A stretch of DNA of 64,000 nucleotides from Pirellulaceae bacterium (GTDB lineage Bacteria > Planctomycetota > Planctomycetia > Pirellulales > Pirellulaceae): contig JAGYIQ010000001.1 of NCBI GenBank assembly GCA_018402565.1, positions 62,001 to 126,000 on the forward strand. The letters are read 5' to 3'. Shown here in pieces: positions 1 through 64,000 of this stretch. The notes beneath the pieces were generated by a model. That model saw only the letters and a list, made by a program, of their open reading frames with translations, ran no database searches and had not been told where the DNA came from. Numbering within the stretch: the first letter of the stretch is position 1; every line of letters starts with the position of its first letter. Position numbers and translations under genes: made by a program.

Positions 1-708
1 GATTTGGCCCAAGCAGCCGAAGTGTTCCGGCGTCCCGCGTCCGGTCGCGCCCAGGACGCCGATTCCGTGGGAATCGTCCAACACCAACAGTGCGTCGTAT
101 TTCTGGCAGAGCGCCACCAACTCCGGCAACTTGGCGACGTCGCCTTCCATACTGAAGACGCCGTCGGTGATCACCCAACGGCACCGCTTGTCGGCGTGAG
201 CTTTGAGTTTGCTCTCCAGATCCTCCAAATCGCTGTGTTTGTAGACCTGCTTTTCCACCTTTTTGCTGACCAAGCGGCAACCGTCAATGATGCTGGCATG
301 GTTCAACTCGTCCGACAGCAACACATCGCCCTCGGTGGCCAAGGTTGGAAACACCGCTTCATTGGCGTTCCAGCAACTGACGTACGACAGCGAGGCCTCG
401 GTGCCGACAAACTTGGCGATCCGCGTTTCCAACTGCCGATGGCAATCCAAAGTACCACAAATGAAGCGGACCGACGCAGTGCCGCCGCCGTAGTCCCGCA
501 GGCCCTGGATCCCGGCCTCGATCACCTCGGGATGATCGGCCAAACCCAAGTAATTGTTCGCGCACAGGACCAGCACTTCACCGCGGCCTTTGATCTGGAC
601 GACCGGCCGCATTGGCGACGTCAGTTCATAGAACGGCTTGAGTTGCCCGCTGCGGGTCAAGTCGTCAATCAATTGTTCGCAGCGCTGCGTGAAGTCGGCA
701 TTCGGCAT
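1..708 (-). CDS. kbl: Glycine C-acetyltransferase (2-amino-3-ketobutyrate CoA ligase), 3' end cut by window edge
   Basis: PLP-dependent enzyme of the alpha-oxoamine synthase family. It splits 2-amino-3-oxobutyrate with CoA into glycine and acetyl-CoA, the second step of threonine breakdown. I translated the minus strand from the ATG at 708: it begins MPNADFTQRC and stays open to the window edge, giving 236 residues. Visible landmarks are CANNYLGLADHP near residue 50, GGGTASVRFICGT near 85, the SDELNHASIIDG block, and DDSHGIGVLG near the edge. The PLP-binding lysine lies beyond the edge, so it cannot be checked. The start is 2 nt after the tdh stop, so the two genes form an operon in pathway order. 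Identification is firm because both enzymes of the pathway are adjacent. Confidence 0.95.
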   Translation of the reverse strand, partial: MPNADFTQRCEQLIDDLTRSGQLKPFYELTSPMRPVVQIKGRGEVLVLCANNYLGLADHPEVIEAGIQGLRDYGGGTASVRFICGTLDCHRQLETRIAKFVGTEASLSYVSCWNANEAVFPTLATEGDVLLSDELNHASIIDGCRLVSKKVEKQVYKHSDLEDLESKLKAHADKRCRWVITDGVFSMEGDVAKLPELVALCQKYDALLVLDDSHGIGVLGATGRGTPEHFGCLGQI

Positions 709-710
709 GG

Positions 711-1766
711 TTAGTCCTCGGAGATTCGCAGGATGACTTTGATGGCTTCGCCCGATTGCATCAACTTAAAGCCCTGCTCCCATTCGTCAAAGGGTAGTCG
801 ATGCGTGATGATATCCGAGAAGTTCATGCGGCCGGACAACACCAGGCTTTCCATCTGGTACCAGGTCTCAAACATCCGCCGGCCGTTGACACCGATAATC
901 GTGATGCCTTTGAAGATCACATTCTTCGACAAGTCCAATTCGACCTTGCCACCGGGTAAACCCAACAGGGCCGCGCGGCCGCCGTTGCGAATCGCTTCCA
1001 AGCCGTCGTTGATCGTCTTGGCGTAGCCGCTCATTTCTAACAGGACGTCCGGCCCAGCCCCACCGCAGTAGTCGCGGACGATGGGCTTCCAATCGGTGCG
1101 AGCGTCCAAGGTCAGATTGGCACCCAACTTCTTGGCGATCTCCAACCGCCGCGGATCGACGTCGACGGCGATAATCCGCGCGGCGCCCGCCGCCAGAGCC
1201 ACCGAGACGGCCATCAGACCGATCGTGCCGACGCCCGTGATCAGCACCGTTTGACCGCTGACACCAGCCGACATGACCGTGTGCACGGCGTTGCCCAGCG
1301 GATCGAAGGTGGCGGCGATGTCGTAGGAGATTTCGGGGTGGATCGGCCAGAGATTCTCTTCTGGGACGCTGACAAAGTGAGCAAAACCGCCGTCTCGATC
1401 GATCCCGATGATCTCGACCGTCGGGCAGATGTGCGCATTGCCGGTGCGGCAGGCCTGGCAGATCCCGCAGGCAATATGGCCCTCGGCACTGACGCGTTGC
1501 CCCACCTTGGCGTGCCGCACGCCCGGGCCCGTTTCCACGATGACCCCCGCCAGTTCATGGCCGGTGGCGATGCCCAACTTGACGCGGCTCTGGCTCCAGG
1601 CGTCCCATTCGTAGATGTGCCGATCGGTGCCACAAATGCCCGCTCGCCGGACCTGGATCAACACGTGTCCCTCCGGAACTTCCGGGATGGGGGTCTCGTC
1701 CACCATCACCAAACCGGGAGCATTGTGCAGCTTGCGTAAAGAGGGCATCGTCGTCGCAGTCAACAT
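711..1766 (-). CDS. tdh: L-threonine 3-dehydrogenase
   Basis: Zinc-dependent medium-chain dehydrogenase that oxidises L-threonine with NAD+ to 2-amino-3-oxobutyrate, the substrate of the kbl product encoded next. The protein shows GICGTDRHIYEWD (catalytic zinc cysteine), GHELAGVIVETG, a structural-zinc cluster CGICQACRTGNAHIC, and FDPLGNAVHT, all typical of bacterial Tdh. A Rossmann segment GVGTIGLMAVSVA follows. I chose the ATG at 1766 (MLTATTMPSLRKL), about 351 residues, because an AAGG sits about 7 nt upstream; the frame also stays open to 1799. It is first in a tdh-kbl operon with only 2 nt between the genes. Confidence 0.95.
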   Translation of the reverse strand: MLTATTMPSLRKLHNAPGLVMVDETPIPEVPEGHVLIQVRRAGICGTDRHIYEWDAWSQSRVKLGIATGHELAGVIVETGPGVRHAKVGQRVSAEGHIACGICQACRTGNAHICPTVEIIGIDRDGGFAHFVSVPEENLWPIHPEISYDIAATFDPLGNAVHTVMSAGVSGQTVLITGVGTIGLMAVSVALAAGAARIIAVDVDPRRLEIAKKLGANLTLDARTDWKPIVRDYCGGAGPDVLLEMSGYAKTINDGLEAIRNGGRAALLGLPGGKVELDLSKNVIFKGITIIGVNGRRMFETWYQMESLVLSGRMNFSDIITHRLPFDEWEQGFKLMQSGEAIKVILRISED

Positions 1767-1950
1767 CGTCGTACCTTGTGACAAAAAAACCGGCACCATG
1801 CCGTGGCCTTTCCCAACGGCGTCATCATCATAACTGGCTGCCGTTTTTCAGCAATGAAGCCACGCCAAATTAGCGCGACCGATTGGAAAATCACGAGTTG
1901 TGACCTAGCATACCCCCTCCGCGAATGCGACCGGGCGGGCGCAACGACGG

Positions 1951-2095
1951 CTAGTGCTTTGTCACAGCCAAAACTTGGGGTGTGGCAAAGGGGTCAGGCG
2001 TCAATTGTGCGCAGCACCCGCTGGGCCGTTCCGGCAATTGACGCCTGACCCCTTTGCCACACCAATCCCAAAACTAAATTGTGACAAAGCACTAG
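1951..2095. repeat. 145-bp TA-flanked palindromic element, copy A (MITE-like)
   Basis: Near-perfect inverted repeat starting CTAGTGCTTTGTCACA and ending TGTGACAAAGCACTAG. An inner stem (GGCAAAGGGGTCAGGCG and its complement) encloses a 27-nt asymmetric loop. The outer arms are not fully symmetrical, which lets arm orientation be read; here arms and loop are both in the reference orientation. There is no coding capacity. Other copies are at 13640, 29301, 30410 and 38287, with a rearranged one at 59198. Confidence 0.9.
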
Positions 2096-2490
2096 GGCCA
2101 CCCCACCATCCGCGGCAGCCGAATACGGGGCGTCAGCCGGGGAAGAAACGGGCTGCCAACGATTCGACCAACCCCAAAATCGAGTGTTGACCAGGTATTC
2201 GTGCGAGTGCGAGCCGAACCGTGGCCGGATGAACTGGCTGGATCAATCGAACGAGCAGTCGTCCGCAAACCGTTACTGCCCCAGGACGAAGTCCGGTTAG
2301 AACTAATCGGTAATCAACTTACCGAATTGGCAATCCGCCGAAGTGCGTTAGCACCCGGTTTCCGCCGGAATTGGACGCTGACCGGTTCCGGCTAATTCGG
2401 TAACTTATTTGCGGACAAGTCCGTAACTTGCTGTGAGCTTGGAACATTTGCGGGGGGAAACTGTCCCGCGGGAGAGAGGAGACCTGAGTT
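2096..2490 (+). other. Non-coding leader upstream of hisD
   Basis: 395 bp with no convincing gene. It holds an imperfect long-range inverted repeat: AACTTACCGAATTGGC at 2316-2331 pairs with the segment at 2390-2406 (about 14 of 16 positions). Between them is a small perfect hairpin, GTGC-GTTA-GCAC, near 2343-2354. A purine-rich GGAGAGAGGAG at 2471-2481 is the likely ribosome binding site of hisD. The structure could be a leader regulator, but no leader peptide rich in histidine codons was seen. Confidence 0.5.
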
Positions 2491-3855
2491 TTGCCAGTCA
2501 AACTTTTTGATGGACGTGGGCAGCGCGCCGACGAGGCCTTGGGGCAGGTCGTGGCGTTGCAGCGAAAATTGGCGCCCCAGGGCGATACGATCTCCGAGGG
2601 GGCTCGAGAGCTCACGGTCCGAGTGTTCGGCGCTCCGCTGACCCCCAACCAGGTCGTGTCGCAGATCTGCGATCGGGTCCAACGCGAGGGACTGGCGGCG
2701 GTCTGCGATTTGACGCGGCAGCTGGATCGAGCAGAAATCGATGGCTCCAATTTCCGCGTGCCACTGGCTGAACTGGCAGATGCCCACCGCGGGGCGCCGC
2801 CCAGTTTCCTGGCGGCCATCCGCCAGGTGCGGCAGCAGATCGTCGAGTTCCAGACGGCCATTCGCCACTCGGCGGTCGAGGTCTTTCCGCGTCCGGGCGT
2901 GCACCTGACCCATCGCTACACGCCGCTGCCCCGCGTGGGCGTCTGTGTCCCGGGAGGCGCCGCGGCTTACCCGTCCAGCCTGTTGATGGCGGCCGTTCCG
3001 GCTCAGGTGGCCGGTGTGGAGGAGATCGCCGTGGTGGCGCCGCCGACGCCGTTCGGGTCCTACAACCCGCATCTGCTGGCGGCTTGCCACGAGTTGGGCA
3101 TTACCGAGGTCTATCGGGCGGGTGGGGCTCAGGCCGTGGCGGCCCTGGCCTTTGGGGTCGAGGGGTTGCGGCCGGTCGACAAGATCGTGGGCCCGGGCAG
3201 CTTGTATGTGGCGTTGGCCAAGAAACACGTCTACGGCCATGTCGACATCGACTCGATTGCTGGCCCCAGCGAGGTGTTGGTGATCGCCGACGAGTCCAGT
3301 CGCGCGGATTGGCTGGCTTTGGACTTAATCGCTCAGGCCGAACATTATCCCGGGGCCGCCATCTTGGTCTCCTGGAGCCCGACCTTGTTGGAGGCCGTGC
3401 GGCAAGAGCTGGAACATCACTGCGGGCGATTGGAGCGAGGCGCCCTGGCCGCCAAATGTTTGGAGGAGTTCGGTGCCTTTTTACTCGTGGATGACGCTGA
3501 TGCGGCCGTCCGGGTGGCGGATACTTTGGCCCCCGAGCACCTGCACATCCAGACCGAGGGGCAGGAGGCGTTGGCCCAGCGGATCCGTCATGCGGGTGCG
3601 ACCTTTGTCGGCGTCGACACACCCGTGGCGGTCGGTGACTATGTCGCCGGTCCCTCGCATGTGCTGCCGACGGGCGCGACGGCCCGTTGGGCTTCGGGCT
3701 TGTCCTGCAATCACTTTCTGCGGTCGCAGGCCATCATTCGTTACGATCGGGCAGCCTTGCGGGCCGAGGCCCCGGCACTGGCCGAAATCGCCAAGCTGGA
3801 AGGCTTGACCGGGCACTGGGAAAGTGTCGCCGCTCGTTTGAACTCGGAGAGTTGA
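2491..3855 (+). CDS. hisD: Histidinol dehydrogenase
   Basis: Zinc enzyme that oxidises L-histidinol to L-histidine in two NAD+-dependent steps, the last reactions of histidine synthesis. The 454-residue product is slightly longer than the usual ~430. It carries PRVGVCVPGGAAAYPSS, RAGGAQAVAALAFG, VDKIVGPGSLYVALAKK, IAGPSEVLVIAD, the zinc-binding Gln and His of LIAQAEHYPGA, APEHLHIQ, and the C-terminal SCNHFLR histidine. The start is a TTG at 2491; no ATG is available near the expected N-terminus, and a GGAGAGAGGAG sits about 10 nt upstream. It is followed 3 nt later by hisC and then by hisB, so the three genes form a his operon. Confidence 0.95.
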   Translation: MPVKLFDGRGQRADEALGQVVALQRKLAPQGDTISEGARELTVRVFGAPLTPNQVVSQICDRVQREGLAAVCDLTRQLDRAEIDGSNFRVPLAELADAHRGAPPSFLAAIRQVRQQIVEFQTAIRHSAVEVFPRPGVHLTHRYTPLPRVGVCVPGGAAAYPSSLLMAAVPAQVAGVEEIAVVAPPTPFGSYNPHLLAACHELGITEVYRAGGAQAVAALAFGVEGLRPVDKIVGPGSLYVALAKKHVYGHVDIDSIAGPSEVLVIADESSRADWLALDLIAQAEHYPGAAILVSWSPTLLEAVRQELEHHCGRLERGALAAKCLEEFGAFLLVDDADAAVRVADTLAPEHLHIQTEGQEALAQRIRHAGATFVGVDTPVAVGDYVAGPSHVLPTGATARWASGLSCNHFLRSQAIIRYDRAALRAEAPALAEIAKLEGLTGHWESVAARLNSES

Positions 3856-3858
3856 TCC

Positions 3859-4929
3859 ATGACCAAGAGCTTCCAATGGGCCGATTACGTGCGGCCCCAT
3901 CTCCGCGGTTTGCAAGGCTACGTGCCCGGTGAACAGCCCCAAGGTGGCAAGTTCATCAAGCTGAACACCAACGAAAACCCTTACGCGCCTTCGTCGTTGG
4001 CCCTGGCCGCGATCAAGGAAAGCGGCGAGCGGCTGCGGAAGTACCCGGACCCGACCGCGACGGCCTTTCGGCAAGTGGCCGGACAGGTACTGGGGGTATC
4101 CCCCGACCAGATCGTGTGCGGCAACGGCAGCGACGAAGTCCTGGCGATGGTGGTCCGATTGTGCTTGGGCCCAGAAGACCTGGCCGCCTGGGCGTCGCCC
4201 ACCTACTTGTTGTACGAAACACTGATTCGGTTGCAGGGTGCTCGCTGGCAGACGTTCCGCTACCGTCCCGATTGGTCGCTGCCCGAGGAGCTGTTCCGGG
4301 CAAACGCCAAGCTGACCTTGATCGCCAACCCCAACAGCCCCTCGGGGACTTGCTTTGACTTGCCGCAGTTGCGGCGGATCATTGAACGGATTCCGGGCCC
4401 GGTTTTGATCGACGAGGCCTACGCGGACTTCGCCGGTCAATCCGCCGCCAGCTTGGTGCGAGACTACCCCAACCTGATGGTCTCGCGCACCCTGAGCAAA
4501 TCGTACGCTTTGGCAGGATTGCGTTTCGGATACTTGGTGGCCCAGGAGGAATTGATCCGCCATTTGCATAATATCCGAGATTCTTACAACTGCGATGCCC
4601 TGTCGATCGCGGTGGCCACGGCGGCGATGAGTGACCAGGCCTGGCTGCGAGACAACCTGCGGCGGGTGATCGAGCAACGCCAAGTGTTGGAACGAGGCTT
4701 GGCGGAACTGGGCTTCTCGGTACAACCGTCACAGGCCAACTTCGTCTGGTGCCGTCACCCCGGTGGCCAGGCCCAAAGTATCTACATGGCACTTAAGTCG
4801 CGACAGATTCTAGTAAGATACATGAACTACGGGCCGGATGCGGAGGGCCTGCGTATCACGGTTGGGACGCCGACCCAAAACCAAGTTTTGCTGGAACAGT
4901 TGCACCAGATTGTAAAGTCGATCCCATGA
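3859..4929 (+). CDS. hisC: Histidinol-phosphate aminotransferase
   Basis: PLP-dependent class II aminotransferase that converts imidazole-acetol phosphate and glutamate to histidinol phosphate. It has 356 residues, the usual family size. Features seen are [12 protein letters not shown] near residue 35, GNGSDEVL near 88, ANPNSPSGT near 156, the PLP-contacting Asp and Tyr of IDEAYADF near 184, and the Schiff-base lysine in [15 protein letters not shown] at about residue 214. It lies 3 nt after hisD, and its last 4 nt overlap the start of hisB (ATGA), which suggests translational coupling. Confidence 0.95.
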
Positions 4930-5522
4930 GCCAATCCTTGCGCCGCGCTACCGTTCACCGTTCTACCGCCGAAACCCAGATCCAATTGGAATTGGACTTG
5001 GACGGCAGCGGCAAAGCCCAGATTGAAACGGGAGTTGGCTTCTTTGATCACATGTTGGAGCTGTTCACCAAACACGGCATGTTCGATCTGCAGGTGCAAG
5101 CCACAGGGGATTTGCACGTGGACCAACATCACACGGTCGAGGACGTCGGTATCTGCTTGGGGCAGGCCCTGGCCGAAGCCGTCGGCGACAAGCAGGGGCT
5201 GAATCGCTACGGCCACTTCACGCTGCCCATGGACGAGACACTGGTGACCACCGCCGTGGATTTGAGTGGGCGGTACGGCTTCGTCTTTAATGTCTTATTC
5301 CCACACGAAAAGATTGGGCAATTCGACTGTGAATTGATCGAGCATTTTTGGCAGAGTGTGGCCAATCGCTGCCAGTGTAATTTTCACGCCCTGTTGCATC
5401 ATGGCCAGAACGGCCACCATATCAGCGAGGCCGTGTTCAAGTCCGCGGCCCGCAGCTTCCGCCAAGCCACGACGCGCGATCCGCGACAGACGGGCATCCC
5501 CAGCACCAAGGGTGTGCTGTAG
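4926..5522 (+). CDS. hisB: Imidazoleglycerol-phosphate dehydratase
   Basis: Monofunctional HisB-type dehydratase that removes water from imidazole glycerol phosphate to give imidazole acetol phosphate, the substrate of the upstream aminotransferase. It has 198 residues, with [16 protein letters not shown] near residue 36, the metal-binding [17 protein letters not shown] near 66, the later [20 protein letters not shown] block, and the terminal IPSTKGVL. No phosphatase domain is attached, unlike the fused HisB of enterobacteria. The start overlaps the hisC stop by 4 nt. The genes for the remaining pathway steps are not in this window. Confidence 0.95.
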
Positions 5523-5656
5523 AAATCTCCGCTTCGCGGCCAAGATTCGCCTCACGCGAGCGAATGGCTTAGAATGGGCTGACGGTTCGCGCCCCAGTCA
5601 TTCGGGTGGGTGCGGCGAAGCGCCAGCCAACTCGATTCCCACAACAGGAAATAGTC

Positions 5657-6493
5657 ATGTCCCGCGTGCTGCCCAAGGCAGGCTCTGCTGCCGCCCGTTT
5701 TTCGTGTTCCGCTCGGCCGTTTTCCCCAGCCACGGGTTGGTCTGCCCGAGCCACGGGTTGGTATGCCCGAGCAACGGGTTGGTCTGCCCGAGCAACGGGT
5801 TGCCTGGGGCTGTTGTTACTGGTGACGGCCGCTGGCTGCGAGGGCGTGGGACCGGGCCTATTCGGGCCGGTCACGTCGGGCTCGGGCAACATCGTCACCG
5901 ATACACGCGGTCTGGAGCCCTTCCAGGAGGTCCGCGTGTCGGGCTCGGCGGAGGTGGTGCACGTGATGGCGGACGCGGCCAGTTGCGAGATCGAAGCGGA
6001 CGATAATTTGGTACCGTTGATCACGACGACCGTCGTGGACGGCGTGTTGAAAATCGAGTTCGAAGGTTCGATGCAGCCGACGCAGGGGATCAAGATTCGC
6101 TTGGCTGGTGCACCGCTGCGTCGCTTCTCGCTCGCTGGTTCAGGGAAATTCACCACCGAACACGTGGATGCCGAACAGTTTGAATTTTCGGTCGCTGGGG
6201 CTGGCGATGCAAACCTAGCCGGGCAGACTCAGCAATTGAAGCTCAGCGTTTCGGGATCCGGCAAGGTCTTGGCCCAACGACTGAAGGCCGATGCAGCCAC
6301 GATTCAGATTTCGGGGGCCGGCTCGGCTGACCTGCATGTGGAGTCGTCGCTCAAAGTCAATATTTCTGGAGCCGGCAGTGTGAAGTACTCGGGAAGCCCC
6401 CAAGTTTCGCAGTCGATTTCGGGCGCCGGCAGCGTGCAACCGGTACAACGTGACAATCCTCCCGCAGCAAAACAGGAAGGGACCAGCGAATGA
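5657..6493 (+). CDS. DUF2807 (head GIN domain) lipoprotein with a repeat-expanded signal peptide
   Basis: Predicted secreted lipoprotein of 278 residues. After the signal region it carries a DUF2807-type beta-solenoid: repeated SGSGxV/SGAGxAxL turns (SGSAEVVHV, AGSGKFTTE, AGAGDANLAG, SGSGKVLAQ, SGAGSADLHV, SGAGSVKYSG). Function is unknown; the fold is seen in surface proteins. The ATG at 5657 follows CAGGAAAT and was chosen over the earlier ATG at 5606. The n-region holds four near-copies of ATGWSAR encoded by 21-bp tandem repeats, followed by the hydrophobic stretch and a lipobox ending AAGC. Its stop overlaps the next start by 4 nt, so the downstream small membrane protein is probably co-translated. 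Confidence 0.8.
   Translation: MSRVLPKAGSAAARFSCSARPFSPATGWSARATGWYARATGWSARATGCLGLLLLVTAAGCEGVGPGLFGPVTSGSGNIVTDTRGLEPFQEVRVSGSAEVVHVMADAASCEIEADDNLVPLITTTVVDGVLKIEFEGSMQPTQGIKIRLAGAPLRRFSLAGSGKFTTEHVDAEQFEFSVAGAGDANLAGQTQQLKLSVSGSGKVLAQRLKADAATIQISGAGSADLHVESSLKVNISGAGSVKYSGSPQVSQSISGAGSVQPVQRDNPPAAKQEGTSE
5729..5806 (+). repeat. 21-bp in-frame tandem repeat in a signal peptide
   Basis: About 3.7 copies of GCCACGGGTTGGTCTGCCCG plus A, with single-base variants, encoding ATGWSAR each time. The unit is a multiple of three, so copy-number change keeps the frame. Confidence 0.85.
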
Positions 6494-6741
6494 CTGGCGG
6501 ACTAACGATTATTGGACTCGGAGCGTTCTTCTTAGGGACTATCGCCGCGATGCTGAGCCTGGCGGCCACAGTGTTCTGGATTTGGATGATTGCCGATTGC
6601 ATCATGCACGAACCATCGGTCGGCAACGACAAATTGGTCTGGATCATCCTGATGATCTGCCTGCCCGTGATCGGCTCGCTGTTGTACTTCTTCCTCAAGC
6701 GTCCCCAACGGCCGGTGACCGCCGAGATGCACTGGAAGTAG
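6490..6741 (+). CDS. Small PLDc_N-type membrane protein
   Basis: 83 residues with two predicted transmembrane helices (IIGLGAFFLGTIAAMLSLAA to about residue 35, and WIILMICLPVIGSLLYFFL near 50-68). Between them is WMIADCIMHEP and after them the conserved KRPQRP, the pattern of the phospholipase D nuclease N-terminal (PLDc_N) domain family. It has no catalytic HKD motif and is therefore not a phospholipase. The role is unknown; such proteins sit in the cytoplasmic membrane. It overlaps the DUF2807 lipoprotein gene by 4 nt and is probably translated with it. Confidence 0.8.
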   Translation: MTGGLTIIGLGAFFLGTIAAMLSLAATVFWIWMIADCIMHEPSVGNDKLVWIILMICLPVIGSLLYFFLKRPQRPVTAEMHWK

Positions 6742-6751
6742 GCGCGGCCCT

Positions 6752-7975
6752 TCAGGCCAATACGGTCTTGTAGGGTTGGCCGGGGATTTCTTGCACGTAA
6801 CGGGGCACGGCATGACCGGGCAAGCGGCGGCGCAGGCCTTCCAACAGCTGCAGGCCCTCGGCCTGAGTGACCTCGAAGTGGGCGGCGCCTTGGACACGAT
6901 CCAACTGATGCAGGTAGTAGGGCACGACACCGCAGTCGACCAAGCGGCGGCACAGCCCTTCGAGGGCCTCGACCGAGTCGTTGACACCGCGGAGCAAGAC
7001 GGCTTGGTTCAAGACCTGAAAACCCGCGGCTCGCAACCGCTCGATGGCAGCGGCCACCTCGTCGTCCAACTCCTGAGCGTGGTTGGCATGGATCACCATG
7101 ACCTTGGCCGCGAAGTCGGGGAACAGCTCGACAAAGTCCCGCGTCACTCGTTGCGGGATGACCACTGGCATGCGGCTATGAATTCGCAACCAGCGAACAT
7201 GCGGGATGGCTCGGAGCCCATTCAGTAAACGCTCCAGACTCACGTCGCTCAGCACCAGCGGGTCGCCGCCACTGAGGATGACTTCTTGGATGGTCGGGTC
7301 GGCCGCGATCGGCTCGAGCCACGGTTGCCATCGCGTCCGCTGCTGGGGCGCGGCAGGGTAGGGGAAGTGCCGCCGAAAACAATAGCGGCAATGCACGCCA
7401 CAGGCCCCCGTGGTAATCAACAAAGCGCGGCCTGAGTATTTTTGGATCCACTGTCGCGGCGCCGGGGTCTCGACCGCGAGCGGCAGATCCAACGCTGCCC
7501 CTGGCTCCAACCGCTCGGCCGCAGCCACCCCGGAAGCGAACTCGGCCAGAGGATCGCGGGAATAGCCCGGCGTGGCGACATCGGCCGTCTCTTCGGCCAC
7601 CGGGAGCACTTGGCGGAGGATCGGGTCCGCTGGATTGCCCGGCACGATCCGTTGCAGCAGCGCCGGCGGAACAAAACACGGGAACTCGATTTCGGCTGGC
7701 AATGCCGCCACCGAGTCACTCGTGGTGCCGACCGCAGGGACATGTCGGCCCAGACCCGCGGCCGGCTGGGCGTGCCCCGCCAGTCCCACGGCGGCCAGCA
7801 GTTGGCGGTGGTCGCGAATGGCGTGTTTCATCTGCCACGTCCATCCGCGCGAGTCATCCTCGGGCGTCCCCGGTTCCGCCGGTTGGGCGGCCCGTGGCAA
7901 CGACTGGGGCAGAGAGTGGTCCAGCGCCTGGTCCAGCGAATCGGTTTGTGAGTGGGGCAAAAAGGGTCGATTCAT
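6752..7975 (-). CDS. epmB: EF-P beta-lysylation protein (lysine 2,3-aminomutase family)
   Basis: Radical SAM enzyme with PLP that converts lysine to beta-lysine for modification of elongation factor P. The cluster motif is CGVHCRYCFRRHFPY around residue 190, followed by ILSGGDPL and the family block RIHSRMPVVIPQRV. The C-terminus has VPYYLHQLDRVQGAAHFEV and the typical ending QEIPGQPYKTVL. I place the start at the ATG at 7975 (407 residues); the frame also opens with a TTG at 8014 and neither site has a strong ribosome binding site. It is divergent from efp, whose product carries the target lysine. No epmA ligase gene is in the window. Confidence 0.88.
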   Translation of the reverse strand: MNRPFLPHSQTDSLDQALDHSLPQSLPRAAQPAEPGTPEDDSRGWTWQMKHAIRDHRQLLAAVGLAGHAQPAAGLGRHVPAVGTTSDSVAALPAEIEFPCFVPPALLQRIVPGNPADPILRQVLPVAEETADVATPGYSRDPLAEFASGVAAAERLEPGAALDLPLAVETPAPRQWIQKYSGRALLITTGACGVHCRYCFRRHFPYPAAPQQRTRWQPWLEPIAADPTIQEVILSGGDPLVLSDVSLERLLNGLRAIPHVRWLRIHSRMPVVIPQRVTRDFVELFPDFAAKVMVIHANHAQELDDEVAAAIERLRAAGFQVLNQAVLLRGVNDSVEALEGLCRRLVDCGVVPYYLHQLDRVQGAAHFEVTQAEGLQLLEGLRRRLPGHAVPRYVQEIPGQPYKTVLA

Positions 7976-8287
7976 GGGACGCGAAATGGGGTACGGGACC
8001 GAGCCACTCGACAAGCCCTACCAGGAGCTGTCGGGAGGGGGTATCATAGCAGCCTTTCGAGCCGCTCGTAATGGCCACTCGTCCGCCACGACCGCTCGCG
8101 ATTGACGGCATGAACCTCGCATTTGTTCGGGGGCACGTCGGTCGCGACGGGATTGTTTGGCTGCGGCGAGGCCGATGCGATTGGCTCGGGTTGGCTACAG
8201 GACGGGTGGTTGCAAGACGGGCCCGACCGAGATGGGCGGGCTGAACTCGTTGGCAAGACAAGCTGTTTGGGAAGGAATGATTGCATC
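7976..8287. other. Divergent intergenic region between epmB and efp
   Basis: 312 bp holding the promoters of both genes by position. A weak GGGAAGGA at 8268-8276 is the likely efp ribosome binding site, and the short direct repeat ACAGGACGGGTGGTTGCAAG-like near 8197-8220 has no clear role. Open frames through this stretch are extensions of efp and are not supported as coding. Confidence 0.45.
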
Positions 8288-8857
8288 GTGGTAGCGTACA
8301 AGACAAGTGAATTTCGCAAGGGTTTGAAGATCCAGATCGAAGGCCAGCCGTATTTGATGACCGAGATGAACTTCGTCAAGCCAGGCAAAGGCAATGCTTT
8401 GTACAAGTGCAAGATGAAGAACCTGATCACGGGCGCCTCTCTGTCGCGGACTTACAAAGGTGGCGATGAGTTGGAAGCGGCCGACGTCAATGAAATCGAC
8501 GTGACTTACCTGTACCGCCAGGGCGAGACGTTTGTATTCATGGACAGCTCGACCTTCGACCAGTACGAACTGACTGAGACCCAGGTCGACGATGCCTGGA
8601 AGTACCTCAAGGACGGCATGGCCTGTTCGATGGTGTTGTTCGACAACCGGCCGATCACGCTGTCTCCGCCCAACCACGTGGAATTGGAAGTGATCGAGTG
8701 CGCCGCCAGTGCCAAGGGCGATACGGCGACCAACGTCACCAAGATCGTCAAAGTGGAAACCGGTGCTGACATTTCCGCCCCGGCCTTCGTCAACCAGGGC
8801 GACATCATCAAGATCGACACGCGAACCGGCGAGTACACCGAGCGCGTGAAGAAGTAA
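8288..8857 (+). CDS. efp: Elongation factor P
   Basis: Translation factor that binds between the P and E sites and relieves stalling at polyproline stretches. The protein begins MVAYKTSEFRKGLKIQIEG, contains EMNFVKPGKGNALYKCKMKN, and ends with the three beta-barrel domain pattern; 189 residues, normal for the family. I set the start at the GTG at 8288, although the frame is open upstream to 8123. With this start the modifiable lysine of PGKGNALYK falls at residue 34, the same number as in Escherichia coli EF-P. The divergent neighbour epmB encodes the aminomutase that supplies beta-lysine for this residue, so lysylation of Lys34 is likely here. Confidence 0.93.
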   Translation: MVAYKTSEFRKGLKIQIEGQPYLMTEMNFVKPGKGNALYKCKMKNLITGASLSRTYKGGDELEAADVNEIDVTYLYRQGETFVFMDSSTFDQYELTETQVDDAWKYLKDGMACSMVLFDNRPITLSPPNHVELEVIECAASAKGDTATNVTKIVKVETGADISAPAFVNQGDIIKIDTRTGEYTERVKK

Positions 8858-8887
8858 CCCAGGCATTCAACCGGGCCGAAGCCAATC

Positions 8888-10291
8888 ATGCAAGTTCGAT
8901 TCTTAGGGGCAGCCCAACGGGTGACCGGTTCGATGCATTTTGTGCAGTGCGGCCGGTTTCGCGTCCTGTTGGACTGCGGGTTGTACCAAGGCAAACGCTC
9001 GGAAGCTTACGACATCAACCACCGTTTCCCGTTCGATCCATCCCAGGTCGATGCGGTGGTGCTGTCGCACGCCCACACCGACCACAGCGGCAATCTGCCG
9101 TCGCTGGTGCGACAAGGGTTCCGGGGCAAGATCTATGCCACCAGTGCCACGCGGGAGTTGGCGGGGACCCTGTTGTTCGATGCTGCCAAGATCCAAGAGT
9201 CGGATCTCAAGTACGTCAACAAACACCGCCGAGCCAAGGGCGAACCCGAACTGCACTTGCTGTATTCGCAAGAGGACGTCGTCAAGACCATCCGCGCCTT
9301 CCGGGTCAAGGACTACGAAGAGCCGTTTGAAATCTTGCCGGGCCTGACGGTGACGTTCTACGATGCCGGACATATGCTGGGGTCCGCCGCGACGCGTTTG
9401 CATTGGGCGGAAGACAACGTGACGCTGGTTTACAGCGGCGATATCGGTCGCTACGAGGACCCGATGCTCTGCTCGCCGGCAGTAGTGCCCGACGCCAACT
9501 ACGTCATCATGGAGGCGACCTACGGCGATCGGCTACATCGCGACGACCATGACGCCGGCGAGCAGTTGGAGACGCTTTGTCGGGAAACGTGGCAACGCGG
9601 CGGTAGCTTGCTGATCCCAGCGTTCTCCATCGGCCGCACACAGCACATCGTGTATTTGCTGAATCAATTGGCCGAAAGCGGACGATTGCCCCCCTTCAAG
9701 GTGTTCGTCGATAGCCCGATGGCAGTGGACGCGACCGAAGTCTATCGCACGCACGTCGAATGCTTCAATGAGCAATTCATCCAATCGATCCTGCAAGAGG
9801 ACGACCGCGATCCACTGGGGTTTCGCGATCTGCACTACGTCCGCAGCCAGGAACACTCCAAGGCCATCAATCGCTTGGACGAACCGGTTATCATCATCAG
9901 TGCCTCCGGCATGTTGGAGGGTGGGCGCATCCTTCATCACCTGAAGCAACGCATCGACGACCCCAAAACCACCATCTTGTTCACGGGTTTTCAAGCCCAA
10001 CACACCTTGGGACGACGCATTTTGGAGGGCGCGGAATTTGCCCGCTTGTTCGGCGTCGAGTACCCCGTTCACTGCCGCACCGCTCGCTTGGAGAGCGTCA
10101 GCGGACACGCCGATCAAAGCGAACTGCTACGCTGGTTGCAGGCCGTCAACGCCGCTGGCCAGGTCCGCCAAGTGGCCCTGACGCACTGCGAACTGGAACC
10201 CGCCCAGGTCCTGGCGGAAAAATGCCAACAGGCGGGCCTGCCTCCCGTGATCATTCCAGCGCGTGATGATGTTATGAATCTGGAGCCCTAG
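8888..10291 (+). CDS. MBL-fold beta-CASP RNase-like protein
   Basis: 467 residues with a metallo-beta-lactamase domain: LSHAHTDHSGNLP at about residue 60 (zinc-binding HxHxDH), DAGHMLGSAA near 158, and the GDIGRYEDPM aspartate. It is followed by a beta-CASP insertion (ATYGDRLH, PAFSIGRTQHIVYLLNQL, DSPMAVDATEVY) and the later SASGMLEGGRILHHL, FTGFQAQHTLGRRI and SGHADQSELLRWL. This is the layout of bacterial YsnG/CPSF73-like nucleases acting on RNA. Substrate is not deducible. It starts 30 nt after efp and is followed 5 nt later by an unknown gene, so it may share transcription with both. Confidence 0.88.
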   Translation: MQVRFLGAAQRVTGSMHFVQCGRFRVLLDCGLYQGKRSEAYDINHRFPFDPSQVDAVVLSHAHTDHSGNLPSLVRQGFRGKIYATSATRELAGTLLFDAAKIQESDLKYVNKHRRAKGEPELHLLYSQEDVVKTIRAFRVKDYEEPFEILPGLTVTFYDAGHMLGSAATRLHWAEDNVTLVYSGDIGRYEDPMLCSPAVVPDANYVIMEATYGDRLHRDDHDAGEQLETLCRETWQRGGSLLIPAFSIGRTQHIVYLLNQLAESGRLPPFKVFVDSPMAVDATEVYRTHVECFNEQFIQSILQEDDRDPLGFRDLHYVRSQEHSKAINRLDEPVIIISASGMLEGGRILHHLKQRIDDPKTTILFTGFQAQHTLGRRILEGAEFARLFGVEYPVHCRTARLESVSGHADQSELLRWLQAVNAAGQVRQVALTHCELEPAQVLAEKCQQAGLPPVIIPARDDVMNLEP

Positions 10292-10296
10292 ACGAA

Positions 10297-11874
10297 ATGC
10301 TCGACGTCGCCTGCTGCCGTCGTCCAACAACGCGCGGCCCGCGCCTCGTCGGTGCACTCCGCTTCGCCATCCTGTTCTCGTTGATCGTCACCGCGACACT
10401 CCCCGCCCATTGCTCGCTGATCGCGGGCCATCCCGACTCTCCCGGAGCGGGAACGGTCCCGCTGGCAAACCCGCATTCGACCAACCAAGCGGGTTCCGAC
10501 CAGACAGTAACCAATAAGCCAGTTTCCGCTCAGCCAATTTCCGACCAGCCAGTTTCCGACCAGCCAGTTTCCGACCAGCCGGAGTCGATCTTGGTTCGCC
10601 GCGACTTGTCGGTACGCACGCCCGTCGTCGCGCAAGCCATTGGCCCCGACGGCGTGCTGTTGGATGACGGCACCCACGTCCCCTGGTTCGACATATTGGT
10701 CGGTCAGAATTGGCAGCTGGCGTCACCCACCGAACCGCAGCCGTTGGCGGATCGCGAGATCCAGGAGTGGCAGCAAGTGTTTGGCCAACCGTGGTTCCTC
10801 ATCCGCAGTCGTTTGGCACGGGGCGAGTCGTTCCAAGTCGACGAACTGCTGGAGGGGCTGGCCCAGAGCTACTCCGCACGAGGGACCCCCAGCGTCGGCG
10901 CGGTGGCCGTCAGCTACTATCGCAGCCAACAACTCGCGCAGGCCGCCGATCCCACCGCCGCGGCCCTGGAGTGGCTCCGCGCGCAGATCGCCTGGTCGCA
11001 ATTGCCCCCCGCCACAACACCGCCACAATCACCGGACTGGGAGACTCGGCTGCAACAGTACGTCAATCCGAGCGACTTTCCGCTGGACCCGATCCTGAGA
11101 ATTCCGCTGCATGCGCCACCCGCGTTCGAACGTTGGACGGATGCGGAAAAATCCCAGTGGCACGCGCTGTGGGAGCAGATCCAAACGCCACCAGCGTCAC
11201 GCCGCCCCGCCGACACTGCTCCAGGCTTTCCGGCCATGCCAAGCTTACCCGCCCCTTCAGCCACTGTCGCAGCGTCAGACGCGGGCGTTGCGGGAGCTGT
11301 CGGTGCCGTGCCAGCGACAGGTGCCCCGGCTCAACAACACGCCAAGACTTTGGTGGCGGTCTACGGCTTGGCCGCGGCCACCCAACACGCTGATTCCGCG
11401 ACGCTAGAAAAGTGTCTAACGGCATTGAGCGAACAACCAACCGCCGCGCAGGCTCAACCGACACTCGTGCAAGGACTCGCCGAAGTCGCGCGGCGCGTTC
11501 GCCGCTGCCAACAAGATCCCGCCCACTGGCAAACGACCGACGGGCTCCGCGATTACCGCAGCCTGGAACAAGAGTGGCTCGGCAACCTGCCAACCGGCGA
11601 AGGGCCAACCGGCGAAGGGCCAACCGGCGACGGGCCATCCGGCGACGGGGCAACCGGCGACGGGGCAACCGGCGACGGGGCGACTCGCCAGCGGCTCGTG
11701 TGGGAGGTCTACCTGCAGGGCTTGGTGCTGTTGACGCATGAGGACCGCAGTGCCCAGGACTCTGGGCGACTGCACGTCTGGCTATTGCGACATTGGGCCG
11801 AACGCTACCCGGAATTGGCCGCGGAGGTACCGCTGCTGCAACCCAGCGTCTGGCGGCCCTTACTTACTCGTTGA
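10297..11874 (+). CDS. Secreted or membrane-anchored protein of unknown function
   Basis: 525 residues, not recognised. The N-terminus carries a hydrophobic segment (LRFAILFSLIVTATLPAHC) that could be a signal peptide or an anchor. A Thr/Gln/Pro/Ser-rich linker built from 15-bp tandem repeats (near-copies of QPVSD) follows. The middle (about residues 95-270) is ordered, with many Trp and Gln: LLDDGTHVPWFDILVG and QQVFGQPWFLIRSRLARGE. A second tandem array near residue 430 encodes GPTGEGPTGDG. The gene starts 5 nt after the RNase-like gene, and its last 11 nt overlap the 3' end of the convergent phosphofructokinase gene. Confidence 0.6.
   Translation: MLDVACCRRPTTRGPRLVGALRFAILFSLIVTATLPAHCSLIAGHPDSPGAGTVPLANPHSTNQAGSDQTVTNKPVSAQPISDQPVSDQPVSDQPESILVRRDLSVRTPVVAQAIGPDGVLLDDGTHVPWFDILVGQNWQLASPTEPQPLADREIQEWQQVFGQPWFLIRSRLARGESFQVDELLEGLAQSYSARGTPSVGAVAVSYYRSQQLAQAADPTAAALEWLRAQIAWSQLPPATTPPQSPDWETRLQQYVNPSDFPLDPILRIPLHAPPAFERWTDAEKSQWHALWEQIQTPPASRRPADTAPGFPAMPSLPAPSATVAASDAGVAGAVGAVPATGAPAQQHAKTLVAVYGLAAATQHADSATLEKCLTALSEQPTAAQAQPTLVQGLAEVARRVRRCQQDPAHWQTTDGLRDYRSLEQEWLGNLPTGEGPTGEGPTGDGPSGDGATGDGATGDGATRQRLVWEVYLQGLVLLTHEDRSAQDSGRLHVWLLRHWAERYPELAAEVPLLQPSVWRPLLTR
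10517..10580 (+). repeat. 15-bp in-frame tandem repeat
   Basis: About four near-copies of CAGTTTCCGACCAGC inside the secreted protein gene, encoding PVSDQ units. The length is a multiple of three. Confidence 0.8.
11589..11684 (+). repeat. 15-bp in-frame tandem repeat
   Basis: Six to seven near-copies of CAACCGGCGAAGGGC and its CGACGGGG variant, encoding PTGEG, PSGDG and ATGDG units in the C-terminal part of the secreted protein. The variants are ordered along the array, as expected if it grew by local duplication. Confidence 0.85.
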
Positions 11875-13174
11875 CGTTGGTTTCCAAGAACCGAGCCAAG
11901 CGGTGGAAGTCGCTGCCGGTCTTGATGAAGCGGACCAAGGTGACCAAGTTTTCGGGGTTCACCAACTTCTCGAACGGCTCGTAGCGCAGCTCGAATTGGC
12001 CCGATACGCTGACCATCACGCCGTTGAGGCCCTCTTCGACCAAGGCTCGGTAGGAACCGACTCCCAGTTGGCTACCCAGGATCACGTCGTAGGCCAAGGG
12101 TTGGGCGCAGCGAGCTTCGTATCCCAGCGTCACGGGATTGATCTTCCTCGACTTGCCGGTCTTGGCCGTGTAAGCCTCGGCGATCAACTTGGCAAAGAAG
12201 CGTCCCAATTGAATTTCGCTGATCGCGATGTGACCATGGTCGTCGCGGGGGACGCCCTCCAATCGCTCGTACGGCAGGTACTCCGCCAGTCCCTCGGCCA
12301 GGACAATCACACCGAACGCCTTGCCCTCGGATTCACGTGCCACCATGGTCTTGACGATGCGATTGATCACGCGGTCCAACTCCATGATCGGCCGAGTCTT
12401 GGTGGTGCCGGTTGTCGGATCCGTGACGGTCTCTTCGGTGCGATAATCGCCGACAATGTCCTCCACGCTGACCACCAAACTGGCTTCACCCGCAATCGCC
12501 GAACCGTAAGCCAACCAACCGGCGCTGCGGCCCATGGCTTCCGCCACAAAGTAAGCGTGATTCGCCTGCGCGTCGTAGATCAGGTTGCGGATCTCGGTCG
12601 AGATGAACTGGACGGCGGTGAAAAATCCAAAAGTAAAGTCGATGCCGTTGTAGTCGTTGTCGATCGTCTTGGGCAGGTGCACCACGGGGATCTGCTTCGA
12701 GCCACTCGGGAGCTGCTCTTGATACAGCTTGAACTTGTTGGCCGTCTTCAAGGTGTCGTCGCCGCCGATCGAGATCAAACCATCGACGCCCAAATCGACC
12801 AACGCTTGATAAGTTCGCTGCATGGCCGCTGTCTTCTCGGCATCCTGCAAGTCAGCCGGCGAGGAAATCTTCTTGCCAGGGTTGGCCCGAGCGGTGCCGA
12901 TGATGATGCCCTGCGAATTCCGAGTACGATGCAACACCTTGGAGTCCAGGCGAATCCAATGATCCCCCTCGACCAGCGGTTTCTCCGGGGTGTAATCCAT
13001 CAGGTGTTTGTAGCCGTTGAGAATCCCGATCGCCTCGATCTTGGCTTTGCCAAAACAGGCAGCCGCGGTGGAAATCACAGCATTGGCGGCGGGCGCTGGG
13101 CCACCCGAAAACAGAATGGCCACACGTTGGAAAGAATGCTTGGGGGTGGGAGGGGCAGATAAGGTGTTGGCCAT
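11864..13174 (-). CDS. 6-phosphofructokinase, probably pyrophosphate-dependent
   Basis: Phosphofructokinase-family enzyme that phosphorylates fructose 6-phosphate. The 436-residue product shows ILFSGGPAPAANAVI near residue 20, SIGGDDTLKTA near 135, PKTIDNDYNG near 168, and the sugar-binding EAMGRSAGWLA near 214. The Asp in GGDD, in place of Gly in ATP enzymes, together with PKTIDND, is the signature known to favour pyrophosphate over ATP. Cofactor use is inferred from this and not shown. I chose the ATG at 13174 (MANTLSAPP) because GTGGAG lies 9 nt upstream; the GTG of that same motif would give five more residues. Its 3' end overlaps the convergent gene by 11 nt. Confidence 0.9.
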   Translation of the reverse strand: MANTLSAPPTPKHSFQRVAILFSGGPAPAANAVISTAAACFGKAKIEAIGILNGYKHLMDYTPEKPLVEGDHWIRLDSKVLHRTRNSQGIIIGTARANPGKKISSPADLQDAEKTAAMQRTYQALVDLGVDGLISIGGDDTLKTANKFKLYQEQLPSGSKQIPVVHLPKTIDNDYNGIDFTFGFFTAVQFISTEIRNLIYDAQANHAYFVAEAMGRSAGWLAYGSAIAGEASLVVSVEDIVGDYRTEETVTDPTTGTTKTRPIMELDRVINRIVKTMVARESEGKAFGVIVLAEGLAEYLPYERLEGVPRDDHGHIAISEIQLGRFFAKLIAEAYTAKTGKSRKINPVTLGYEARCAQPLAYDVILGSQLGVGSYRALVEEGLNGVMVSVSGQFELRYEPFEKLVNPENLVTLVRFIKTGSDFHRLARFLETNVNE

Positions 13175-13539
13175 GACGCGAAGCTCCACAAGTTAGGTTT
13201 TGGTTAGTACCGGGTCGTTTTCTCGGTATTGTCTCCCGGATTTTAAGGAGGTGGACCGAATTGGGAAAGTCAAGGTAACGCAGCAACTGCCAGCGTCCTG
13301 ACCAGGGGCGAAGATCGACAGGGCACAAAGGCGGACCATCTACCCGTAACCAACAACTGAGGCACTTCAGCTCACGTTCCAGCCAAAACCACCCTCAACT
13401 TAGGACTTTACATTTTTTGCCGCGGCCGACAGAACATGGACCGCCGAATCTCCCGCCCCACGCCCCGAACGATTCCCCCCTATCGCATCGTGCCCTACAA
13501 GTCAGACCTGCAAGACCTGTCAGGCAACGTCCGAACCGT

Positions 13540-13613
13540 CCGAGGCGTCTTTCCCGTCCGAGGCGTCTTTCCCGTCCGAGGCGTCTTTCCCGTCCGAGGC
13601 GTCTTTCCCGTCC
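13540..13613 (+). repeat. 18-bp intergenic tandem repeat
   Basis: Four nearly perfect copies of CGAGGCGTCTTTCCCGTC, preceded by a diverged half copy. It lies between genes, 27 bp before palindromic element copy B. Confidence 0.9.
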
Positions 13614-13639
13614 AAGTCGCCAAACATGGTCCACCCAGC

Positions 13640-13784
13640 CTAATGCTTTGTCACAGCCAAAACTTGGCGTGTGGCAAAGGGGTCAGGCGTCAATTGTGCG
13701 CAGCACCCGCAGGGCCGTTCCGGCAATTGCCGCCTGCCCCTTTTACCACACCGATCCCAAAATCAAACGGTGACAAAGCACTAG
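13640..13784. repeat. 145-bp TA-flanked palindromic element, copy B
   Basis: Same element as at 1951. The left end is CTAATGCTTTGTCACA and the right end GTGACAAAGCACTAG. Arms and loop are in the reference orientation. The right inner arm has changes (GCCGCCTGCCCCTTTTACC) that break perfect pairing, so it is an older or decaying copy. Confidence 0.88.
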
Positions 13785-13898
13785 ACCCACTGCCCAGTGG
13801 GGAGTCCGCGGGCGATCGTTTAGAATGGGCGCCGGGCAGACCGCCAGGCGCCTGCCTGGGGGAGGGCACTGGGTTGTTTCTTACTATTTTAGCTTTTT

Positions 13899-16391
13899 AT
13901 GTCCGATTCCCAACCGCCAGAACAATCGAGCCTCTTTCCCATGGATCCGGATCCATGGGTGATCGACGCCGAAGAGGCCGGTTGGGTTTGTCGCGTGGTC
14001 TTCGCCGAACCGCCGTTTGGGCCCTACGATTACCGGGTCCCGGACGAGTTGTTGCCGCAAGTGAAACTCGGCTGTCGACTGGCAGTGCCCTTGGGGCGCG
14101 GCGGCCGACAAATGATGGCCTGGTGCGTGGGGCTGGCCCATCGCGGCTCTGCGCCCCCAGCCCCGGCCGCCGGTGCTAACACTTCTGGCTCTAACAGCGC
14201 TGGTGCGAACAGCGCTGGTGCGAACGCCGAGGCTTCCCCGACGGCCGCCGATTCCAACCCGCCCATTCGCTCGGTTGGGAACTCGGCGGCAACGAGCGGC
14301 CTGCCGGACCCGCTGGCTTGGAACGTCTCCGCGGTGGATGTCGCACGCCTGCGTCCGATCGCTTCGGTGATCGACGCCACCGCGCTGCTCAGCGCCGATC
14401 TCTTGCCCTTGGCCGGTTGGCTCAGCCAGTATTACCTGACGCCACTGGGTTCGGTGATCGAGACGATCGTGCCGGCGGGCGTCCGGGCGGGGGCGGGGAC
14501 CCGGCCGATCAGCTACTACGCCATCGCCCCGGCCTACCAAGAGCAATGGTCGGAGATGCGTCTGTCGGCGCAACAGCGTCAGGTATTGACCTACTTGGCT
14601 CGCTTTGACGTCCCCGTGCCGGCTCATCAGATCCTCCGCCAGTCGGAGGTCGGGGCCAGCTCCTTGGCGACGCTCCACAAGCGCGGCCTGCTCACCGTGG
14701 ACGTGCGACGGATGCACGCGCAGGAGTTTGTCATCGCAGCGGAAGAGCGAGAGCAACCCCTGGCGCTCAGCCCCCAACAAGCCGACTGTCTCGCACAAGT
14801 TTTGGCCGCAGTGGCGGCAGGCAACCCCCAGCCGATTCTGCTGCACGGAGTGACCGGCAGCGGTAAGACCGAAGTCTATCTGCAAGCGATTCAAGACGTC
14901 GTGGCACGCGGTCGCCAAGCCATCGTCTTGGTACCTGAGATCAGCCTGACGCCCCAGACGCGTCAACGCTTCCGCCGGCGATTCCAGCGGATCGCCGTGT
15001 TGCACAGTCAACTGACCGATCCACAGCGACATTGGTACTGGCAACAAATTGCCCAGGGCAAAGTCGATGTCGTGATCGGCACGCGCAGCGCGATCTTCGC
15101 CCCAACCGCACGTCTGGGCCTGGTGATCATCGACGAAGAACACGACGGTTCCTTCAAGCAGGACAAAGCACCGCGATACCACGCGCGGGATGTGGCAGCC
15201 CAGCGTTGCCGATTGGCGGGCGTGCCCTTGGTACTGGGTTCGGCCACACCGGCCATCGAGACGTACCAGGCGGCTCGTACCGGCCAACACACTTACCTGC
15301 AATTGCCGGACCGCGTCGAATCCCGACCGTTACCCGCAGTGACGGTGATCGATATGCGGGTCGCCGATTCACGCGGCCCCGGCGGCAGGACACTGAGTCG
15401 CCAGCTCCAACAGGCCATGCAAATGGCGTTGCGCGATGATGGACAAATTATTTTGCTACTCAATCGCCGCGGTTATTCGACCTGTATCCAGTGTCCCGGT
15501 TGCGGCGAGGTCCTCAAGTGTCGAGACTGCGACATCGCTTTGACGCACCACCGCGATTTGGATTTGGCGATCTGCCATTTTTGTGATTATCAAATTCCAG
15601 CTCCCAATCATTGTCCGGCCTGTCACCAAGATGGCATCAAGTTCTCGGGACTGGGAACGCAGAAACTGGAGGCGGAAGTCCGTCGCTTGTTCCCGACAGA
15701 ATCGCTCTTGCGGATGGATACCGATACGATGCGAAAGCCCGGGGCACACGAGGCCGCGTTGCAGGCGTTCCGAGAAGGCCAGGCCAAGATCCTGGTCGGC
15801 ACCCAGATGATCGCGAAGGGGTTGGACTTCCCCAACGTCACGTTGGTCGGCGTGGTCAACGCCGATACCGGCTTGCACATGCCCGACTTCCGCGCTCGAG
15901 AACGCGTATTTGGGCTGGTGACACAAGTCGCGGGTCGCACCGGCCGCGGCCCGAAAGGCGGACGCGTGATCGTGCAAACTTTGAACCCGGACGATCCAGC
16001 GATCGTCGCGGCAGCCACGCACGACTACCTACGCTTTGCCGAGGAGGAACTCCGGTTGCGAGAGCGTGTGGGCTACCCACCGTTTCGCCGTCTGGCTCGC
16101 GTGGTCGTCCGCAGCCCCAGTGAGAACTTGGCACGCGAGGCCACTGACACCTTGGCCCTGGCCATCCAAGCTCGCTTTCCCACCGACCCCGCCACCGCAG
16201 AGAGCTTCCTGCTGCTGGGGCCCGCCCCGGCCCCCGTCAGCAAACTGCGTGGCTACTTCCGCTTTCACGTGTTGGTGATCTCCCCGCCCGAGTTCCCCCT
16301 GGGCCAAGAGATCCACACCGCAACCGAGTCGCTCAACCTGCCCGATCAAGTCCAATGGATCGTCGATGTCGATGCCATGGACATGATGTGA
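13899..16391 (+). CDS. priA: Primosomal protein N' (replication restart helicase PriA)
   Basis: Superfamily 2 DNA helicase that reloads the replisome at stalled forks. It has 830 residues with an N-terminal DNA-binding domain (VVFAEPPFGPYDYRVPDEL) and the Walker A GVTGSGKTEVYLQ at about residue 317. The Walker B DEEH (IIDEEHDGSFKQD) is near 411, followed by GSATPAIETY. The zinc-binding insert at about residues 528-575 (CIQCPGCGEVLKCRDCD, CHFC, CPAC) and the GTQMIAKGLDFPNVTLVG motif complete it. A disordered insert at about residues 85-125 contains short 15-bp repeats encoding NSAGA, unlike most PriA proteins. The start ATG has only a weak ribosome binding site. Confidence 0.95.
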   Translation: MSDSQPPEQSSLFPMDPDPWVIDAEEAGWVCRVVFAEPPFGPYDYRVPDELLPQVKLGCRLAVPLGRGGRQMMAWCVGLAHRGSAPPAPAAGANTSGSNSAGANSAGANAEASPTAADSNPPIRSVGNSAATSGLPDPLAWNVSAVDVARLRPIASVIDATALLSADLLPLAGWLSQYYLTPLGSVIETIVPAGVRAGAGTRPISYYAIAPAYQEQWSEMRLSAQQRQVLTYLARFDVPVPAHQILRQSEVGASSLATLHKRGLLTVDVRRMHAQEFVIAAEEREQPLALSPQQADCLAQVLAAVAAGNPQPILLHGVTGSGKTEVYLQAIQDVVARGRQAIVLVPEISLTPQTRQRFRRRFQRIAVLHSQLTDPQRHWYWQQIAQGKVDVVIGTRSAIFAPTARLGLVIIDEEHDGSFKQDKAPRYHARDVAAQRCRLAGVPLVLGSATPAIETYQAARTGQHTYLQLPDRVESRPLPAVTVIDMRVADSRGPGGRTLSRQLQQAMQMALRDDGQIILLLNRRGYSTCIQCPGCGEVLKCRDCDIALTHHRDLDLAICHFCDYQIPAPNHCPACHQDGIKFSGLGTQKLEAEVRRLFPTESLLRMDTDTMRKPGAHEAALQAFREGQAKILVGTQMIAKGLDFPNVTLVGVVNADTGLHMPDFRARERVFGLVTQVAGRTGRGPKGGRVIVQTLNPDDPAIVAAATHDYLRFAEEELRLRERVGYPPFRRLARVVVRSPSENLAREATDTLALAIQARFPTDPATAESFLLLGPAPAPVSKLRGYFRFHVLVISPPEFPLGQEIHTATESLNLPDQVQWIVDVDAMDMM

Positions 16392-16480
16392 CCGAAGTCC
16401 GAGCAGCGGGCCGCCCGAGTACCGCGCCGATCAAGCAGCGGGCCGCCCGAGCGACTCGAGCGACTCTAGCCGATTTGACC

Positions 16481-17497
16481 TTACTGGACGAACCCCGGTG
16501 CCGATTCAATCGCGGGCACGGGCTGCGGTGCCACGGTCGAGACGCCGTCGCTGCCACAATCCGCTGCCAGGACTGGCGTGTCGCAACCGTTTTGGCAGTG
16601 GCCGCGACCGAATAAACCGAATCCACCATGGCGACGATGGCCATGACCGCTGAACAGGCGACAACCGCCTGCTGGAGCATCGCAGCCCGTATCGCAGCCC
16701 GCATCGCAGCCCGAGTCACGGGCGGCGGCATGCCGGTGGCCGTGTCGGCTCAAGCAACCGAAGAAATGACCGTCGTTGCGGAAGCAGCCATACTTGATGC
16801 CGAAGATGCTAGCGCAGCCACAGCCGCCCGTCCCACAGCCGTTTGCATTCCCGCAGCCAACCGCCGCTCCACAATCCGCTGTAGCAGCCACCGGGACAGA
16901 CACGGCCTGGCCGCAGTCGGTTTCACAGGGCAGCCCGTACGCGCCCGAACCACAACCAGCGGCCTGGGGGAAGTTGAAAAATCGCAAGCCTTGACGGCGG
17001 CCCATATGCTGCATCAAGCCGCAGCCGCCGCCAGCGCGATGGCGACCGAACCAGCCAAAACCGGTGGCGCAGCCCGAGCTGGAGGCGGTATCGCACCCCG
17101 TGTCGCAGCTGCTAACCGGAGCAGCCTCACCGCACCCGCTATCACAGCCGGCTCCACCTGCAAACAGACCGTGACGCCCCAGCCCACCGTGCAGGCCAAA
17201 TCCGCCATGCCCACCTTGCCCGCACTGATTTCGCTCTTCACAGTACCCGTCCCACAAGCCTGGGCGGAACTTCGGATCGCAATTGAACGCCCCGCGCAAC
17301 CGACCCAGGAACGACCCGCCGGTCCCACAGCCAGTGCCGCAGGGGGACGCGCCGTAGTTGTTCAAAGAATAGCCCTTGCCATTGCCGGTGTTGCAATCGC
17401 AATCGACTTGGCCCTGGGCCGCAGACCCCAGGCCCATACAAGCCAAGACTGCGAAGGCGGTGGCGACAATCCAACCGCGTTTGTTCAGAATGCTCAT
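16481..17497 (-). CDS. Secreted Cys/Gly/His-rich protein of unknown function
   Basis: 338 residues beginning with a clear signal peptide (MSILNKRGWIVATAFAVLAC, cleavage likely after the AAQGQ region). The mature part is very rich in Cys, Gly and His, with many CDTGCD, CGTGCGTG, SGCDAGC and GRHGL/GHGRRHGG elements. There is no recognised domain. The composition suggests disulfide cross-linking or metal binding outside the cytoplasm; planctomycete cell walls are known for Cys-rich proteins, but the link to this one is inference. The start is supported by GAGGAAC 7 nt upstream. It is convergent with priA; 89 bp between them hold two copies of AGCAGCGGGCCGCCCGAG. Confidence 0.7.
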   Translation of the reverse strand: MSILNKRGWIVATAFAVLACMGLGSAAQGQVDCDCNTGNGKGYSLNNYGASPCGTGCGTGGSFLGRLRGAFNCDPKFRPGLWDGYCEERNQCGQGGHGGFGLHGGLGRHGLFAGGAGCDSGCGEAAPVSSCDTGCDTASSSGCATGFGWFGRHRAGGGCGLMQHMGRRQGLRFFNFPQAAGCGSGAYGLPCETDCGQAVSVPVAATADCGAAVGCGNANGCGTGGCGCASIFGIKYGCFRNDGHFFGCLSRHGHRHAAARDSGCDAGCDTGCDAPAGGCRLFSGHGHRRHGGFGLFGRGHCQNGCDTPVLAADCGSDGVSTVAPQPVPAIESAPGFVQ

Positions 17498-17862
17498 CGA
17501 AAAGTTCCTCGTTGTTGCTGCAAATGGTGCGTCTCAGGAGCCCCGTGGCCAATGCCAGTCGCTCGTATGGTGATTTGACCACGACGATCACTCGCCCCCT
17601 CCGCCCTGCTGGTTTTCGGACGCTACCCCCCAGCCCGCTCGCACGATTTTGCCGATCAAACCGCTGATGGCGATGGAAGCGGGCCGATCGTGCTCAAGCT
17701 ATCGCCTATCCGCATTTTCCGCTTTGTTCGCGATGTGCCAGTTGTTCACTCTATTCGCCCCATGGCGGTTATTCCGATTGCTCCGGCCACTGCTCAAAAT
17801 CATCCACAGAGACCGCGTGACGCGATTGGGCGGACTTTAACGCCGCCGCGATGATCGTCGAC
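17498..17862 (-). other. Upstream region of the Cys-rich protein gene
   Basis: 365 bp between two minus-strand genes. It should hold the promoter of the Cys-rich protein gene, which has GAGGAAC as ribosome binding site. I saw no gene, repeat or strong hairpin here. Confidence 0.4.
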
Positions 17863-19413
17863 TTACGGATTGCCACGACTCTGGCGTTCCAACTCCGCCC
17901 AATACTCAGTCAAAAAGGCCTGATACTCCGCGATCATTTCCTGTCCCACGGCGTCACCACGAGCCACGCGATGGATGACCGTGTCCACGATCGCCGGCAG
18001 AGTCTCCTGTTCAATGGCACCCGCGTATTGCATGCTGCCGGCCGCATCCCACACGACCAACCAGCGGCCTTGGTTCAGACCCCAGGCCTGCCAGGCCTCC
18101 GCGCCATACGGCACGATCGCCATCCGATCATCAAGCGTGGGCGAAGCGTCTTCCTCCGGATCCCCACCTGCAGACGGTTGTACCACCGGCGTCGCGACGA
18201 CCGAATTGCCTGGCCCTGGTGGCTCAATCGCGTCCAACACCAGACAGAAGGAATCGTTGGCGTGTCGCGCAGCCGCCGCCTGCAGACACGCCCACCAAGC
18301 CGACGAGGCCTCCACTTGCGGCAGAAACAAAGCCACGGTCAAACCGCCTTTCAGCGCAGGCAGTCGATAGGCCTTCCGCTCGTGGGTTCGCAACATCAAA
18401 GGCCGCGTGACTCGGCCCACCCACGGCGATGGAAAAGACTCAGGAATCTTCACAAACTGTTTAACCAAACGCTCCGCCGGGCCCAGGGGGCTGGCCGCGG
18501 GCACGGACACCGCTTCACCCACATCGATATCAGTAAAGTCAATCGCAAACTGCACGTTCCGCACCTCCGCCGCTTCCGCCAATTCGGCATTCAGCACCGC
18601 GATCGGCAACTCCATGCGACGGACCAACAAGGCCTGCGGATCGACCCACAACTCGACAGTCGCACCGCGCCACTGCGTCGACAACTTGACACAGAACTGC
18701 TGGCGATACCATGTCCAGCCCAAGTAGCGGATCTCGGACTCTTTTCGGCCGTCACGGGTCGAGGGTGGCCCGGACGGATCGAACGTTCCCTCTGTCTCTG
18801 CCGACCACAGCCACGCCAATTGCGGCAACGCCAAGACCATGCCCGCTCGCGTCCGCTCGCTGAGCGGCAAATCCGTGGCCCCACTCAGATAGATGCTGGC
18901 CACCGCGTCTTCACGGGCGACAACTCGCCAGTCCATGTCGGGGGCGACCTGTTTCACCTGTTGGTCAAAATCGCGAGTCGCCGCTTCGCGAATCCGCAGC
19001 ATCCAACCGCGCGGGTCGCCCTCCAACTGCGTGCGGAATAACTGTCCCTGCCACCGCTGAGTCGCTCGGTCGAACACCACCGCGCACGGCATCGACTCGA
19101 ACATCCGATTGCCCGTCAACTCATATTGCAATTGCACGATCGCACGGTCACGATACCGCGGCAAAGTCGCATAGTGCTGCCGCACCGCTCGCCAGAGCCC
19201 CTCCGTCCGCGTCCCCGGGTCAGCTGCCTCCCAATCACGCTGAGCGGCCGGCAAACCCGCACCTCCCGAGACAGTCGACGAGGACTGGGCAGCGGCTGTC
19301 GAAGAATTCGCCGAGTCAACCGCGGGCGTACAGCCCCCGTAGAACGGCAGCAGGCAAGCCAACAGGAGGCCCAGGGCTCGGCTGCCGAGCATCGACCGTA
19401 GCCATCTCGCCAT
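17863..19413 (-). CDS. Lipoprotein of unknown function, possible C-terminal thioredoxin-like region
   Basis: 516 residues with a lipoprotein signal (LGLLLACLLPFYGGC, lipobox ending YGGC). The segment up to about residue 290 has alternating beta-strand character (AIVQLQYELTG, AVVFDRATQRWQGQLFRTQL, LGWTWYRQQFCVKLSTQWRG, VELWVDPQALLVRRMEL), resembling LolA/DUF2092-like outer-membrane lipoprotein folds. The last part (LKGGLTVALFLPQVEASSAW and later RWLVVWDAAGSMQYAGAI) could be a redox-inactive thioredoxin-like fold; no CxxC is present. Family assignment is uncertain. It probably sits at an envelope membrane. Confidence 0.6.
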   Translation of the reverse strand: MARWLRSMLGSRALGLLLACLLPFYGGCTPAVDSANSSTAAAQSSSTVSGGAGLPAAQRDWEAADPGTRTEGLWRAVRQHYATLPRYRDRAIVQLQYELTGNRMFESMPCAVVFDRATQRWQGQLFRTQLEGDPRGWMLRIREAATRDFDQQVKQVAPDMDWRVVAREDAVASIYLSGATDLPLSERTRAGMVLALPQLAWLWSAETEGTFDPSGPPSTRDGRKESEIRYLGWTWYRQQFCVKLSTQWRGATVELWVDPQALLVRRMELPIAVLNAELAEAAEVRNVQFAIDFTDIDVGEAVSVPAASPLGPAERLVKQFVKIPESFPSPWVGRVTRPLMLRTHERKAYRLPALKGGLTVALFLPQVEASSAWWACLQAAAARHANDSFCLVLDAIEPPGPGNSVVATPVVQPSAGGDPEEDASPTLDDRMAIVPYGAEAWQAWGLNQGRWLVVWDAAGSMQYAGAIEQETLPAIVDTVIHRVARGDAVGQEMIAEYQAFLTEYWAELERQSRGNP

Positions 19414-19615
19414 AATCCAGCGTCTCTCAAATCAAGCCGATACGGATAAACACTGCGACCGAAATGATCTATCGTCTGCCAACTTACCGCGTCAACAGAG
19501 GTTCCATGGGGGCCCTACAATCGTCAAACAACAGCCGCGGGGCCGGTCGCATCCGATTGTCAGCCGAGCGGATTTTCGGCACAATCGTCAGCGGAGCAGG
19601 GCGGAAGAGGTTTCC

Positions 19616-20839
19616 ATGGAGGTAGTCGGTTTGACCAACGAGTTAGGGGAAGTCGAGCGAAAGGCCTGGATTGAGCGGGTGGAGCACCATCCGCACGTGG
19701 TCGTGGTCCGCGCGGTAGGGCACACGAGCGAGTCGATCGAGCGGCGTTCGCTGACCACGCCCCGCGAGTTTGACTCGGGAACGGACGTGGACTCGGCCAA
19801 CCGGCTGGACTCGGCCACGCGACGTCGCCAACTCTCGTCCGCCGTCCGTGAACCGCTCGATGCCGCTTCACTCAGCGAATCCGTCTATCCGGGTGACACC
19901 GTCGCCATCAGCGTCGGGCCCGGGATCCCGCAAGCACACGATTGGTTGGCCGCACTGGCCGCGAACCTGATTGATCTCGGGATCCGACCCGCGGACATCT
20001 CGGTCTTTGGCCTCCGCCGCCCGCCGGCCCCGGGCCCCGACACCGACCCCCTCGCGGAATTGCATTGGGTGGAACACCAGGCTGACGACCCACAGTCCCT
20101 GGCCATGGTGGGCGTCTCCCGCCACGATCACCCGATCTACGTGAATCGCTGGCTGGCCGAGGCCGATGTTGTCCTGCCCTTGGTCCTGATCAACAGCGAA
20201 GAAGCCCTGACACTGGCCGGCTCCATCTATCCATCCCTCTCCTCGGCCGACACCCAAGAGCGATTGCAGCAACAGGAGCCCGAGCAACTGGAAGAGTCGA
20301 TCGAGGCCGAAAACCTCGTCTGCCCCTTCCTGATGATCGGCATCATTCCCGCCCCCAGCGGCCAAGGCGCCGAAGTGGTCGCGGGAAGACGAGCCGCCGT
20401 ACAATCCCACGCTCGACAACGACTACGCGATCTCTGGACGACCACCTCGGCCCAACACCCCGCGGTATTGGCCACCATCGAGGCGACCACGTCGGTCGGC
20501 TTGTGGGAGCGCCTGCACCACGCGTTACAAAACGCCCTGACCCTGGCCAGCCCCCAAGCCCCGATCGTGCTGCTGATCGCCGACCCAGCCGCCACGGCCA
20601 ACTTCTCACTGGGGCGGTCCAATAAAAAGCGTTCCGCCCCCAGGCGGCACTTCTTGGAACTGGTCGAAGAAGTCACGCGGACTCGCCCCGTGTTCCTGGC
20701 CAGCGGCTTGGAGGGGAACGAAGTCGAGGACTGCGGCCTGGGTGCCATCAGCCACTGGGAAGATCTCCACCGCATCTTGGAACGCAGTCCCGCTGTCGCC
20801 TGGCTCCGTGACGCCGATCGCTGGAGCATCGAGTCATGA
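19616..20839 (+). CDS. LarA-like (DUF2088) protein lacking the nickel-cofactor residues
   Basis: 407 residues. The stretch YPGDTVAISVGPGIPQAHDW, then LAANLIDLGIRPADISVFGL, then HPIYVNRWLAEADVVLPL, matches the order and spacing of the N-terminal domain of lactate racemase LarA. The C-terminal RTRPVFLASGLEGNEVEDCG fits the second domain. Where LarA has its histidine and the GFSGGRKSVLPG nickel-pincer lysine, this protein reads LINSEEALTLAGSIYPSLSS, so racemase chemistry is unlikely. It could be a structural paralogue. The frame overlaps the next gene (YgfZ-like) by 4 nt. It is divergent from the lipoprotein gene. The family call is an inference from pattern, not from alignment. Confidence 0.5.
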   Translation: MEVVGLTNELGEVERKAWIERVEHHPHVVVVRAVGHTSESIERRSLTTPREFDSGTDVDSANRLDSATRRRQLSSAVREPLDAASLSESVYPGDTVAISVGPGIPQAHDWLAALAANLIDLGIRPADISVFGLRRPPAPGPDTDPLAELHWVEHQADDPQSLAMVGVSRHDHPIYVNRWLAEADVVLPLVLINSEEALTLAGSIYPSLSSADTQERLQQQEPEQLEESIEAENLVCPFLMIGIIPAPSGQGAEVVAGRRAAVQSHARQRLRDLWTTTSAQHPAVLATIEATTSVGLWERLHHALQNALTLASPQAPIVLLIADPAATANFSLGRSNKKRSAPRRHFLELVEEVTRTRPVFLASGLEGNEVEDCGLGAISHWEDLHRILERSPAVAWLRDADRWSIES

Positions 20840-21882
20840 GCTCCCACCCGCCGCTCGTGCCGCTTCTCGCCTGGAGTTCCGTCACCCTCTCGGGCTGCGA
20901 TGCTCGCAGCTTCCTCAACAAGTTCTGCACTTCCGACCTGAAGAACTTGCCCGTCGGCCAGGCGCAAGAATTGATGCTGCTGAACCCAAAAGGGCAAGTT
21001 TTGGCCTGGGGCGCAGCCTTGGGTGCCGACCCCGGACTCCATCTGTTGCTGTCCGGCTTGACCGCCGAACAAGCCATACAGCATCTGGACGCTTACCTGT
21101 TCTCCGAAGACGTGCGAATGACGGCTTGGGAAGTCACCCCTTGGTTGGCTCCTCCCGCTGTGCAGGAACACATGGGCCAAGAACACAGGGGCCAAAAAAC
21201 CATGGGCCAAAAAACCATGGGCCAATTGACCCCGCTCCTGTCCCAACAGCAGCAAACGCCAACTGCATGTGCGGCTCCCTCAGGGGAACCGCTGGCTGCG
21301 GACAAACCAACAGTTTGGGCCGCGGCCGGTGGCGCTAACGTGATCTTTGCCCCGACGAGCCTGTCTCCCGAGCAGCTGGAGACTTGGTGGCAGACCCACT
21401 TCCCCCACGAGCCCCGGGTGATCGAACAGGACCCGCTCCAGGCCGCCCAGACGTACAATAGGTGGCGGATCCAGCAACGCGTGCCATTGGTCGGACAGGA
21501 TACGGCCGCCACATCACTGGCCCAAGAACTGCTCCGCGATGCCTGGGCCATCAGCTTCACCAAAGGCTGCTACCTGGGCCAAGAAACCGTGGCTCGCTTG
21601 GACGCCATGGGGCATGTCAATTGGAACCTCCGCCGCTTGCAGTTGCAGTCGGCTTGGCCCACCGAACAATCCTGTTCGGCCACTGCCCAACCCAGTGCAG
21701 CCGTCGCCCTTTGGCTGGACGATCAAGCCGTCGGACAACTGACCTCCGTGTGCGGGACCGCCGCGTTGGTGCGAATCCGAAACGCCGCTGCCGCTCAACT
21801 TCTGACGGGACGTTGCCCCGACCTTCAATTCCGCTCAGCGAACAACGAGCCGCTAAGCGTCACAACGCTCGACATCGCTTAA
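20836..21882 (+). CDS. ygfZ: YgfZ/GcvT-like folate-binding protein
   Basis: 348-residue member of the YgfZ family, which uses tetrahydrofolate in the assembly or repair of iron-sulfur clusters. The signature KGCYLGQETVARLDAMGHVNW near residue 240 is diagnostic (family pattern KGCxxGQE). Also seen are the N-terminal GCDARSFLNKFCTSDLKNLPVGQ and LLNPKGQVLAWG. Between residues 110 and 135 a 15-bp tandem repeat inserts GQKTMGQKTMGQ-like sequence that is absent from the general family and probably forms a flexible loop. The start overlaps the stop of the LarA-like gene (ATGA), so the two are translationally coupled. Confidence 0.85.
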   Translation: MSSHPPLVPLLAWSSVTLSGCDARSFLNKFCTSDLKNLPVGQAQELMLLNPKGQVLAWGAALGADPGLHLLLSGLTAEQAIQHLDAYLFSEDVRMTAWEVTPWLAPPAVQEHMGQEHRGQKTMGQKTMGQLTPLLSQQQQTPTACAAPSGEPLAADKPTVWAAAGGANVIFAPTSLSPEQLETWWQTHFPHEPRVIEQDPLQAAQTYNRWRIQQRVPLVGQDTAATSLAQELLRDAWAISFTKGCYLGQETVARLDAMGHVNWNLRRLQLQSAWPTEQSCSATAQPSAAVALWLDDQAVGQLTSVCGTAALVRIRNAAAAQLLTGRCPDLQFRSANNEPLSVTTLDIA

Positions 21883-21884
21883 AA

Positions 21885-22172
21885 AATCCCCCATTCCTCT
21901 GTCCTATTGCGCTGTCCTCATTCCTCTGTCCCCCATTCCTCTGTCCTATTCCGCTTCAAACCAGCAGAGGACTGCTGGTCTACAGCCTGCCCCCATTCCT
22001 CTGTCCCCCATTCCTCTGTCCCCATTCCTCTGTCCCCATTCCTCTGTCCCCATTCCTCTGTCCCCATTCCTCTGTCCTATTCCTCTGTCCTATTCCTCTG
22101 TCCTATTCCTCTGTCCTATTCCGCTTCAAACCAGCAGAGGGCTGCTGGTCTACAGAGGGCTGCTGGTCTACA
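21885..22172. repeat. CATTCCTCTGTCC minisatellite with CCAGCAG/CTGCTGG hairpins
   Basis: About 15 near-copies of a 13-14 bp unit (CCCATTCCTCTGT, or CTATTCCTCTGTC) are interrupted by three copies of a hairpin module, CCAGCAGAGGGCTGCTGGTC followed by TACA, the last two in tandem. Each hairpin is preceded by CGCTTCAAA. The array ends about 165 bp before the next start codon. The same composite recurs at 57530-57835 in the same orientation. Confidence 0.9.
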
Positions 22173-22337
22173 GGTGTCCCCATGCCTCTTCGGGGCTGCA
22201 ATGCTAGCAACGGCACATTTTCTCCAGTCGAAAAATCTTATCTAACCGGCACTTTCGATTCCAGTTCCCCCGGTAATCCGGTCGATGCCTGACGATGAAC
22301 CCGTTTCTTAGGTCTTACTAAAACTGGAACACGCACC

Positions 22338-24323
22338 ATGTTACGTAAGTTTTTTGCTGCTTGGTTGGTCATCGGATTGGTGACAACCGGGATGGCCAAC
22401 GGGCAGTTACCATCACTGCCACCCAGCTTACCGCCGCGGACCATGCCGGCCGTCCCGGATGGCAATCTCCCTCCGCCGCAGTTCGGTGTTGCGATGCTGC
22501 CCGGTGCTCCTGGCAGTACGGACACGACTCTGCCCGACTCCCCTGCGGCCGAGCCCGCTTCCACACCGGTGCCGCCGGCTCCCGTGGCTGTTCCCAACGT
22601 CCTGGCGGGCACCAAAGCCGGCCAATCCGAGACAGCCGTTTCGGTCGACACACTGCCGGCGGAGCGGGCCACCGCGATTCCAGCCGTGGGTGCGGATGGC
22701 AGCAGCGAGATTCCCGTGGGTGCTATGGTGGGTGAACTGGATGCAGACGGCCGAGTGATCGCCAACTTGTCCAGTGCCAATGGCTCGACCGCCGCCGAGA
22801 ACAAACTGATCGCCGCCCCGCGTCGCGAGACCCCGATCCGGACGACCCCGGCCACAAGCGGGCCCACGACAACGGCCACAACCGCCGCGGATCGCACCTC
22901 GTTCAAGACCGTCGGTCCAACCATTCAAGTTGAGACAATCGGGCCGCGTTCGATCGCGATCAACAAGCCCGCCGAATTCGAAATCCGCGTCACGAACTCT
23001 GGTTCCCAAGAAGCGCGTGGTTTGACGGTCGAGGCCAACTTTCCGGCCTTCGTCGATTTGATGTCGGCCCGCCCCAGCTCGGGGGCCTTCGACCAACAAA
23101 CCAATCCGGAACAACCTCGCATGAAGTGGCGGATCGAGAACCTGCCTCCGGGCGGATCACAATCCGCCGTGCTGCAGGTTATCCCACGTTCCGCCATGCT
23201 GTTCGACTTCCAAGTCCAATGGGTCGCCGATCCATTGCGTGGCCAAGCCGCGATTCAAGTCACCGAACCCAAGTTGGACATGCGAATCGCCGGTCCGGCC
23301 GAAGTGCAGTACGGTGAAACGGCCATCTACACCGTGACCATCCGCAACCCCGGCACTGGCATCGCGGAAAACGTCGAGATCATGTTGAGCGAGGACCTGG
23401 GGGGACAGCGGGCTTCGGTCGGCAACATTCAACCGGGCGAGGAGCGAACGTTCGAAGTCGAACTGATCCCGGGTGACGCCGGCAATCTGGCGCTCGAAGC
23501 CTTCGCGAAAGCCGATACCCTCGAACACTCGGCCATGAAAGAAATCATCGTCCGCCGCGCGAATCTGGAGATCGCCGTCGAAGGCCCGCCAGCCGCCTAC
23601 GCCGGCACCACCTGCACCTATCGCATTTCGGTCAAGAACAGCGGCGATGCCATCGCACGCGACATCATCGCAGCTGCTGTACTGCCGATCGGCACCCAGT
23701 ACATCGGTGGGATCGAATCGGCTGAAGTCATCAACGGTGGCTTGCGGTGGAACATCGGCAACCTGCCCATCGGCGAGGAGCTGAACTACGAAATCCAGTG
23801 CGTCTACAATCAAGCTGGCGCCCTGCGTTTCGAAGCTGGGGTGCGTGCCGCCGATGACCTCGCTGCGACTCACTCGATGCAAACCCAAATCGCCGCCCTG
23901 GCGGATCTGGTGCTGTCGGTTGAATCCCCCAAGGGCCCACTGCCGATCCAAGAACCCGTTACTTACATCCTGCGAGTCAAGAACCGCGGCACAAATGTCG
24001 GCAAGCAGATCCAGTTGGCGATGCAGTTCTCCGAAGGGATCGAACCCGTGGGAGCGTCAGGCCTAACTTTCACCACGGAACCCGGTCAAATCACCTTCCA
24101 AGCCATCGAGAGTTTGGAGGTGGACCAAGAATTGACGATCCGTGTTCAGGCCACGGCCAGCGCCAGCGGGAATCATCGCTTCCGCGCGGTGTTGACCTGC
24201 GATGACCCGGCCTCAGAAGAAATCGCCCAAGGCACCACTCGCTTCTACGGCGACGAGATCCTGTCGGCCGGCCAAGAACCTGGCCGACGAAATGCCGCGG
24301 CGGAGTCCGGACTGCGTCGCTAA
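22338..24323 (+). CDS. Secreted protein with DUF11/CARDB-type repeat domains
   Basis: 661 residues with a signal peptide (MLRKFFAAWLVIGLVTTGM, cleavage after ANG). Next is a Pro/Ala/Thr-rich linker to about residue 195. From there to the end it holds four to five Ig-like repeats with the pattern of the conserved-repeat DUF11/CARDB families: FEIRVTNSGSQEARGLTVEA, AIYTVTIRNPGTGIAENVEI, TYRISVKNSGDAIARDIIAA, TYILRVKNRGTNVGKQIQLA. Such proteins are exported or surface exposed and may mediate adhesion. The gene is followed by a strong intrinsic terminator at 24442. Confidence 0.8.
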   Translation: MLRKFFAAWLVIGLVTTGMANGQLPSLPPSLPPRTMPAVPDGNLPPPQFGVAMLPGAPGSTDTTLPDSPAAEPASTPVPPAPVAVPNVLAGTKAGQSETAVSVDTLPAERATAIPAVGADGSSEIPVGAMVGELDADGRVIANLSSANGSTAAENKLIAAPRRETPIRTTPATSGPTTTATTAADRTSFKTVGPTIQVETIGPRSIAINKPAEFEIRVTNSGSQEARGLTVEANFPAFVDLMSARPSSGAFDQQTNPEQPRMKWRIENLPPGGSQSAVLQVIPRSAMLFDFQVQWVADPLRGQAAIQVTEPKLDMRIAGPAEVQYGETAIYTVTIRNPGTGIAENVEIMLSEDLGGQRASVGNIQPGEERTFEVELIPGDAGNLALEAFAKADTLEHSAMKEIIVRRANLEIAVEGPPAAYAGTTCTYRISVKNSGDAIARDIIAAAVLPIGTQYIGGIESAEVINGGLRWNIGNLPIGEELNYEIQCVYNQAGALRFEAGVRAADDLAATHSMQTQIAALADLVLSVESPKGPLPIQEPVTYILRVKNRGTNVGKQIQLAMQFSEGIEPVGASGLTFTTEPGQITFQAIESLEVDQELTIRVQATASASGNHRFRAVLTCDDPASEEIAQGTTRFYGDEILSAGQEPGRRNAAAESGLRR

Positions 24324-24441
24324 CTCCCGCTCACCCGCCTGAGTCCGCGGGGTGGCATGGCTGCCAACCATCGCGGACCAGCGGCAGTGAGCGAAATTCG
24401 CGACCCGCCACTCCGCTTCCCTACCGTGCGTGTTCCGAAAA

Positions 24442-24500
24442 GAGAACGGTCTAGCGAGCACCACTCGCTGGACCGTTCTCTCATTTATTGATTTTTTTTA
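24442..24500 (+). terminator. Intrinsic terminator after the DUF11 gene
   Basis: Perfect 10-bp stem GAGAACGGTC...GACCGTTCTC, extended by GCGAG/CTCGC, followed by a T-rich run ending TTTTTTTT near 24490-24498. It is placed to end transcription of the plus-strand gene and, because it is symmetrical, of the minus-strand gene at 24558. Confidence 0.85.
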
Positions 24501-24557
24501 TTCTGACGATTTCCCCAGCCCGACCACCGGCCGGGCCTGACTACTTTTCGGTCCTGA

Positions 24558-24776
24558 CTACTTTTCGGGCGGCGACAATTCCTTCAACGAGCGCCCCAAG
24601 CGACGTTTCGCTGGGCGACTGCGTGGTCCGGTCTTCGACTCCAACGCCGCCAAGACCTCCTGCTTCAATTCCGCACCTTCAGGCTCGCCGATCTGCTCCA
24701 CCGCATCCGAGATACCCAACAAAACCGAACGGCGAACGCCGTCACGTATCCACTGGAAAAAATTCAAATCCGGCAT
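24558..24776 (-). CDS. Small conserved-looking protein of unknown function
   Basis: 72 residues beginning MPDLNFFQWIRDGVRRSVLL, then an acidic helix GISDAVEQIGEPEGAELKQEVL and a basic tail RPAKRRLGRSL. I do not recognise a domain. Coding potential is suggested by the amphipathic N-terminal helix and the mixed charge. GGAGTGACG lies just upstream, a plausible ribosome binding site. It might be a small DNA- or protein-binding accessory factor; this is a guess from charge only. Confidence 0.5.
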   Translation of the reverse strand: MPDLNFFQWIRDGVRRSVLLGISDAVEQIGEPEGAELKQEVLAALESKTGPRSRPAKRRLGRSLKELSPPEK

Positions 24777-24902
24777 TCCACGTCACTCCTTTGACAGTCT
24801 CATCTCGCCCCCCCAACCCTAGACTACACCCGATCGCAACTTCCCAACAAGTCATCCTGGCCCGACAACGCTAGCATTCGCAACCTTGGCCTGAAAAGAC
24901 AC

Positions 24903-24932
24903 GAGCCAAGTCGGCAGTGACCGACTTGGCTC
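24903..24932 (-). terminator. Probable intrinsic terminator of the disordered protein gene
   Basis: Perfect 12-bp stem GAGCCAAGTCGG / CCGACTTGGCTC with a 6-nt loop. Read on the minus strand it is followed by GTGTCTTTTC, a short T tract. It lies 57 nt after the end of the minus-strand gene at 24989. Confidence 0.7.
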
Positions 24933-24988
24933 GCACGATTGTCCTGTTTTTACGACCTCAGCGACGCCTCTTGGCGCAGGCATCGTCG

Positions 24989-27034
24989 CTAGTAACGACG
25001 CCGACCCCGCGGACGATCGTCGGGCAGATCATCGCGGTCCACCGGTCGACGACCGCTCGCGGAACCCGACTCCGGCCCTCGACCCTCCGGTCCACGCCCC
25101 TCATCAGCCGTCCGTCCCCGCCGCGGCGTTCGACCGCGGCCTTGGGCGTCTGGCATATCAAAGGGATCCGCTTCCATTCGATCGGTGGGTTCATCCAGAT
25201 AGGTTGGCACCTGATCCCGACGAACCCGAGGTTGAGCCGCCACCGAGGCGTGACTGCCGCGGCCGCCCCCAGAGGTCGACCCGCGACGACGCCCCGAGTC
25301 CGAGCCGCGGCGATTACTCAAATTCCGATCCACAATGTGATCGACCACTCGCCGCCAAGCCGGCACCGGTCGGCGTTTCGGAGCTCCCTCGTCACGCGGA
25401 TCGTCCGGCGACCAACTGTTGTCCACCGTATAGCCGTCATCATCATCCTCCACGCGGGGCGGTGCCGGGGGCACCGGCCGTCGACTTCCCGCTGCCCGAC
25501 GACTACCGCCCGCCGAGGGACGATCGACGGGACGATCAATATCCACGTCCATATCCATATCGATGTCCGGCTCCACCTCACGCAGTGGCTTCGAACGCCG
25601 CGAGCGACCACGGCTTCCGACGGGTGCGTCATCCTCCAGGCCTCTCGGCGAACCCATCGACTCCCGCCCCACCCGTTCCCGCGCAGGTAGATCGCGAGCC
25701 GGCAAATCGCGAGCAGGCAGATCCCGCGCAGCGCGGGTTGGGCGTGTCGGGCGTGGCTCATCCAACTCAGCGGCGGTTCGATGGGGCGGGGCAGGGCGAC
25801 TGGGAGTCGAACGCTGCGGCCGACGTGGCGGCCCAGCATCCATCGGCTCATCCAGGTCACCGAGAGGTGCCGGTTGACGTGCTCCCGAGCGACCGGAGGC
25901 AGTTCGCCCCGAGCCTGCCTGGGATCGGCGCGGGGGGTCCGCTGACTCGGGTGCCGCGGGCACGGGACGCTGCCGTAGCTTGGGTACCGCTTCTGCCGAC
26001 TCGTCCCAAAATCCAGACAAGTCGCCGCCAGCCAAATCCACCACTTCAAACTCAATGTGGTCGTCGCTCTCCAACAGCTCCTCGTCGCCCTCAGCCACAA
26101 CCGGCTCGGTTCTTCCCGGCACTCGCCGCCGCGAGTCAACAACAGGCGGCAACTCATCCGCCTCCCGCGACGATTCGCCCGACGGTGCCGTCCCTCGCGA
26201 GCCACGCCGACGACGGCGGCGGCGAACTTCACCGGCCTCCTCGAATCCATCCTCGTCCTCGGCCCCACCCAGGCCACCCGCCACGCCGCGGTCATGCTCA
26301 CGCCCCGCCGACTCGCTGTCAGCTGAATCATTTGCCCCTGCGACAAACAAGTCGTCCAACGGGTTCTGACGAGCAGCGGTCGGAGCCGAGAAAATACCGA
26401 ACCCAAACGCATCCGCCGGAATCTCCACGGGCGGCTGCGACCTTTCCTCGCCCGCAGGAGCTGCCGGTCGCGGCCGACGCTCCGCTCTGGCTGGCCCCGA
26501 ATCCGCCGCCCCCGATTCGGCCAACCTGCCACCAGTCCGACCCGAGGTCCCCTTCCCCTCAACATTCGTGGGCTTCTGTACCCGCCCAGAACGGGGAACC
26601 GGTGGAACAACCTCGGCCGGCAATTCGACCGGCGATTCAGCCATCTGCGGTCGCTCCGATTTCACTCGGCCGCCAATCCCCAATGTGTCGATCAACGTGT
26701 CCCAATGCGACCGGATCGTCTGAGCGAAACTCTTGGGCTCTTCGGCCACAGGACGTACCGCAGCCGACCGTTCAGCGGAAACACGAGCCGCAGCCTTCGC
26801 AGCCGCGTCTCTGGCAGCAGCTTCCTTGGCGGCAGCTTCCTTGGCGGCAGCTTCTCTGGCAGCAGCTTCTTTAGCAGCAGCTTCTTTAGCAGCAGCTTCG
26901 CGGTCCTCGGTCCACTCCACAGCCGGCTCTGCCGCCGGTGCCTCGGTCCCAAAAAAATCTGCAACCTCATCCGGTACCGACATGCCGTAGGGATTCCCCA
27001 AAGCACCAAAAGTCGGCTTCTTCTTCTCTGTCAT
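24989..27034 (-). CDS. Large disordered, Arg/Pro/Asp-rich protein
   Basis: 681 residues, mostly low complexity. The N-terminus MTEKKKPTFGALGNPYGMS is followed by an array of AAAKE/AAARE units (about residues 47-85), which should form a charged alanine helix. A short ordered stretch FAQTIRSHWDTLIDTLGIGG lies around residue 105. The rest is disordered and rich in Arg, Asp, Pro and Gly, with RGRGR-like and RDLPARDLPARD repeats built from 15-bp units. It has no signal peptide or membrane segment. The Arg/Gly-rich C-terminus suggests nucleic acid or condensate binding, but this is inference. It is divergent from the membrane protein at 27252. Confidence 0.65.
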   Translation of the reverse strand: MTEKKKPTFGALGNPYGMSVPDEVADFFGTEAPAAEPAVEWTEDREAAAKEAAAKEAAAREAAAKEAAAKEAAARDAAAKAAARVSAERSAAVRPVAEEPKSFAQTIRSHWDTLIDTLGIGGRVKSERPQMAESPVELPAEVVPPVPRSGRVQKPTNVEGKGTSGRTGGRLAESGAADSGPARAERRPRPAAPAGEERSQPPVEIPADAFGFGIFSAPTAARQNPLDDLFVAGANDSADSESAGREHDRGVAGGLGGAEDEDGFEEAGEVRRRRRRRGSRGTAPSGESSREADELPPVVDSRRRVPGRTEPVVAEGDEELLESDDHIEFEVVDLAGGDLSGFWDESAEAVPKLRQRPVPAAPESADPPRRSQAGSGRTASGRSGARQPAPLGDLDEPMDAGPPRRPQRSTPSRPAPPHRTAAELDEPRPTRPTRAARDLPARDLPARDLPARERVGRESMGSPRGLEDDAPVGSRGRSRRSKPLREVEPDIDMDMDVDIDRPVDRPSAGGSRRAAGSRRPVPPAPPRVEDDDDGYTVDNSWSPDDPRDEGAPKRRPVPAWRRVVDHIVDRNLSNRRGSDSGRRRGSTSGGGRGSHASVAAQPRVRRDQVPTYLDEPTDRMEADPFDMPDAQGRGRTPRRGRTADEGRGPEGRGPESGSASGRRPVDRDDLPDDRPRGRRRY

Positions 27035-27085
27035 CGCTACTCTTCTTGTTTAAGACCTGCCCAACGGCCCCAAAATGCATTGCAA

Positions 27086-27150
27086 CACGCCCCGAAACCT
27101 GCACCACGCCCCGAAACCTGCCACACGCCCCAAAACCTGCCACGCGCCCC
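27086..27150. repeat. 19-bp intergenic tandem repeat
   Basis: Three to four near-copies of ACGCCCCGAAACCTGCCAC in the divergent region between two genes, with a diverged final copy ending CCCCCAAG. Confidence 0.75.
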
Positions 27151-27251
27151 CAAGCCAGCTCCACGCGGGCGAATTCCTGAACCCGATTTTATCCGGCGTG
27201 TACGGTTTAAGCAAAGCCGACTATCATAAAAAGCAGGAGGAATCTCTTGAG

Positions 27252-29264
27252 ATGAGCGATCATAACGTCCGCGAACTCTTCACAGAACTACTGGCTATCG
27301 ACTGGCCCACTGATTCAAACTCGGCACCCTGGCGACGATTGGGCCTGACGCAGCCCCCTAACCAGTCCTCCGAGATCCGGCAGCAAGCGCAACGTCTGCT
27401 GGAGCAACTCCAGGCGGCGCGGGGCAACTACCCCTTGGAACTCCTCCAAGAGGCCGCTCGGCAAATCAAACTCGCCGCGCGTGAATCCCTGCTCGAGGTA
27501 CCCGGCGCTGACACAAACACTCACACAGCCATGCCGGTCAACTCGCAGCCAATGGCTCAATCCCGCACAACGCCCGCGGCTCGGCCGGTCGCTCAGCCCG
27601 TGGCACAGTCCGTCGCTCAGCCCGTGGCACAGTCCGTCGCTCAACCCGTGGCACAGCCGGTTGCTCAGGTAGTTGCACAGCCGGTTGCTCAGGTAGTTGC
27701 ACAGCCCGTGGCTCAGCCCGTGGCGACAACGGTGGGTATCAGCCTCGGTGTCACCCCAGGCAAACGAATTCGCTCGTCCCGCTCCCGTTCCTCCTGGACG
27801 GGCTGGGCCCTCGCCGCCGGTTTCGCGGGGCTGGCGGTACTCGGGACCCTGTGGTGGGTCCAGCGTGACACCCCTTGGTTGGTCTTCGAACCAAACCCGA
27901 TCCCGCCCACACAAGACGTCTCTCCAAATAACCCAGCTGCCCAGCCGACAACTCCGAGCGAATCGGCGGTCGAAACAGCGATCAAACCGCCCAACATCGC
28001 CGACCTGCCGCCGACTGCGACCAACGACAGTCCAACCGATAGCGATCGTTCGACCGCGATCATGACGCCCCCCGCTCCAATCGGCTCGCTCGACGAGGCG
28101 AGCACGGACCCACCGGTCGACGAGGCTTTGCCATCCAAACCAACGCCCGAGGCCGATCAAGACACCGCGGCTACCGACGATGCGACTTTCCTGGTCGTCG
28201 CTCGGCAGTTCGAACTCGCTCGCGTCTTCCTGGCGGCCGGCCGAGTCGCCGAGGCCCAAACGGCCTGGGAGGCCGGTAGACAACGAGCCGCGGGCCAGGC
28301 GATTTACCAACCGGCCGACAACTTGTTGGAGCAGTTGTTCGCATGGCGGAAGGAGATTTATGAGACGGCGGGCCAGCGACTGTCGCTGTTGAACCGCGTT
28401 GGCGAGATTCCAGTCGACGACACCTTCGTCAGTGTCATCAATGCCTCCAACGAGGGACTGGTGGTTCGCGCAGCGGGACAGCGCCGTGAATTCTCGCCCT
28501 CCGACTTACCCTGGAACTTGGTCCGCGGGATCCTCGAGGTCACGTCCGGCCCCGACGAGGGAACCGATCGACTGCGTCAGGTGGTGACCGATGGTCTCCG
28601 AGTCCATCAAGCCACCAACGAGCAACTGGAGGAATGGCGTCAGGCCATCACTACGATCGGCTCCAGCACGACGGACTCAACCGGTGAATACTCAGCTGCG
28701 AAACTTGAGTTGATGTTCCGCTACCTTGAAGCCAACAAGCGAATTTCCAAATTCATTGTCGATCCACCAACCTTGACGCCGCTCGCGACAGACGTCTGGG
28801 AACCCCAACTGGCCAGCAGCCGCCGCGAATTGCTGGGGGATAGAACGCGACTCCAAGCCTATCGCGACCAGGCGCGGCCTCGCTTTGAAATCGAAGCGGA
28901 ACTTTGGCAGACATTGGAGTCGACGAAGCAATCCACTGTGACCGGCCAACTATTGACCTTGCATTGGGTGGCAATCGAGCGGGCTGAGTTGCCGTTCTAC
29001 CTGGATAACCTGCGGACGCTACAACAAGTCATCAACCTGGAGCCCGACCACGCGTTGTGGCGCGACTCCGCTCGGAGTTTCGCCCAGCGAGCCAACGGTG
29101 ATGCTCAGTTGGTAGAGTGGCTGAAGCTCATCCAAGCCCACTGCACGGACGACTGGAGCCTAGCTGCAACAACCGTCGTCGGCCTGCAAAGCTTCGCTAA
29201 ACAGTTGGCGACCCAGATCAAAGACCGCGTCCAACGTCAAGCTTGGACGCGAGAATTTGATTGA
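27252..29264 (+). CDS. Single-pass membrane protein with QPVAQ repeats
   Basis: 670 residues from the ATG at 27252, chosen because AGCAGGAGGAAT lies about 9 nt upstream; the open frame extends to 27075 but that part is non-coding repeat. The N-terminal ~75 residues (WRRLGLTQPPNQSSEIRQQA and on) resemble the J-domain-like module common in planctomycetes, but the match is not firm. Then comes an array of about ten QPVAQ/SVAQ/VVAQ units (12-18 bp), a transmembrane helix (WALAAGFAGLAVLGTLWWVQ), a Pro/Thr-rich linker, and a helical C-terminal part (about residue 300 on) with many Trp and Leu. Function unknown. Element copy C lies 37 bp after the stop codon. Confidence 0.6.
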   Translation: MSDHNVRELFTELLAIDWPTDSNSAPWRRLGLTQPPNQSSEIRQQAQRLLEQLQAARGNYPLELLQEAARQIKLAARESLLEVPGADTNTHTAMPVNSQPMAQSRTTPAARPVAQPVAQSVAQPVAQSVAQPVAQPVAQVVAQPVAQVVAQPVAQPVATTVGISLGVTPGKRIRSSRSRSSWTGWALAAGFAGLAVLGTLWWVQRDTPWLVFEPNPIPPTQDVSPNNPAAQPTTPSESAVETAIKPPNIADLPPTATNDSPTDSDRSTAIMTPPAPIGSLDEASTDPPVDEALPSKPTPEADQDTAATDDATFLVVARQFELARVFLAAGRVAEAQTAWEAGRQRAAGQAIYQPADNLLEQLFAWRKEIYETAGQRLSLLNRVGEIPVDDTFVSVINASNEGLVVRAAGQRREFSPSDLPWNLVRGILEVTSGPDEGTDRLRQVVTDGLRVHQATNEQLEEWRQAITTIGSSTTDSTGEYSAAKLELMFRYLEANKRISKFIVDPPTLTPLATDVWEPQLASSRRELLGDRTRLQAYRDQARPRFEIEAELWQTLESTKQSTVTGQLLTLHWVAIERAELPFYLDNLRTLQQVINLEPDHALWRDSARSFAQRANGDAQLVEWLKLIQAHCTDDWSLAATTVVGLQSFAKQLATQIKDRVQRQAWTREFD

Positions 29265-29300
29265 CTCGGAACCCGTCGCCCAGCAGTGCGTTGACAAAGC

Positions 29301-29444
29301 CTAGTGCTTTGTCACAGCCAGAACTTGGGGTGTGGCAAAGGGGTCAGGCGTCAACTGTGCGCAGCACCCGCAGGGCCGTTCCGGCAATTGACGCCTGACC
29401 CCTTTGCCACACCGATCCCAAAATTAAATTGTGACGAAGCCTAG
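29301..29444. repeat. 144-bp TA-flanked palindromic element, copy C
   Basis: Same element as at 1951, arms and loop in the reference orientation. It begins CTAGTGCTTTGTCACA and ends GTGACGAAGCCTAG, with one base lost near the right end. The terminal CTA at 29441-29443 is, on the minus strand, the stop codon TAG of the gene at 29441-30280. Confidence 0.9.
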
Positions 29445-30280
29445 TTGCCGGTGCTCCGCTTGAGCAACGCCACCGTCTGTTGCCAGTTGACAACGAACAT
29501 GCTGCCAGTCGCCAGGCCACACATCGCCACCAACCCCAGCAGCGAGAACATCTCTTCGGCGAACATAAAGGCGACACCCGACGTCGTGAATGCCGCAAAG
29601 GCCAGGCCCAAGCGATGCTTGGCATCCAGTCCCCGTCGCTTGTTGTCGAACGTTTGCAGAGCGCGCCGAGCCGAATGGACAGCCAATTCCCGCATGGCGT
29701 CGATACAGGCCTTCTCCTCAGGGGCACGCTTTCGCGGCTTGAATTCTTGGTGCTCCAACAAGCACAGTTCCTGCGGCAAGAGCTCCTCGCCTTCGCCAAC
29801 CGATGCTGTGGCATCCTGCTCCCCAGATTCCGCTGAGACAGTCGCCACGTCGACGACCTCAGGCGAAGCCGCACGCGGTTTCCGCTGCGGCAATGCCGAT
29901 TTGGGAAACGCATCAGCGGCATCGGTCGCGGCAGCCGCGGCCGCTGCCGCGCTGGCGGCTACCCCCCCCTTGCCGTAACGATTGAGCAGATCGCCCATGT
30001 AGCTGTTCAAGTCCTCCGCCGCATCCGGCGCGTCACTGGCTCCCGACGGAGCAGCCGCAACCGCTGCGGGCGTCGGAGTCGCGGCGGGCGTCGACGCCGA
30101 CGACTTCAATACAGGTGCACTGGCCATCAACTGCGGCGTCGCGGCGGCTGGCGCTGCGGACGACGCAGTCGATGTTGTCGGAGAATCTCCTGCCTGCACC
30201 ATTTCGTCGACGTCAAACGACAACTCGGTCTTCATCCGCGCCAGAACGTCCATCACGCTTTCACCACTGTTGCTCGCCAT
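29441..30280 (-). CDS. Predicted membrane protein with Ala/Ser-rich N-terminus
   Basis: 279 residues. The N-terminal ~50 (MDVLARMKTELSFDVDEMVQ) look ordered. A long Ala/Pro/Ser/Thr-rich linker follows, then a charged helix region near 190 (HQEFKPRKRAPEEKACIDAM). Two hydrophobic helices close the protein (FAAFTTSGVAFMFAEEMFSL and LLGLVAMCGLATGSMFVV), so the C-terminus is probably a hairpin in the cytoplasmic membrane. There is no known domain. The stop codon TAG belongs to the end of element copy C. Copy D lies 130 bp upstream of the start codon, so the gene is flanked by two element copies with arms in the same orientation. Confidence 0.65.
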   Translation of the reverse strand: MASNSGESVMDVLARMKTELSFDVDEMVQAGDSPTTSTASSAAPAAATPQLMASAPVLKSSASTPAATPTPAAVAAAPSGASDAPDAAEDLNSYMGDLLNRYGKGGVAASAAAAAAAATDAADAFPKSALPQRKPRAASPEVVDVATVSAESGEQDATASVGEGEELLPQELCLLEHQEFKPRKRAPEEKACIDAMRELAVHSARRALQTFDNKRRGLDAKHRLGLAFAAFTTSGVAFMFAEEMFSLLGLVAMCGLATGSMFVVNWQQTVALLKRSTGN

Positions 30281-30409
30281 CTCTTCTTATCTCCCACAAA
30301 CCAAAGTTATCTAGGATATCACTCCACACACCACAAGCCGCAGGCCATGCGTACCGCAGCCCCGACGGCTTGTCCTGCCGCAATTCGACCGCGTCGGGCA
30401 TTGCCCCAC

Positions 30410-30554
30410 CTAGTGCTTTGCCACAGCCAAAACTTGGCGTGTGGCAAAGGGGTCAGGCGTCAATTGCCGGAACGGCCCTGCGGGTGCTTCGCACAATTGA
30501 CGCCTAACCCCTTTGCCACTTCTGACCCAAAGTTAAATTGTGACAAAGCACTAG
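30410..30554. repeat. 145-bp TA-flanked palindromic element, copy D (loop inverted)
   Basis: The outer arms are in the reference orientation (CACAGCCAAAACTTGG on the left, AAATTGTGAC on the right). The central loop, however, reads CCGGAACGGCCCTGCGGG, the reverse complement of copies A, B and C. The left end CTAGTGCTTTGCCACA and right end GTGACAAAGCACTAG are otherwise the same. Confidence 0.9.
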
Positions 30555-30868
30555 CTCGGAAAACGGCCACGCCCCGAACGAAACCCGTCTTCGTGTCAAA
30601 CAGAACCTAGCTCGCAATTAAACGACCAACCTCACCCCTGAAAAATTTCTCTTTCGAGATGCTCCATCGCACAAATCTATCTGCCGATTGTGCAGGTTGT
30701 AGCGATACCGTGACCGACTCCAAGCAATCTGCAGCGTTTCAATCAAAAAACGTTCACCAACTTAACAATCTATCCTAACTTTCTCTCGTATCGCAGTTTG
30801 GCGCCGCGACCCGTTAGGGCCGCCCAGCACCCTCCCAACGTTCCTTCCAGCGAATCGGACTCACGACG
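30555..30868 (+). other. Non-coding upstream region of the DksA-type gene
   Basis: 314 bp between element copy D and the zinc-finger gene. It should contain the promoter of the latter. It is more AT-rich than the surroundings (for example AAAAATTTCTCTTT near 30640). I saw no gene and no strong hairpin. Confidence 0.4.
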
Positions 30869-31303
30869 ATGAACCGTGCCCAACAATTGGAACAACTGAA
30901 ACAAGATCTACTGAGTCGTCGCGAAGCCCTGACTCAGGCGCTGGCAGGGGATCTCACCATGCTACAAGAAATGCGGCGCGGCGCCGGCGATGTCGTCGAC
31001 TTCGCCGCAGACTCCGCCGCCGAAGTACTCAGCACGCAATTGGCGCAGTCCGCCAGCCGCGAGCTGAGCAACATCGAACTGGCACTCCTGAAAATGAAAA
31101 AAAATTGCTACGGCCAATGCGAGGAGTGCTCGCAAAACATCGCTTGGCCACGACTGGAAGCCCTGCCGTACGCCGCCCACTGCATCCAGTGTCAGCGAAT
31201 GCTGGAAGAATTGGAAGAAGAAGAGCGTAGCTACGGTCGCCCGATCAGCTTCCCCAACCTGGGAACCGGATCACCCAGCTTCCGGGACTCGGATCTGGTC
31301 TAA
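30869..31303 (+). CDS. DksA/TraR family zinc-finger protein
   Basis: 144 residues. An N-terminal coiled coil (LEQLKQDLLSRREALTQALA) precedes a four-cysteine zinc finger. The finger is CEEC, 17 residues, then CIQC (at about residues 88-112), with NIAWPRLEALPYAAHCIQC typical of the family. DksA-type proteins enter the RNA polymerase secondary channel and modulate transcription with ppGpp. The N-terminal coiled coil lacks an obvious DxxDxA tip (it reads FAADSAAE), so whether it acts like classical DksA is open. It stands alone, with no partner gene adjacent on the same strand. Confidence 0.88.
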   Translation: MNRAQQLEQLKQDLLSRREALTQALAGDLTMLQEMRRGAGDVVDFAADSAAEVLSTQLAQSASRELSNIELALLKMKKNCYGQCEECSQNIAWPRLEALPYAAHCIQCQRMLEELEEEERSYGRPISFPNLGTGSPSFRDSDLV

Positions 31304-31550
31304 CACGCAAACCACTCGCGTTCAACCGCGGTGCAGTACCCTAGAAAACCAACGCCGCGCACGGCGGAAAACCGGGCAAGGGCTTGTCGATTCTTCGAGA
31401 CCTCCTCGAACGGGAACCACGTCCGTCAAGGCTAACGCGCCCTTGTGAGGCATCGCTGCCCCCCGCAAAACACGACGCGTATTTCAACAAACAATCGACA
31501 AGCCCAACAGCCCAGCAGCCCAGCAACCCTGCAGCCCTGCCAAGGACCAA

Positions 31551-33326
31551 CTACCGAGTGGCCTCGATGGCGAACGTTCCCGTTTGACCGGCGACATCGT
31601 ACTCGCATTCACCCACCAACTTATCGCCACGCGGTGTCACGTAGTACGTCAAGTCCGCCGGCTCGCCTTGATAGTCCACCGTAAACTTCAACTGCAGTTC
31701 GTGTGGCTCGATCTGACAGCTCACTTCACGCATCGCACCGCTCCCATCGCCCATCTCGACCGTGAATGTACCGTTTGCTACGGTCACTTGCATGGGATGC
31801 TCGACCGCGGTTCCATCGGGCGAATTGAACTTGAAAGTCCATTTTCCCGCATAAGCTTCCAACGACACCGGTAGAGTAACCTCCTCCCACTTGTCCGTTC
31901 GGAACGGACTGGCTGGCAAGCCTGTCGCCCCCACCAAGTTCGGCTGGGCCAACTGATGGAAACCGTATCGCACCGCAACCGGACGCCCCACCTTCGGACT
32001 GGAGACCTTCAACCGACTCTGCCCGTTCGCCTCGACCAATTCGCCCACCGCAGGGAAGAAGCGTCGATCGGCACCCGCAATCATCAATTCACTCACCGGC
32101 TTGCCATCCAACGTCTTCAGCGCTTGCCCATAGTCAAACTCGATCCACATCGCTCCGTCCTTGACCTCCGCTTGGCGGAACAGCGGTCCGGAATAGACCA
32201 CGTCGCGTCCATAGTTCTTGGCCAAGGCCCACAGCGCCAGTCGCTTGCCCACGTCTTGTTTGTTGGTCGGATGGATATCTTTCAAGTCGGCAATGTCCAC
32301 CGTCACCGCCATGCCGGTATGGGGCATCGTCAAAGCCGCGGACTGGGCCTCCCAGATCTTCGCCAAGCGTTGACCATCGCCGCCGTAGTTGTATGGCGCC
32401 AACTGCACAAAGTAGAAGGGCAGCTCGGGTTGCTGCCAGACCTGACGCCAGCCAGAAATCAGGGCCTCCATCTTGTCGCGATACAGCATCCCTTCACCAT
32501 TGTTCGACTCGCCCTGATACCAAATGGCCCCACGAATCGGCATCTGAATCAGCGGATGAATCATGCCATTGTACAAAGCCAGCGGACTTTGATGATTGAC
32601 CGACCCGTCGGCACGCACTTCGGGATACTGGGCCAAATTCGTTGCCAACGATTCCAAGGCGGGCACCGAACTAAACCCAACCGGAGGCGTCCACGGCTCG
32701 ATCCGGGTCCCACCCCAATTGCTGCCAATCAAACCGATCGGTACGTCCACCTCGGTCCGCAACTCACGAGCAAAAAAGTAGGCCACCGCCGAAAAATCCG
32801 CCACCGTCTCGGGGGAACACACCTTCCAACCCACCGTCTCCAAATCCTCTTCCGGTTTTGCCGACGGCCGATGCTGAATCTTCAAGTGTCGGATCGCCGG
32901 ATGGTTGGCCGCGGCGATCTCTGCCTCCTTGTTCGCCGACAATGCCACGGTCCACTCCATGTTCGATTGCCCCGAGCACAACCAAACGTCCCCGGCCCAC
33001 ACATCGCCCAACTCCACACGCTCCGTTCCCTGGACCACCAACGGCCACGGACCACCCGCCTCTGTCGCTGGCAATGTCACCAACCAACGCCCTTGCTCGT
33101 CCGTCGTCGCAGCCCCAGCCTGACTACCCCAGCGGACGTCCACTCGCTGGCCCGGCGTGTCCCAACCCCACACGCGTTGCTCCGTGTCACGTTGCAAGAC
33201 CATCCCCGCCGAGAAAAACTTCGGCAGACGCGTCTGCGCTAACACCCAACCGTCCTGGCAGATCAACAACAGAACCACCAAGTAGGCTGGTCCCCAATGC
33301 CGCCAAGTACCACTCCCAAGCTTCAT
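31551..33326 (-). CDS. Sialate O-acetylesterase (SGNH family)
   Basis: 591 residues with a signal peptide (WGPAYLVVLLLICQDGWVLA). The SGNH serine is in DVWLCSGQSNMEW near residue 118. The family blocks GLIGSNWGGTRIEPWTP near 200, NGMIHPL, IRGAIWYQGESN and the later DIADLKDIHPTNKQDVGKRL (containing the catalytic DxxHP) all fit sialate acetylesterase. A C-terminal beta-rich extension (about residues 500-591) is not part of the core family. I start at the ATG at 33326 rather than 33332, because GGGAG lies 6 nt before it. It probably removes acetyl groups from acylated sugars outside the cytoplasm. Confidence 0.88.
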   Translation of the reverse strand: MKLGSGTWRHWGPAYLVVLLLICQDGWVLAQTRLPKFFSAGMVLQRDTEQRVWGWDTPGQRVDVRWGSQAGAATTDEQGRWLVTLPATEAGGPWPLVVQGTERVELGDVWAGDVWLCSGQSNMEWTVALSANKEAEIAAANHPAIRHLKIQHRPSAKPEEDLETVGWKVCSPETVADFSAVAYFFARELRTEVDVPIGLIGSNWGGTRIEPWTPPVGFSSVPALESLATNLAQYPEVRADGSVNHQSPLALYNGMIHPLIQMPIRGAIWYQGESNNGEGMLYRDKMEALISGWRQVWQQPELPFYFVQLAPYNYGGDGQRLAKIWEAQSAALTMPHTGMAVTVDIADLKDIHPTNKQDVGKRLALWALAKNYGRDVVYSGPLFRQAEVKDGAMWIEFDYGQALKTLDGKPVSELMIAGADRRFFPAVGELVEANGQSRLKVSSPKVGRPVAVRYGFHQLAQPNLVGATGLPASPFRTDKWEEVTLPVSLEAYAGKWTFKFNSPDGTAVEHPMQVTVANGTFTVEMGDGSGAMREVSCQIEPHELQLKFTVDYQGEPADLTYYVTPRGDKLVGECEYDVAGQTGTFAIEATR

Positions 33327-33426
33327 ATTCATCTCCCAAGCAAACCCAACTCACCGACCGCCATGGCATCCACGACAGGCAAACCAAGCCCCGTTACCAC
33401 TCACCACACGTCCCACCGAATCCGTC

Positions 33427-36324
33427 TTACGGGACCCAAACTTGCAACAAGCGAGGCACTTCTCCCAGCAAAAAGTCCACATCCATGAACGGCTCGTGGC
33501 CAATGTCCTGCCACAGCACGCGGCCGTCCGGCCCCAACAGAAACGTCCCATGCAGCGGCTGGCTCTCGAAGTCATCATAACAACGAAATGCACGAAACGA
33601 CTCCAGTTCTCGATCCGCATACAAAGGAAAGGACAACGTTTGATCGAAGTTTTGCAAGCCCTGTTGCAGCAACTCCAGCGACTCGCTGCTCACGGCCACC
33701 AACTCCACACCCTGAGCCGCAAAGGCTTCGGCCTGCGGTGATATTTTTTGTAGCTGCTCCATGCAGTGCAAACAGCCAAAACCCAAATAGAACATGACCA
33801 ATTTGGCTTTGCCGGTCGACTCCAACGGCCGCGACTCATCACCCGCGGCATTCCAAACAACCAAAGGTGGGGCCGAAACCGGCGTCCAATGGGCCGGCCC
33901 CAACGTATCCAAAGCCGGTCGCTCGCCCACGTCCGCGGCCTCGACATACGGCAAACGCCAATCCGCAGGCAACTCCAAACCACTCGCAACTTCCGACAAC
34001 CGCCCCAACAACGGGGCCTGCAAGTCACCCAGACAAGCCAACTGCCGCAACCGTTCGAAGTCCGCTCGCAAACTCTCCCATGTCACCGGCAGATCTTCCG
34101 CCGACGCTTCAGTACCCCCTTCCGCCTCAGCCACCACTTCCGCCTCAGCCACCACTTCTACTTCAGCCGCGACTTCTGCTTCAGCTGCGACTTCAGCCTC
34201 AGCCGCGATGACGCTATCTGCTTCTGACTCTACTTCTGACTCCGCCCCTAACTCTGCTTCCGCAACTGCGTCTGCAACTGTCTCTGTAACTTTCTCTGCC
34301 TCGGTCTCTGCCTCGGTCTCTGCCGCCGCTGGACTCGACAACGGATTGCGTTTCAGCCATTCGTGTGCCAAGAACACCTTGACCGCTAAAGGCACCACGT
34401 CGTTGGGCCGCTTGTCGACCTCACGGTTCACCGCCTCCCAAGCCTCCCGCTCACGGCCCGCCGCCAAACGCCACTCGGCTTTGACCAAATCGTCCAAACC
34501 ACTGGCTTTTTCAGCCAACTCCAATGCCTCGTCCCAGCGACCACCGACCGCGGCTTGCACGGCGTGAATCGATGCCACAGCCTTCCGCAAACTTTCAATT
34601 TCCTGCCCCAACTCCGAACGACCCCGCCGACGTCCCGCCCGCGCCCGCGCCCCACCCGTCGAGCTGGTGGCAGCCTCCCCCTCCGCGTTCCCATCCGCAG
34701 CACCCTCCTTGGACTCCTTGGTTTCAGACTCCTTGGCCTCAGACTCCTTGGATTCGGACTCCTTGGTCTCGGACTGCACGGGAACTGCCTCTGCGGCTGC
34801 TTTCTCAGCTGCCTCTGCAGCTGCTTTTTCAGCTTCGGCTGCGGCTTCTTTCGCTTTCGCAGCCTGCTCGGCTTCTTGCTCTTCGTCGGCCTGGCGCTGA
34901 ACCCGTTCGTCCAAGGCGACCTGCAGGGCAGTCAAGGCCGCCTGCAAATCTTCCTCACGTTGCAAATACGCCGCGGCTATCCCCACATGCTGCCACTTCT
35001 CCCACTGCCGAGTTGGCACGGTCGAGGCATCCCAGAAAATCCGATCGGCTCGCTGCAACAACTCGTCCCACATCCGATAACTGGTCAATGCCCCCAGCGA
35101 TCGTTGTCGTCCGTAGCGTCCGCTGCCCTTGTCCCCCGTGTTGTACTGAGGATGCCGTGGCAAACTCAGCATGTTATCGGCCAACTCCAAAGCGGCGTCA
35201 ACGCGGCCGACTTTCATTAAGTTCCGACTCAACCACTCGTTGTTGTGGGCATAATTGTGAATTTGATCAGGCAAGACGGCGTAGCGCATCATGTGACGAT
35301 GGTCGACCCGAGCCGATGCCTCCATCTGCCAGACCGCGTCCTGGTGTCGATTCAATGCCGAATAGATATGCCCCGGCATATGCCACATGTGCGCCACCCC
35401 GGGAGCACTCGGGCCGCACATCGCAGCACTGGCCAAGGCCTGCTTGGCATCGCGCTGATCCCACAAGTGGATGCGATAATGATGAGCCGGATGCATGGGG
35501 GCGACGTCAAAGATCTGTTGCAGCAACGCATTGATCGCGACGTGCGAAACCGTCGCCAATTCCCGACGCTGGTTCTCCCACAGATGCCCGACCAAAAACG
35601 CCTTGGCCTCCAAATCATCGGGCTGCAGGAAGATCACTTCCTCCAAATCACGCGTGTACTGCTGAGCCCGTTTCTCGCCCGAGATGTCTTTGCCCTCGCC
35701 GTCCTTGGTCGTGCAGAATCGCTCGACCGCTTCAATCCACTTCTTTTCGCGTGGTGTGGCTCCCTCCAGTCGCTCGTTGGCCTCGGCCACAAACTTCAGG
35801 GCTCGCTTGGGGTTCTTTAAGTTGGCCATGGCCATGCCCCAATAAAACATGGCGCATTGCGAGTCGATCGCGGCCGCCTGCCGAAACGATCGCTCGGCCT
35901 CAAAATACCAGAAGCCGTGTAACTGGCCGACCCCTTGATTGAAGTACTGTTGCGCCAGCGGCTCCGCAGTGGAAACGGGAAAGTCGACCTCGCCGGTTCC
36001 CGACAACCGCTCAGCAGCCTGCCGTGGCCCTTCGTTGAACACCTCTCCGTGCAAAGAGTGGCCCGCCAGGGTAGTATCCCCCCCGTGCCCCGCTTCCGTC
36101 CCATCATCCGCATGCGCCGAGGCCACTCCGGCCGCCGACTCGGCAATCACTCCCTTCTCCGACTGGGTCCCCGCCTCTTGGCCCACGCCGTCCTGCCAAA
36201 CGCCGAACTCGCCGACTCCCGCAACACCAACACTGGCCAAACACGGCCTCACGCCCAATGAGTTTGCCCCCACCCACACGCCCAACAGGCAACCAGACAA
36301 CCAAAGCGACCGAGAAATCTTCAT
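33427..36324 (-). CDS. TPR-rich exported protein with C-terminal redoxin domain
   Basis: 965 residues from the ATG at 36324 (MKISRSLWLSGCLLGVWVG, a signal peptide). The first ~500 residues are TPR-like, with AMFYWGMAMANLKNPKRALK and HLWDQRDAKQALASAAMCG, and a metal-like HMWHMPGHIYSALNRH. A charged Ala/Glu/Lys/Ser linker follows (near-repeats AEKAA and KESE). The C-terminus is a peroxiredoxin-like (AhpC/TSA) fold: KLVMFYLGFGCLHCMEQL carries a CLHC motif near residue 840, then YADRELESFRAFRCYDDFES and HGTFLLGPDGRVLWQDIG. It probably reduces or oxidises a substrate outside the cytoplasm with a thiol pair; partner unknown. Confidence 0.72.
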   Translation of the reverse strand: MKISRSLWLSGCLLGVWVGANSLGVRPCLASVGVAGVGEFGVWQDGVGQEAGTQSEKGVIAESAAGVASAHADDGTEAGHGGDTTLAGHSLHGEVFNEGPRQAAERLSGTGEVDFPVSTAEPLAQQYFNQGVGQLHGFWYFEAERSFRQAAAIDSQCAMFYWGMAMANLKNPKRALKFVAEANERLEGATPREKKWIEAVERFCTTKDGEGKDISGEKRAQQYTRDLEEVIFLQPDDLEAKAFLVGHLWENQRRELATVSHVAINALLQQIFDVAPMHPAHHYRIHLWDQRDAKQALASAAMCGPSAPGVAHMWHMPGHIYSALNRHQDAVWQMEASARVDHRHMMRYAVLPDQIHNYAHNNEWLSRNLMKVGRVDAALELADNMLSLPRHPQYNTGDKGSGRYGRQRSLGALTSYRMWDELLQRADRIFWDASTVPTRQWEKWQHVGIAAAYLQREEDLQAALTALQVALDERVQRQADEEQEAEQAAKAKEAAAEAEKAAAEAAEKAAAEAVPVQSETKESESKESEAKESETKESKEGAADGNAEGEAATSSTGGARARAGRRRGRSELGQEIESLRKAVASIHAVQAAVGGRWDEALELAEKASGLDDLVKAEWRLAAGREREAWEAVNREVDKRPNDVVPLAVKVFLAHEWLKRNPLSSPAAAETEAETEAEKVTETVADAVAEAELGAESEVESEADSVIAAEAEVAAEAEVAAEVEVVAEAEVVAEAEGGTEASAEDLPVTWESLRADFERLRQLACLGDLQAPLLGRLSEVASGLELPADWRLPYVEAADVGERPALDTLGPAHWTPVSAPPLVVWNAAGDESRPLESTGKAKLVMFYLGFGCLHCMEQLQKISPQAEAFAAQGVELVAVSSESLELLQQGLQNFDQTLSFPLYADRELESFRAFRCYDDFESQPLHGTFLLGPDGRVLWQDIGHEPFMDVDFLLGEVPRLLQVWVP

Positions 36325-36452
36325 CGCGACATACCAACAAGCAGGAGGGGGCGGGGCCATACGCCAGCTCACCCGGCGTTGTCGCCCCCCATCTTGACCG
36401 GTCGCGCGCCAAATTGCAAATCGGCACTGGGAAAAATCCCCGTGCGCGCCAA

Positions 36453-36488
36453 CAAAAAAACCTGGCCAAGTCGCGCGACCTGGCCAGG
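36453..36488 (-). terminator. Intrinsic terminator of the flagellin gene
   Basis: Inverted repeat CCTGGCCAAGTCGC / GCGACCTGGCCAGG (28 nt, one mismatch). On the minus strand it is followed by TTTTTTTGTTGG. It lies about 30 nt after the flagellin stop codon, an ideal placement. Confidence 0.92.
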
Positions 36489-36518
36489 TAATCGAAGAGA
36501 GAAAATCTAGGGAGCCGC

Positions 36519-37940
36519 TTATCGCAGCAGAGCCAACGCGTTCTGCGGGTTCTGCGTCGCGATCGACAAGACCTGCGTACCGGCACTGACCAACACTTGC
36601 GATCGGGTCAGGTTGGCACTTTCCACGGCGAAGTCGGCGTCGCGGATCGAGCTCTCGGCTTCGCTCAGGTTGACCGACAGGTCACTCAAAGCGGCCATGT
36701 TGCTGTCCAAGGTCGTCTTCTGGAAGGCACCCAGTCGACCGCGGGTCTCGGCCACCTTCGTGATGGCCTGGTCGACCACCCGAGCAGCACCGTTCGGATC
36801 ATTGGTCAACGACTTTGTTCCACCAGACTTCAGTTCGTGCAGGCGGCCTTCGCTGCCACCCAACGAGCCGGAGAACACGCTCTGCATGCCCATCCGAGCC
36901 TGCTGGTTGCCGACCACATCGGCACCCAGTTGGAACTTGGCACCGCCGCCATCAACCGTGAACTCCACCGCTGTGCTGGAACCGTCTTCCACAGTGACCG
37001 AAAGACTCAGAGCCGAGGTGTTGATCGACAGGGTGTTGCCATCGCCCACAGCCTTCACACCGTTGACACTGGCAACGATGTCCGCACCTTCGTCGCGGGT
37101 CGCGGACAGGTTGGTAGCAAACGTGCCGCTGGCACCTTCGCTGATCACTTCAACGTCGACATAGGCGTTCGATCCGTAAGCCTGCGAATCCAATTCCAAC
37201 ACACCGTTGTTGTTGGTAGCCGCCACGCCGGTCGAATCCGAAACCAAGTTGATGGCTGCCGCCATATCGTCAACCGAGGCACCCGAGTCAAACGTGAATA
37301 CTTCCGACCCCTCTTTGCCACCCACCTTCAACACCAGGTCATCGTTCAAAGCGCCGTTGGTGAAACCAGTGGCCGCCACCGAGACGCTGGCTACTTCAGC
37401 CGCATTGGTGATGCTGACGCTAACGTCCATCGATCCGGTCGAGCCCAAGTTGGCTTGGTTGATCGACATCGAGGACACGGTCGAGAAGCCGTTGCCAGCC
37501 GTCGTCTGGAAGTCCATGCTGCCGTCCAGGATCCGCTTGCCTTGGAAGGTCGTGGTCTTGGCGATACGATCGATCGCTTCCAACGAAGCATCGACCTGCA
37601 GCTGGTTGGCCGCCACTTGCTCGTCACTCAAGGCACCGGTATTGGCTGCCTCGGTGACCAACCCGCGGACGTCGTTCAACAGGTTCGAGACCTGCGACAG
37701 AGCGCTGTCGGCCGTGGCGATGAATTGACCAGCTCGTTCGCTGTTCTTGATGGCCTTACCCACAGCGGTGACGTCGCGTCGCAACATCTCACTGGAGATC
37801 AAACCGGCCGGGTCGTCCTTACCCGAATTGATACGTAAACCCGTGCTCAAGCGATTCAACGAAGTCTGCAACGAGGAGTTCGACTTCGACAGATTCTTCT
37901 GAGCAACCATCGACGAAATGTTTGTATTGATCCGACTCAT
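36519..37940 (-). CDS. fliC: Flagellin
   Basis: 473 residues, major filament protein. The conserved N-terminal D0/D1 domain begins MSRINTNISSMVAQKNLSKS and continues SSLQTSLNRLSTGLRINSGK, DDPAGLISSEMLRRDV and NSERAGQFIATADSALSQVS. The C-terminus ends SQVLVSAGTQVLSIATQNPQ and NALALLR, typical of the D0 helix. The middle (about residues 180-340) is the variable, surface-exposed part, with many Ser/Thr/Asn/Val. The ATG at 37940 follows GAGAAGG (spacing 7). A strong terminator follows. No other flagellar gene is nearby, so this is a stand-alone unit. Confidence 0.96.
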   Translation of the reverse strand: MSRINTNISSMVAQKNLSKSNSSLQTSLNRLSTGLRINSGKDDPAGLISSEMLRRDVTAVGKAIKNSERAGQFIATADSALSQVSNLLNDVRGLVTEAANTGALSDEQVAANQLQVDASLEAIDRIAKTTTFQGKRILDGSMDFQTTAGNGFSTVSSMSINQANLGSTGSMDVSVSITNAAEVASVSVAATGFTNGALNDDLVLKVGGKEGSEVFTFDSGASVDDMAAAINLVSDSTGVAATNNNGVLELDSQAYGSNAYVDVEVISEGASGTFATNLSATRDEGADIVASVNGVKAVGDGNTLSINTSALSLSVTVEDGSSTAVEFTVDGGGAKFQLGADVVGNQQARMGMQSVFSGSLGGSEGRLHELKSGGTKSLTNDPNGAARVVDQAITKVAETRGRLGAFQKTTLDSNMAALSDLSVNLSEAESSIRDADFAVESANLTRSQVLVSAGTQVLSIATQNPQNALALLR

Positions 37941-38286
37941 ATTGAGTTACCTTCTCTGGTGGGAAGTTGATTTGAGACCACAAAGGGGTGCCGATTGAAA
38001 CCCGTCAGTGGTCCTCCAACGGGCAGCGAGGTGACAATCGTTCTGACTCCAGTGGCCTCCACCCAGCGGTCGAGTTCCAGAGTCAATGACCCGCCGCACG
38101 AGTCAGCAGGTGCCGAACTGTATGTCACAATCCTGGGCAGGCAGAGAAAAGATGCTGATAACTTAAACTTTCACACTCAGGCAAACTGTTCCGGCAATAC
38201 AAACACTACGAGCGTTACCACCCGACTCAATCGACGCCTAGAAGTTAAATTGGTGGGCCAGCATCTGGAAAACAGCATCGCGACCA
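37941..38286 (-). other. Upstream region of flagellin
   Basis: 346 bp between the flagellin start and element copy E. It should hold the flagellin promoter. I searched by eye for sigma-28 (TAAA, 15 nt, GCCGATAA) and sigma-54 (TGGC...TTGC) matches and did not find a convincing one. Confidence 0.4.
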
Positions 38287-38431
38287 CTAGTGTTTTGTCA
38301 CAACTTAACTTTGGGATCGACGTGGCAAAGGGGTCAGGCGTCAATTGTGCGAAGTACCCTCAGGGCCGTTCCGGCAATTGACGCCTGCCCCCTTTGCCAC
38401 ACACCAAGTTTTGGCTGTGCCAAAGCACTAG
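38287..38431. repeat. 145-bp TA-flanked palindromic element, copy E (arms inverted relative to loop)
   Basis: The outer arms are inverted compared with copies A to C (left CACAACTTAACTTTGGGAT, right CCAAGTTTTGGCTGTGCC). The loop reads in the forward direction, so arms and loop are in the opposite relative orientation, as in copy D. The terminal CTA at 38428-38430 is the stop codon TAG of the permease gene on the minus strand. Confidence 0.9.
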
Positions 38432-39366
38432 CTGCTGGCGCTGCGATAACTGGCCAACGCCGCTTGAAATACCCAACGAGAGCCCGATAGGACGACGATC
38501 GCCGCCGTCAGTGCCATCCCCGCCAAGACCCAGGTCCAACTATCCACCGCCGGACGCAGCGGCTCGGCTAAAATCCGCGCCGGGACATTGACCACCAATA
38601 AAATCGGAACCAAAAAAGTAAACAAACCCCACAGCGTCCAGCCCACCCATCCCTGCTGGTAAATCTCCATCGGTTGACGGTAAAAATTCGTCAGATAAAA
38701 CCAAAACGTGTACAACGTCTGATTCCGCCCCAACCAGATACTGGTGGCGGCCATCGCTATCATCACCCCATACAAAATGGCCAACCCGCAACCAATAAAG
38801 AACAGGTACAACCCCACCTGCACCGGCCCGACCACCAACGGGACCTCGGAGGTCGTCACCAGTCGCACGACGGCGTAGACCACCAAGACAACCCCCAATG
38901 CCAAGTTGGCCAAGTTCGACCACACGATCTGCGGAAAAGAAACCAAAAACTGCGTGTCGATCGGCTTGAGCAGGGCAAAGTCCAACTGCCCCGTACGTAT
39001 CAACTCACTAAACTCCTGAGCATTGGGCATGATGAACGTCTGAATCAAACTGGTGATGATCCAAGTCGTCCCCAGAAAAACAAAGAACTCGTTCTCGCCC
39101 CAACCCGTGTCCCGTCCAATTGAATCCGTGTACGAAAACACGATCTTGAAGAAAAACAGGTTCATCAAGGTCCAACAACTGGAGGAAATACACTCCAACC
39201 AAAAATTCGTGCGGAACCCCATGGCTCGCACCAGCGAGTTGCGGACAAAAGTCAAGAACACTCGCCCGTATCGTCGCGGACCCGCCTGCCAAACCCAGTC
39301 CGTTGTCGCTGCCCCTGATTCACTGACCTTCCCAGCCGCCGGTCCCCCACCACTCGACTCAACCAC
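38428..39366 (-). CDS. ABC-2 type permease, subunit 2
   Basis: 312 residues of the DUF990/COG3694-type permease, with about six transmembrane helices. Family features are VRAMGFRTNFWLECISSSCW, GENEFFVFLGTTWIITSLIQ, ELIRTGQLDFALLKPIDTQF and the C-terminal hydrophobic segments. It forms a heterodimeric permease with the product of the gene upstream (39359-40363), powered by the ATPase at 40360-41460. The substrate is unknown; related exporters include antibiotic and polysaccharide transporters. The start is a GTG at 39366, overlapping the previous gene by 8 nt. The stop codon is provided by element copy E. Confidence 0.85.
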   Translation of the reverse strand: MVESSGGGPAAGKVSESGAATTDWVWQAGPRRYGRVFLTFVRNSLVRAMGFRTNFWLECISSSCWTLMNLFFFKIVFSYTDSIGRDTGWGENEFFVFLGTTWIITSLIQTFIMPNAQEFSELIRTGQLDFALLKPIDTQFLVSFPQIVWSNLANLALGVVLVVYAVVRLVTTSEVPLVVGPVQVGLYLFFIGCGLAILYGVMIAMAATSIWLGRNQTLYTFWFYLTNFYRQPMEIYQQGWVGWTLWGLFTFLVPILLVVNVPARILAEPLRPAVDSWTWVLAGMALTAAIVVLSGSRWVFQAALASYRSASS

Positions 39367-40363
39367 CGTAGCCTCCGTAGCGAATCAGTCCGCGATGCCA
39401 CAAAATCCGACACAACACGCCGAACACCAACACCCAAACGAATTGGACAATCAAGCCCGTCACCAGGGCATCCCCCTGGATCTTGCCCAAGGCCACCGCC
39501 GACGGAAAATACGCCAAGTACTGAAACGGCAACAAACCAATCATCCAATCCAAGGGAGCCGGCATCAAATCCAAGGGAAACATATGCCCTGACAAGAAAA
39601 AACTCAGCAACATAAAGATGAACGCTAAACTACTCACCTCCAACAGCCAAAACGCTACCAATCCAAGGCAAGCCTCGATGGCAAACCCCAGTAGGAAGGC
39701 GCCAACCAACGAGAGGATCACCGCCGCCAACAGACTCGGCGACGGAAAGCCCGCCTCAAAGTAAGAACGGCACAGAAAAAACACCAAGGCAAAGGGGAAG
39801 AAGGCAATCACGTAATAAACCAGCTTATGGGCGATCCGCTGCAGCAACAAACTGCCCAACATGTCGACCGGCTGAATCAGAAACTTCTTCACCTCGCCCT
39901 TCTGAATACTACCGGCAATCCCCGATGTCAGGCCCGGCATACTACTGAAGGCTCGCGCTAACATCACCAACAACATGTAGGCGATCATGTCATTCAGATT
40001 GTAGCCTTTGATCCGCACCTCCGAGATATCCCGCGACCCCGCAGACGTCTCGGTCAACAAAGGCTCCGTCGGCACCGTCTCCGTTGGCACCGTCTCGGTT
40101 GACACGGTGTCGTCGGCCGCGACCGGGCTCCCAGCATGGTCCGGTCCGTCCGCCGTGGCGACCGGCACCTGACCAGGCAACTCGGCTGCCGGTCGACCAG
40201 CCATGGCATCAAAAATCGCCCACCACAAAAATATTTGCGTCAACATCGGCAGGAATCGCATCAAAGTGCCGAAGGCAAAATCGCCGCGGTACACCAAGCG
40301 TTCCTCCAGGGACACGCGGAAGATGGCCCACCACAAACGCATTCGAGAGAGCGCCGGATTCAT
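39359..40363 (-). CDS. ABC-2 type permease, subunit 1
   Basis: 334 residues of the COG4587-like permease family, with about six transmembrane helices. The N-terminus carries the typical IFRVSLEERLVYRGDFAFGT, and the middle IQKGEVKKFLIQPVDMLGSL matches the family. Between residues 75 and 110 is a hydrophilic insert with a repeat TETVPTETVPTEP (15-bp units), an unusual loop for this family. The ATG at 40363 has GGGAGG 7 nt upstream and overlaps the ATPase stop by 4 nt. It is the partner of the second permease and of the ATPase. Confidence 0.85.
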   Translation of the reverse strand: MNPALSRMRLWWAIFRVSLEERLVYRGDFAFGTLMRFLPMLTQIFLWWAIFDAMAGRPAAELPGQVPVATADGPDHAGSPVAADDTVSTETVPTETVPTEPLLTETSAGSRDISEVRIKGYNLNDMIAYMLLVMLARAFSSMPGLTSGIAGSIQKGEVKKFLIQPVDMLGSLLLQRIAHKLVYYVIAFFPFALVFFLCRSYFEAGFPSPSLLAAVILSLVGAFLLGFAIEACLGLVAFWLLEVSSLAFIFMLLSFFLSGHMFPLDLMPAPLDWMIGLLPFQYLAYFPSAVALGKIQGDALVTGLIVQFVWVLVFGVLCRILWHRGLIRYGGYGG

Positions 40364-41460
40364 CGGCGAACCTCCCTGAGCAAGCCCCGTCGCGACTCGG
40401 TTTCCGCGTCTCGCGGACCGCTCGATCGCAGCTCCGTCGCTCCCAACTCCAATGCCTCCCTCGGGCTGTTCCCCCCACCCCCCGAGTGGCCTGACGAAAA
40501 CAGGTGTGCGAAAATCTCCTCCAACGGCGGATCACTCACCGAAACATCCTCGACCGGAAACCGATTCAGGATCTCGGCCAGCGAGGTGGGGACTTCAGCC
40601 CGCGGAATTCTCAGTTGAACTTGCGGGGCTTGCAGCTTGGTGATCCGCCCATAAGCCGCCAACTCGTCCATCGAAGTACTGTCCGCCAACCGCAAGGAGA
40701 CGATTCGCTCTTGATGAAAGCGGTCGACAATCCCCGCCAACGACCCGTCAAACTGAATGCGTCCCTCGTTGATAATCACCACTCGTTGGCACAAGGCCTC
40801 GATATCCTTCATGTAGTGGCTGGTCAATAAGATCGTGATCGCCCGCGTCTGCTGGTAATGCTTGAGAAACTGCTGAATGTTGTGCTGGGCCACCACATCC
40901 AATCCAATGGTCGGTTCGTCCAAAAAAAGAATCTCCGGCCGGTGGAGCAGGGCAGCGGTCAACTCCATCTTCATCCGCTCGCCCAAGGACAACTCACGCA
41001 CCGGTTGCCGCAACAACTTGGCCAAGCCCAACAGATCGACCAGCTCATCCCGCGTCGACTGAAACACATCTGTCGGAATCTGGTAGATGTGCTGATGCAG
41101 CCGAAAGGACTCCTGTGCTGGTAGGTCCCACCACAATTGGTTTTTCTGGCCCATCACCAAGGCAAAGCGCCGCCGATAGTGGTTCGACCGCTCCCACGGA
41201 ACATAGCCCATCACGCGACAAGAGCCCGAAGTGGGATGAATGACACCCGACAACAGCTTTAACGTTGTCGTTTTGCCCGCCCCGTTGGGCCCCAAAAATG
41301 CAACGAACTCGCCCTTTTCCACTTGCAGATCGATCGCATCCAACGCCGTCACCTGACGGTACTCGCGACGAAACAGCCCTCGCACCGAGGCCCACAAGCC
41401 CTCCTGCTTCTGGTAGACCTGATAGTGCTTGCTCAGTTTTTCAATCTCGATCAGCGGCAT
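40360..41460 (-). CDS. ABC transporter ATP-binding protein
   Basis: 366 residues from the ATG at 41460 (MPLIEIEKLSKHYQVYQKQE). Walker A is GPNGAGKTTTLKLLSG near residue 56, the Q-loop MGQKNQLWWDLPAQ near 100, the signature LSLGERMKMELTAALLH near 158 and Walker B EILFLDEPTIGLD near 177, with the H-loop TSHYMKD. This is the COG4586-like ATPase that pairs with DUF990 permeases. The frame is open further upstream but earlier codons lack a family match. It is the first gene of a three-gene exporter operon with overlapping stops and starts. The C-terminal ~60 residues are disordered. Confidence 0.9.
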   Translation of the reverse strand: MPLIEIEKLSKHYQVYQKQEGLWASVRGLFRREYRQVTALDAIDLQVEKGEFVAFLGPNGAGKTTTLKLLSGVIHPTSGSCRVMGYVPWERSNHYRRRFALVMGQKNQLWWDLPAQESFRLHQHIYQIPTDVFQSTRDELVDLLGLAKLLRQPVRELSLGERMKMELTAALLHRPEILFLDEPTIGLDVVAQHNIQQFLKHYQQTRAITILLTSHYMKDIEALCQRVVIINEGRIQFDGSLAGIVDRFHQERIVSLRLADSTSMDELAAYGRITKLQAPQVQLRIPRAEVPTSLAEILNRFPVEDVSVSDPPLEEIFAHLFSSGHSGGGGNSPREALELGATELRSSGPRDAETESRRGLLREVRR

Positions 41461-41744
41461 GCCAATTCCAGCAGTCGTTGTTTCGTTTCCCCGCACACCC
41501 TGCGGCCAACCGTCCGCAACGCCAAGGCTTGCAGACCAGCGATCACGGGTTACGATAACGCCCGGACACCGTCGGCCCGACACCGTCGGCCGGACACAGC
41601 ACCCCAGATTCCGCCAGGGATCCGTACGCGGTGCCAGCGACTCGCCGGTCCCTGCGGGACGCTTGTGGGCCAGCGACTTTTGTCGGCCGGACTTGTGTGT
41701 GCCTGCCCAGTAGAACGTGTGCTTCCCTCTTGTACGAGTGGGTT

Positions 41745-42272
41745 ATGTGTGAAAATTTGCGAATCGGCTTGGGACACGACACGCATCGGCTGGGGCCCGG
41801 CGGCCCACTCCGTGTGGGTGGGGTCTCGATCCCCCATGATCGGCATGCGATCGGCCACAGCGACGCCGATGTGTTGCTGCATGCGATCACCGACGCGCTC
41901 CTGGGAGCGGCCAACGCCGGCGATATCGGCCAACTTTTTCCCAATGACGATCCCGCGAATCTGCAACGCGATTCACGCGAGTTGTTGGCAATCGCCTGGC
42001 GGCCACTGGCAGACGCCGGTTGGCGCGTGCAAAATTTGGACTGCGTGGTGTTCGCCCAACAGCCGAAGCTGGCGCCCCATTGGTCGGAGATCCGCCAGGA
42101 AATCGCCGCGGTGCTCAGCCACCCCGAGGCCCCGGTCAGCGTCGATCAGATCAGTGTCAAAGCCAAGACCGGCGAACACGTTGGACACATCGGTCGACAA
42201 GAGGCCATCGCCGCCCAGTGTGTCGCACTGGTGCGGAGCCCATCCAAGCCGCCGGCCGCCCCGGTCGCTTGA
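41745..42272 (+). CDS. ispF: 2-C-methyl-D-erythritol 2,4-cyclodiphosphate synthase
   Basis: Zinc enzyme of the MEP isoprenoid pathway that forms the cyclic diphosphate. It has 175 residues with RIGLGHDTHRLGPG at the start (metal-binding Asp and His), GVSIPHDRHAIGHSDADVLL and HAITDALLGAANAGDIGQLF, and SVKAKTGEHVGHIGRQEAIAA near the end. The ATG at 41745 fits the family N-terminus, although the frame is open back to 41631. It is divergent from the ABC exporter and followed 69 bp later by thyA. The 284-bp divergent region contains a direct repeat of GACACCGTCGGCC. Confidence 0.93.
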   Translation: MCENLRIGLGHDTHRLGPGGPLRVGGVSIPHDRHAIGHSDADVLLHAITDALLGAANAGDIGQLFPNDDPANLQRDSRELLAIAWRPLADAGWRVQNLDCVVFAQQPKLAPHWSEIRQEIAAVLSHPEAPVSVDQISVKAKTGEHVGHIGRQEAIAAQCVALVRSPSKPPAAPVA

Positions 42273-42341
42273 TGCGGCCGCTGCATTCGTCGGGTTCGAG
42301 TTCATCCCCTCAAGAATCAACGCCCTGGAGCCTTCGCCAAC

Positions 42342-43136
42342 ATGCAACCGTATTTGGATCTGATGCGACATATCTTGGAAACCGGTGTGGCCAAGTCCGA
42401 CCGGACCGGAACTGGAACACGCAGCGTCTTCGGCCATCAGATGCGATTTGATTTGAGCCAAGGATTCCCCTTGGTCACCACCAAGCGACTGCACCTGCCT
42501 TCGATCATCCACGAATTACTCTGGTTCCTCAGCGGCTCGACGAACGTCGCCTACTTGCGACAGAACAAAATCAGTATCTGGGACGAGTGGGCGGCTCCCG
42601 ATGGCGAATTGGGCCCTGTCTATGGTCACCAATGGCGAAGTTGGCCAACACCCGCCGGAGAACATGTCGATCAGATTCGCCATGTGATCGAGCAACTACG
42701 AAAGAACCCGGACAGTCGTCGCCACATTGTCTCGGCCTGGAATGTCGCCCAATTGGACGAAATGGCCTTGCCTCCCTGTCACGCCTTGTTCCAGTTCTAC
42801 GTGGCCCAGGACCGACTCAGTTGCCAACTCTACCAACGCAGCGCCGACGTGTTCTTGGGCGTGCCGTTCAATATTGCCTCCTACGCTCTCTTGACCCACA
42901 TGGTCGCCCAAGTCACTGGGCTAGGCGTCGGCGATTTCATCTGGACCGGGGGTGACTGCCACCTCTACGACAACCATCGCGAACAGGCCGAATTGCAACT
43001 GACGCGGACCCCGTACCCGTTGCCTCAACTGCAACTCAACCCAAACAAAACCGACATCGACCAATTCGTCTATGACGATATCCAAGTGCTGAACTACCAA
43101 CATCACCCGCCTATCAAAGCCCCCATCGCCGTTTGA
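42342..43136 (+). CDS. thyA: Thymidylate synthase
   Basis: Converts dUMP and methylene-tetrahydrofolate to dTMP and dihydrofolate. It has 264 residues, the same length as the Escherichia coli enzyme. Landmarks: [19 protein letters not shown] near residue 20, the active-site cysteine in [13 protein letters not shown] at residue 146, [20 protein letters not shown] near 166, and GDCHLYDNH near 205. Dihydrofolate is recycled by the product of the next gene, folA, 143 nt downstream. The stretch between them holds no gene. Confidence 0.97.
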
Positions 43137-43279
43137 CCCTGAGGTTGACTGGCGGTTGCTCGATGCACCGCCCTGAGCATCTGCCCCGAAACACCCTAAC
43201 ATTTTGCTGCACCAAAACCGCGGATCCAATGGAGCGGTGCTGCCCCACCTTACCTCTGCCTTCAAATAGGATCGCCACT

Positions 43280-43846
43280 GTGAGTTCGCCCACCGAATTG
43301 GCCGTGATCTTGGCCATCGCCCGCAATCAGGTCATCGGGCGTGACAATCAACTGCCCTGGCGACTGCCGCGCGACCTGCAACGCTTCAAGCAACTGACCA
43401 TGGGCGCTCCACTGATCATGGGACGCTTGACCTTCCAGTCGCTCGGGCGGTTCCTGCCGGGTCGGCAGCACTTGGTGATCAGTCGCGACACGGAGCAGCC
43501 TGATTGGTGGCCGGCTAACACGCCGCCGGAGCAGGGCCAGTTGTTCGGCAGCTTCACGGACGCCTGGGAATTCGCACGGGCCATGCAAGTCCCACAAGTC
43601 TTCGCCATCGGCGGCCGGAGTATCTTTGCCGCCGCCCTGCCGTTGGCCGATCGACTCTTCCTCACACGCGTCTTGGCCGACGTCCCCGGGGATGTGCAAC
43701 TACCACCGATCGATCCTGCCGACTGGCGGATGGTCCACAACGAGCCGCACGCCCAGGATGCGACGAACCAATACGACTACGTATTCGAGGACTACGTCCG
43801 CAGCCGGCCGGCAACCAGCGGCCCGGGGCTGAGCGAAAACTGTTGA
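43280..43846 (+). CDS. folA: Dihydrofolate reductase
   Basis: Reduces dihydrofolate to tetrahydrofolate with NADPH, complementing the upstream thymidylate synthase. The 188-residue protein shows the family landmarks AVILAIARNQVIGRDNQLPW, PRDLQRFKQLTMGAPLIMGR and FQSLGRFLPGRQHLVISRD, then QVFAIGGRSIFAAALPLADRL. I start at the GTG at 43280 (residues SSPTELAVILA), because the frame upstream to 43133 has no homology and AGGAT precedes the GTG by about 7 nt. It overlaps no gene and is likely transcribed with thyA. Confidence 0.93.
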   Translation: MSSPTELAVILAIARNQVIGRDNQLPWRLPRDLQRFKQLTMGAPLIMGRLTFQSLGRFLPGRQHLVISRDTEQPDWWPANTPPEQGQLFGSFTDAWEFARAMQVPQVFAIGGRSIFAAALPLADRLFLTRVLADVPGDVQLPPIDPADWRMVHNEPHAQDATNQYDYVFEDYVRSRPATSGPGLSENC

Positions 43847-44125
43847 CAGATTTTCCACAGGCGGACGAGGGCACGCCAGCGGCTCCGATTGAGCCACAAC
43901 CGACGGTCATCGGCCCTTTTCTCCGTCGATCGACCACCTACCGACGGCACATTCGCTAAGGTCTGCCAAAATCGGGATTAGGACTTTGCAGCACGGCCAT
44001 GGGTGCTAACTTAAGGCCCATCCCAAGCGTGGGCCAACCCTCGTTTTGTCTTCCCGCTGACACCACTGGGCACCCGCGCCCGGTGGACCGTCCCAGCGGA
44101 CTCGTGGAATCTAAGGAAACGCTCC

Positions 44126-45241
44126 ATGGCAAAATCTACCCAACACGGCGACAGCAGCGCGCCCATCACTCGAAGTCATCATCTGCCCGCTCACGGAGGT
44201 ACTGCGGACGAAGCCAAACAAGAAAACAACATCGCCTGGCAGTCCAGTCGTCGCGACGATCGCATCGATAACGAACGCGCCGGCATGGACCTGGCGGCCG
44301 GCCTGTTGGAGGGCGACCTGTCCTCCTCGATCGCGACCGACACCTGGATGCCCGACCAAGCCTTGCACGAGCGATCGAGCCTGCCTTTCGTCGGCCAATG
44401 GAACCAATTGGTCAGCCAGACGAATTGGGAAAAAGGACGCTTGATTGTCGAGTGGCGAACGGCCTTGGAGCAAGACAGCGTCCCCGTGATCGAATACTCG
44501 GACGAGGCTTGGAGCCGACTGGTCGGGGGCGTCACCAGCCAACACGTCGGACGCCTGCGACGCGTCTACGTTCGGTTCAGCCAAAGCCAAAACTCCTACT
44601 CGGGTTTGTTCTGGAGTCACTTCCACGCCGCAGTCGAATGGGAAGATGCCGAACTCTGGCTGCAAGGCGCGCTGGAGCATGGTTGGAGCGTGTCCCAAAT
44701 GCGTCACCAACGCTGGGAGACCTTGGGCAAAATCGCCGAACAGAAACCAGATCCTCGCGATGTGGTGCATGGCGAACTGGACGAGGATCTGGACGTCCGC
44801 GACCGCGGCAAGGCGGACAACTTGGAAGACTTTGAATCCAGCCCCAAACGCGAAGGGCCCGACTTTGGCGAAGAGAGTGGCGACCTGGCCGGCTCGGGTG
44901 ACAAAGACCGCCAATCCGATGACCTAGCGCCGATGACGGATCCCGATCGCGCCACCATCACCAACGAAAATAGCGCCCCCACCGTTCGCCCCTTCGAACA
45001 CGTCGGCAATCTGCCCGAGGCCTTGGCGGACTTGGTCGAGGAACTCAAGCTGTCGATCATTCGCTACAAAGCCGATGGCTGGCAAGACGTCAGCCGTCCC
45101 CAAATGCTGGCCGTTCTCGAAGGACTACGCTACTTGGTCGAGAGCGAGTCGGATCTGGCCAGTGCCGCGGCGACCAACCAAGCCGCGGCGACCAACCAAG
45201 CCGCGGCGACCGATCCAACATCGGCCGAGATTGACGACTGA
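44126..45241 (+). CDS. Acidic protein of unknown function
   Basis: 371 residues. The N-terminal ~75 are polar and probably disordered. Residues ~85-210 form an ordered helical region rich in Trp: NWEKGRLIVEWRTALEQDSV, then YSDEAWSRLVGGVTSQHVGR, RLRRVYVRFSQSQ, and WEDAELWLQGALEHGWSVSQ. The rest is acidic (GELDEDLDVRD) with a short helical region near 330. The last ~25 residues are AAATNQ repeats (18-bp units). No family is recognised. AAGGAA lies 7 nt before the ATG. A two-stem terminator follows at 45305. The Trp-rich helical core has weak similarity to DUF1016-like or Kfr-type DNA-associated proteins, which I could not confirm. Confidence 0.6.
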   Translation: MAKSTQHGDSSAPITRSHHLPAHGGTADEAKQENNIAWQSSRRDDRIDNERAGMDLAAGLLEGDLSSSIATDTWMPDQALHERSSLPFVGQWNQLVSQTNWEKGRLIVEWRTALEQDSVPVIEYSDEAWSRLVGGVTSQHVGRLRRVYVRFSQSQNSYSGLFWSHFHAAVEWEDAELWLQGALEHGWSVSQMRHQRWETLGKIAEQKPDPRDVVHGELDEDLDVRDRGKADNLEDFESSPKREGPDFGEESGDLAGSGDKDRQSDDLAPMTDPDRATITNENSAPTVRPFEHVGNLPEALADLVEELKLSIIRYKADGWQDVSRPQMLAVLEGLRYLVESESDLASAAATNQAAATNQAAATDPTSAEIDD

Positions 45242-45304
45242 TTGGGGTGCTGCAAGCGTCCCGCGGCGGGACTCACCCCGCGTGCGATTTATGGTATCTT
45301 AGTG

Positions 45305-45363
45305 ACTGCCGGAGGTCCTCGGCTCGCACCGTTTGCGAGCGTTGGGCCGCCGGCAGTTTTTTT
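45305..45363 (+). terminator. Two-stem intrinsic terminator
   Basis: Outer stem ACTGCCGG at 45305-45312 pairs with CCGGCAGT at 45350-45357, and the T tract TTTTTTT follows at 45357-45363. An inner hairpin, GCTCGCA / TTGCGAGC, sits inside. This shape also suits an attenuator for the Gfo/Idh/MocA gene 39 nt downstream. Confidence 0.8.
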
Positions 45364-45401
45364 CATGCAACAACGCTCAAAAATTAGGAGTCACGGATCT
45401 C

Positions 45402-46598
45402 ATGGGAGTCAACCAACCCCTCAATCGGAAACTGAACATGGCCCTGGTCGGCGGCGGCCAAGGCGCCTTCATCGGTCGCGTCCACGCCACCGCCGGCGTG
45501 CTGGACAACCGAGCCCGCTTGGTGGCTGGTGCATTGAGCAGCAATCCGGAACGCTCGAAAGCCAGCGCCGCGGACTATGATATCTCCAGCGAACGAGCGT
45601 ACGGCAGCTATCAAGAAATGCTGCAAGCCGAAGCGGCTCTACCTGACGGCCAGCGGATAGACTTCCTGTCCGTGGCCACGCCCAACCATACGCACTTTGA
45701 AATCGCCAAAGCCGGTGTGGAGGCGGGCTTCAATGTGATCTGCGACAAACCCATGACCTTCGACTTGGCACAAGCCGAAGCCCTAGCCGCTGCCGTCGAA
45801 CGAGCGGGAGTGGTCTTCGCCGTGTCGCACAACTACACCGGCTATCCCTTGGTCCGCCAAGCTCGCGAGATGATCCTGGCCGGGGAACTGGGTGAGATCC
45901 AAGCCATTCGCGCTCAGTACATTCAAGGCTGGCTGCGAACCAAGCTGGAAGATGAAGAACAAAAACAAGCCGCCTGGCGGACCGACCCCACCAAGAGCGG
46001 TGCGGCGGGCGCCTTTGGTGACATCGCCACGCACGCCTATAACTTGGGTCGCTACATGACGGGCCTCTTCCCCGACAAAGTCAGCTGCCACCTGCGCAGC
46101 TTTGTACCCGGTCGCGTGTTGGATGATTATGGCACCGCCCTGATCACCTACGAGAACGGTGGACTGGGTACGGTCACCGCCAGCCAGATCAGCCATGGTC
46201 GCGAAAACGACTTGGAAATCGAAATCGATGGCACAAAGGGTTCTTTACGTTGGAGACAAGAAGAACCCAACCAACTGATCGTGCGTCAGAACGGTCAACC
46301 GCACAAGATCTACACGCGCGATCCCAACGCTCCCCACATGACGCCGCTGGCCGCCGCCTCGTGTCGGCTACCGTCCGGACATCCCGAAGCATTCTTCGAA
46401 GCATTCGCCAACGTCTATCGCTCGGCCTTCGACGCGATGGCCGCCCGCGCCGCTGGGCAAAGCTTCGAAAGTCGCGATACCATTTATCCCAACGTCTACG
46501 ATGGCGTCGAAGGTATGTACTTCATCCAACAATGCGTCGCCAGTAGCCAAGGCGATGGTCAATGGCTGCCACTCAAGCACGCCGCAGCGCGACGTTGA
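45402..46598 (+). CDS. Gfo/Idh/MocA family oxidoreductase
   Basis: 398 residues. It has a Rossmann N-terminal domain with [58 protein letters not shown] (the conserved D-K-P), then [20 protein letters not shown]. The C-terminal domain has [20 protein letters not shown] and [15 protein letters not shown]. Enzymes of this family oxidise or reduce sugars or inositol-like compounds with NAD(P). Substrate unknown. The ATG at 45402 follows AGGAG by about 11 nt; a second possible start is the Met of MALVGGG. It is bracketed by terminators at 45305 and 46735, so it is probably transcribed alone. Confidence 0.88.
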
Positions 46599-46734
46599 TC
46601 CTTCAATCTCATGCCACGACAAACACTTGGGATTGACAACTTGGCCAACGCTTGATTAATTGATAGAGATTCTGCCTGCGAAGCGTACGAACTTCGTCCG
46701 CGACGATCGATTCGCAACGCAACAGAACACACGG

Positions 46735-46774
46735 AACTCGACTTGGGAATGTGGCCCCCAAGTCGAGTTTTTTT
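46735..46774 (+). terminator. Intrinsic terminator after the oxidoreductase gene
   Basis: Stem AACTCGACTTGGG / CCCAAGTCGAGTT (13 bp), followed by TTTTTTT at 46768-46774. It is well placed 137 nt after the stop codon and may also act on the convergent minus-strand gene. Confidence 0.88.
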
Positions 46775-46861
46775 ATGCACTCAGACCCAACCCCTCGCTC
46801 GCATACGCGACACGTTTTTTGTACTTGGTTGAGGGATGGAGCGAATCATTTCTTACCCACA

Positions 46862-48343
46862 CTACATCGCCGCGTTGGGACTGAAGGGCGTGGGAACGTT
46901 GAAGGTCGGATGGAGCAAGAGATTGAACACACCTTGCCACGAAGTATAAATCGACAAGACCGTCACCAAGACCTGCGCCGCAATCAAGACCCAAAACAAC
47001 GGCATCAGCGTCAAACCCCAAGACCAGGACGCGGGAATCGCTCGCGTGCACGCATGATGCCACGCCCAACCCCAAATCGACCACAAGGGCCAAAGGCAGA
47101 GTACGTACAGTGCCGACAACAACCACCACAGGTCGTAAGGGATCATGGCAATCCGCGTCAACCACAACGGAAAGGTCAGCACCAAGGTGGCGGCGGCCGC
47201 CAACGTCAACCGCAGGGGACTGGCCCAATATCGCTGGGCCGCACGACGCCATTGCCAATAACTGGACCAACGCCCCGTCTCGCAGTAACGGCAATGCACC
47301 AATGGGTAGTACTGCAGTGCCGCAAACAGATGCACCACGCCCAAGACAAAAAATACCAACTCGCCCCCCTCGCTCTGGGCTCGCGTTGCCAACAACAACC
47401 ACAAGGTCGGCCCGATGAACCAGAGGATCATGCCAGCAAACGCGCCCAACCCCCAACCGAAAAAATAAGGCAGATGCAGCGATGCCACCCAGCCCCAAAA
47501 CCGCTCGCTGGCCGCTGACAGCAACGTCCCCTGCCGCAAGTGCAACCACAGCACGGCCGGCACGAACCAATTCGACAAAGGGGCAGCGCAATAATAGGCC
47601 GCCACCGAACGAGGAAACCACACGCCCATGGTCCGGTCGATCAACGCCCGCACCCAACTCGCCGACACCACCCGCTTAAACAGTCCCGACGCCAAATACC
47701 AAGGCACCAACAGGGGCCAGAAGAAATGACGCAGTCGCCCCCCAGTCAAACCGACCCCCAACCAGTGCACCACGGTCAGACCGAAAACGACGTATTCCCA
47801 TATCCGCCATCGCGCGACGATCGCTGCCTGGGGATCGATCAGCCACGCGTCGTAACGCATCTGCGACACCACCCACAGCGGCAACCAAGTCACCGCCACT
47901 CCGAACATCAACCGGCACACCACCCACCCTTGCTCGGAGCCAACCAAGGCGTCACGCCAACGCCCCCCACGCACCACTCGTGCGGTCACCTCGACCAAGA
48001 ACCCCAACGCCACCCATTGCACGACCGGTATCGTGGCTGTCCACGCCAGCAAGAACCACATGCCCACCAGGCCGCCGACCCAACGGAACGCCGCTCCCAC
48101 TTGCCGCACTCCCCACAGCAGCCCATCCTCAAAACGACTGCCGCCACGACTCGGCACAGCATCCGCGATACCAGCGGCAGCCACAGCGACTGGCGGAGCC
48201 ACAGCGACTGGCGGAGCCCACAGCAACTTGCGGAGCCACAGCAACTTGCGGAGCCACAGCAACTTGCGGAGCCACAGCAACTTGCGGAGCCACAGCGACT
48301 GGCGGAGCCACAACAACTTGCGCAGCCACAGCAACTTGCGCAT
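46862..48343 (-). CDS. Polytopic membrane protein, main open frame (N-terminus disturbed by a frameshift)
   Basis: The frame opens at a codon that gives MRKLLWLRKLLW-type repeats, then reads APPVAVAPPVAVAAAGIADA and a Trp-rich polytopic protein with about eight to ten transmembrane helices (for example LVGMWFLLAWTATIPVVQWV, WVVCRLMFGVAVTWLPLWVV, LFKRVVSASWVRALIDRT). No known transporter family is recognised. The LRKLLW start is an out-of-frame reading of an 18-bp repeat whose other frame gives VAVAPQ. The original N-terminus very probably begins at 48440 (MTQPVTPPAASDLLG); see the adjacent entry. The real product is likely a 525-residue protein, if the extra base is an error. Confidence 0.65.
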   Translation of the reverse strand: MRKLLWLRKLLWLRQSLWLRKLLWLRKLLWLRKLLWLRKLLWAPPVAVAPPVAVAAAGIADAVPSRGGSRFEDGLLWGVRQVGAAFRWVGGLVGMWFLLAWTATIPVVQWVALGFLVEVTARVVRGGRWRDALVGSEQGWVVCRLMFGVAVTWLPLWVVSQMRYDAWLIDPQAAIVARWRIWEYVVFGLTVVHWLGVGLTGGRLRHFFWPLLVPWYLASGLFKRVVSASWVRALIDRTMGVWFPRSVAAYYCAAPLSNWFVPAVLWLHLRQGTLLSAASERFWGWVASLHLPYFFGWGLGAFAGMILWFIGPTLWLLLATRAQSEGGELVFFVLGVVHLFAALQYYPLVHCRYCETGRWSSYWQWRRAAQRYWASPLRLTLAAAATLVLTFPLWLTRIAMIPYDLWWLLSALYVLCLWPLWSIWGWAWHHACTRAIPASWSWGLTLMPLFWVLIAAQVLVTVLSIYTSWQGVFNLLLHPTFNVPTPFSPNAAM

Positions 48344-48347
48344 CCGG
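48181..48347 (-). repeat. 18-bp intragenic tandem repeat with a one-base indel
   Basis: About nine near-copies of GGAGCCACAGCAACTTGC (plus strand), with a CGACTGGC variant at both ends. One unit at 48213-48231 has 19 bases because of an extra C. Encodes VAPQVA-type units on the minus strand. Confidence 0.9.
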
Positions 48348-48440
48348 GGCAGTTAGAATCGGCGGTACGCCCGCCGCGCCCTCCGACGGTCTCAATCCGA
48401 GTAAATCGCTAGCCGCTGGCGGAGTGACGGGTTGGGTCAT
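48220..48440 (-). pseudogene. N-terminal part of the membrane protein gene, out of frame by one base
   Basis: From the ATG at 48440 the minus strand reads MTQPVTPPAASDLLGLRPSE, then GAAGVPPILTAPDAQVAVAA and several VAPQVA units. GAGGGA lies 8 nt upstream, a good ribosome binding site. At 48217-48219 the repeat unit has CCC instead of the CC of all other units. Removing one base joins this frame to the downstream one, giving VAVAPPVAVAPPVAVAAAG and a continuous 525-codon gene. As written the frame ends soon after the array. Confidence 0.75.
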
Positions 48441-48647
48441 TTTAATGTCCCTCAATGGTTGTCGCGTTCTGCCCGCCCCCACCCTCGATCGTACCTGCCA
48501 ATTCACTGGGCGGTTGTCAAAGATCGTAAAATTTTGCCAAAGTTTGCCGAATCATGAAACGAAACGTCGCCGCAACGCGGTAAGCTTTATTAGGGAGCGG
48601 GTCCCGCCCGCATCGGGGACCCACGGACACTGGGAATCGGCCTGCGC

Positions 48648-50465
48648 ATGACCAACTCATCCTCCAACTCGTCCCCCGGCTCATCCTCCAATCATGCCGC
48701 CTCGGTCGCGACGCCAGCCAATTGGCTTGGGCAGCTGGCTTTTGTGCTGATTTTGTTGACCGGCATCGCTTACTTGCTCCAACAATCGCTGGCGAAGACC
48801 GCGCTGCGCCGCATCGACCCGCGGATCCTGACCGAGGTCCAGCGTCCAGGCCTGCACGGGACGCTGGCGACGCTGGACGAGGCGTTTGCCCATGCGTGGC
48901 AGACCCAGCATTTGGAGCCGACACCTCCCGCCGACGACCTCACGATCATGCGGCGATTGTCCCTGGCGCTGACCGGCATGCCACCCTCCCTCGAACAGAT
49001 CCGTTGGTCGGAAAGCTTGCCAGACAGTCAGCGGCTCGAGCAGTACTTGGCTCACTTGCTGCAAGACCCACGCACGCACGATTACTTGGCCGAACGATTG
49101 GCTCGCAGTTGGGTTGGGGCCGAGTCCGGCCCGTTTGTGGTGTTCCGCCGTCAGCGTTTCGTCACATGGTTATCGGATCAGCTGCAGCAGAATCGTCCCT
49201 ACGACCAGATCGTCCGCGACATGCTGACCGCTCGCGGTTTGTGGACGGATCACGGGCCCGTCAACTTTTTCTCCGCCCAAGCGGATCCCGACCAGGATAA
49301 TCGAATCGATTTGGTCCGAGTCACGGGCCGAGTCAGTCGGAATTTTCTCGGTATGCGGATCGACTGCCTCCAGTGTCACGACGATTTTACGGGTGGCACT
49401 GAGTTCGGTACGCCAAGTGAACCGCGTGAGGGGCTACAAACCGATTTTCATCGTTTGGCATCATTTTTTGGACAAATTCAACTGGCGCCGACCGGCCTGC
49501 ACGACCGCTTGAACGCGCCCACCTACGCGGTCGAACTGTTGGGTGATGTTGAACCAACCCGCCTGACGGCGGCCGTCCCCTACGGGCAAGACTGGGTCGG
49601 TCCCCCCAGCGACAATGGTGCAAGTGCGGCGGTTGCGGCAACGACTGCCGACTCGGTCACAACCGCACCCGACTCGGCGGCAACCGTCGATTCGACGACC
49701 AACGACACGCCATTGCGACAGACCTTCGCCCAGTGGTTGACGCATCGCGAAAATCGACCGTTCGCTCGAGCCATGGTCAATCGTGTCTGGGGGTTGATGT
49801 TCGGCAAACCGCTGGTCGAGCCGATCGATAATTTGCCGCTACACGGCCCCTTTCCACCTGGCCTTGAAGAACTGACTGACGACTTTATCGCGCACGACTA
49901 CAACTTGCGTCGCTTGATCACACTCATCGCCTACAGCCGTCCCTTTGCAGCGGACAGTCGCGGCTCGCATGAATTGACGCCGGCCCACCAGCAACACTGG
50001 GCCTGTTTCCCCACCTCCAAGTTGCGCCCCGAACAAATGGCGGGCACCATTTCGCAAGCCGCCTCCTTGGTGGCCTTGGATGACTCGACGCACATCGTCA
50101 CGCAGTTGGTGCGCTTCGGTGAAGAACTGGACTTTCTCACACGATACGGCGACTTGGGGGACCAGGAATTCGAACAGGATGGCGAGACGGTGTCCCAGCG
50201 TCTGTTGCTGCTCAACGGCGAGATGGCCACGCAACGGTTGCGAGTCCAGGACGGTCTGCCGTTCAACTCGGTCATTCAACTCGAGCGACTCGGGCAATCT
50301 CCGGCACAGATTGTGGAGTTAGTCTATCTCATCGTACTCACTCGACGGCCCACACCTCACGAAGTCGCCGCCATTGCACCCGTGATCGCCGAGGAACGCC
50401 GCGCCGGCATTGAAGACTTGCTGTCGGTGCTGATCAACTCCTCCGAGGCCTTGTGGAACCACTAA
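48648..50465 (+). CDS. DUF1549/DUF1553 protein, membrane-anchored
   Basis: 605 residues. A signal anchor near the N-terminus (LGQLAFVLILLTGIAYLLQQ) precedes the DUF1549 part (MRRLSLALTGMPPSLEQIRW, RTHDYLAERLARSWVG, FFSAQADPDQDNRIDLVRVT, MRIDCLQCHDDF). The DUF1553 part follows (FAQWLTHRENRPFARAMVNR, VWGLMFGKPLVEP, GLEELTDDFIAHDYNLRRLI). The family is highly expanded in planctomycetes and forms gene pairs with DUF1501 proteins, as here. The usual N-terminal cytochrome c domain (CxxCH) is missing, although CLQCHDD is present. Function is not established; a role in polysaccharide metabolism has been suggested for the family. Confidence 0.9.
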   Translation: MTNSSSNSSPGSSSNHAASVATPANWLGQLAFVLILLTGIAYLLQQSLAKTALRRIDPRILTEVQRPGLHGTLATLDEAFAHAWQTQHLEPTPPADDLTIMRRLSLALTGMPPSLEQIRWSESLPDSQRLEQYLAHLLQDPRTHDYLAERLARSWVGAESGPFVVFRRQRFVTWLSDQLQQNRPYDQIVRDMLTARGLWTDHGPVNFFSAQADPDQDNRIDLVRVTGRVSRNFLGMRIDCLQCHDDFTGGTEFGTPSEPREGLQTDFHRLASFFGQIQLAPTGLHDRLNAPTYAVELLGDVEPTRLTAAVPYGQDWVGPPSDNGASAAVAATTADSVTTAPDSAATVDSTTNDTPLRQTFAQWLTHRENRPFARAMVNRVWGLMFGKPLVEPIDNLPLHGPFPPGLEELTDDFIAHDYNLRRLITLIAYSRPFAADSRGSHELTPAHQQHWACFPTSKLRPEQMAGTISQAASLVALDDSTHIVTQLVRFGEELDFLTRYGDLGDQEFEQDGETVSQRLLLLNGEMATQRLRVQDGLPFNSVIQLERLGQSPAQIVELVYLIVLTRRPTPHEVAAIAPVIAEERRAGIEDLLSVLINSSEALWNH

Positions 50466-50479
50466 CCAGGAATCGCACC

Positions 50480-51847
50480 ATGACCATCCACTCGCATTCC
50501 CACTCGGACCCCAATTGCCAGTCGGCTTGGCACTTGAGTCGCCGCAGCTGGTTGCACTCGTTGGCCTGGGGCAGCGCCTGTTGGCTGACGCCACTGGCCG
50601 AGACACTCGGGCGGATCCATCACGAGGACTTGCAGCGGGACAGCCTCGCCGCGCGGCAAATTGCCCGCCGGCTCCGGCCCGCCAAGAGCCTGATTGTGAT
50701 CTGGCTGCAGGGCGGTCCCAGCCAACTGGAGACGTTCGATCCCCATCCGGGCTCCCCCAGTGCCGAAGGGTCGCTGGCCATCCCCACCCGAGTGCCCAAC
50801 CTGCAGTTCTCGGATAATCTGCCGCTGCTGGCCGAGCGAGCGGATCGCCTGTCGATCATTCGGTCGGTCACCAGCGAAGAGGGGGACCACGAACGAGCGA
50901 TACACAACATGATGACGGGTTATCGCCCCGAACCCACCCTGATCCATCCGGCCCTGGGCAGTGTCATTTGTCACGCCACCCAGTCGTGGGACAATGCCAC
51001 AGACCTACCTCGGCATGTCTCGATCTTGGCCACGGGGCAATCCAGCCGGGGCGGATACCTCGGGCCGCAATACGATGCCTTCCGCACCTACGATCCGGCC
51101 AACCGCGTGCCAGACGTCGAAGCTCGAGTGGACGATCCGCGCTTCCAACGACGATTGCAATGGTTGACTCAAGTCGTCGAGCCGGAATTCCAACGAGGCC
51201 GACTGTCCAATCCGCAACTGGCCGCCACCGCAGACACGATCCGGCAAGCGACACGTCTGATGTCGTCGGAACAATTGGCCGCCTTCGATGTGACCGGTGT
51301 CTCCCCGACCGAACAAAAACGCTACGGCGATACGGCCTTCGGCCGCGGTTGCATCGCCGCCACTCAATTGATCCAGGCCGGGGTGCGCTGCGTGGAAGTG
51401 ACCCTGCCGGGCTGGGACTCGCATGCCAACAACCACACCTTCCAACGCAACAACTGCGCCATCCTAGATCCAGCCGTCGCCGCGATGCTGGATGACCTGG
51501 CCGCTCGCGAACTCTTGGACTCGACCCTGGTACTGATCGCCGGCGAATTCGGGCGGACCCCAAAACTGAATGTGGCCGGCGGCCGAGATCATTGGCCGCA
51601 TGGCTTCAGCGTCGTCCTGGCCGGCGGCGGCATCCAAGGCGGCCGAGTCATCGGTGAAACCGATCCGGCGCCACCCATTGAGAAGACTGGCAGCCGACTC
51701 AAGTTGGTCGACCCGCACCCGGTAGAAAACCTGCACGCCACGATCCTGCATCTGATGGGAATCGACTACCAAGAGGTGATCCAGACTCCCATCGGCAGGC
51801 CGCTCAAGATCTCCGAGGGACAAATCATCGATCAACTCCTCAGCTGA
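50480..51847 (+). CDS. DUF1501 domain protein
   Basis: 455 residues from the ATG at 50480 (MTIHSHSHSDPNCQSAW). A hydrophobic segment with a twin arginine (HLSRRSWLHSLAWGSACWLT) suggests Tat export. The core shows KSLIVIWLQGGPSQLETFDP, LPLLAERADRLSIIRSVTSE and GDHERAIHNMMTGYRP, then LVLIAGEFGRTPKLNVAGGR and HWPHGFSVVLAGGGIQGGRV, ending with a sulfatase-like signature region. DUF1501 is related to alkaline phosphatase/sulfatase folds. It follows the DUF1549 gene by 14 nt, the standard planctomycete pairing. CAGGAAT precedes the start. Confidence 0.92.
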   Translation: MTIHSHSHSDPNCQSAWHLSRRSWLHSLAWGSACWLTPLAETLGRIHHEDLQRDSLAARQIARRLRPAKSLIVIWLQGGPSQLETFDPHPGSPSAEGSLAIPTRVPNLQFSDNLPLLAERADRLSIIRSVTSEEGDHERAIHNMMTGYRPEPTLIHPALGSVICHATQSWDNATDLPRHVSILATGQSSRGGYLGPQYDAFRTYDPANRVPDVEARVDDPRFQRRLQWLTQVVEPEFQRGRLSNPQLAATADTIRQATRLMSSEQLAAFDVTGVSPTEQKRYGDTAFGRGCIAATQLIQAGVRCVEVTLPGWDSHANNHTFQRNNCAILDPAVAAMLDDLAARELLDSTLVLIAGEFGRTPKLNVAGGRDHWPHGFSVVLAGGGIQGGRVIGETDPAPPIEKTGSRLKLVDPHPVENLHATILHLMGIDYQEVIQTPIGRPLKISEGQIIDQLLS

Positions 51848-51895
51848 TCAGAGGACGTCCTAACATCGTCAAACGCCGACGAATTCGGCGGGATG

Positions 51896-51982
51896 AGCGG
51901 TCCACACAGGTGTTAGACAGCCCACAGGCGTTAGACGGTCCACAGGCCTGAGACGGTCCACGGGTGTTAGGCGGTCCACAGC
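51896..51982. repeat. 19-bp tandem repeat at the 3' end of the PhyH gene
   Basis: Four to five near-copies of GCGGTCCACAGGCGTTAGAC, with the last unit running into the 3' end of the minus-strand PhyH gene. The PhyH C-terminus (FPLLWTA) is encoded by repeat sequence. Confidence 0.75.
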
Positions 51983-52833
51983 AGGGGGAAGAATTGCCCA
52001 CCCAGAGGCTGTCCGGGCGGGATCGGCGGCACACCCGCCAGTAGCGAGTCGGCACTCTCGCTACACACGCCGTCTCGAACCGTATTGATCACGACCGCGC
52101 GACGTGGTCCCGCCGTGTGATTGGCGTACGAACCGTGAATCAGCAACGGATGATGGAACGAAGCGTACCCCCGCGGCAACGGAATCGCGACCGGAGCTGA
52201 AAAAATCGCCAACTGTTCTTCCGTCAACACCTGACGGATCGCTTCCATGTCACCCGCCAAACCAGTGATCGGCAGCAGATCCCACTGATGACTACCCGGG
52301 ATGTATTGCAGGCAGCCGTTGTCGACCGTCGATTCATCCAACCCAATCCAACAGGTCAGGTGGGCCATTGGCCGAGTCCGCGTCCAATAGGAGTAGTCTT
52401 GATGCCAGGCGACCACCCCGCCGTGATGAGCCGGCTTGCAAAACAGCTGATCGTGCCAGAACCGCACGTCCCCTTCGAGTAACTGCGAGGCGGGCACCAG
52501 CATCCGCGGATTAAAGAGACAATCGTGCAGGGCCGTCCGCAATCGCCACGCGCCCAACGCGTGAAACAGGACATGGGATGGATCTTCGCTCTCATTCGAG
52601 TTGTACTCGTACCACAGCGAACGACCCGCGTGGTCCGGCTGCACCAACTCGCTCAATTCGTCACAAATCGCATCGCACTGTTCGGGCGTGAAGACCTGAA
52701 TCCCGCTGACATAGCCCCACCGTCGGAAATGCTCCAACTGGTCGTCAGTCAGTCGCAACGGCTCCACATCGGCGACCCTCGAAAAGAGTTCGCCAATCGG
52801 TCGATGTGCCAGGGACAGATCATTCGCCAACAT
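51967..52833 (-). CDS. Phytanoyl-CoA dioxygenase (PhyH) family protein
   Basis: 288 residues. Non-heme iron, 2-oxoglutarate-dependent oxygenase fold. Iron ligands are the His and Asp of WHQDYSYW near residue 150 and the distal His of LLIHGSYANHTAGPRRAVV near 240, with the Arg that binds 2-oxoglutarate. Other parts: DQLEHFRRWGYVSGIQVF, GRSLWYEYNSNESEDPSHVL, and MAHLTCWIGLDESTVDNGCL with QYIPGSHQWDLLP. Such enzymes hydroxylate small molecules or halogenate substrates; the target is unknown. GAGGG lies 6 nt before the start. Confidence 0.9.
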   Translation of the reverse strand: MLANDLSLAHRPIGELFSRVADVEPLRLTDDQLEHFRRWGYVSGIQVFTPEQCDAICDELSELVQPDHAGRSLWYEYNSNESEDPSHVLFHALGAWRLRTALHDCLFNPRMLVPASQLLEGDVRFWHDQLFCKPAHHGGVVAWHQDYSYWTRTRPMAHLTCWIGLDESTVDNGCLQYIPGSHQWDLLPITGLAGDMEAIRQVLTEEQLAIFSAPVAIPLPRGYASFHHPLLIHGSYANHTAGPRRAVVINTVRDGVCSESADSLLAGVPPIPPGQPLGGQFFPLLWTA

Positions 52834-53017
52834 CAGGCACCCTCAGATTCTAGGGCAGAAAGTTACACGATTCTCGACATCGACATGCGCTCAAACCCAG
52901 CCGGGGCACAAGTCTGGACATAGACCGTCGCACCATGCGGCGCACACCTCTGGACAAGGCCGCTCCCGCACTCAATCACACCGCTGGGCCTGCAAGTAGG
53001 GTAGGCCCAGCACGCCC

Positions 53018-53040
53018 CCATCCGCCGCGTCGGCGGATGG
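53018..53040. other. Perfect 10-bp hairpin without T tract
   Basis: CCATCCGCCG, loop CGT, CGGCGGATGG. It lies between the convergent ends of no pair of genes but 37 nt after the thioredoxin stop on the minus strand. No U-rich tail was seen, so it may be a stability element or a rho-linked terminator. Confidence 0.5.
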
Positions 53041-53076
53041 AGTCGCTCGTGTGGGAAATCCGCCCCGTCGATTCAA

Positions 53077-53394
53077 CTACTTGTTTCGATCGATCATGCC
53101 CTGCAAGACCGCCTTGGGCTGGCCACCCAACACCTTGTCAACCACTTCGCCGTTCTTGAACAGCAGGATTGTTGGAATACTGGACACCTGGTACTTGATG
53201 GCCGAATCGCGGTTCTGATCCACGTCCAACTTGCCGATCTTGACCTGACCGTCATACTCCTTGGCCAATTCATCGATGACCGGGGCAATTTGTCGGCAGG
53301 GACCGCACCAAGTCGCCCAGAAGTCGACCATCACCAATTGATCGGCGTCCAAAACCTCAGATTGAAAATTGCTGTCGGTAAATTCGAGTGCCAT
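53077..53394 (-). CDS. trxA: Thioredoxin
   Basis: 105 residues, the standard size. The active site WCGPC is at about residue 30 in VDFWATWCGPCRQIAPVIDE, followed by LDVDQNRDSAIKYQVSSIPT with the cis-proline, and FKNGEVVDKVLG. It is a cytoplasmic disulfide reductase reduced by thioredoxin reductase. AAAGG precedes the start by about 8 nt. No reductase gene lies nearby. Confidence 0.97.
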   Translation of the reverse strand: MALEFTDSNFQSEVLDADQLVMVDFWATWCGPCRQIAPVIDELAKEYDGQVKIGKLDVDQNRDSAIKYQVSSIPTILLFKNGEVVDKVLGGQPKAVLQGMIDRNK

Positions 53395-53705
53395 GAGTCA
53401 GGCCTTTCTCCACGGGGGAACACGGTCAGCGGAAACACACGTACAGTCGGTAGACAAGAGCCCAGCCCAATGGCCCAGCCCGGTGACCGGGCCCGATGCC
53501 CCAGCCAGACGTACTGCCCGATGTACTACCCAGGGGCTCGACCCCGCCCGTGGGCCCTCGAATGGTAGGAGATAATTCCCCCATCGTCAATTGGGAGGAG
53601 CCTGATCGACCCCGCGTGTGACTTGGGCTAAACTGAGTGTCGGGGCGAAGCGGTTTCTGGTCCGGCAGGGCTGGGGTTCGCCACGAGACGATTGGGATTT
53701 TGCCA
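53395..53705. other. Divergent region between trxA and the NPCBM gene
   Basis: 311 bp with the promoters of both genes by position. No repeat or terminator of note; CAGCCCGGTGACCGGGCCCGATG near 53475 is a short GC hairpin. An upstream extension of the plus-strand frame to 53637 is not supported. Confidence 0.4.
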
Positions 53706-55037
53706 ATGACTTTTCTGGTCTGTTGCTGCCGCTGCTCCACCCGCCGTGAGTCGCGGTCGTGGCGTGTTTCAAGTTCACTGGACAGGTTCGCTGCTGTCCT
53801 GCTGGCCTGCATGCTGGTCTGTGCACTCGCAATGACGGACGTTTGTTTGCTGGCCCAGGAACCGGACATCGTCTCGGCAGTCAATCCGAACAAAAGCAGC
53901 GAGACGCGTGTCGTCATAACCAAAATCGACGGTCTGCAGGTCACGGTCACTGCCAACCGACTGGCCAACAACGGCGTTAGCCTGGAGGATGGCGAGACGC
54001 TCGGTTGGGACGAGGTTCGCGAACTTCAAACGGGCAATCGACTGTTAGGCGATGACCCCGATGTGATCACAGTTCGCTTGCGTGAACAGGGCGTCCTGTA
54101 CGCTCGCCAGGTCACCCTGTCAGACGGCGTCGTGGCACTGGCGACGGACCTGACCGACATCCAATACCCGCTGGTCGATGTCCGCTCCATCCGTTTCCCC
54201 GCGACCGAAGGTGAAACGGAATGGGCCACGTTGCTCCGCGAACCCAGCGGTGAAGTCGATCGGTTGCTGGTCACCACCAGCCGCGGTCCACGTGTTGTTG
54301 CTGGACTGCTTGAGTCGATCGACGCGGATGGCGTGCAATTGTACTTCGAAGATGCCTCTCGCCGCGTGGCTCGAGATAAGATCTTGGGTATTGTCCCCGC
54401 CGCGTTGACAGAAACAGCCTCGCCGAAGTTCCTGGTCCAAGTCGTTGATCGGTCCGTTTTGATCGCCGACTCGTTGGCCGTTGCCGACGGGAATTGGCAG
54501 ATCGGCTGGCAAGGACAAGTTCAACCGTTCCCGCACGAGACGATTGTGTCGGTCCGCGTTCGCTCCGATCGCGTGCTGTACGTCTCGGACCTGCCCCCAG
54601 TCCTGGACGAAGTCCAAACCATCGTGGCTCCGTCCGCCAAGAATCGGGTCGACACCAACGTAACTGGGCTGCCGATGGCACTGCGTCTGCCCCCATCGCC
54701 GAATGCGACCCCGGCGGATCGAGATGTACGGACTTTCTCCAAAGGTTGGGGCACTCGGTCCCGCAGTCGCTTGGTCTTCGACCTGCCGCCTGGCTTCAAC
54801 CGGTTGAACGGCTGGGTGGGGATCGACACCAGCACGCAGGGACGTGGAAATTGCCAAGCGATCGTGCTGTTGGACGATATCCAGGTATTTTCGCAAACGA
54901 TAACAGGCGATGCCACCGCCGTGCCGCTGGACGTCCCCGTCCAAGGCGGACGACGCCTGGAACTCCGCGTCGAAACCGGCGAGGAACTGGATCTGGCCGA
55001 TTGGGTCAATTGGGCCGATCTCCGCTTGCTGAAATGA
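53706..55037 (+). CDS. Exported protein with C-terminal NPCBM-like domain
   Basis: 443 residues from the ATG at 53706 (MTFLVCCCRCSTRRE). A signal segment (FAAVLLACMLVCALAMTDVC) is followed by about 280 residues rich in short beta-strands (ETRVVITKIDGLQVTVTANR, QGVLYARQVTLSDGVVALAT), with a repeat-like organisation. The C-terminus (about residues 300-443) matches the NPCBM/NEW2 domain layout: DVRTFSKGWGTRSRSRLVFD, NGWVGIDTSTQGRGNCQAIV and RRLELRVETGEELDLADWVN with WADLRLLK. NPCBM domains bind carbohydrate. Role: probable periplasmic or surface glycan-binding protein. Confidence 0.75.
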   Translation: MTFLVCCCRCSTRRESRSWRVSSSLDRFAAVLLACMLVCALAMTDVCLLAQEPDIVSAVNPNKSSETRVVITKIDGLQVTVTANRLANNGVSLEDGETLGWDEVRELQTGNRLLGDDPDVITVRLREQGVLYARQVTLSDGVVALATDLTDIQYPLVDVRSIRFPATEGETEWATLLREPSGEVDRLLVTTSRGPRVVAGLLESIDADGVQLYFEDASRRVARDKILGIVPAALTETASPKFLVQVVDRSVLIADSLAVADGNWQIGWQGQVQPFPHETIVSVRVRSDRVLYVSDLPPVLDEVQTIVAPSAKNRVDTNVTGLPMALRLPPSPNATPADRDVRTFSKGWGTRSRSRLVFDLPPGFNRLNGWVGIDTSTQGRGNCQAIVLLDDIQVFSQTITGDATAVPLDVPVQGGRRLELRVETGEELDLADWVNWADLRLLK

Positions 55038-55129
55038 AAGTACGACCGCACCGACCAATCGGCTGGTGACTGAGACATGGAACTGGCGCGAGTCGCCTCG
55101 CCTGACCCGCGAGACCAGGGCGTTGTAGG

Positions 55130-57364
55130 ATGACTAACCAAGGATCAAGTGACGGCATGTCCCAACAAGTCAAACGTGAGGTGCTGCAACACTTGGCCTT
55201 CGCCGCCTTTTTTCTGGCCGGCTTGTTTACAACCGACTTTTTCATGGGCGAGCCGGGCCAAAGTACGGGGACGCCGAACCTGCCGGCCACCGCCCGCGCC
55301 CAAGGCAAAGCGACAACCGTGTCGCCGCCAACCCTCCCCCTGCGGCGCACCGCCTGGCTGCCTTCGGTATCCCTCGATCCGACGAGGCAGCAGGCCGCAG
55401 ACGCCGAAGCTCAAGCGACGCAGGACGCACCGGTCTTGGACGCCGCCGCCAATCAATCGCACAGCGAACCAGCGAGCCGAGCCGACGACCCCTTGGTTGC
55501 GGCCCGACGCCTCGAACAGCAGCGGATCGAAGTGATCCGCCGCATCGCTCCCGCCGTTGTCGCCGTCTTTGGTCTCGAACGCGCCGGGGGTGGCTCCGGG
55601 GTTGTGATCCACCCCAGCGGCTTGGCGCTGACCAACCATCACGTGATCGCGGCAGCCGGCGCTACGGGCTGGGGCGGCTTGGCCGACGGCAAGCTGTACC
55701 GCTGGGAACTGATCGGCAATGACCCCGGCGGGGACTTGGCGCTGATCCGCCTGATACACGATCAACCCGGCGGCGAATTTCCCTGCGTGAAATTGGGTGA
55801 CTCCGATCAAGTGCAAGTCGGCGACTGGACCTTGGTTCTCGGCAACCCCTTCACCCTGGCTGAAGACTATACCCCCACAGTCACCTACGGCATTGTCAGC
55901 GGCGTGCAACGCTACCAACCCGGCATGAGCGATACGCTATTGGTGTACGGGAATTGCATCCAAGTCGATACGTCGATCAACCCCGGCAATTCAGGCGGCC
56001 CGCTGTTCAACGTGCAAGGCGAATTGATTGGGATCAACGGCCGCGCCAGCTTCGAGTTTCGCCAACGTGGGCGAGTCAACGTGGGCCTGGGCTATGCCAT
56101 CTCGGTCAACCAATGCCGCCATTTTTTGCCGGAACTGATGGCGACCAAACTCATCCAACACGGCACCCTCGACGCTCTCTTCGGCGATCGCGACGGCCGA
56201 GTCCTCTGTACGGCGATCTATGACGATGCCGACATCGCCGCCTTGGGACTGGAGTTGGGCGACGAACTGCTGGAGTTCGAAGGCCGACCCGTGACGACGG
56301 CCAACCAGTTTACCAATTGGATTTGCACGCTGCCTGCCGGATGGCCCGCCCAGCTGAAAATCCGCAAAGCGGATGGACGAACCTCGGAAATACGCATGCG
56401 GCTCATCGGCCTACCGTACCCCAAGATGGACAGCCCCCCTCCCGCCGCCGCGCCCCCTCGACCTCGCCCACAACAGCCGCCCGGGGATAAAGTCCCCGCG
56501 GCCCCCGCACCCGACCCGAATTCCTTGCAGGAACAGATTCAAGCCAGCCGCATGGCGCTGTTCAATTTCATGAGCGCCCCGCCCGGCCAAGCACAAAACA
56601 CGCAACAAAACGCCAACTCCGCGACGCTCCTGTGGCAGCGTTGGGCCACCAATATCGGCCTGACCACGCAGCAACCGCTCGTGGAATCCGTTCCGACCGC
56701 TTGGCAGATCACCGAACGTTGGGCCAACGCGGCGGGACAATCGACTCAATGGACAATCCACTGCGATACCGTCGCACGGACGATTGAGGTCAGTTACCCA
56801 GCCCCCCTCGAGAACGTGGCCACCACGGCTGCGGCTTGGGACTGGCAAGAGATCGACCCCTCCGGCCTGGCGGGAGTCCCCCTCCGCTATCGCGAGCAAC
56901 GCTGGTGGCGGCAAGCCCCCGCTGCCGCTGACACCGAAACTTGGGAAGAAGTCCCCGTCGCCCAACTGCTCCGCTCGCCGCTGGGCCTGCAACTCTGGTG
57001 GCTGACACACGGCCTACTGCTGCCCGATTCCAGTACCCCCGCCTTGAAACTGGATGGCGCCGACCGCATCGATCACCACGTCACCGCTCGCTTGGAAATG
57101 GCGAATCAAAACGCCGCCTGCTACCTCTGGCTGTCCCTCGACGATTGGACCGCCCCAGCCGATTCCCAACTATTGAAACTAAGCACCGATATCAATGGCC
57201 GAGCCCCCGCAGGCGCCGTCCGCATCGACCAGTGGGACAACAAATCGCCGCTCCCTTGGCCATCCCATCGACGCTTGGTCCGCGGTCTGTTCGAAGACCC
57301 AATCGCCGAAATTGCCACCGACTCGATCACCCCAGGCCCCGCCGCACAACCCCCGACACCCTGA
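55130..57364 (+). CDS. HtrA/DegP-like trypsin-type serine protease with PDZ domain
   Basis: 744 residues with a hydrophobic segment (HLAFAAFFLAGLFTTDFF) that anchors or exports it. The protease domain has the catalytic His in LTNHHVIA (about residue 169), the Asp in GGDLALIRL (about 203) and the Ser in GNSGGPLFN (about 288), the three residues of the S1C family. A PDZ domain follows (LGLELGDELLEFEGRPVTTA, about 370-430). After a Pro-rich linker, the last 250 residues have strands and no recognised fold. Start is uncertain: 55130 or the Met at 55157. It likely degrades or quality-checks exported proteins. Confidence 0.85.
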   Translation: MTNQGSSDGMSQQVKREVLQHLAFAAFFLAGLFTTDFFMGEPGQSTGTPNLPATARAQGKATTVSPPTLPLRRTAWLPSVSLDPTRQQAADAEAQATQDAPVLDAAANQSHSEPASRADDPLVAARRLEQQRIEVIRRIAPAVVAVFGLERAGGGSGVVIHPSGLALTNHHVIAAAGATGWGGLADGKLYRWELIGNDPGGDLALIRLIHDQPGGEFPCVKLGDSDQVQVGDWTLVLGNPFTLAEDYTPTVTYGIVSGVQRYQPGMSDTLLVYGNCIQVDTSINPGNSGGPLFNVQGELIGINGRASFEFRQRGRVNVGLGYAISVNQCRHFLPELMATKLIQHGTLDALFGDRDGRVLCTAIYDDADIAALGLELGDELLEFEGRPVTTANQFTNWICTLPAGWPAQLKIRKADGRTSEIRMRLIGLPYPKMDSPPPAAAPPRPRPQQPPGDKVPAAPAPDPNSLQEQIQASRMALFNFMSAPPGQAQNTQQNANSATLLWQRWATNIGLTTQQPLVESVPTAWQITERWANAAGQSTQWTIHCDTVARTIEVSYPAPLENVATTAAAWDWQEIDPSGLAGVPLRYREQRWWRQAPAAADTETWEEVPVAQLLRSPLGLQLWWLTHGLLLPDSSTPALKLDGADRIDHHVTARLEMANQNAACYLWLSLDDWTAPADSQLLKLSTDINGRAPAGAVRIDQWDNKSPLPWPSHRRLVRGLFEDPIAEIATDSITPGPAAQPPTP

Positions 57365-57529
57365 ATCGCGCTCATGGGAATCGGCAATCGTACGACGCTG
57401 CTCCAATCAGTGGCCAATCGTGTCGGCCTCAGCTAAAACAACCCCTCAACGGCTAACACGTCCCACCCCAGCGTTTCTCATTTCTGTGTCGTTTGGCCGC
57501 TATTCGCTTGGCCCTATTCGTCTGGCCCC

Positions 57530-57835
57530 GTCACGACCCAAACCAGCAGAGGGCTGCTGGTCTACAAACGTCCCTATTCCTCTGTACGTATTCCTCTGTC
57601 CCCATTCCCCTGTCCCCGTCTCGACTCAAACCAGCAGAGGGCTGCTGGTCTACAAACGTCCCCATTCCTCTGTACGTATTCCTCTGTCCCCATTCCTCTG
57701 TCCCCATTCCTCTGTCCCCATTCCTCTGTCCCCGTCTCGACTCAAACCAGCAGAGGGCTGCTGGTCTACAGACTGTCCCTATTCCTCTGTCCCCATTCCT
57801 CTGTCCTCTGCCCTCATTCCTCTGTCCCCCTCCAG
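57530..57835. repeat. CATTCCTCTGTCC minisatellite with CCAGCAG/CTGCTGG hairpins, second locus
   Basis: Three hairpin modules (CCAGCAGAGGGCTGCTGGTC plus TACA) at about 57544, 57629 and 57746, separated by arrays of CCCCATTCCTCTGT. Each module is preceded by CGACTCAAA or CGACCCAAA. The same modules occur at 21885-22172. The last part of the array lies within the 3' end of the minus-strand gene at 57779. Confidence 0.9.
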
Positions 57836-58171
57836 CCTACGACGCCGGGGCGGAAAGACCTTACGGTACACCCGCCAGCCGCCCCAGTACGCCAACAGCA
57901 ACGCGACGGCCAGCGCCCCGAGACGAGGCTGCACCAGGATCAGCAGTAGGGCGACCGCCGCCAAGAGCACAAATTTGGGGGGGAGGTATTTACCCCAACG
58001 AACCAAGTCGGGCCAAGCCAACCACAACGCACCCAGTGTCAACGTCAGTTTAAAGACGAAGCCCAATACCCGGTGGGTCCCGATCTGGTCCCAGGGGGTC
58101 GTGGCCAGCATCCCCAGCAACACGAGCAAGCAAGCGCCGCCCCCCCAGGCCAATCGGTTTCGCCGATCCAT
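57779..58171 (-). CDS. Small membrane protein with a repeat-encoded C-terminus
   Basis: 130 residues. Two to three transmembrane helices (NRLAWGGGACLLVLLGMLAT, HRVLGFVFKLTLTLGALWLA, FVLLAAVALLLILVQPRLGA and on to LAVALLLAYWGGW). The basic RVYRKVFPPRRRR ends the ordered part; the terminal RGMRAEDRGMGTEE is encoded by the minisatellite. GGAG lies 5 nt before the start. It begins 14 nt after the stop of the isomerase gene upstream, so it is probably in an operon with it. Function unknown. Confidence 0.6.
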   Translation of the reverse strand: MDRRNRLAWGGGACLLVLLGMLATTPWDQIGTHRVLGFVFKLTLTLGALWLAWPDLVRWGKYLPPKFVLLAAVALLLILVQPRLGALAVALLLAYWGGWRVYRKVFPPRRRRLEGDRGMRAEDRGMGTEE

Positions 58172-58185
58172 CCCAACTCCAATTG

Positions 58186-59037
58186 TTAGGTCGACGGCGC
58201 CAGGGAATCCTGGAGTCGCTTCAACAGCGTCACCGCGTGGCCGATCTCGGCTTTTTGACGCTCCGGTTCCTGAGGAATCTCGCGTTCGATCGTCAAGGAA
58301 CCCTGATAGCCAATCTGCTGCAACGTCTGCAGGTAACGTTCCATGCCCACGTCACCCGCCCCCAAAGGCACCTCTTGCCCCCAGGTCACACCGGGCTGGT
58401 CAGACCACTTGGCGTCTTTGCAGTGCACGCTCCGCACCAACGAGCCCAATTTCACCAGCGCTTCGATCGGGTCCCCTTGGCCATAGAGGATCATGTTCGC
58501 CGGATCGAAATTTACGAATAGATTATTGGTGCCGACATCCGCGATAAACTGCACCAAATTATCGGCCGTCTCTTGCCCCGTCTCCAAGTGCAGATTCTGG
58601 CCGTGAGCCGCCACGTAGCCGCACAAGTCCTGCGTCACTTCGACGACAGCTCGATACTCCAGCGACGAGGTGTCGTGTGGGACATACCCCAGATGCAGGG
58701 CCACCACAGAACAACCGATGTCCCGCGCGTAATCGGAGATACGCTTCATCTCCTCTAAGCGAGCCGCCCGAGGGCCTGGCGGGACCAATCCCACCGTCGC
58801 TGCCGTGGTCGGAATATCCGCGTAACTTTCTCCCTCGAAACCGCCAAACACCGCCGTGACCTCGACGCCTGTCTCCTGCAATTGCTGCAAGAGCCGGGCC
58901 ACATGTTCCGCCGAGCGGCTCTCCGGTTTTGGAGCATGGATTTGGATCGTGTCCAGCCCCAGCTCCTTGGCGACATGCAACGGAACGCCCAACCCCGCAT
59001 CGATACTCGTGAACACCCCGATCGGCCACCGACTCAT
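58186..59037 (-). CDS. Sugar phosphate isomerase/epimerase-like TIM-barrel protein
   Basis: 283 residues from the ATG at 59037 (MSRWPIGVFTSIDAGLGVPL), preceded by GGGAGAGA about 7 nt upstream. It follows the xylose isomerase-like/AP-endonuclease-2 barrel pattern: DTIQIHAPKPESRSAEHVAR, AVFGGFEGESYADIPTTAAT, CSVVALHLGYVPHDTSSLEY, LHLETGQETADNLVQFIADV, NLFVNFDPANMILYGQGDPI, RSVHCKDAKWSDQPGVTWGQ and GYQGSLTIEREIPQEPERQK, with metal-binding Glu, Asp, His and Glu. Such proteins act on sugars or their derivatives; the substrate is unknown. A frame upstream to 59157 is open but has no supporting similarity. Confidence 0.86.
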   Translation of the reverse strand: MSRWPIGVFTSIDAGLGVPLHVAKELGLDTIQIHAPKPESRSAEHVARLLQQLQETGVEVTAVFGGFEGESYADIPTTAATVGLVPPGPRAARLEEMKRISDYARDIGCSVVALHLGYVPHDTSSLEYRAVVEVTQDLCGYVAAHGQNLHLETGQETADNLVQFIADVGTNNLFVNFDPANMILYGQGDPIEALVKLGSLVRSVHCKDAKWSDQPGVTWGQEVPLGAGDVGMERYLQTLQQIGYQGSLTIEREIPQEPERQKAEIGHAVTLLKRLQDSLAPST

Positions 59038-59197
59038 GCATTCTCTCCCAAAACTCGCAAAACACCGCCGCCGACGCCACATCCAGCTTGCACCGCCCGC
59101 CGCGACCCCGACATCCCCCAAAATCGCCCCCAAGTTTAACCTCCTGCCGCCCCTCACGCGACCCTCCCCCCAGCTGCCCTCGCCAGCCGTCTTATCG

Positions 59198-59412
59198 CTA
59201 GAGGGGTCAGCGTGTGGTAAAGGGGTCAGGGTGTGGTAAAGGGGTCAGGAGTCAATTGTGCGAAGCACCCGAAGGGCCGTTCCGGCAATTGACGCCTGAC
59301 CCCTTTACCACACAGGAGTCAATTGTGCGAAGCACCCGCAGGGCCGTTCCGGCAATTGACGCCTGACCCCTTTACCACATCAACCCCAACATGGAATGGT
59401 GACACAGCACTC
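59198..59412. repeat. Rearranged palindromic element with duplicated core (copy F)
   Basis: The core (GTCAATTGTGCGAAGCACCC to CAATTGACGCCTGACCCCTTT) is present twice in tandem, preceded by two or three partial GTGTGGTAAAGGGGTCAGG segments. The left end CTAGAGGGG lacks the outer arm. The right outer arm is diverged (GTGACACAGCACTCG). The loops are in the reference orientation. Confidence 0.8.
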
Positions 59413-59445
59413 GCCAAACGGTTTCAGAACCGACTATCTAGAGAT

Positions 59446-59493
59446 ATAAAAAAAAAGAGAAGGCACTTCGAACCCAGACTTCGAAGTGCCTTC
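59446..59493 (-). terminator. Intrinsic terminator of the secretin gene
   Basis: Stem GAAGGCACTTCGAA / TTCGAAGTGCCTTC (14 bp) with a 7-nt loop. On the minus strand it is followed by TCTTTTTTTTT. It lies about 30 nt after the stop codon. Confidence 0.93.
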
Positions 59494-59525
59494 AGTCGTT
59501 ACGGACGCAGATCAGAGAGCATTGA

Positions 59526-62500
59526 CTATGGAGTCAAGCCGACGTTACGCGCCTCCTCTTCTTCCTTGATGATCACCCGCGGGGTCACCATCAACATCAC
59601 GCTGGAGGTATCGCGACCGATACCCACGTTCTTGAACAGGCGATTGATCCAAGGCAGGTTCGACAAGAACGGCACACCGCGTTCGACGCGAGCTTCGCTC
59701 AGTCGCTTGACACCACCCAACAGCACCGTACCACCGTCTGGCACCGCCACCGTCGCACTGACCGAGGTGATGGAGAAGATCGGTTGCTGCACGGTCACAC
59801 CCGAACGGGTCTGTTCGCGGTTGGTCGCCAAGAAGCTACCATCGGTCGGATCGAAGACACCCGATCCCGTGTTGGTGGTTTCGCTACCGGTGAAGGTAAA
59901 CTCTTCCACATCACGCAGCTTGGTGAACGTCGGCACCAGAGTCAATCGCACGAAGCGACGATCCAGCGACACGACCGCTTGGACACTCATCATGGTACCA
60001 TCGGCCAAGGTCGAGATAACCGGGGCATGAGCCGCGGCAAACGAACCCACCACTGGCGTCACGCTGGTGACAAAGTTTCGCGTTACAACGTCGGTCACCG
60101 AACCGAATTGACCATTGAACAAGGTAACCTTGGGAGCGGTCATCACGTTCGAGCGTTGATCGCCCTTGGCCGCTTGGATCAAGAAGAACACCTCGATGTC
60201 ACTCAAGATCGCAAAGCCAAAGTTGGCCGCGGACGCTGGGTTACCGAAACCACCGAACTGCGGCACCGTTTCACCAAACGAGTTGTTGGAGAACGGAATA
60301 TCGAAGTCAGCGGGGATCGTCAGGTCCGGCGTTCCCAATCGACCGACGATTGACGAACGGCTACGCTCATCATCCAAGCTACCCAGAGGCAAGCGCGAGT
60401 AATCGTTGATCTTGAAGTCAAAGTCGACGCCGATTCGCTCGAAGAACGAATCCGACAGCGAGATAAACCGAGTCTCGATCACGATCTGCACATCTTGCAA
60501 CTCGCGCAGACGCTTCAACAGATCCTGGATCTGGTCGTGCACGGCTTGCGTGTTGCGAATGACCAAGCTGTTCGTGTTACGGAACTCGGTGATCGTACCG
60601 GCACCGCCACCCTCATCCCAGCTCTCCGGATCGATCGTATTACGGATCAAGTCGATCAACTGGGTGAAGTCAGCAGCCATCATACCACCTTGGCCGGTCA
60701 ACGGATCGACCATCGGCGGAGCAGGCGACCCGCGGTAGCTACCATACGCGTTGGGATCCAACTGTTGAGCCAGACCCACGGGGCTGACCATGGAAGAGGC
60801 CTGAGCGTTCGGGGTAGCGGCGATCGCACCGACCACTTGGCCGCTGGTGCCCATCTGACCGCTCAAACCCATCCCAGCAGTCGTGACCACACCACCGGCC
60901 GACATCACGGTCACGGGGTTGACACCCTGGAAGTTCGGGATCGGCGTCACCAAGTCGCCCACGTAGTACTGAACTCGGTTCAGTTTCGGAGCGGCCGACG
61001 ACTTGCCGGTGATCTTGATCACTTCGTTCTCGATCACGTAGGTCAGGTTGTGAGCCGACAGGATCACCTGCAAGGCACTTTGCAGGCTCATCGGAACATG
61101 GAAGTTCTGATTGACCGGGGTGTCCGAATCCACACCCTCGTCGGCCATACCGCGAGCATCAAAGGCGATGTTGACACCGGCTTCACGACCCAGCATATCG
61201 ACGGCCTGCACCAACGGGGTGCCTTGGAAGGACATGCTGACCTTCATGTTCGCCAGGATCTGGCGAATGCGGTACTCGGCCGGATCGCCGATCGATTGGT
61301 CTTCCAACCAACGACCGCGTTCCTGAGTCAATCGTTCCCAATCACGAGAATTGGGAAACTCCATCGGACGGTTCGGATCGATGTGAATCGAGCTCTCTTC
61401 AACGTTGCTCCACACGTTGTAGTTGCTCTGTTCCTTCATATCGCGAATCATCTGCTGATGATAGTTTCGCTCAGCGATCTTACCCTTTTCCATCATCAAC
61501 GTGACGGCGGGATTCGTTGGATCCAAGTCGATGGCCTGACGAGCGATCACGTTGGCTTCAGCAAATCGCTGCTCGCGTTGCAGCTGATTGTACTGCTCCA
61601 CCAAACTTTGGATCTTGACCTCGTTGGTATACTTCTGTTCACGCTCATTGGACAACTCATTCAACCGAGCCACATTCGTCTCGGCCGTCTCAATCTCCAC
61701 GATGTTCTGACGAATGAACTGATCCAACGACTGGATCTCGCGATCGATCATCGACAAGAACTGCGTCTTGGAGGACGACTCCAGGTCGCTTTTCTCAATG
61801 TCCGCTCGCAAAGACTGCATCACGGTCAACGCTTGACGCGGTTGTTGGCGTTCCTTCAACTGATCGGCTTCCGAACGCTGCCGAGCAACATGTTGACGGA
61901 TCTTCTGCAACACGACTTGTTGCTGAGCATCCAAATCGATTGGAGCACCCGCTTGATCCTGACGAGCCGTGCCCGTACCGATCATGGGAGCCGCACCTAT
62001 CGGAGCGCTCACTGTCGTGGCCTGAATCGTGTTTCGCAAAAACGTGCGACGTTGCTCCAAGGCCGACAGTACGACCGGATCCAACGAAGCTCGCTTCTCC
62101 CAAGCCTTGTCCAGCAAGTCCTGAGCCACTTGGCGATTGCCCGCGTTCAGCGCTTGCACGCCACGCAGATACAGCTCAATGGCGTCATCCTGGTCCGCGG
62201 ACGGTGCTGCCACCTGCTCGCTGGATGCCAATACCACGCGACTCGTGTCGCTCTCCGGTTGGAAGTCGGCGGTGCGTACACCCCCAGCCGCTTCGGTCAT
62301 TCCCTGAGCCAACTGCACGGGAGCCGCTTGTCGCTTGCTCTGCAGCTGCAACTCCAACTGCCACGGCTGCTGATCCATCCCAGCAAAGGCCGTGTCCGGC
62401 AAGTGGAGTCCCTTGATCGACTCCAATGCCGCGGTGGCTTCCGCCAACCGATTTTGATCCATTGCCAACTTGGCATCGCCCATCAGCCGCTGCGCGTCCT

Positions 62501-63101
62501 GAGTCCGCTGCTGCAACAGCTCCGGAGTCATTTGCTTCACAGCCGCCACTCGCGACAACATCGCGTCAGCCGTCATCGGCATGCCTGCAAACGTGCCAAA
62601 TCCCTTGGCAGCTTCCGCCAAACCTTCGGCGGCTTGCCATTCGCCGTAAGCCAACAACTGGTCGGCTTGCTCCAACAGGAATTGGCTGGCCTCGCGGTTG
62701 TACTCCGCTGGGTCACCCGCTTCCGCCATTTTCGTCAAACGCTCGTGGCGTTGAATCATGGCCTCCACCGCTGCCGAACTGTCACGAGCACCCATCTCCG
62801 CGGGAACTTCACCCACGGCAGCCAAGTGCTGTCGAGCAGCGGCTACATTGCCGGCGGCCAAGGCTCGTCGAGCCTCACGCCATTTTTGCTGAGCGTCCGC
62901 CGCAGGGGCGGTCGCTCCTCCAGTCAACAGTCGAGCCACCGGGGGGCGGGCCGAAGTTTCCGCCGAAGCGGTCGTCTGGGTGGAACCAGGCACAGCGGGC
63001 AGGTTCTGCCCGTGAGCCGTGGGGCTGGCCAAGGTTGTCACTACTCCGAGCGCCGTGCTCAAAGCCATGACCACAGTCCATTGTTTAGCCGAGGCTTTCA
63101 A
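59526..63101 (-). CDS. Secretin-type outer-membrane channel protein (GspD/PilQ family)
   Basis: 1191 residues with a signal peptide (MALSTALGVVTTLASPTAHG) and AAGGAG about 9 nt upstream. The first ~550 residues are helical with repeated Ala/Gln units (TPR-like and coiled-coil: WREARRALAAGNVAAARQHL, NERLEQKYTNEVK-like). A secretin N-domain region (SLQSALQVILSAHNLTYVIE) and a long Gly/Ser/Ala insert follow. The secretin core has VQIVIETRFISLSDSFFERI, FLIQAAKGDQRSNVMTAPKV, then ITSVSATVAVPDGGTVLLGG and VPFLSNLPWINRLFKNVGIG. It forms a gated pore for type II or type IV pilus export. No gsp or pil partner is in the window. It is one of the largest secretins I have seen, owing to the N-terminus. 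Confidence 0.9.
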   Translation of the reverse strand: MKASAKQWTVVMALSTALGVVTTLASPTAHGQNLPAVPGSTQTTASAETSARPPVARLLTGGATAPAADAQQKWREARRALAAGNVAAARQHLAAVGEVPAEMGARDSSAAVEAMIQRHERLTKMAEAGDPAEYNREASQFLLEQADQLLAYGEWQAAEGLAEAAKGFGTFAGMPMTADAMLSRVAAVKQMTPELLQQRTQDAQRLMGDAKLAMDQNRLAEATAALESIKGLHLPDTAFAGMDQQPWQLELQLQSKRQAAPVQLAQGMTEAAGGVRTADFQPESDTSRVVLASSEQVAAPSADQDDAIELYLRGVQALNAGNRQVAQDLLDKAWEKRASLDPVVLSALEQRRTFLRNTIQATTVSAPIGAAPMIGTGTARQDQAGAPIDLDAQQQVVLQKIRQHVARQRSEADQLKERQQPRQALTVMQSLRADIEKSDLESSSKTQFLSMIDREIQSLDQFIRQNIVEIETAETNVARLNELSNEREQKYTNEVKIQSLVEQYNQLQREQRFAEANVIARQAIDLDPTNPAVTLMMEKGKIAERNYHQQMIRDMKEQSNYNVWSNVEESSIHIDPNRPMEFPNSRDWERLTQERGRWLEDQSIGDPAEYRIRQILANMKVSMSFQGTPLVQAVDMLGREAGVNIAFDARGMADEGVDSDTPVNQNFHVPMSLQSALQVILSAHNLTYVIENEVIKITGKSSAAPKLNRVQYYVGDLVTPIPNFQGVNPVTVMSAGGVVTTAGMGLSGQMGTSGQVVGAIAATPNAQASSMVSPVGLAQQLDPNAYGSYRGSPAPPMVDPLTGQGGMMAADFTQLIDLIRNTIDPESWDEGGGAGTITEFRNTNSLVIRNTQAVHDQIQDLLKRLRELQDVQIVIETRFISLSDSFFERIGVDFDFKINDYSRLPLGSLDDERSRSSIVGRLGTPDLTIPADFDIPFSNNSFGETVPQFGGFGNPASAANFGFAILSDIEVFFLIQAAKGDQRSNVMTAPKVTLFNGQFGSVTDVVTRNFVTSVTPVVGSFAAAHAPVISTLADGTMMSVQAVVSLDRRFVRLTLVPTFTKLRDVEEFTFTGSETTNTGSGVFDPTDGSFLATNREQTRSGVTVQQPIFSITSVSATVAVPDGGTVLLGGVKRLSEARVERGVPFLSNLPWINRLFKNVGIGRDTSSVMLMVTPRVIIKEEEEARNVGLTP

Positions 63102-63412
63102 CGTGTCTCTCCTTTTTTTTTGAGATGCACGAAATCCAAGAAACAGAATTCGTATTGTCCGTTACGACCTAAGTTCCACCCAAGTGCCGAAACGAGCTGC
63201 CTGCTGGGATTCGCACGTGCCGACGGCTTCTCTACCAGAGAAATCCCGCCTACACTGAGCCCACGTCCAATGGACCCACGAAACCAGGCGGGGTGTCTTT
63301 ACAAGAAATGCAACCCCTATGTCAAGATTTGATAGCACTATTTGGCCGGAAAATCCCTACAGTTCTCCCAATCGGTGCTAGCGTTAGAACCCGCACAAGG
63401 GGTACATCTCCC
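63102..63412. other. Divergent region between the secretin and pseudouridine synthase genes
   Basis: 311 bp holding the promoters of both genes by position. The secretin side has a run of eight or nine A residues (minus strand) just before AAGGAG. No gene or repeat was seen. Confidence 0.4.
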
Positions 63413-64000
63413 ATGTCCACGCCATCCGGCCCGATCGATTTCACCGGCAAAAACAGCCCAAATTCCGGGCTTTCTCCCGACCCGGTGTCCCCCAGCTCGT
63501 GGCCCAACGACCTCGCCGGGGGCCCGCCGGCCTCCGTCTTGTACTTTCACGAAGAATGCCTAGTCGTCAATAAACCAGCCGGGCTACTGACCCAGGCCCC
63601 ACCGGGGATCCCCAGCCTCGAGGCTCAAGCCCGACGCTTCTGGCAGGCGACCACCGATTACGTGGGCGTTCCCCATCGCTTGGACCGCGCCACCTCCGGC
63701 ACGTTGCTGCTGGGGCAATCCAAAGTCGTCACTAGAAAATTGGCCGCACAGTTCGAACGTCGCACCATCCGCAAAGTCTACTGGGCACTGCTCGAAGGTT
63801 GCCCCCCCGAGCCGGTCGGGACCTGGTGCGACTGGATGTGCAAACGCCCCGACCATCCGCTCTCCGAAATCACGACAGCCGACGATCCAGCCGCCCAATC
63901 CGCCGAACTCGATTACCGCGTGCTGGGGACCAGCCCCACGTATGCCTGGGTAGAAATACTCTTAAAAACCGGACGCACGCACCAAATCCGCTTGCAAGCC
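63413..64000 (+). CDS. RluA-family pseudouridine synthase, 3' end cut by window edge
   Basis: 196 residues visible from the ATG at 63413, which follows AAGGGG by about 10 nt. Family landmarks are VLYFHEECLVVNKPAGLLTQ near residue 45, the catalytic aspartate in VPHRLDRATSGTLLLG near 92, QFERRTIRKVYWALLEG near 120 and KTGRTHQIRLQA at the edge. These enzymes convert uridine to pseudouridine in rRNA or tRNA; the target cannot be told. An N-terminal disordered stretch of about 40 residues precedes the domain. It is divergent from the secretin gene. Confidence 0.93.
   Translation, partial: MSTPSGPIDFTGKNSPNSGLSPDPVSPSSWPNDLAGGPPASVLYFHEECLVVNKPAGLLTQAPPGIPSLEAQARRFWQATTDYVGVPHRLDRATSGTLLLGQSKVVTRKLAAQFERRTIRKVYWALLEGCPPEPVGTWCDWMCKRPDHPLSEITTADDPAAQSAELDYRVLGTSPTYAWVEILLKTGRTHQIRLQA

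Follow-up and report, generated by a model that had tools for sequence, protein, structure and literature searches.

A 64,000-nt stretch of a Pirellulaceae draft genome (C1:62001-126000, here the window) contains six copies of a short palindromic element, raising the question of what kind of mobile DNA this is and which transposase moves it. A sequence-only reading of the window took the copies for a single palindromic element that could be a MITE, moved by IS630/Tc1-type transposition. Quite probably, each copy consists of two layers: CTAG-bordered IS630 ends of 31 to 35 bp, spread by an IS630 transposase in trans, and a 79-bp middle, placed earlier by a Y1 (HUH) transposase, both movers being likely.

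Copies in the window and in the assembly

The window contains the following copies, the first of which is also given by its parts.

1951..2095, + strand: copy 1, both layers complete, 145 bp, flanked by CTAG at either end
1951..1981, + strand: copy 1, left end of the outer layer, CTAG and IS630-type terminal repeat
1982..2060, + strand: copy 1, inner layer, 79-bp palindrome with 25-bp arms (GGGGTCAG) and a 29-nt tip
2061..2095, + strand: copy 1, right end of the outer layer, IS630-type terminal repeat and CTAG
13640..13784, + strand: copy 2, complete, with CTAA, not CTAG, at the left flank
29301..29444, + strand: copy 3, complete, one base missing close to the right end
30410..30554, + strand: copy 4, complete, with the inner palindrome in reverse orientation with respect to the outer ends
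38287..38431, - strand: copy 5, complete, outer ends reversed, inner palindrome inverted relative to them
about 59198..59413, + strand: copy 6, rearranged, without the left IS630 end, inner palindrome present twice, CTCG at the right flank

The inner boundary of the left end of copy 1 was set by comparison with core (inner palindrome) copies of other genomes. All six copies were found again where the sequence-only reading had placed them, five of 144 to 145 bp and one rearranged, and the inner stem, put at about 28 bp, measures about 27 to 28 bp. The palindrome described there stands; its two-layer make-up had been missed, as had the far larger size of the family. The opposite orientation of the inner palindrome in the copies at 30410 and 38287 had likewise gone unrecorded.

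At zero or one mismatch, the 13-base end has 9 matches in the window, all within the six copies. With up to 3 mismatches there are 24, against a shuffle mean of 16.2 (3 of 100 shuffles were as high), and this looser scan, taken whole, hardly exceeds the shuffles. Among the matches listed in the transposase searches, none falls inside the window, in agreement with the earlier statement that it holds no transposase.

Across the whole assembly, the 16-base end gave 154 + 145 matches at up to 2 mismatches (1 + 0 for the reversed control), so that the genome-wide search proposed earlier puts the family at well over a hundred copies. A profile HMM census of the entire contig C1, 780.5 kb of contig C112, and 19 other stretches yielded 85 rows: 55 two-ended, 26 one-ended, and 4 end-less. 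One copy, C158:174106, is included twice, in L009 and L053. The length is 145 bp in 37 of the 55 two-ended rows; the element is thus short and constant in length, and it has no transposase gene inside. Tandem copies have one CTAG in common. The core is found without IS630 ends at two places in the assembly (C112:216030 and C112:295518). The 50-bp solo copies (L045 and L052) were considered as an ancestral form and rejected; they are read as probable deletions running from TGTGGCAAAG of the core to TGTGACAAAG of the end.

IS630-type ends and their target site

Only the outer 31 to 35 bp are IS630 ends. Complete elements of 1226 to 1241 bp with the same ends (CTAGTGCTTTGTCA) and with IS630-family transposase frames are found in three related genomes (G008, G220, and G133), providing the full-length transposon that the sequence-only reading had suggested looking for. 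For eleven of them, both ends were read (G008, 4; G220, 5 of 6; G133, 2); ten have CTAG at either flank, and the remaining one, L240, has CTAC at either flank. The longer frame of the copy L229 matches NF033545 (IS630) at 145 bits, with a cut-off of 100, and also DDE_3. In both L229 and L240, the shorter frame matches the N-terminal part of NF033545 and HTH_32. The two frames of complete copies overlap at AAAAAAAC. The agreement between the ends of the 145-bp element and those of the complete elements extends over some 30 bp, as judged by eye, and the left end of copy 1 is similar to the one that precedes the transposase gene of the IS630 copy L225. The outer end is present in 62 of the 296 genomes of the order, the element's own genome included.

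Searches of the element's own assembly (G000; 93.5% complete, in 223 contigs) gave no match to an IS630 transposase, and the mover is therefore inferred from relatives. In G002, the sole DDE_3 match (L324, with an internal stop) is without such ends. Because an autonomous partner may disappear from a genome or be missed in assembly, its presence was not treated as defining for a MITE.

The tetranucleotide CTAG is rare in contig C1, with 797 occurrences versus about 4,250 expected, and accounts for 3.6% of TA sites; yet it stands on both sides of the element in 37 of the 55 two-ended rows. Empty sites were sought with 98 joined queries (95 distinct), of which 8 had a sibling across the junction, 2 of these being tandem neighbours only. 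Paralogous empty sites with one CTAG where the occupied site has two were found both for one of these IS630 copies and for one of the 145-bp elements. The empty sibling of the IS630 copy L229 is identical at 204 of 204 positions and has a single CTAG, and that of L238 is 98.5% identical. Around the element at C112:663337, siblings match at 30 of 32 positions around the junction and have a single CTAG; most other siblings of the surrounding repeat have a different sequence there. For the remaining three, the best siblings read TTAG; CTAA or CTGA, with a more distant one reading CTAG; and CTAG. The single CTAG at the closest (paralogous) empty siblings implies a single TA there, as the sequence-only reading had predicted for empty sites.

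Neither G001 nor G002 has, in its syntenic stretch, a counterpart of the window elements at 29301 and 30410, and G002 has none of the one at 38287; these flanks, about 70 to 77% identical where aligned, are too diverged to define the site. The flank of the IS630 copy L249 has no counterpart within its genus.

Duplications of TA and of CTAG look alike here, since the target itself is CTAG. Several copies flanked by CTAG/CTAA or CTAG/CTAC fit a TA duplication better, and two, with TTAG/TTAG and CTAC/CTAC, are a better fit to a 4-bp duplication. The latter pairs would be expected if the outer layer were moved by an IS5- or IS701-like enzyme with duplication of a 4-bp YTAR. In its favour, MITEPsy1, listed as "IS5?", is reported in the part of PMC3189936 consulted to duplicate CTAG or YTAA. 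However, the complete elements found with these ends encode IS630 transposases. A protein query for IS630 retrieved them, but the end pattern alone had given the lead, and at 3 of the 30 end-pattern loci (L198, L219, and L222) the start of an IS630-type gene adjoins the end. A preference of IS630 for the TA within CTAG is also reported, in the title of Tenzen and Ohtsubo (1991), which the consulted part of PMC2170065 cites. An IS5- or IS701-like mover is highly improbable, and an IS630 transposase remains the preferred one. The commonest change at the ends is CGAG in place of CTAG (read outward to inward; 12 of 136 element ends), and for one of these, C1:1014097, a CTAG sibling points to a change that followed insertion.

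The IS630 frames on full-length elements and the single CTAG at the closest empty siblings support the classification as an IS630/Tc1-type MITE. This classification holds for the outer ends and is incomplete, the inner half being a different mobile element.

The inner palindrome and Y1 transposases

The inner 79 bp is a separate palindromic element, which other planctomycetes carry on its own. Its tip is found in 14 of the 296 genomes of the order, the own genome included, and copies are particularly numerous in G267 (32 + 28) and G252 (7 + 9). The 29-nt tip is almost invariant, and the arms vary together: their covariation score is 0.368, versus 0.105 when shuffled and at most 0.064 when slid, and both partners have changed in 16 of the 25 arm pairs. 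The tip can be drawn as three mini-hairpins, which is not the minimum-energy fold in either RNA or DNA folding; its 10 pairs never vary and are therefore uninformative for or against this structure. The inner inverted repeat contains the GGGGWSAS motif (GGGGTCAG in the window copies), and the core starts with GTGGCAAAG or GTGGTAAAG, not with the GTAG found at the hairpin foot of GTAG REPs. Rfam gave no match at gathering score, a plasmid collection gave none, and among the papers listed in literature searches for the end sequence and the tip, none was relevant.

A strong stem with covarying arms might also be a regulatory or structural hairpin, such as a transcript end or an mRNA stabilizer, copied by the IS630 layer here and spread otherwise elsewhere. 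Of the 38 copies in contig C1, 32 fall between crudely called genes, compared with 584 of 5,000 random places, and 10 lie between converging genes, a weak excess over the 83 of 466 gaps. However, no T run follows the stem, the many copies in G267 and G252 include none with an IS630 end beside it among those read, and similar arms adjoin Y1 genes. Such a regulatory or structural role is unlikely.

The element's own genome has 14 Y1 matches. One Y1 gene, L087, lies between inverted copies of AAAGGGGTCAGGCCTCTTTG; AAAGGGGTCAGG is present on both sides, followed by CCTC versus CGTC in the core, and beyond GGGGTCAGG these arms diverge from the core. Ten related Y1 genes, one of them in the element's own genome, could be read on their upstream side, and 9 of these have an arm there, for example GGAAAAGGGG or AAAGGTGTCAGG. 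No tip was found beside Y1 genes at 20 Y1 loci, and tblastn searches with positive controls found no L087-like gene across the 178,587 bases of 46 core loci. Y1 enzymes are the likely movers of the inner palindrome.

The whole 145-bp unit, being one long palindrome, could also be a REP/REPIN-type repeat moved only by a Y1 (HUH) enzyme, with CTAG as its recognition tetranucleotide and the IS630 likeness secondary. This would agree with the presence of Y1 genes and lack of IS630 in the genome, and the CTAG, of which tandem copies share one, could be a single-strand cleavage site. Against this stand the finding of these ends on complete IS630 elements and, in other genomes, around quite different inner palindromes, the duplication implied by the empty siblings, and the core itself, which in 24 of 24 readable copies from other genomes has no IS630 end within 45 bp. 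A purely Y1-moved unit is very unlikely.

Under the preferred two-layer reading, the middle would have been mobilized, folded as single-stranded DNA, by a TIRYT-type Y1 transposase. The middle may then have entered an IS630 deletion derivative, which multiplied, the IS630 transposase cutting and pasting the 145-bp unit at CTAG in trans. The IS630 partner may have been lost, or be absent from the draft assembly.

IS4-family elements also occur in the core. A 1740-bp CTAG-ended unit (L034) was examined as a possible autonomous transposon and rejected: its transposase is of the IS4 family, and the unit is an interrupted copy. Within the core, the IS4-family element is bounded by 18-bp terminal repeats of its own and by a 9-bp duplication, identical at 8 of 9 bases, which makes L034 a nested insertion. 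Both IS4-family copies found in the own genome occupy the same core position, and those of G013 are located in GGTCAGGCG.

We tentatively consider, as a possible but doubtful further step, that the inner palindrome represents an undescribed class of single-strand-folding mobile DNA. Such a class would have a near-fixed 29-nt tip, drawable as three mini-hairpins, and arms rewritten in each lineage in step with its own Y1 enzyme; nesting in an IS630 MITE would give it a second, unrelated DDE mover, and it would serve as a landing site for IS4-family elements. If so, one repeat serves three transposition chemistries.

Significance and comparison with known systems

The fusion of two unrelated classes of miniature mobile elements into one unit that then multiplied offers a naturally replicated case. 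It pairs a MITE that lacks a visible partner with the intact-looking IS630 elements of related genomes, which makes trans-mobilization testable. A palindrome family with a near-invariant tip and covarying arms could, in turn, reveal the joint change of Y1 transposases and their repeats.

The closest parallel for the outer layer is RUP of Streptococcus pneumoniae, described in the consulted part of PMC3049150 as a 107-bp element with ends similar to those of IS630-Spn1. Both are non-coding, about 100 to 150 bp long, and share their ends with an IS630-family element, with movement in trans proposed. In contrast to RUP, a simple repeat according to that source, the element described here has as its middle a second, independently distributed palindrome, and its partner IS630 is missing from the assembly. 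With the IS630 family (NF033545, PF13358), for which ISY100 is the biochemical model (PMC2170065, in the part consulted), the elements share the ends, the TA inside a CTAG target, and, on the complete copies, the DDE transposase and the two frames overlapping at AAAAAAAC, whereas the 145-bp element has no gene.

The IS4-family element ISRm22 has nine copies, all in REPs, according to the part of PMC1525189 consulted; the IS4-family element described here likewise sits in palindromes, but both the repeat and the IS are different. The inner layer is most similar to the TIRtrons, or TIRYT repeats, around Y1 transposases (PMC3733652, as far as consulted), with which it shares the GGGGWSAS motif (here GGGGTCAG), the arrangement in inverted pairs, and a same-genome Y1 gene between inverted motif copies. 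The consulted part of that source makes no mention of a near-invariant 29-nt tip with freely covarying arms, and, unlike TIRYT repeats, this palindrome rides within an IS630 MITE.

Copy number, context and IS630-type ends

The 145-bp repeat consists of IS630-type ends of 31 to 35 bp (the outer layer) around a 79-bp palindromic core (the inner layer), which comprises two arms and a 29-nt tip. The sequence-only reading proposed six TA-flanked palindromic copies, moved in trans as an IS630/Tc1-type MITE; all six are real and start at positions 1951, 13640, 29301, 30410, 38287 and 59198, the last one being rearranged. In the source assembly (7.18 Mb in 223 contigs), the 16-base end, with up to 2 mismatches, has 154 plus 145 matches, compared to 1 plus 0 for the reversed pattern. 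A profile census covering contig C1 (1.17 Mb), 780.5 kb of contig C112 and 19 further stretches yielded 85 rows (38, 19 and 28, respectively, with one copy counted twice), and the density on C1 and C112 extrapolates to ~200 places genome-wide, fragments included. The 42 full-length rows have a median pairwise identity of 93% and include five identical pairs, of which one is the doubly counted copy matched to itself and two are a single pair seen twice.

On a rough gene prediction, 32 of the 38 copies on C1 fall between genes, versus 12% of random places, and 10 of the 38 lie between converging genes, versus 83 of 466 gaps. A terminator role is not favoured, because no T run follows the stem. 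Syntenic stretches in two related genomes, G001 and G002, lack the elements at 29301 and 30410; in G002, the only one of the two that could be assessed for it, the element at 38287 is missing as well. These three either inserted after the lineages separated or have been lost from the relatives.

Of the order's 296 genomes, 62, including the source, contain the end CTAGTGCTTTGTCA, with 67 matches in G137, 54 in G199 and 26 in G222, and no more than one match to the reversed pattern in any genome. In other genomes, the same ends surround other palindromes, mostly of 109, 110, 134 to 137 or 154 bp. Members of the 109- to 110-bp class (loci L206, L210, L213, L214, L218, L220, L307, L309, L311, L312 and L322) share the IS630-type ends; their inner arms differ, yet are complementary by eye inside each copy.

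A gene start adjoins the end in 3 of the 30 loci fetched with the CTAGTGCTTTGTCA pattern (L198, L219 and L222), and the protein piece from L198 has matches in 13 of 26 genomes tested. Eleven complete units, each of 1,226 to 1,241 bp, are readable at both ends: four in G008, five of six in G220 and two in G133. G008 and G220, each consisting of a single contig, belong to one genus within the family of the source. The longer frame of the G008 unit L229 matches DDE_3 and, above the cut-off, the IS630 family model NF033545. The shorter frames of L229 and L240 match HTH_32 and the N-terminal part of NF033545, the latter below a cut-off that is defined for the whole protein. The two frames overlap at AAAAAAAC, which would permit a -1 frameshift. 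By eye, the termini of these units agree with the 31- to 35-bp ends of the element in the window, and the agreement extends to a TTGGGG- or TTCGGG-like block around bases 25 to 31. The IS630 assignment is supported, as the same ends occur on complete units carrying IS630-family frames.

In L225, the end upstream of the IS630 gene is similar to the left end of the element and the downstream one to its right end, so that the 145-bp unit looks like an IS630 element with its gene replaced by the core. Neither the L198 protein piece, as an N-terminal IS630 query, nor DDE_3 has a match in the source assembly; the IS630 partner may be missing from the draft, or the family may be orphaned in this genome.

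Target site and empty sites

CTAG is about fivefold rarer on C1 than predicted from base composition (797 observed versus ~4,250) and makes up 3.6% of its TA sites. This scarce tetranucleotide is nevertheless the landing site of the family. It flanks both sides in 37 of 55 both-ended census rows, and tandem copies share a single CTAG both in the source genome (L050, C112:255427 and C191:11585/11638) and in others (L211, L215, L216 and L310).

Empty sites were sought in all fetched DNA with queries made by deleting one of the two tetranucleotides of a both-ended copy and fusing its flanks. Of 98 such queries (95 distinct), 8 had a junction-crossing sibling, 2 of these being mere tandem neighbours. 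The repeat that contains the IS630 copy L229 has a second copy, identical over 204 of 204 positions, with one CTAG; L238, also from G008, has an empty sibling with one CTAG at 98.5% identity. Both sit in copies of one repeat, which by eye resembles a group II intron maturase. For the element at C112:663337, siblings carry GCACCAGCCCCTAGAATCAC uninterrupted, and most other members of that repeat have no CTAG there. The best sibling of L019 reads TTAG, and those of L046 read CTAA or CTGA, with CTAG in a more distant one. The weakest case is C1:1014097, whose best sibling reads CTAG and sits in a short tandem repeat adjoining the element. The clearest siblings therefore indicate that the target had one CTAG and that insertion left two, which bears out the expected contrast of empty and occupied sites.

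Duplication of TA and of CTAG gives identical sequence at a CTAG target, so 2-bp and 4-bp duplications are not separable there. Flank pairs TTAG/TTAG and CTAC/CTAC fit a 4-bp duplication, and CTAG/CTAA and CTAG/CTAC fit a 2-bp one. Neither explains CGAG, found at 12 of 136 element ends in the source-genome census, the changed base being the outer one of TA as seen from the element.

A further repeat, 130 bp long or longer (GCAAGTCGGGCTAACC ... GTGAACGGTTAC), surrounds C112:663337 and is present in many copies (e.g., C1:16954-17084, C1:1106531-1106661 and C112:104460-104590), three of which, on C1, are spaced ~215 bp apart. At least two elements (C112:663337 and C147:50741) are inserted in it.

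The palindromic core and its candidate mover

In a search of 39 genomes, the source included, positions ~27 to 110 of a window copy were found in G011, G018 and G027, and positions 1 to 40 or less in G016, G018 and G026. The inner piece lacks IS630 ends in G011 and G018; the two G027 pieces fetched at that stage are cut by contig ends. The tip pattern has matches in 14 of the order's 296 genomes, including the source (72 matches), G267 (60), G252 (16) and G236 (11), and its reverse in none. An IS630 end lies within 45 bases of none of 24 fully readable core copies from other genomes and of 5 of 7 core rows (5 places) in the source genome. This count left out five rows in which the contig ended; L024, L025 and L032 do not fully fit the pattern. 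The source genome has cores without ends at C112:216030 and C112:295518. The palindrome is also found on seven contigs classed as viral in IMG/VR (L375 to L381), the compared stretch being identical in four.

The 24 copies and the 2 from the source genome align without gaps. The tip, GCCGGAACGGCCCNNNGGGTGCTTCGCAC, is almost invariant, partly by selection, as the search pattern fixes most of it and leaves the arms free. The arms change together, with 120 cells altered on both sides, versus 40 for shuffles, which ignore the relatedness of copies, and 5 to 17 for slid partners. Ten pairs that can be drawn within the tip never vary and are thus uninformative on pairing; energy folding does not favour them.

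Within the arms, GGGGTCAG agrees with GGGGWSAS, the motif that one report (PMC3733652) gives for the TIRs of TIRYT genes, tyrosine transposases with flanking TIRs in place of REPs. In the source genome, inverted copies of AAAGGGGTCAGGCCTCTTTG flank a Y1_Tnp gene, L087. A search of 12 genomes with its protein gave 11 nearly full-length relatives, L087 itself among them; 9 of the 10 with readable upstream DNA (all except L361) are preceded by an arm of the type AAAGGGGTCAGG, GGAAAAGGGG or AAAGGTGTCAGG, and several are followed by an inverted counterpart. However, a search of 46 core loci, in which positive controls were detected, gave no gene like L087, and none of 20 Y1 loci has a tip next to it. 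Movement of the core by a Y1 transposase is therefore inferred.

Relative to the ends, the core has the opposite orientation in 4 of 41 scorable copies (out of 43 within the length range), including two window copies, and is seemingly duplicated in several others (lengths of 164 to 209 bp, and the copy at 59198). This suggests that it stayed active or is prone to rearrangement.

IS4-family insertions and known systems

The core in L034 holds a 1,586-bp IS4-family element (NF033592; L034:2125-3710), and the same core sequence adjoins the right end of a second source-genome copy, L044, which is truncated where its contig begins. IS4-family elements from four genomes (L034, L044, L055, L056, L057, L069 and L076) have ends CAATACTGTTCGGC or CACAACTGTTCGGC and are inserted in GGGGTCAGG- or GGGGACACAC-like sequences, mostly with 9-bp duplications. 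The G001 copy has a 9/9 duplication, GGACACACA, and the G002 copy matches at 8/9; among G013 relatives within AAAGGGGTCAGG repeats, two have the 9/9 duplication GGTCAGGCG and one has mismatched flanks.

A literature search, with subscription journals mostly outside its scope, turned up no account of an IS630 MITE fused with a Y1-type palindrome, or of this tip. IS630-related MITEs (RUP) and Y1-related palindromes are each already known kinds, and IS4-family insertion into REPs is already known from ISRm22 (PMC1525189).
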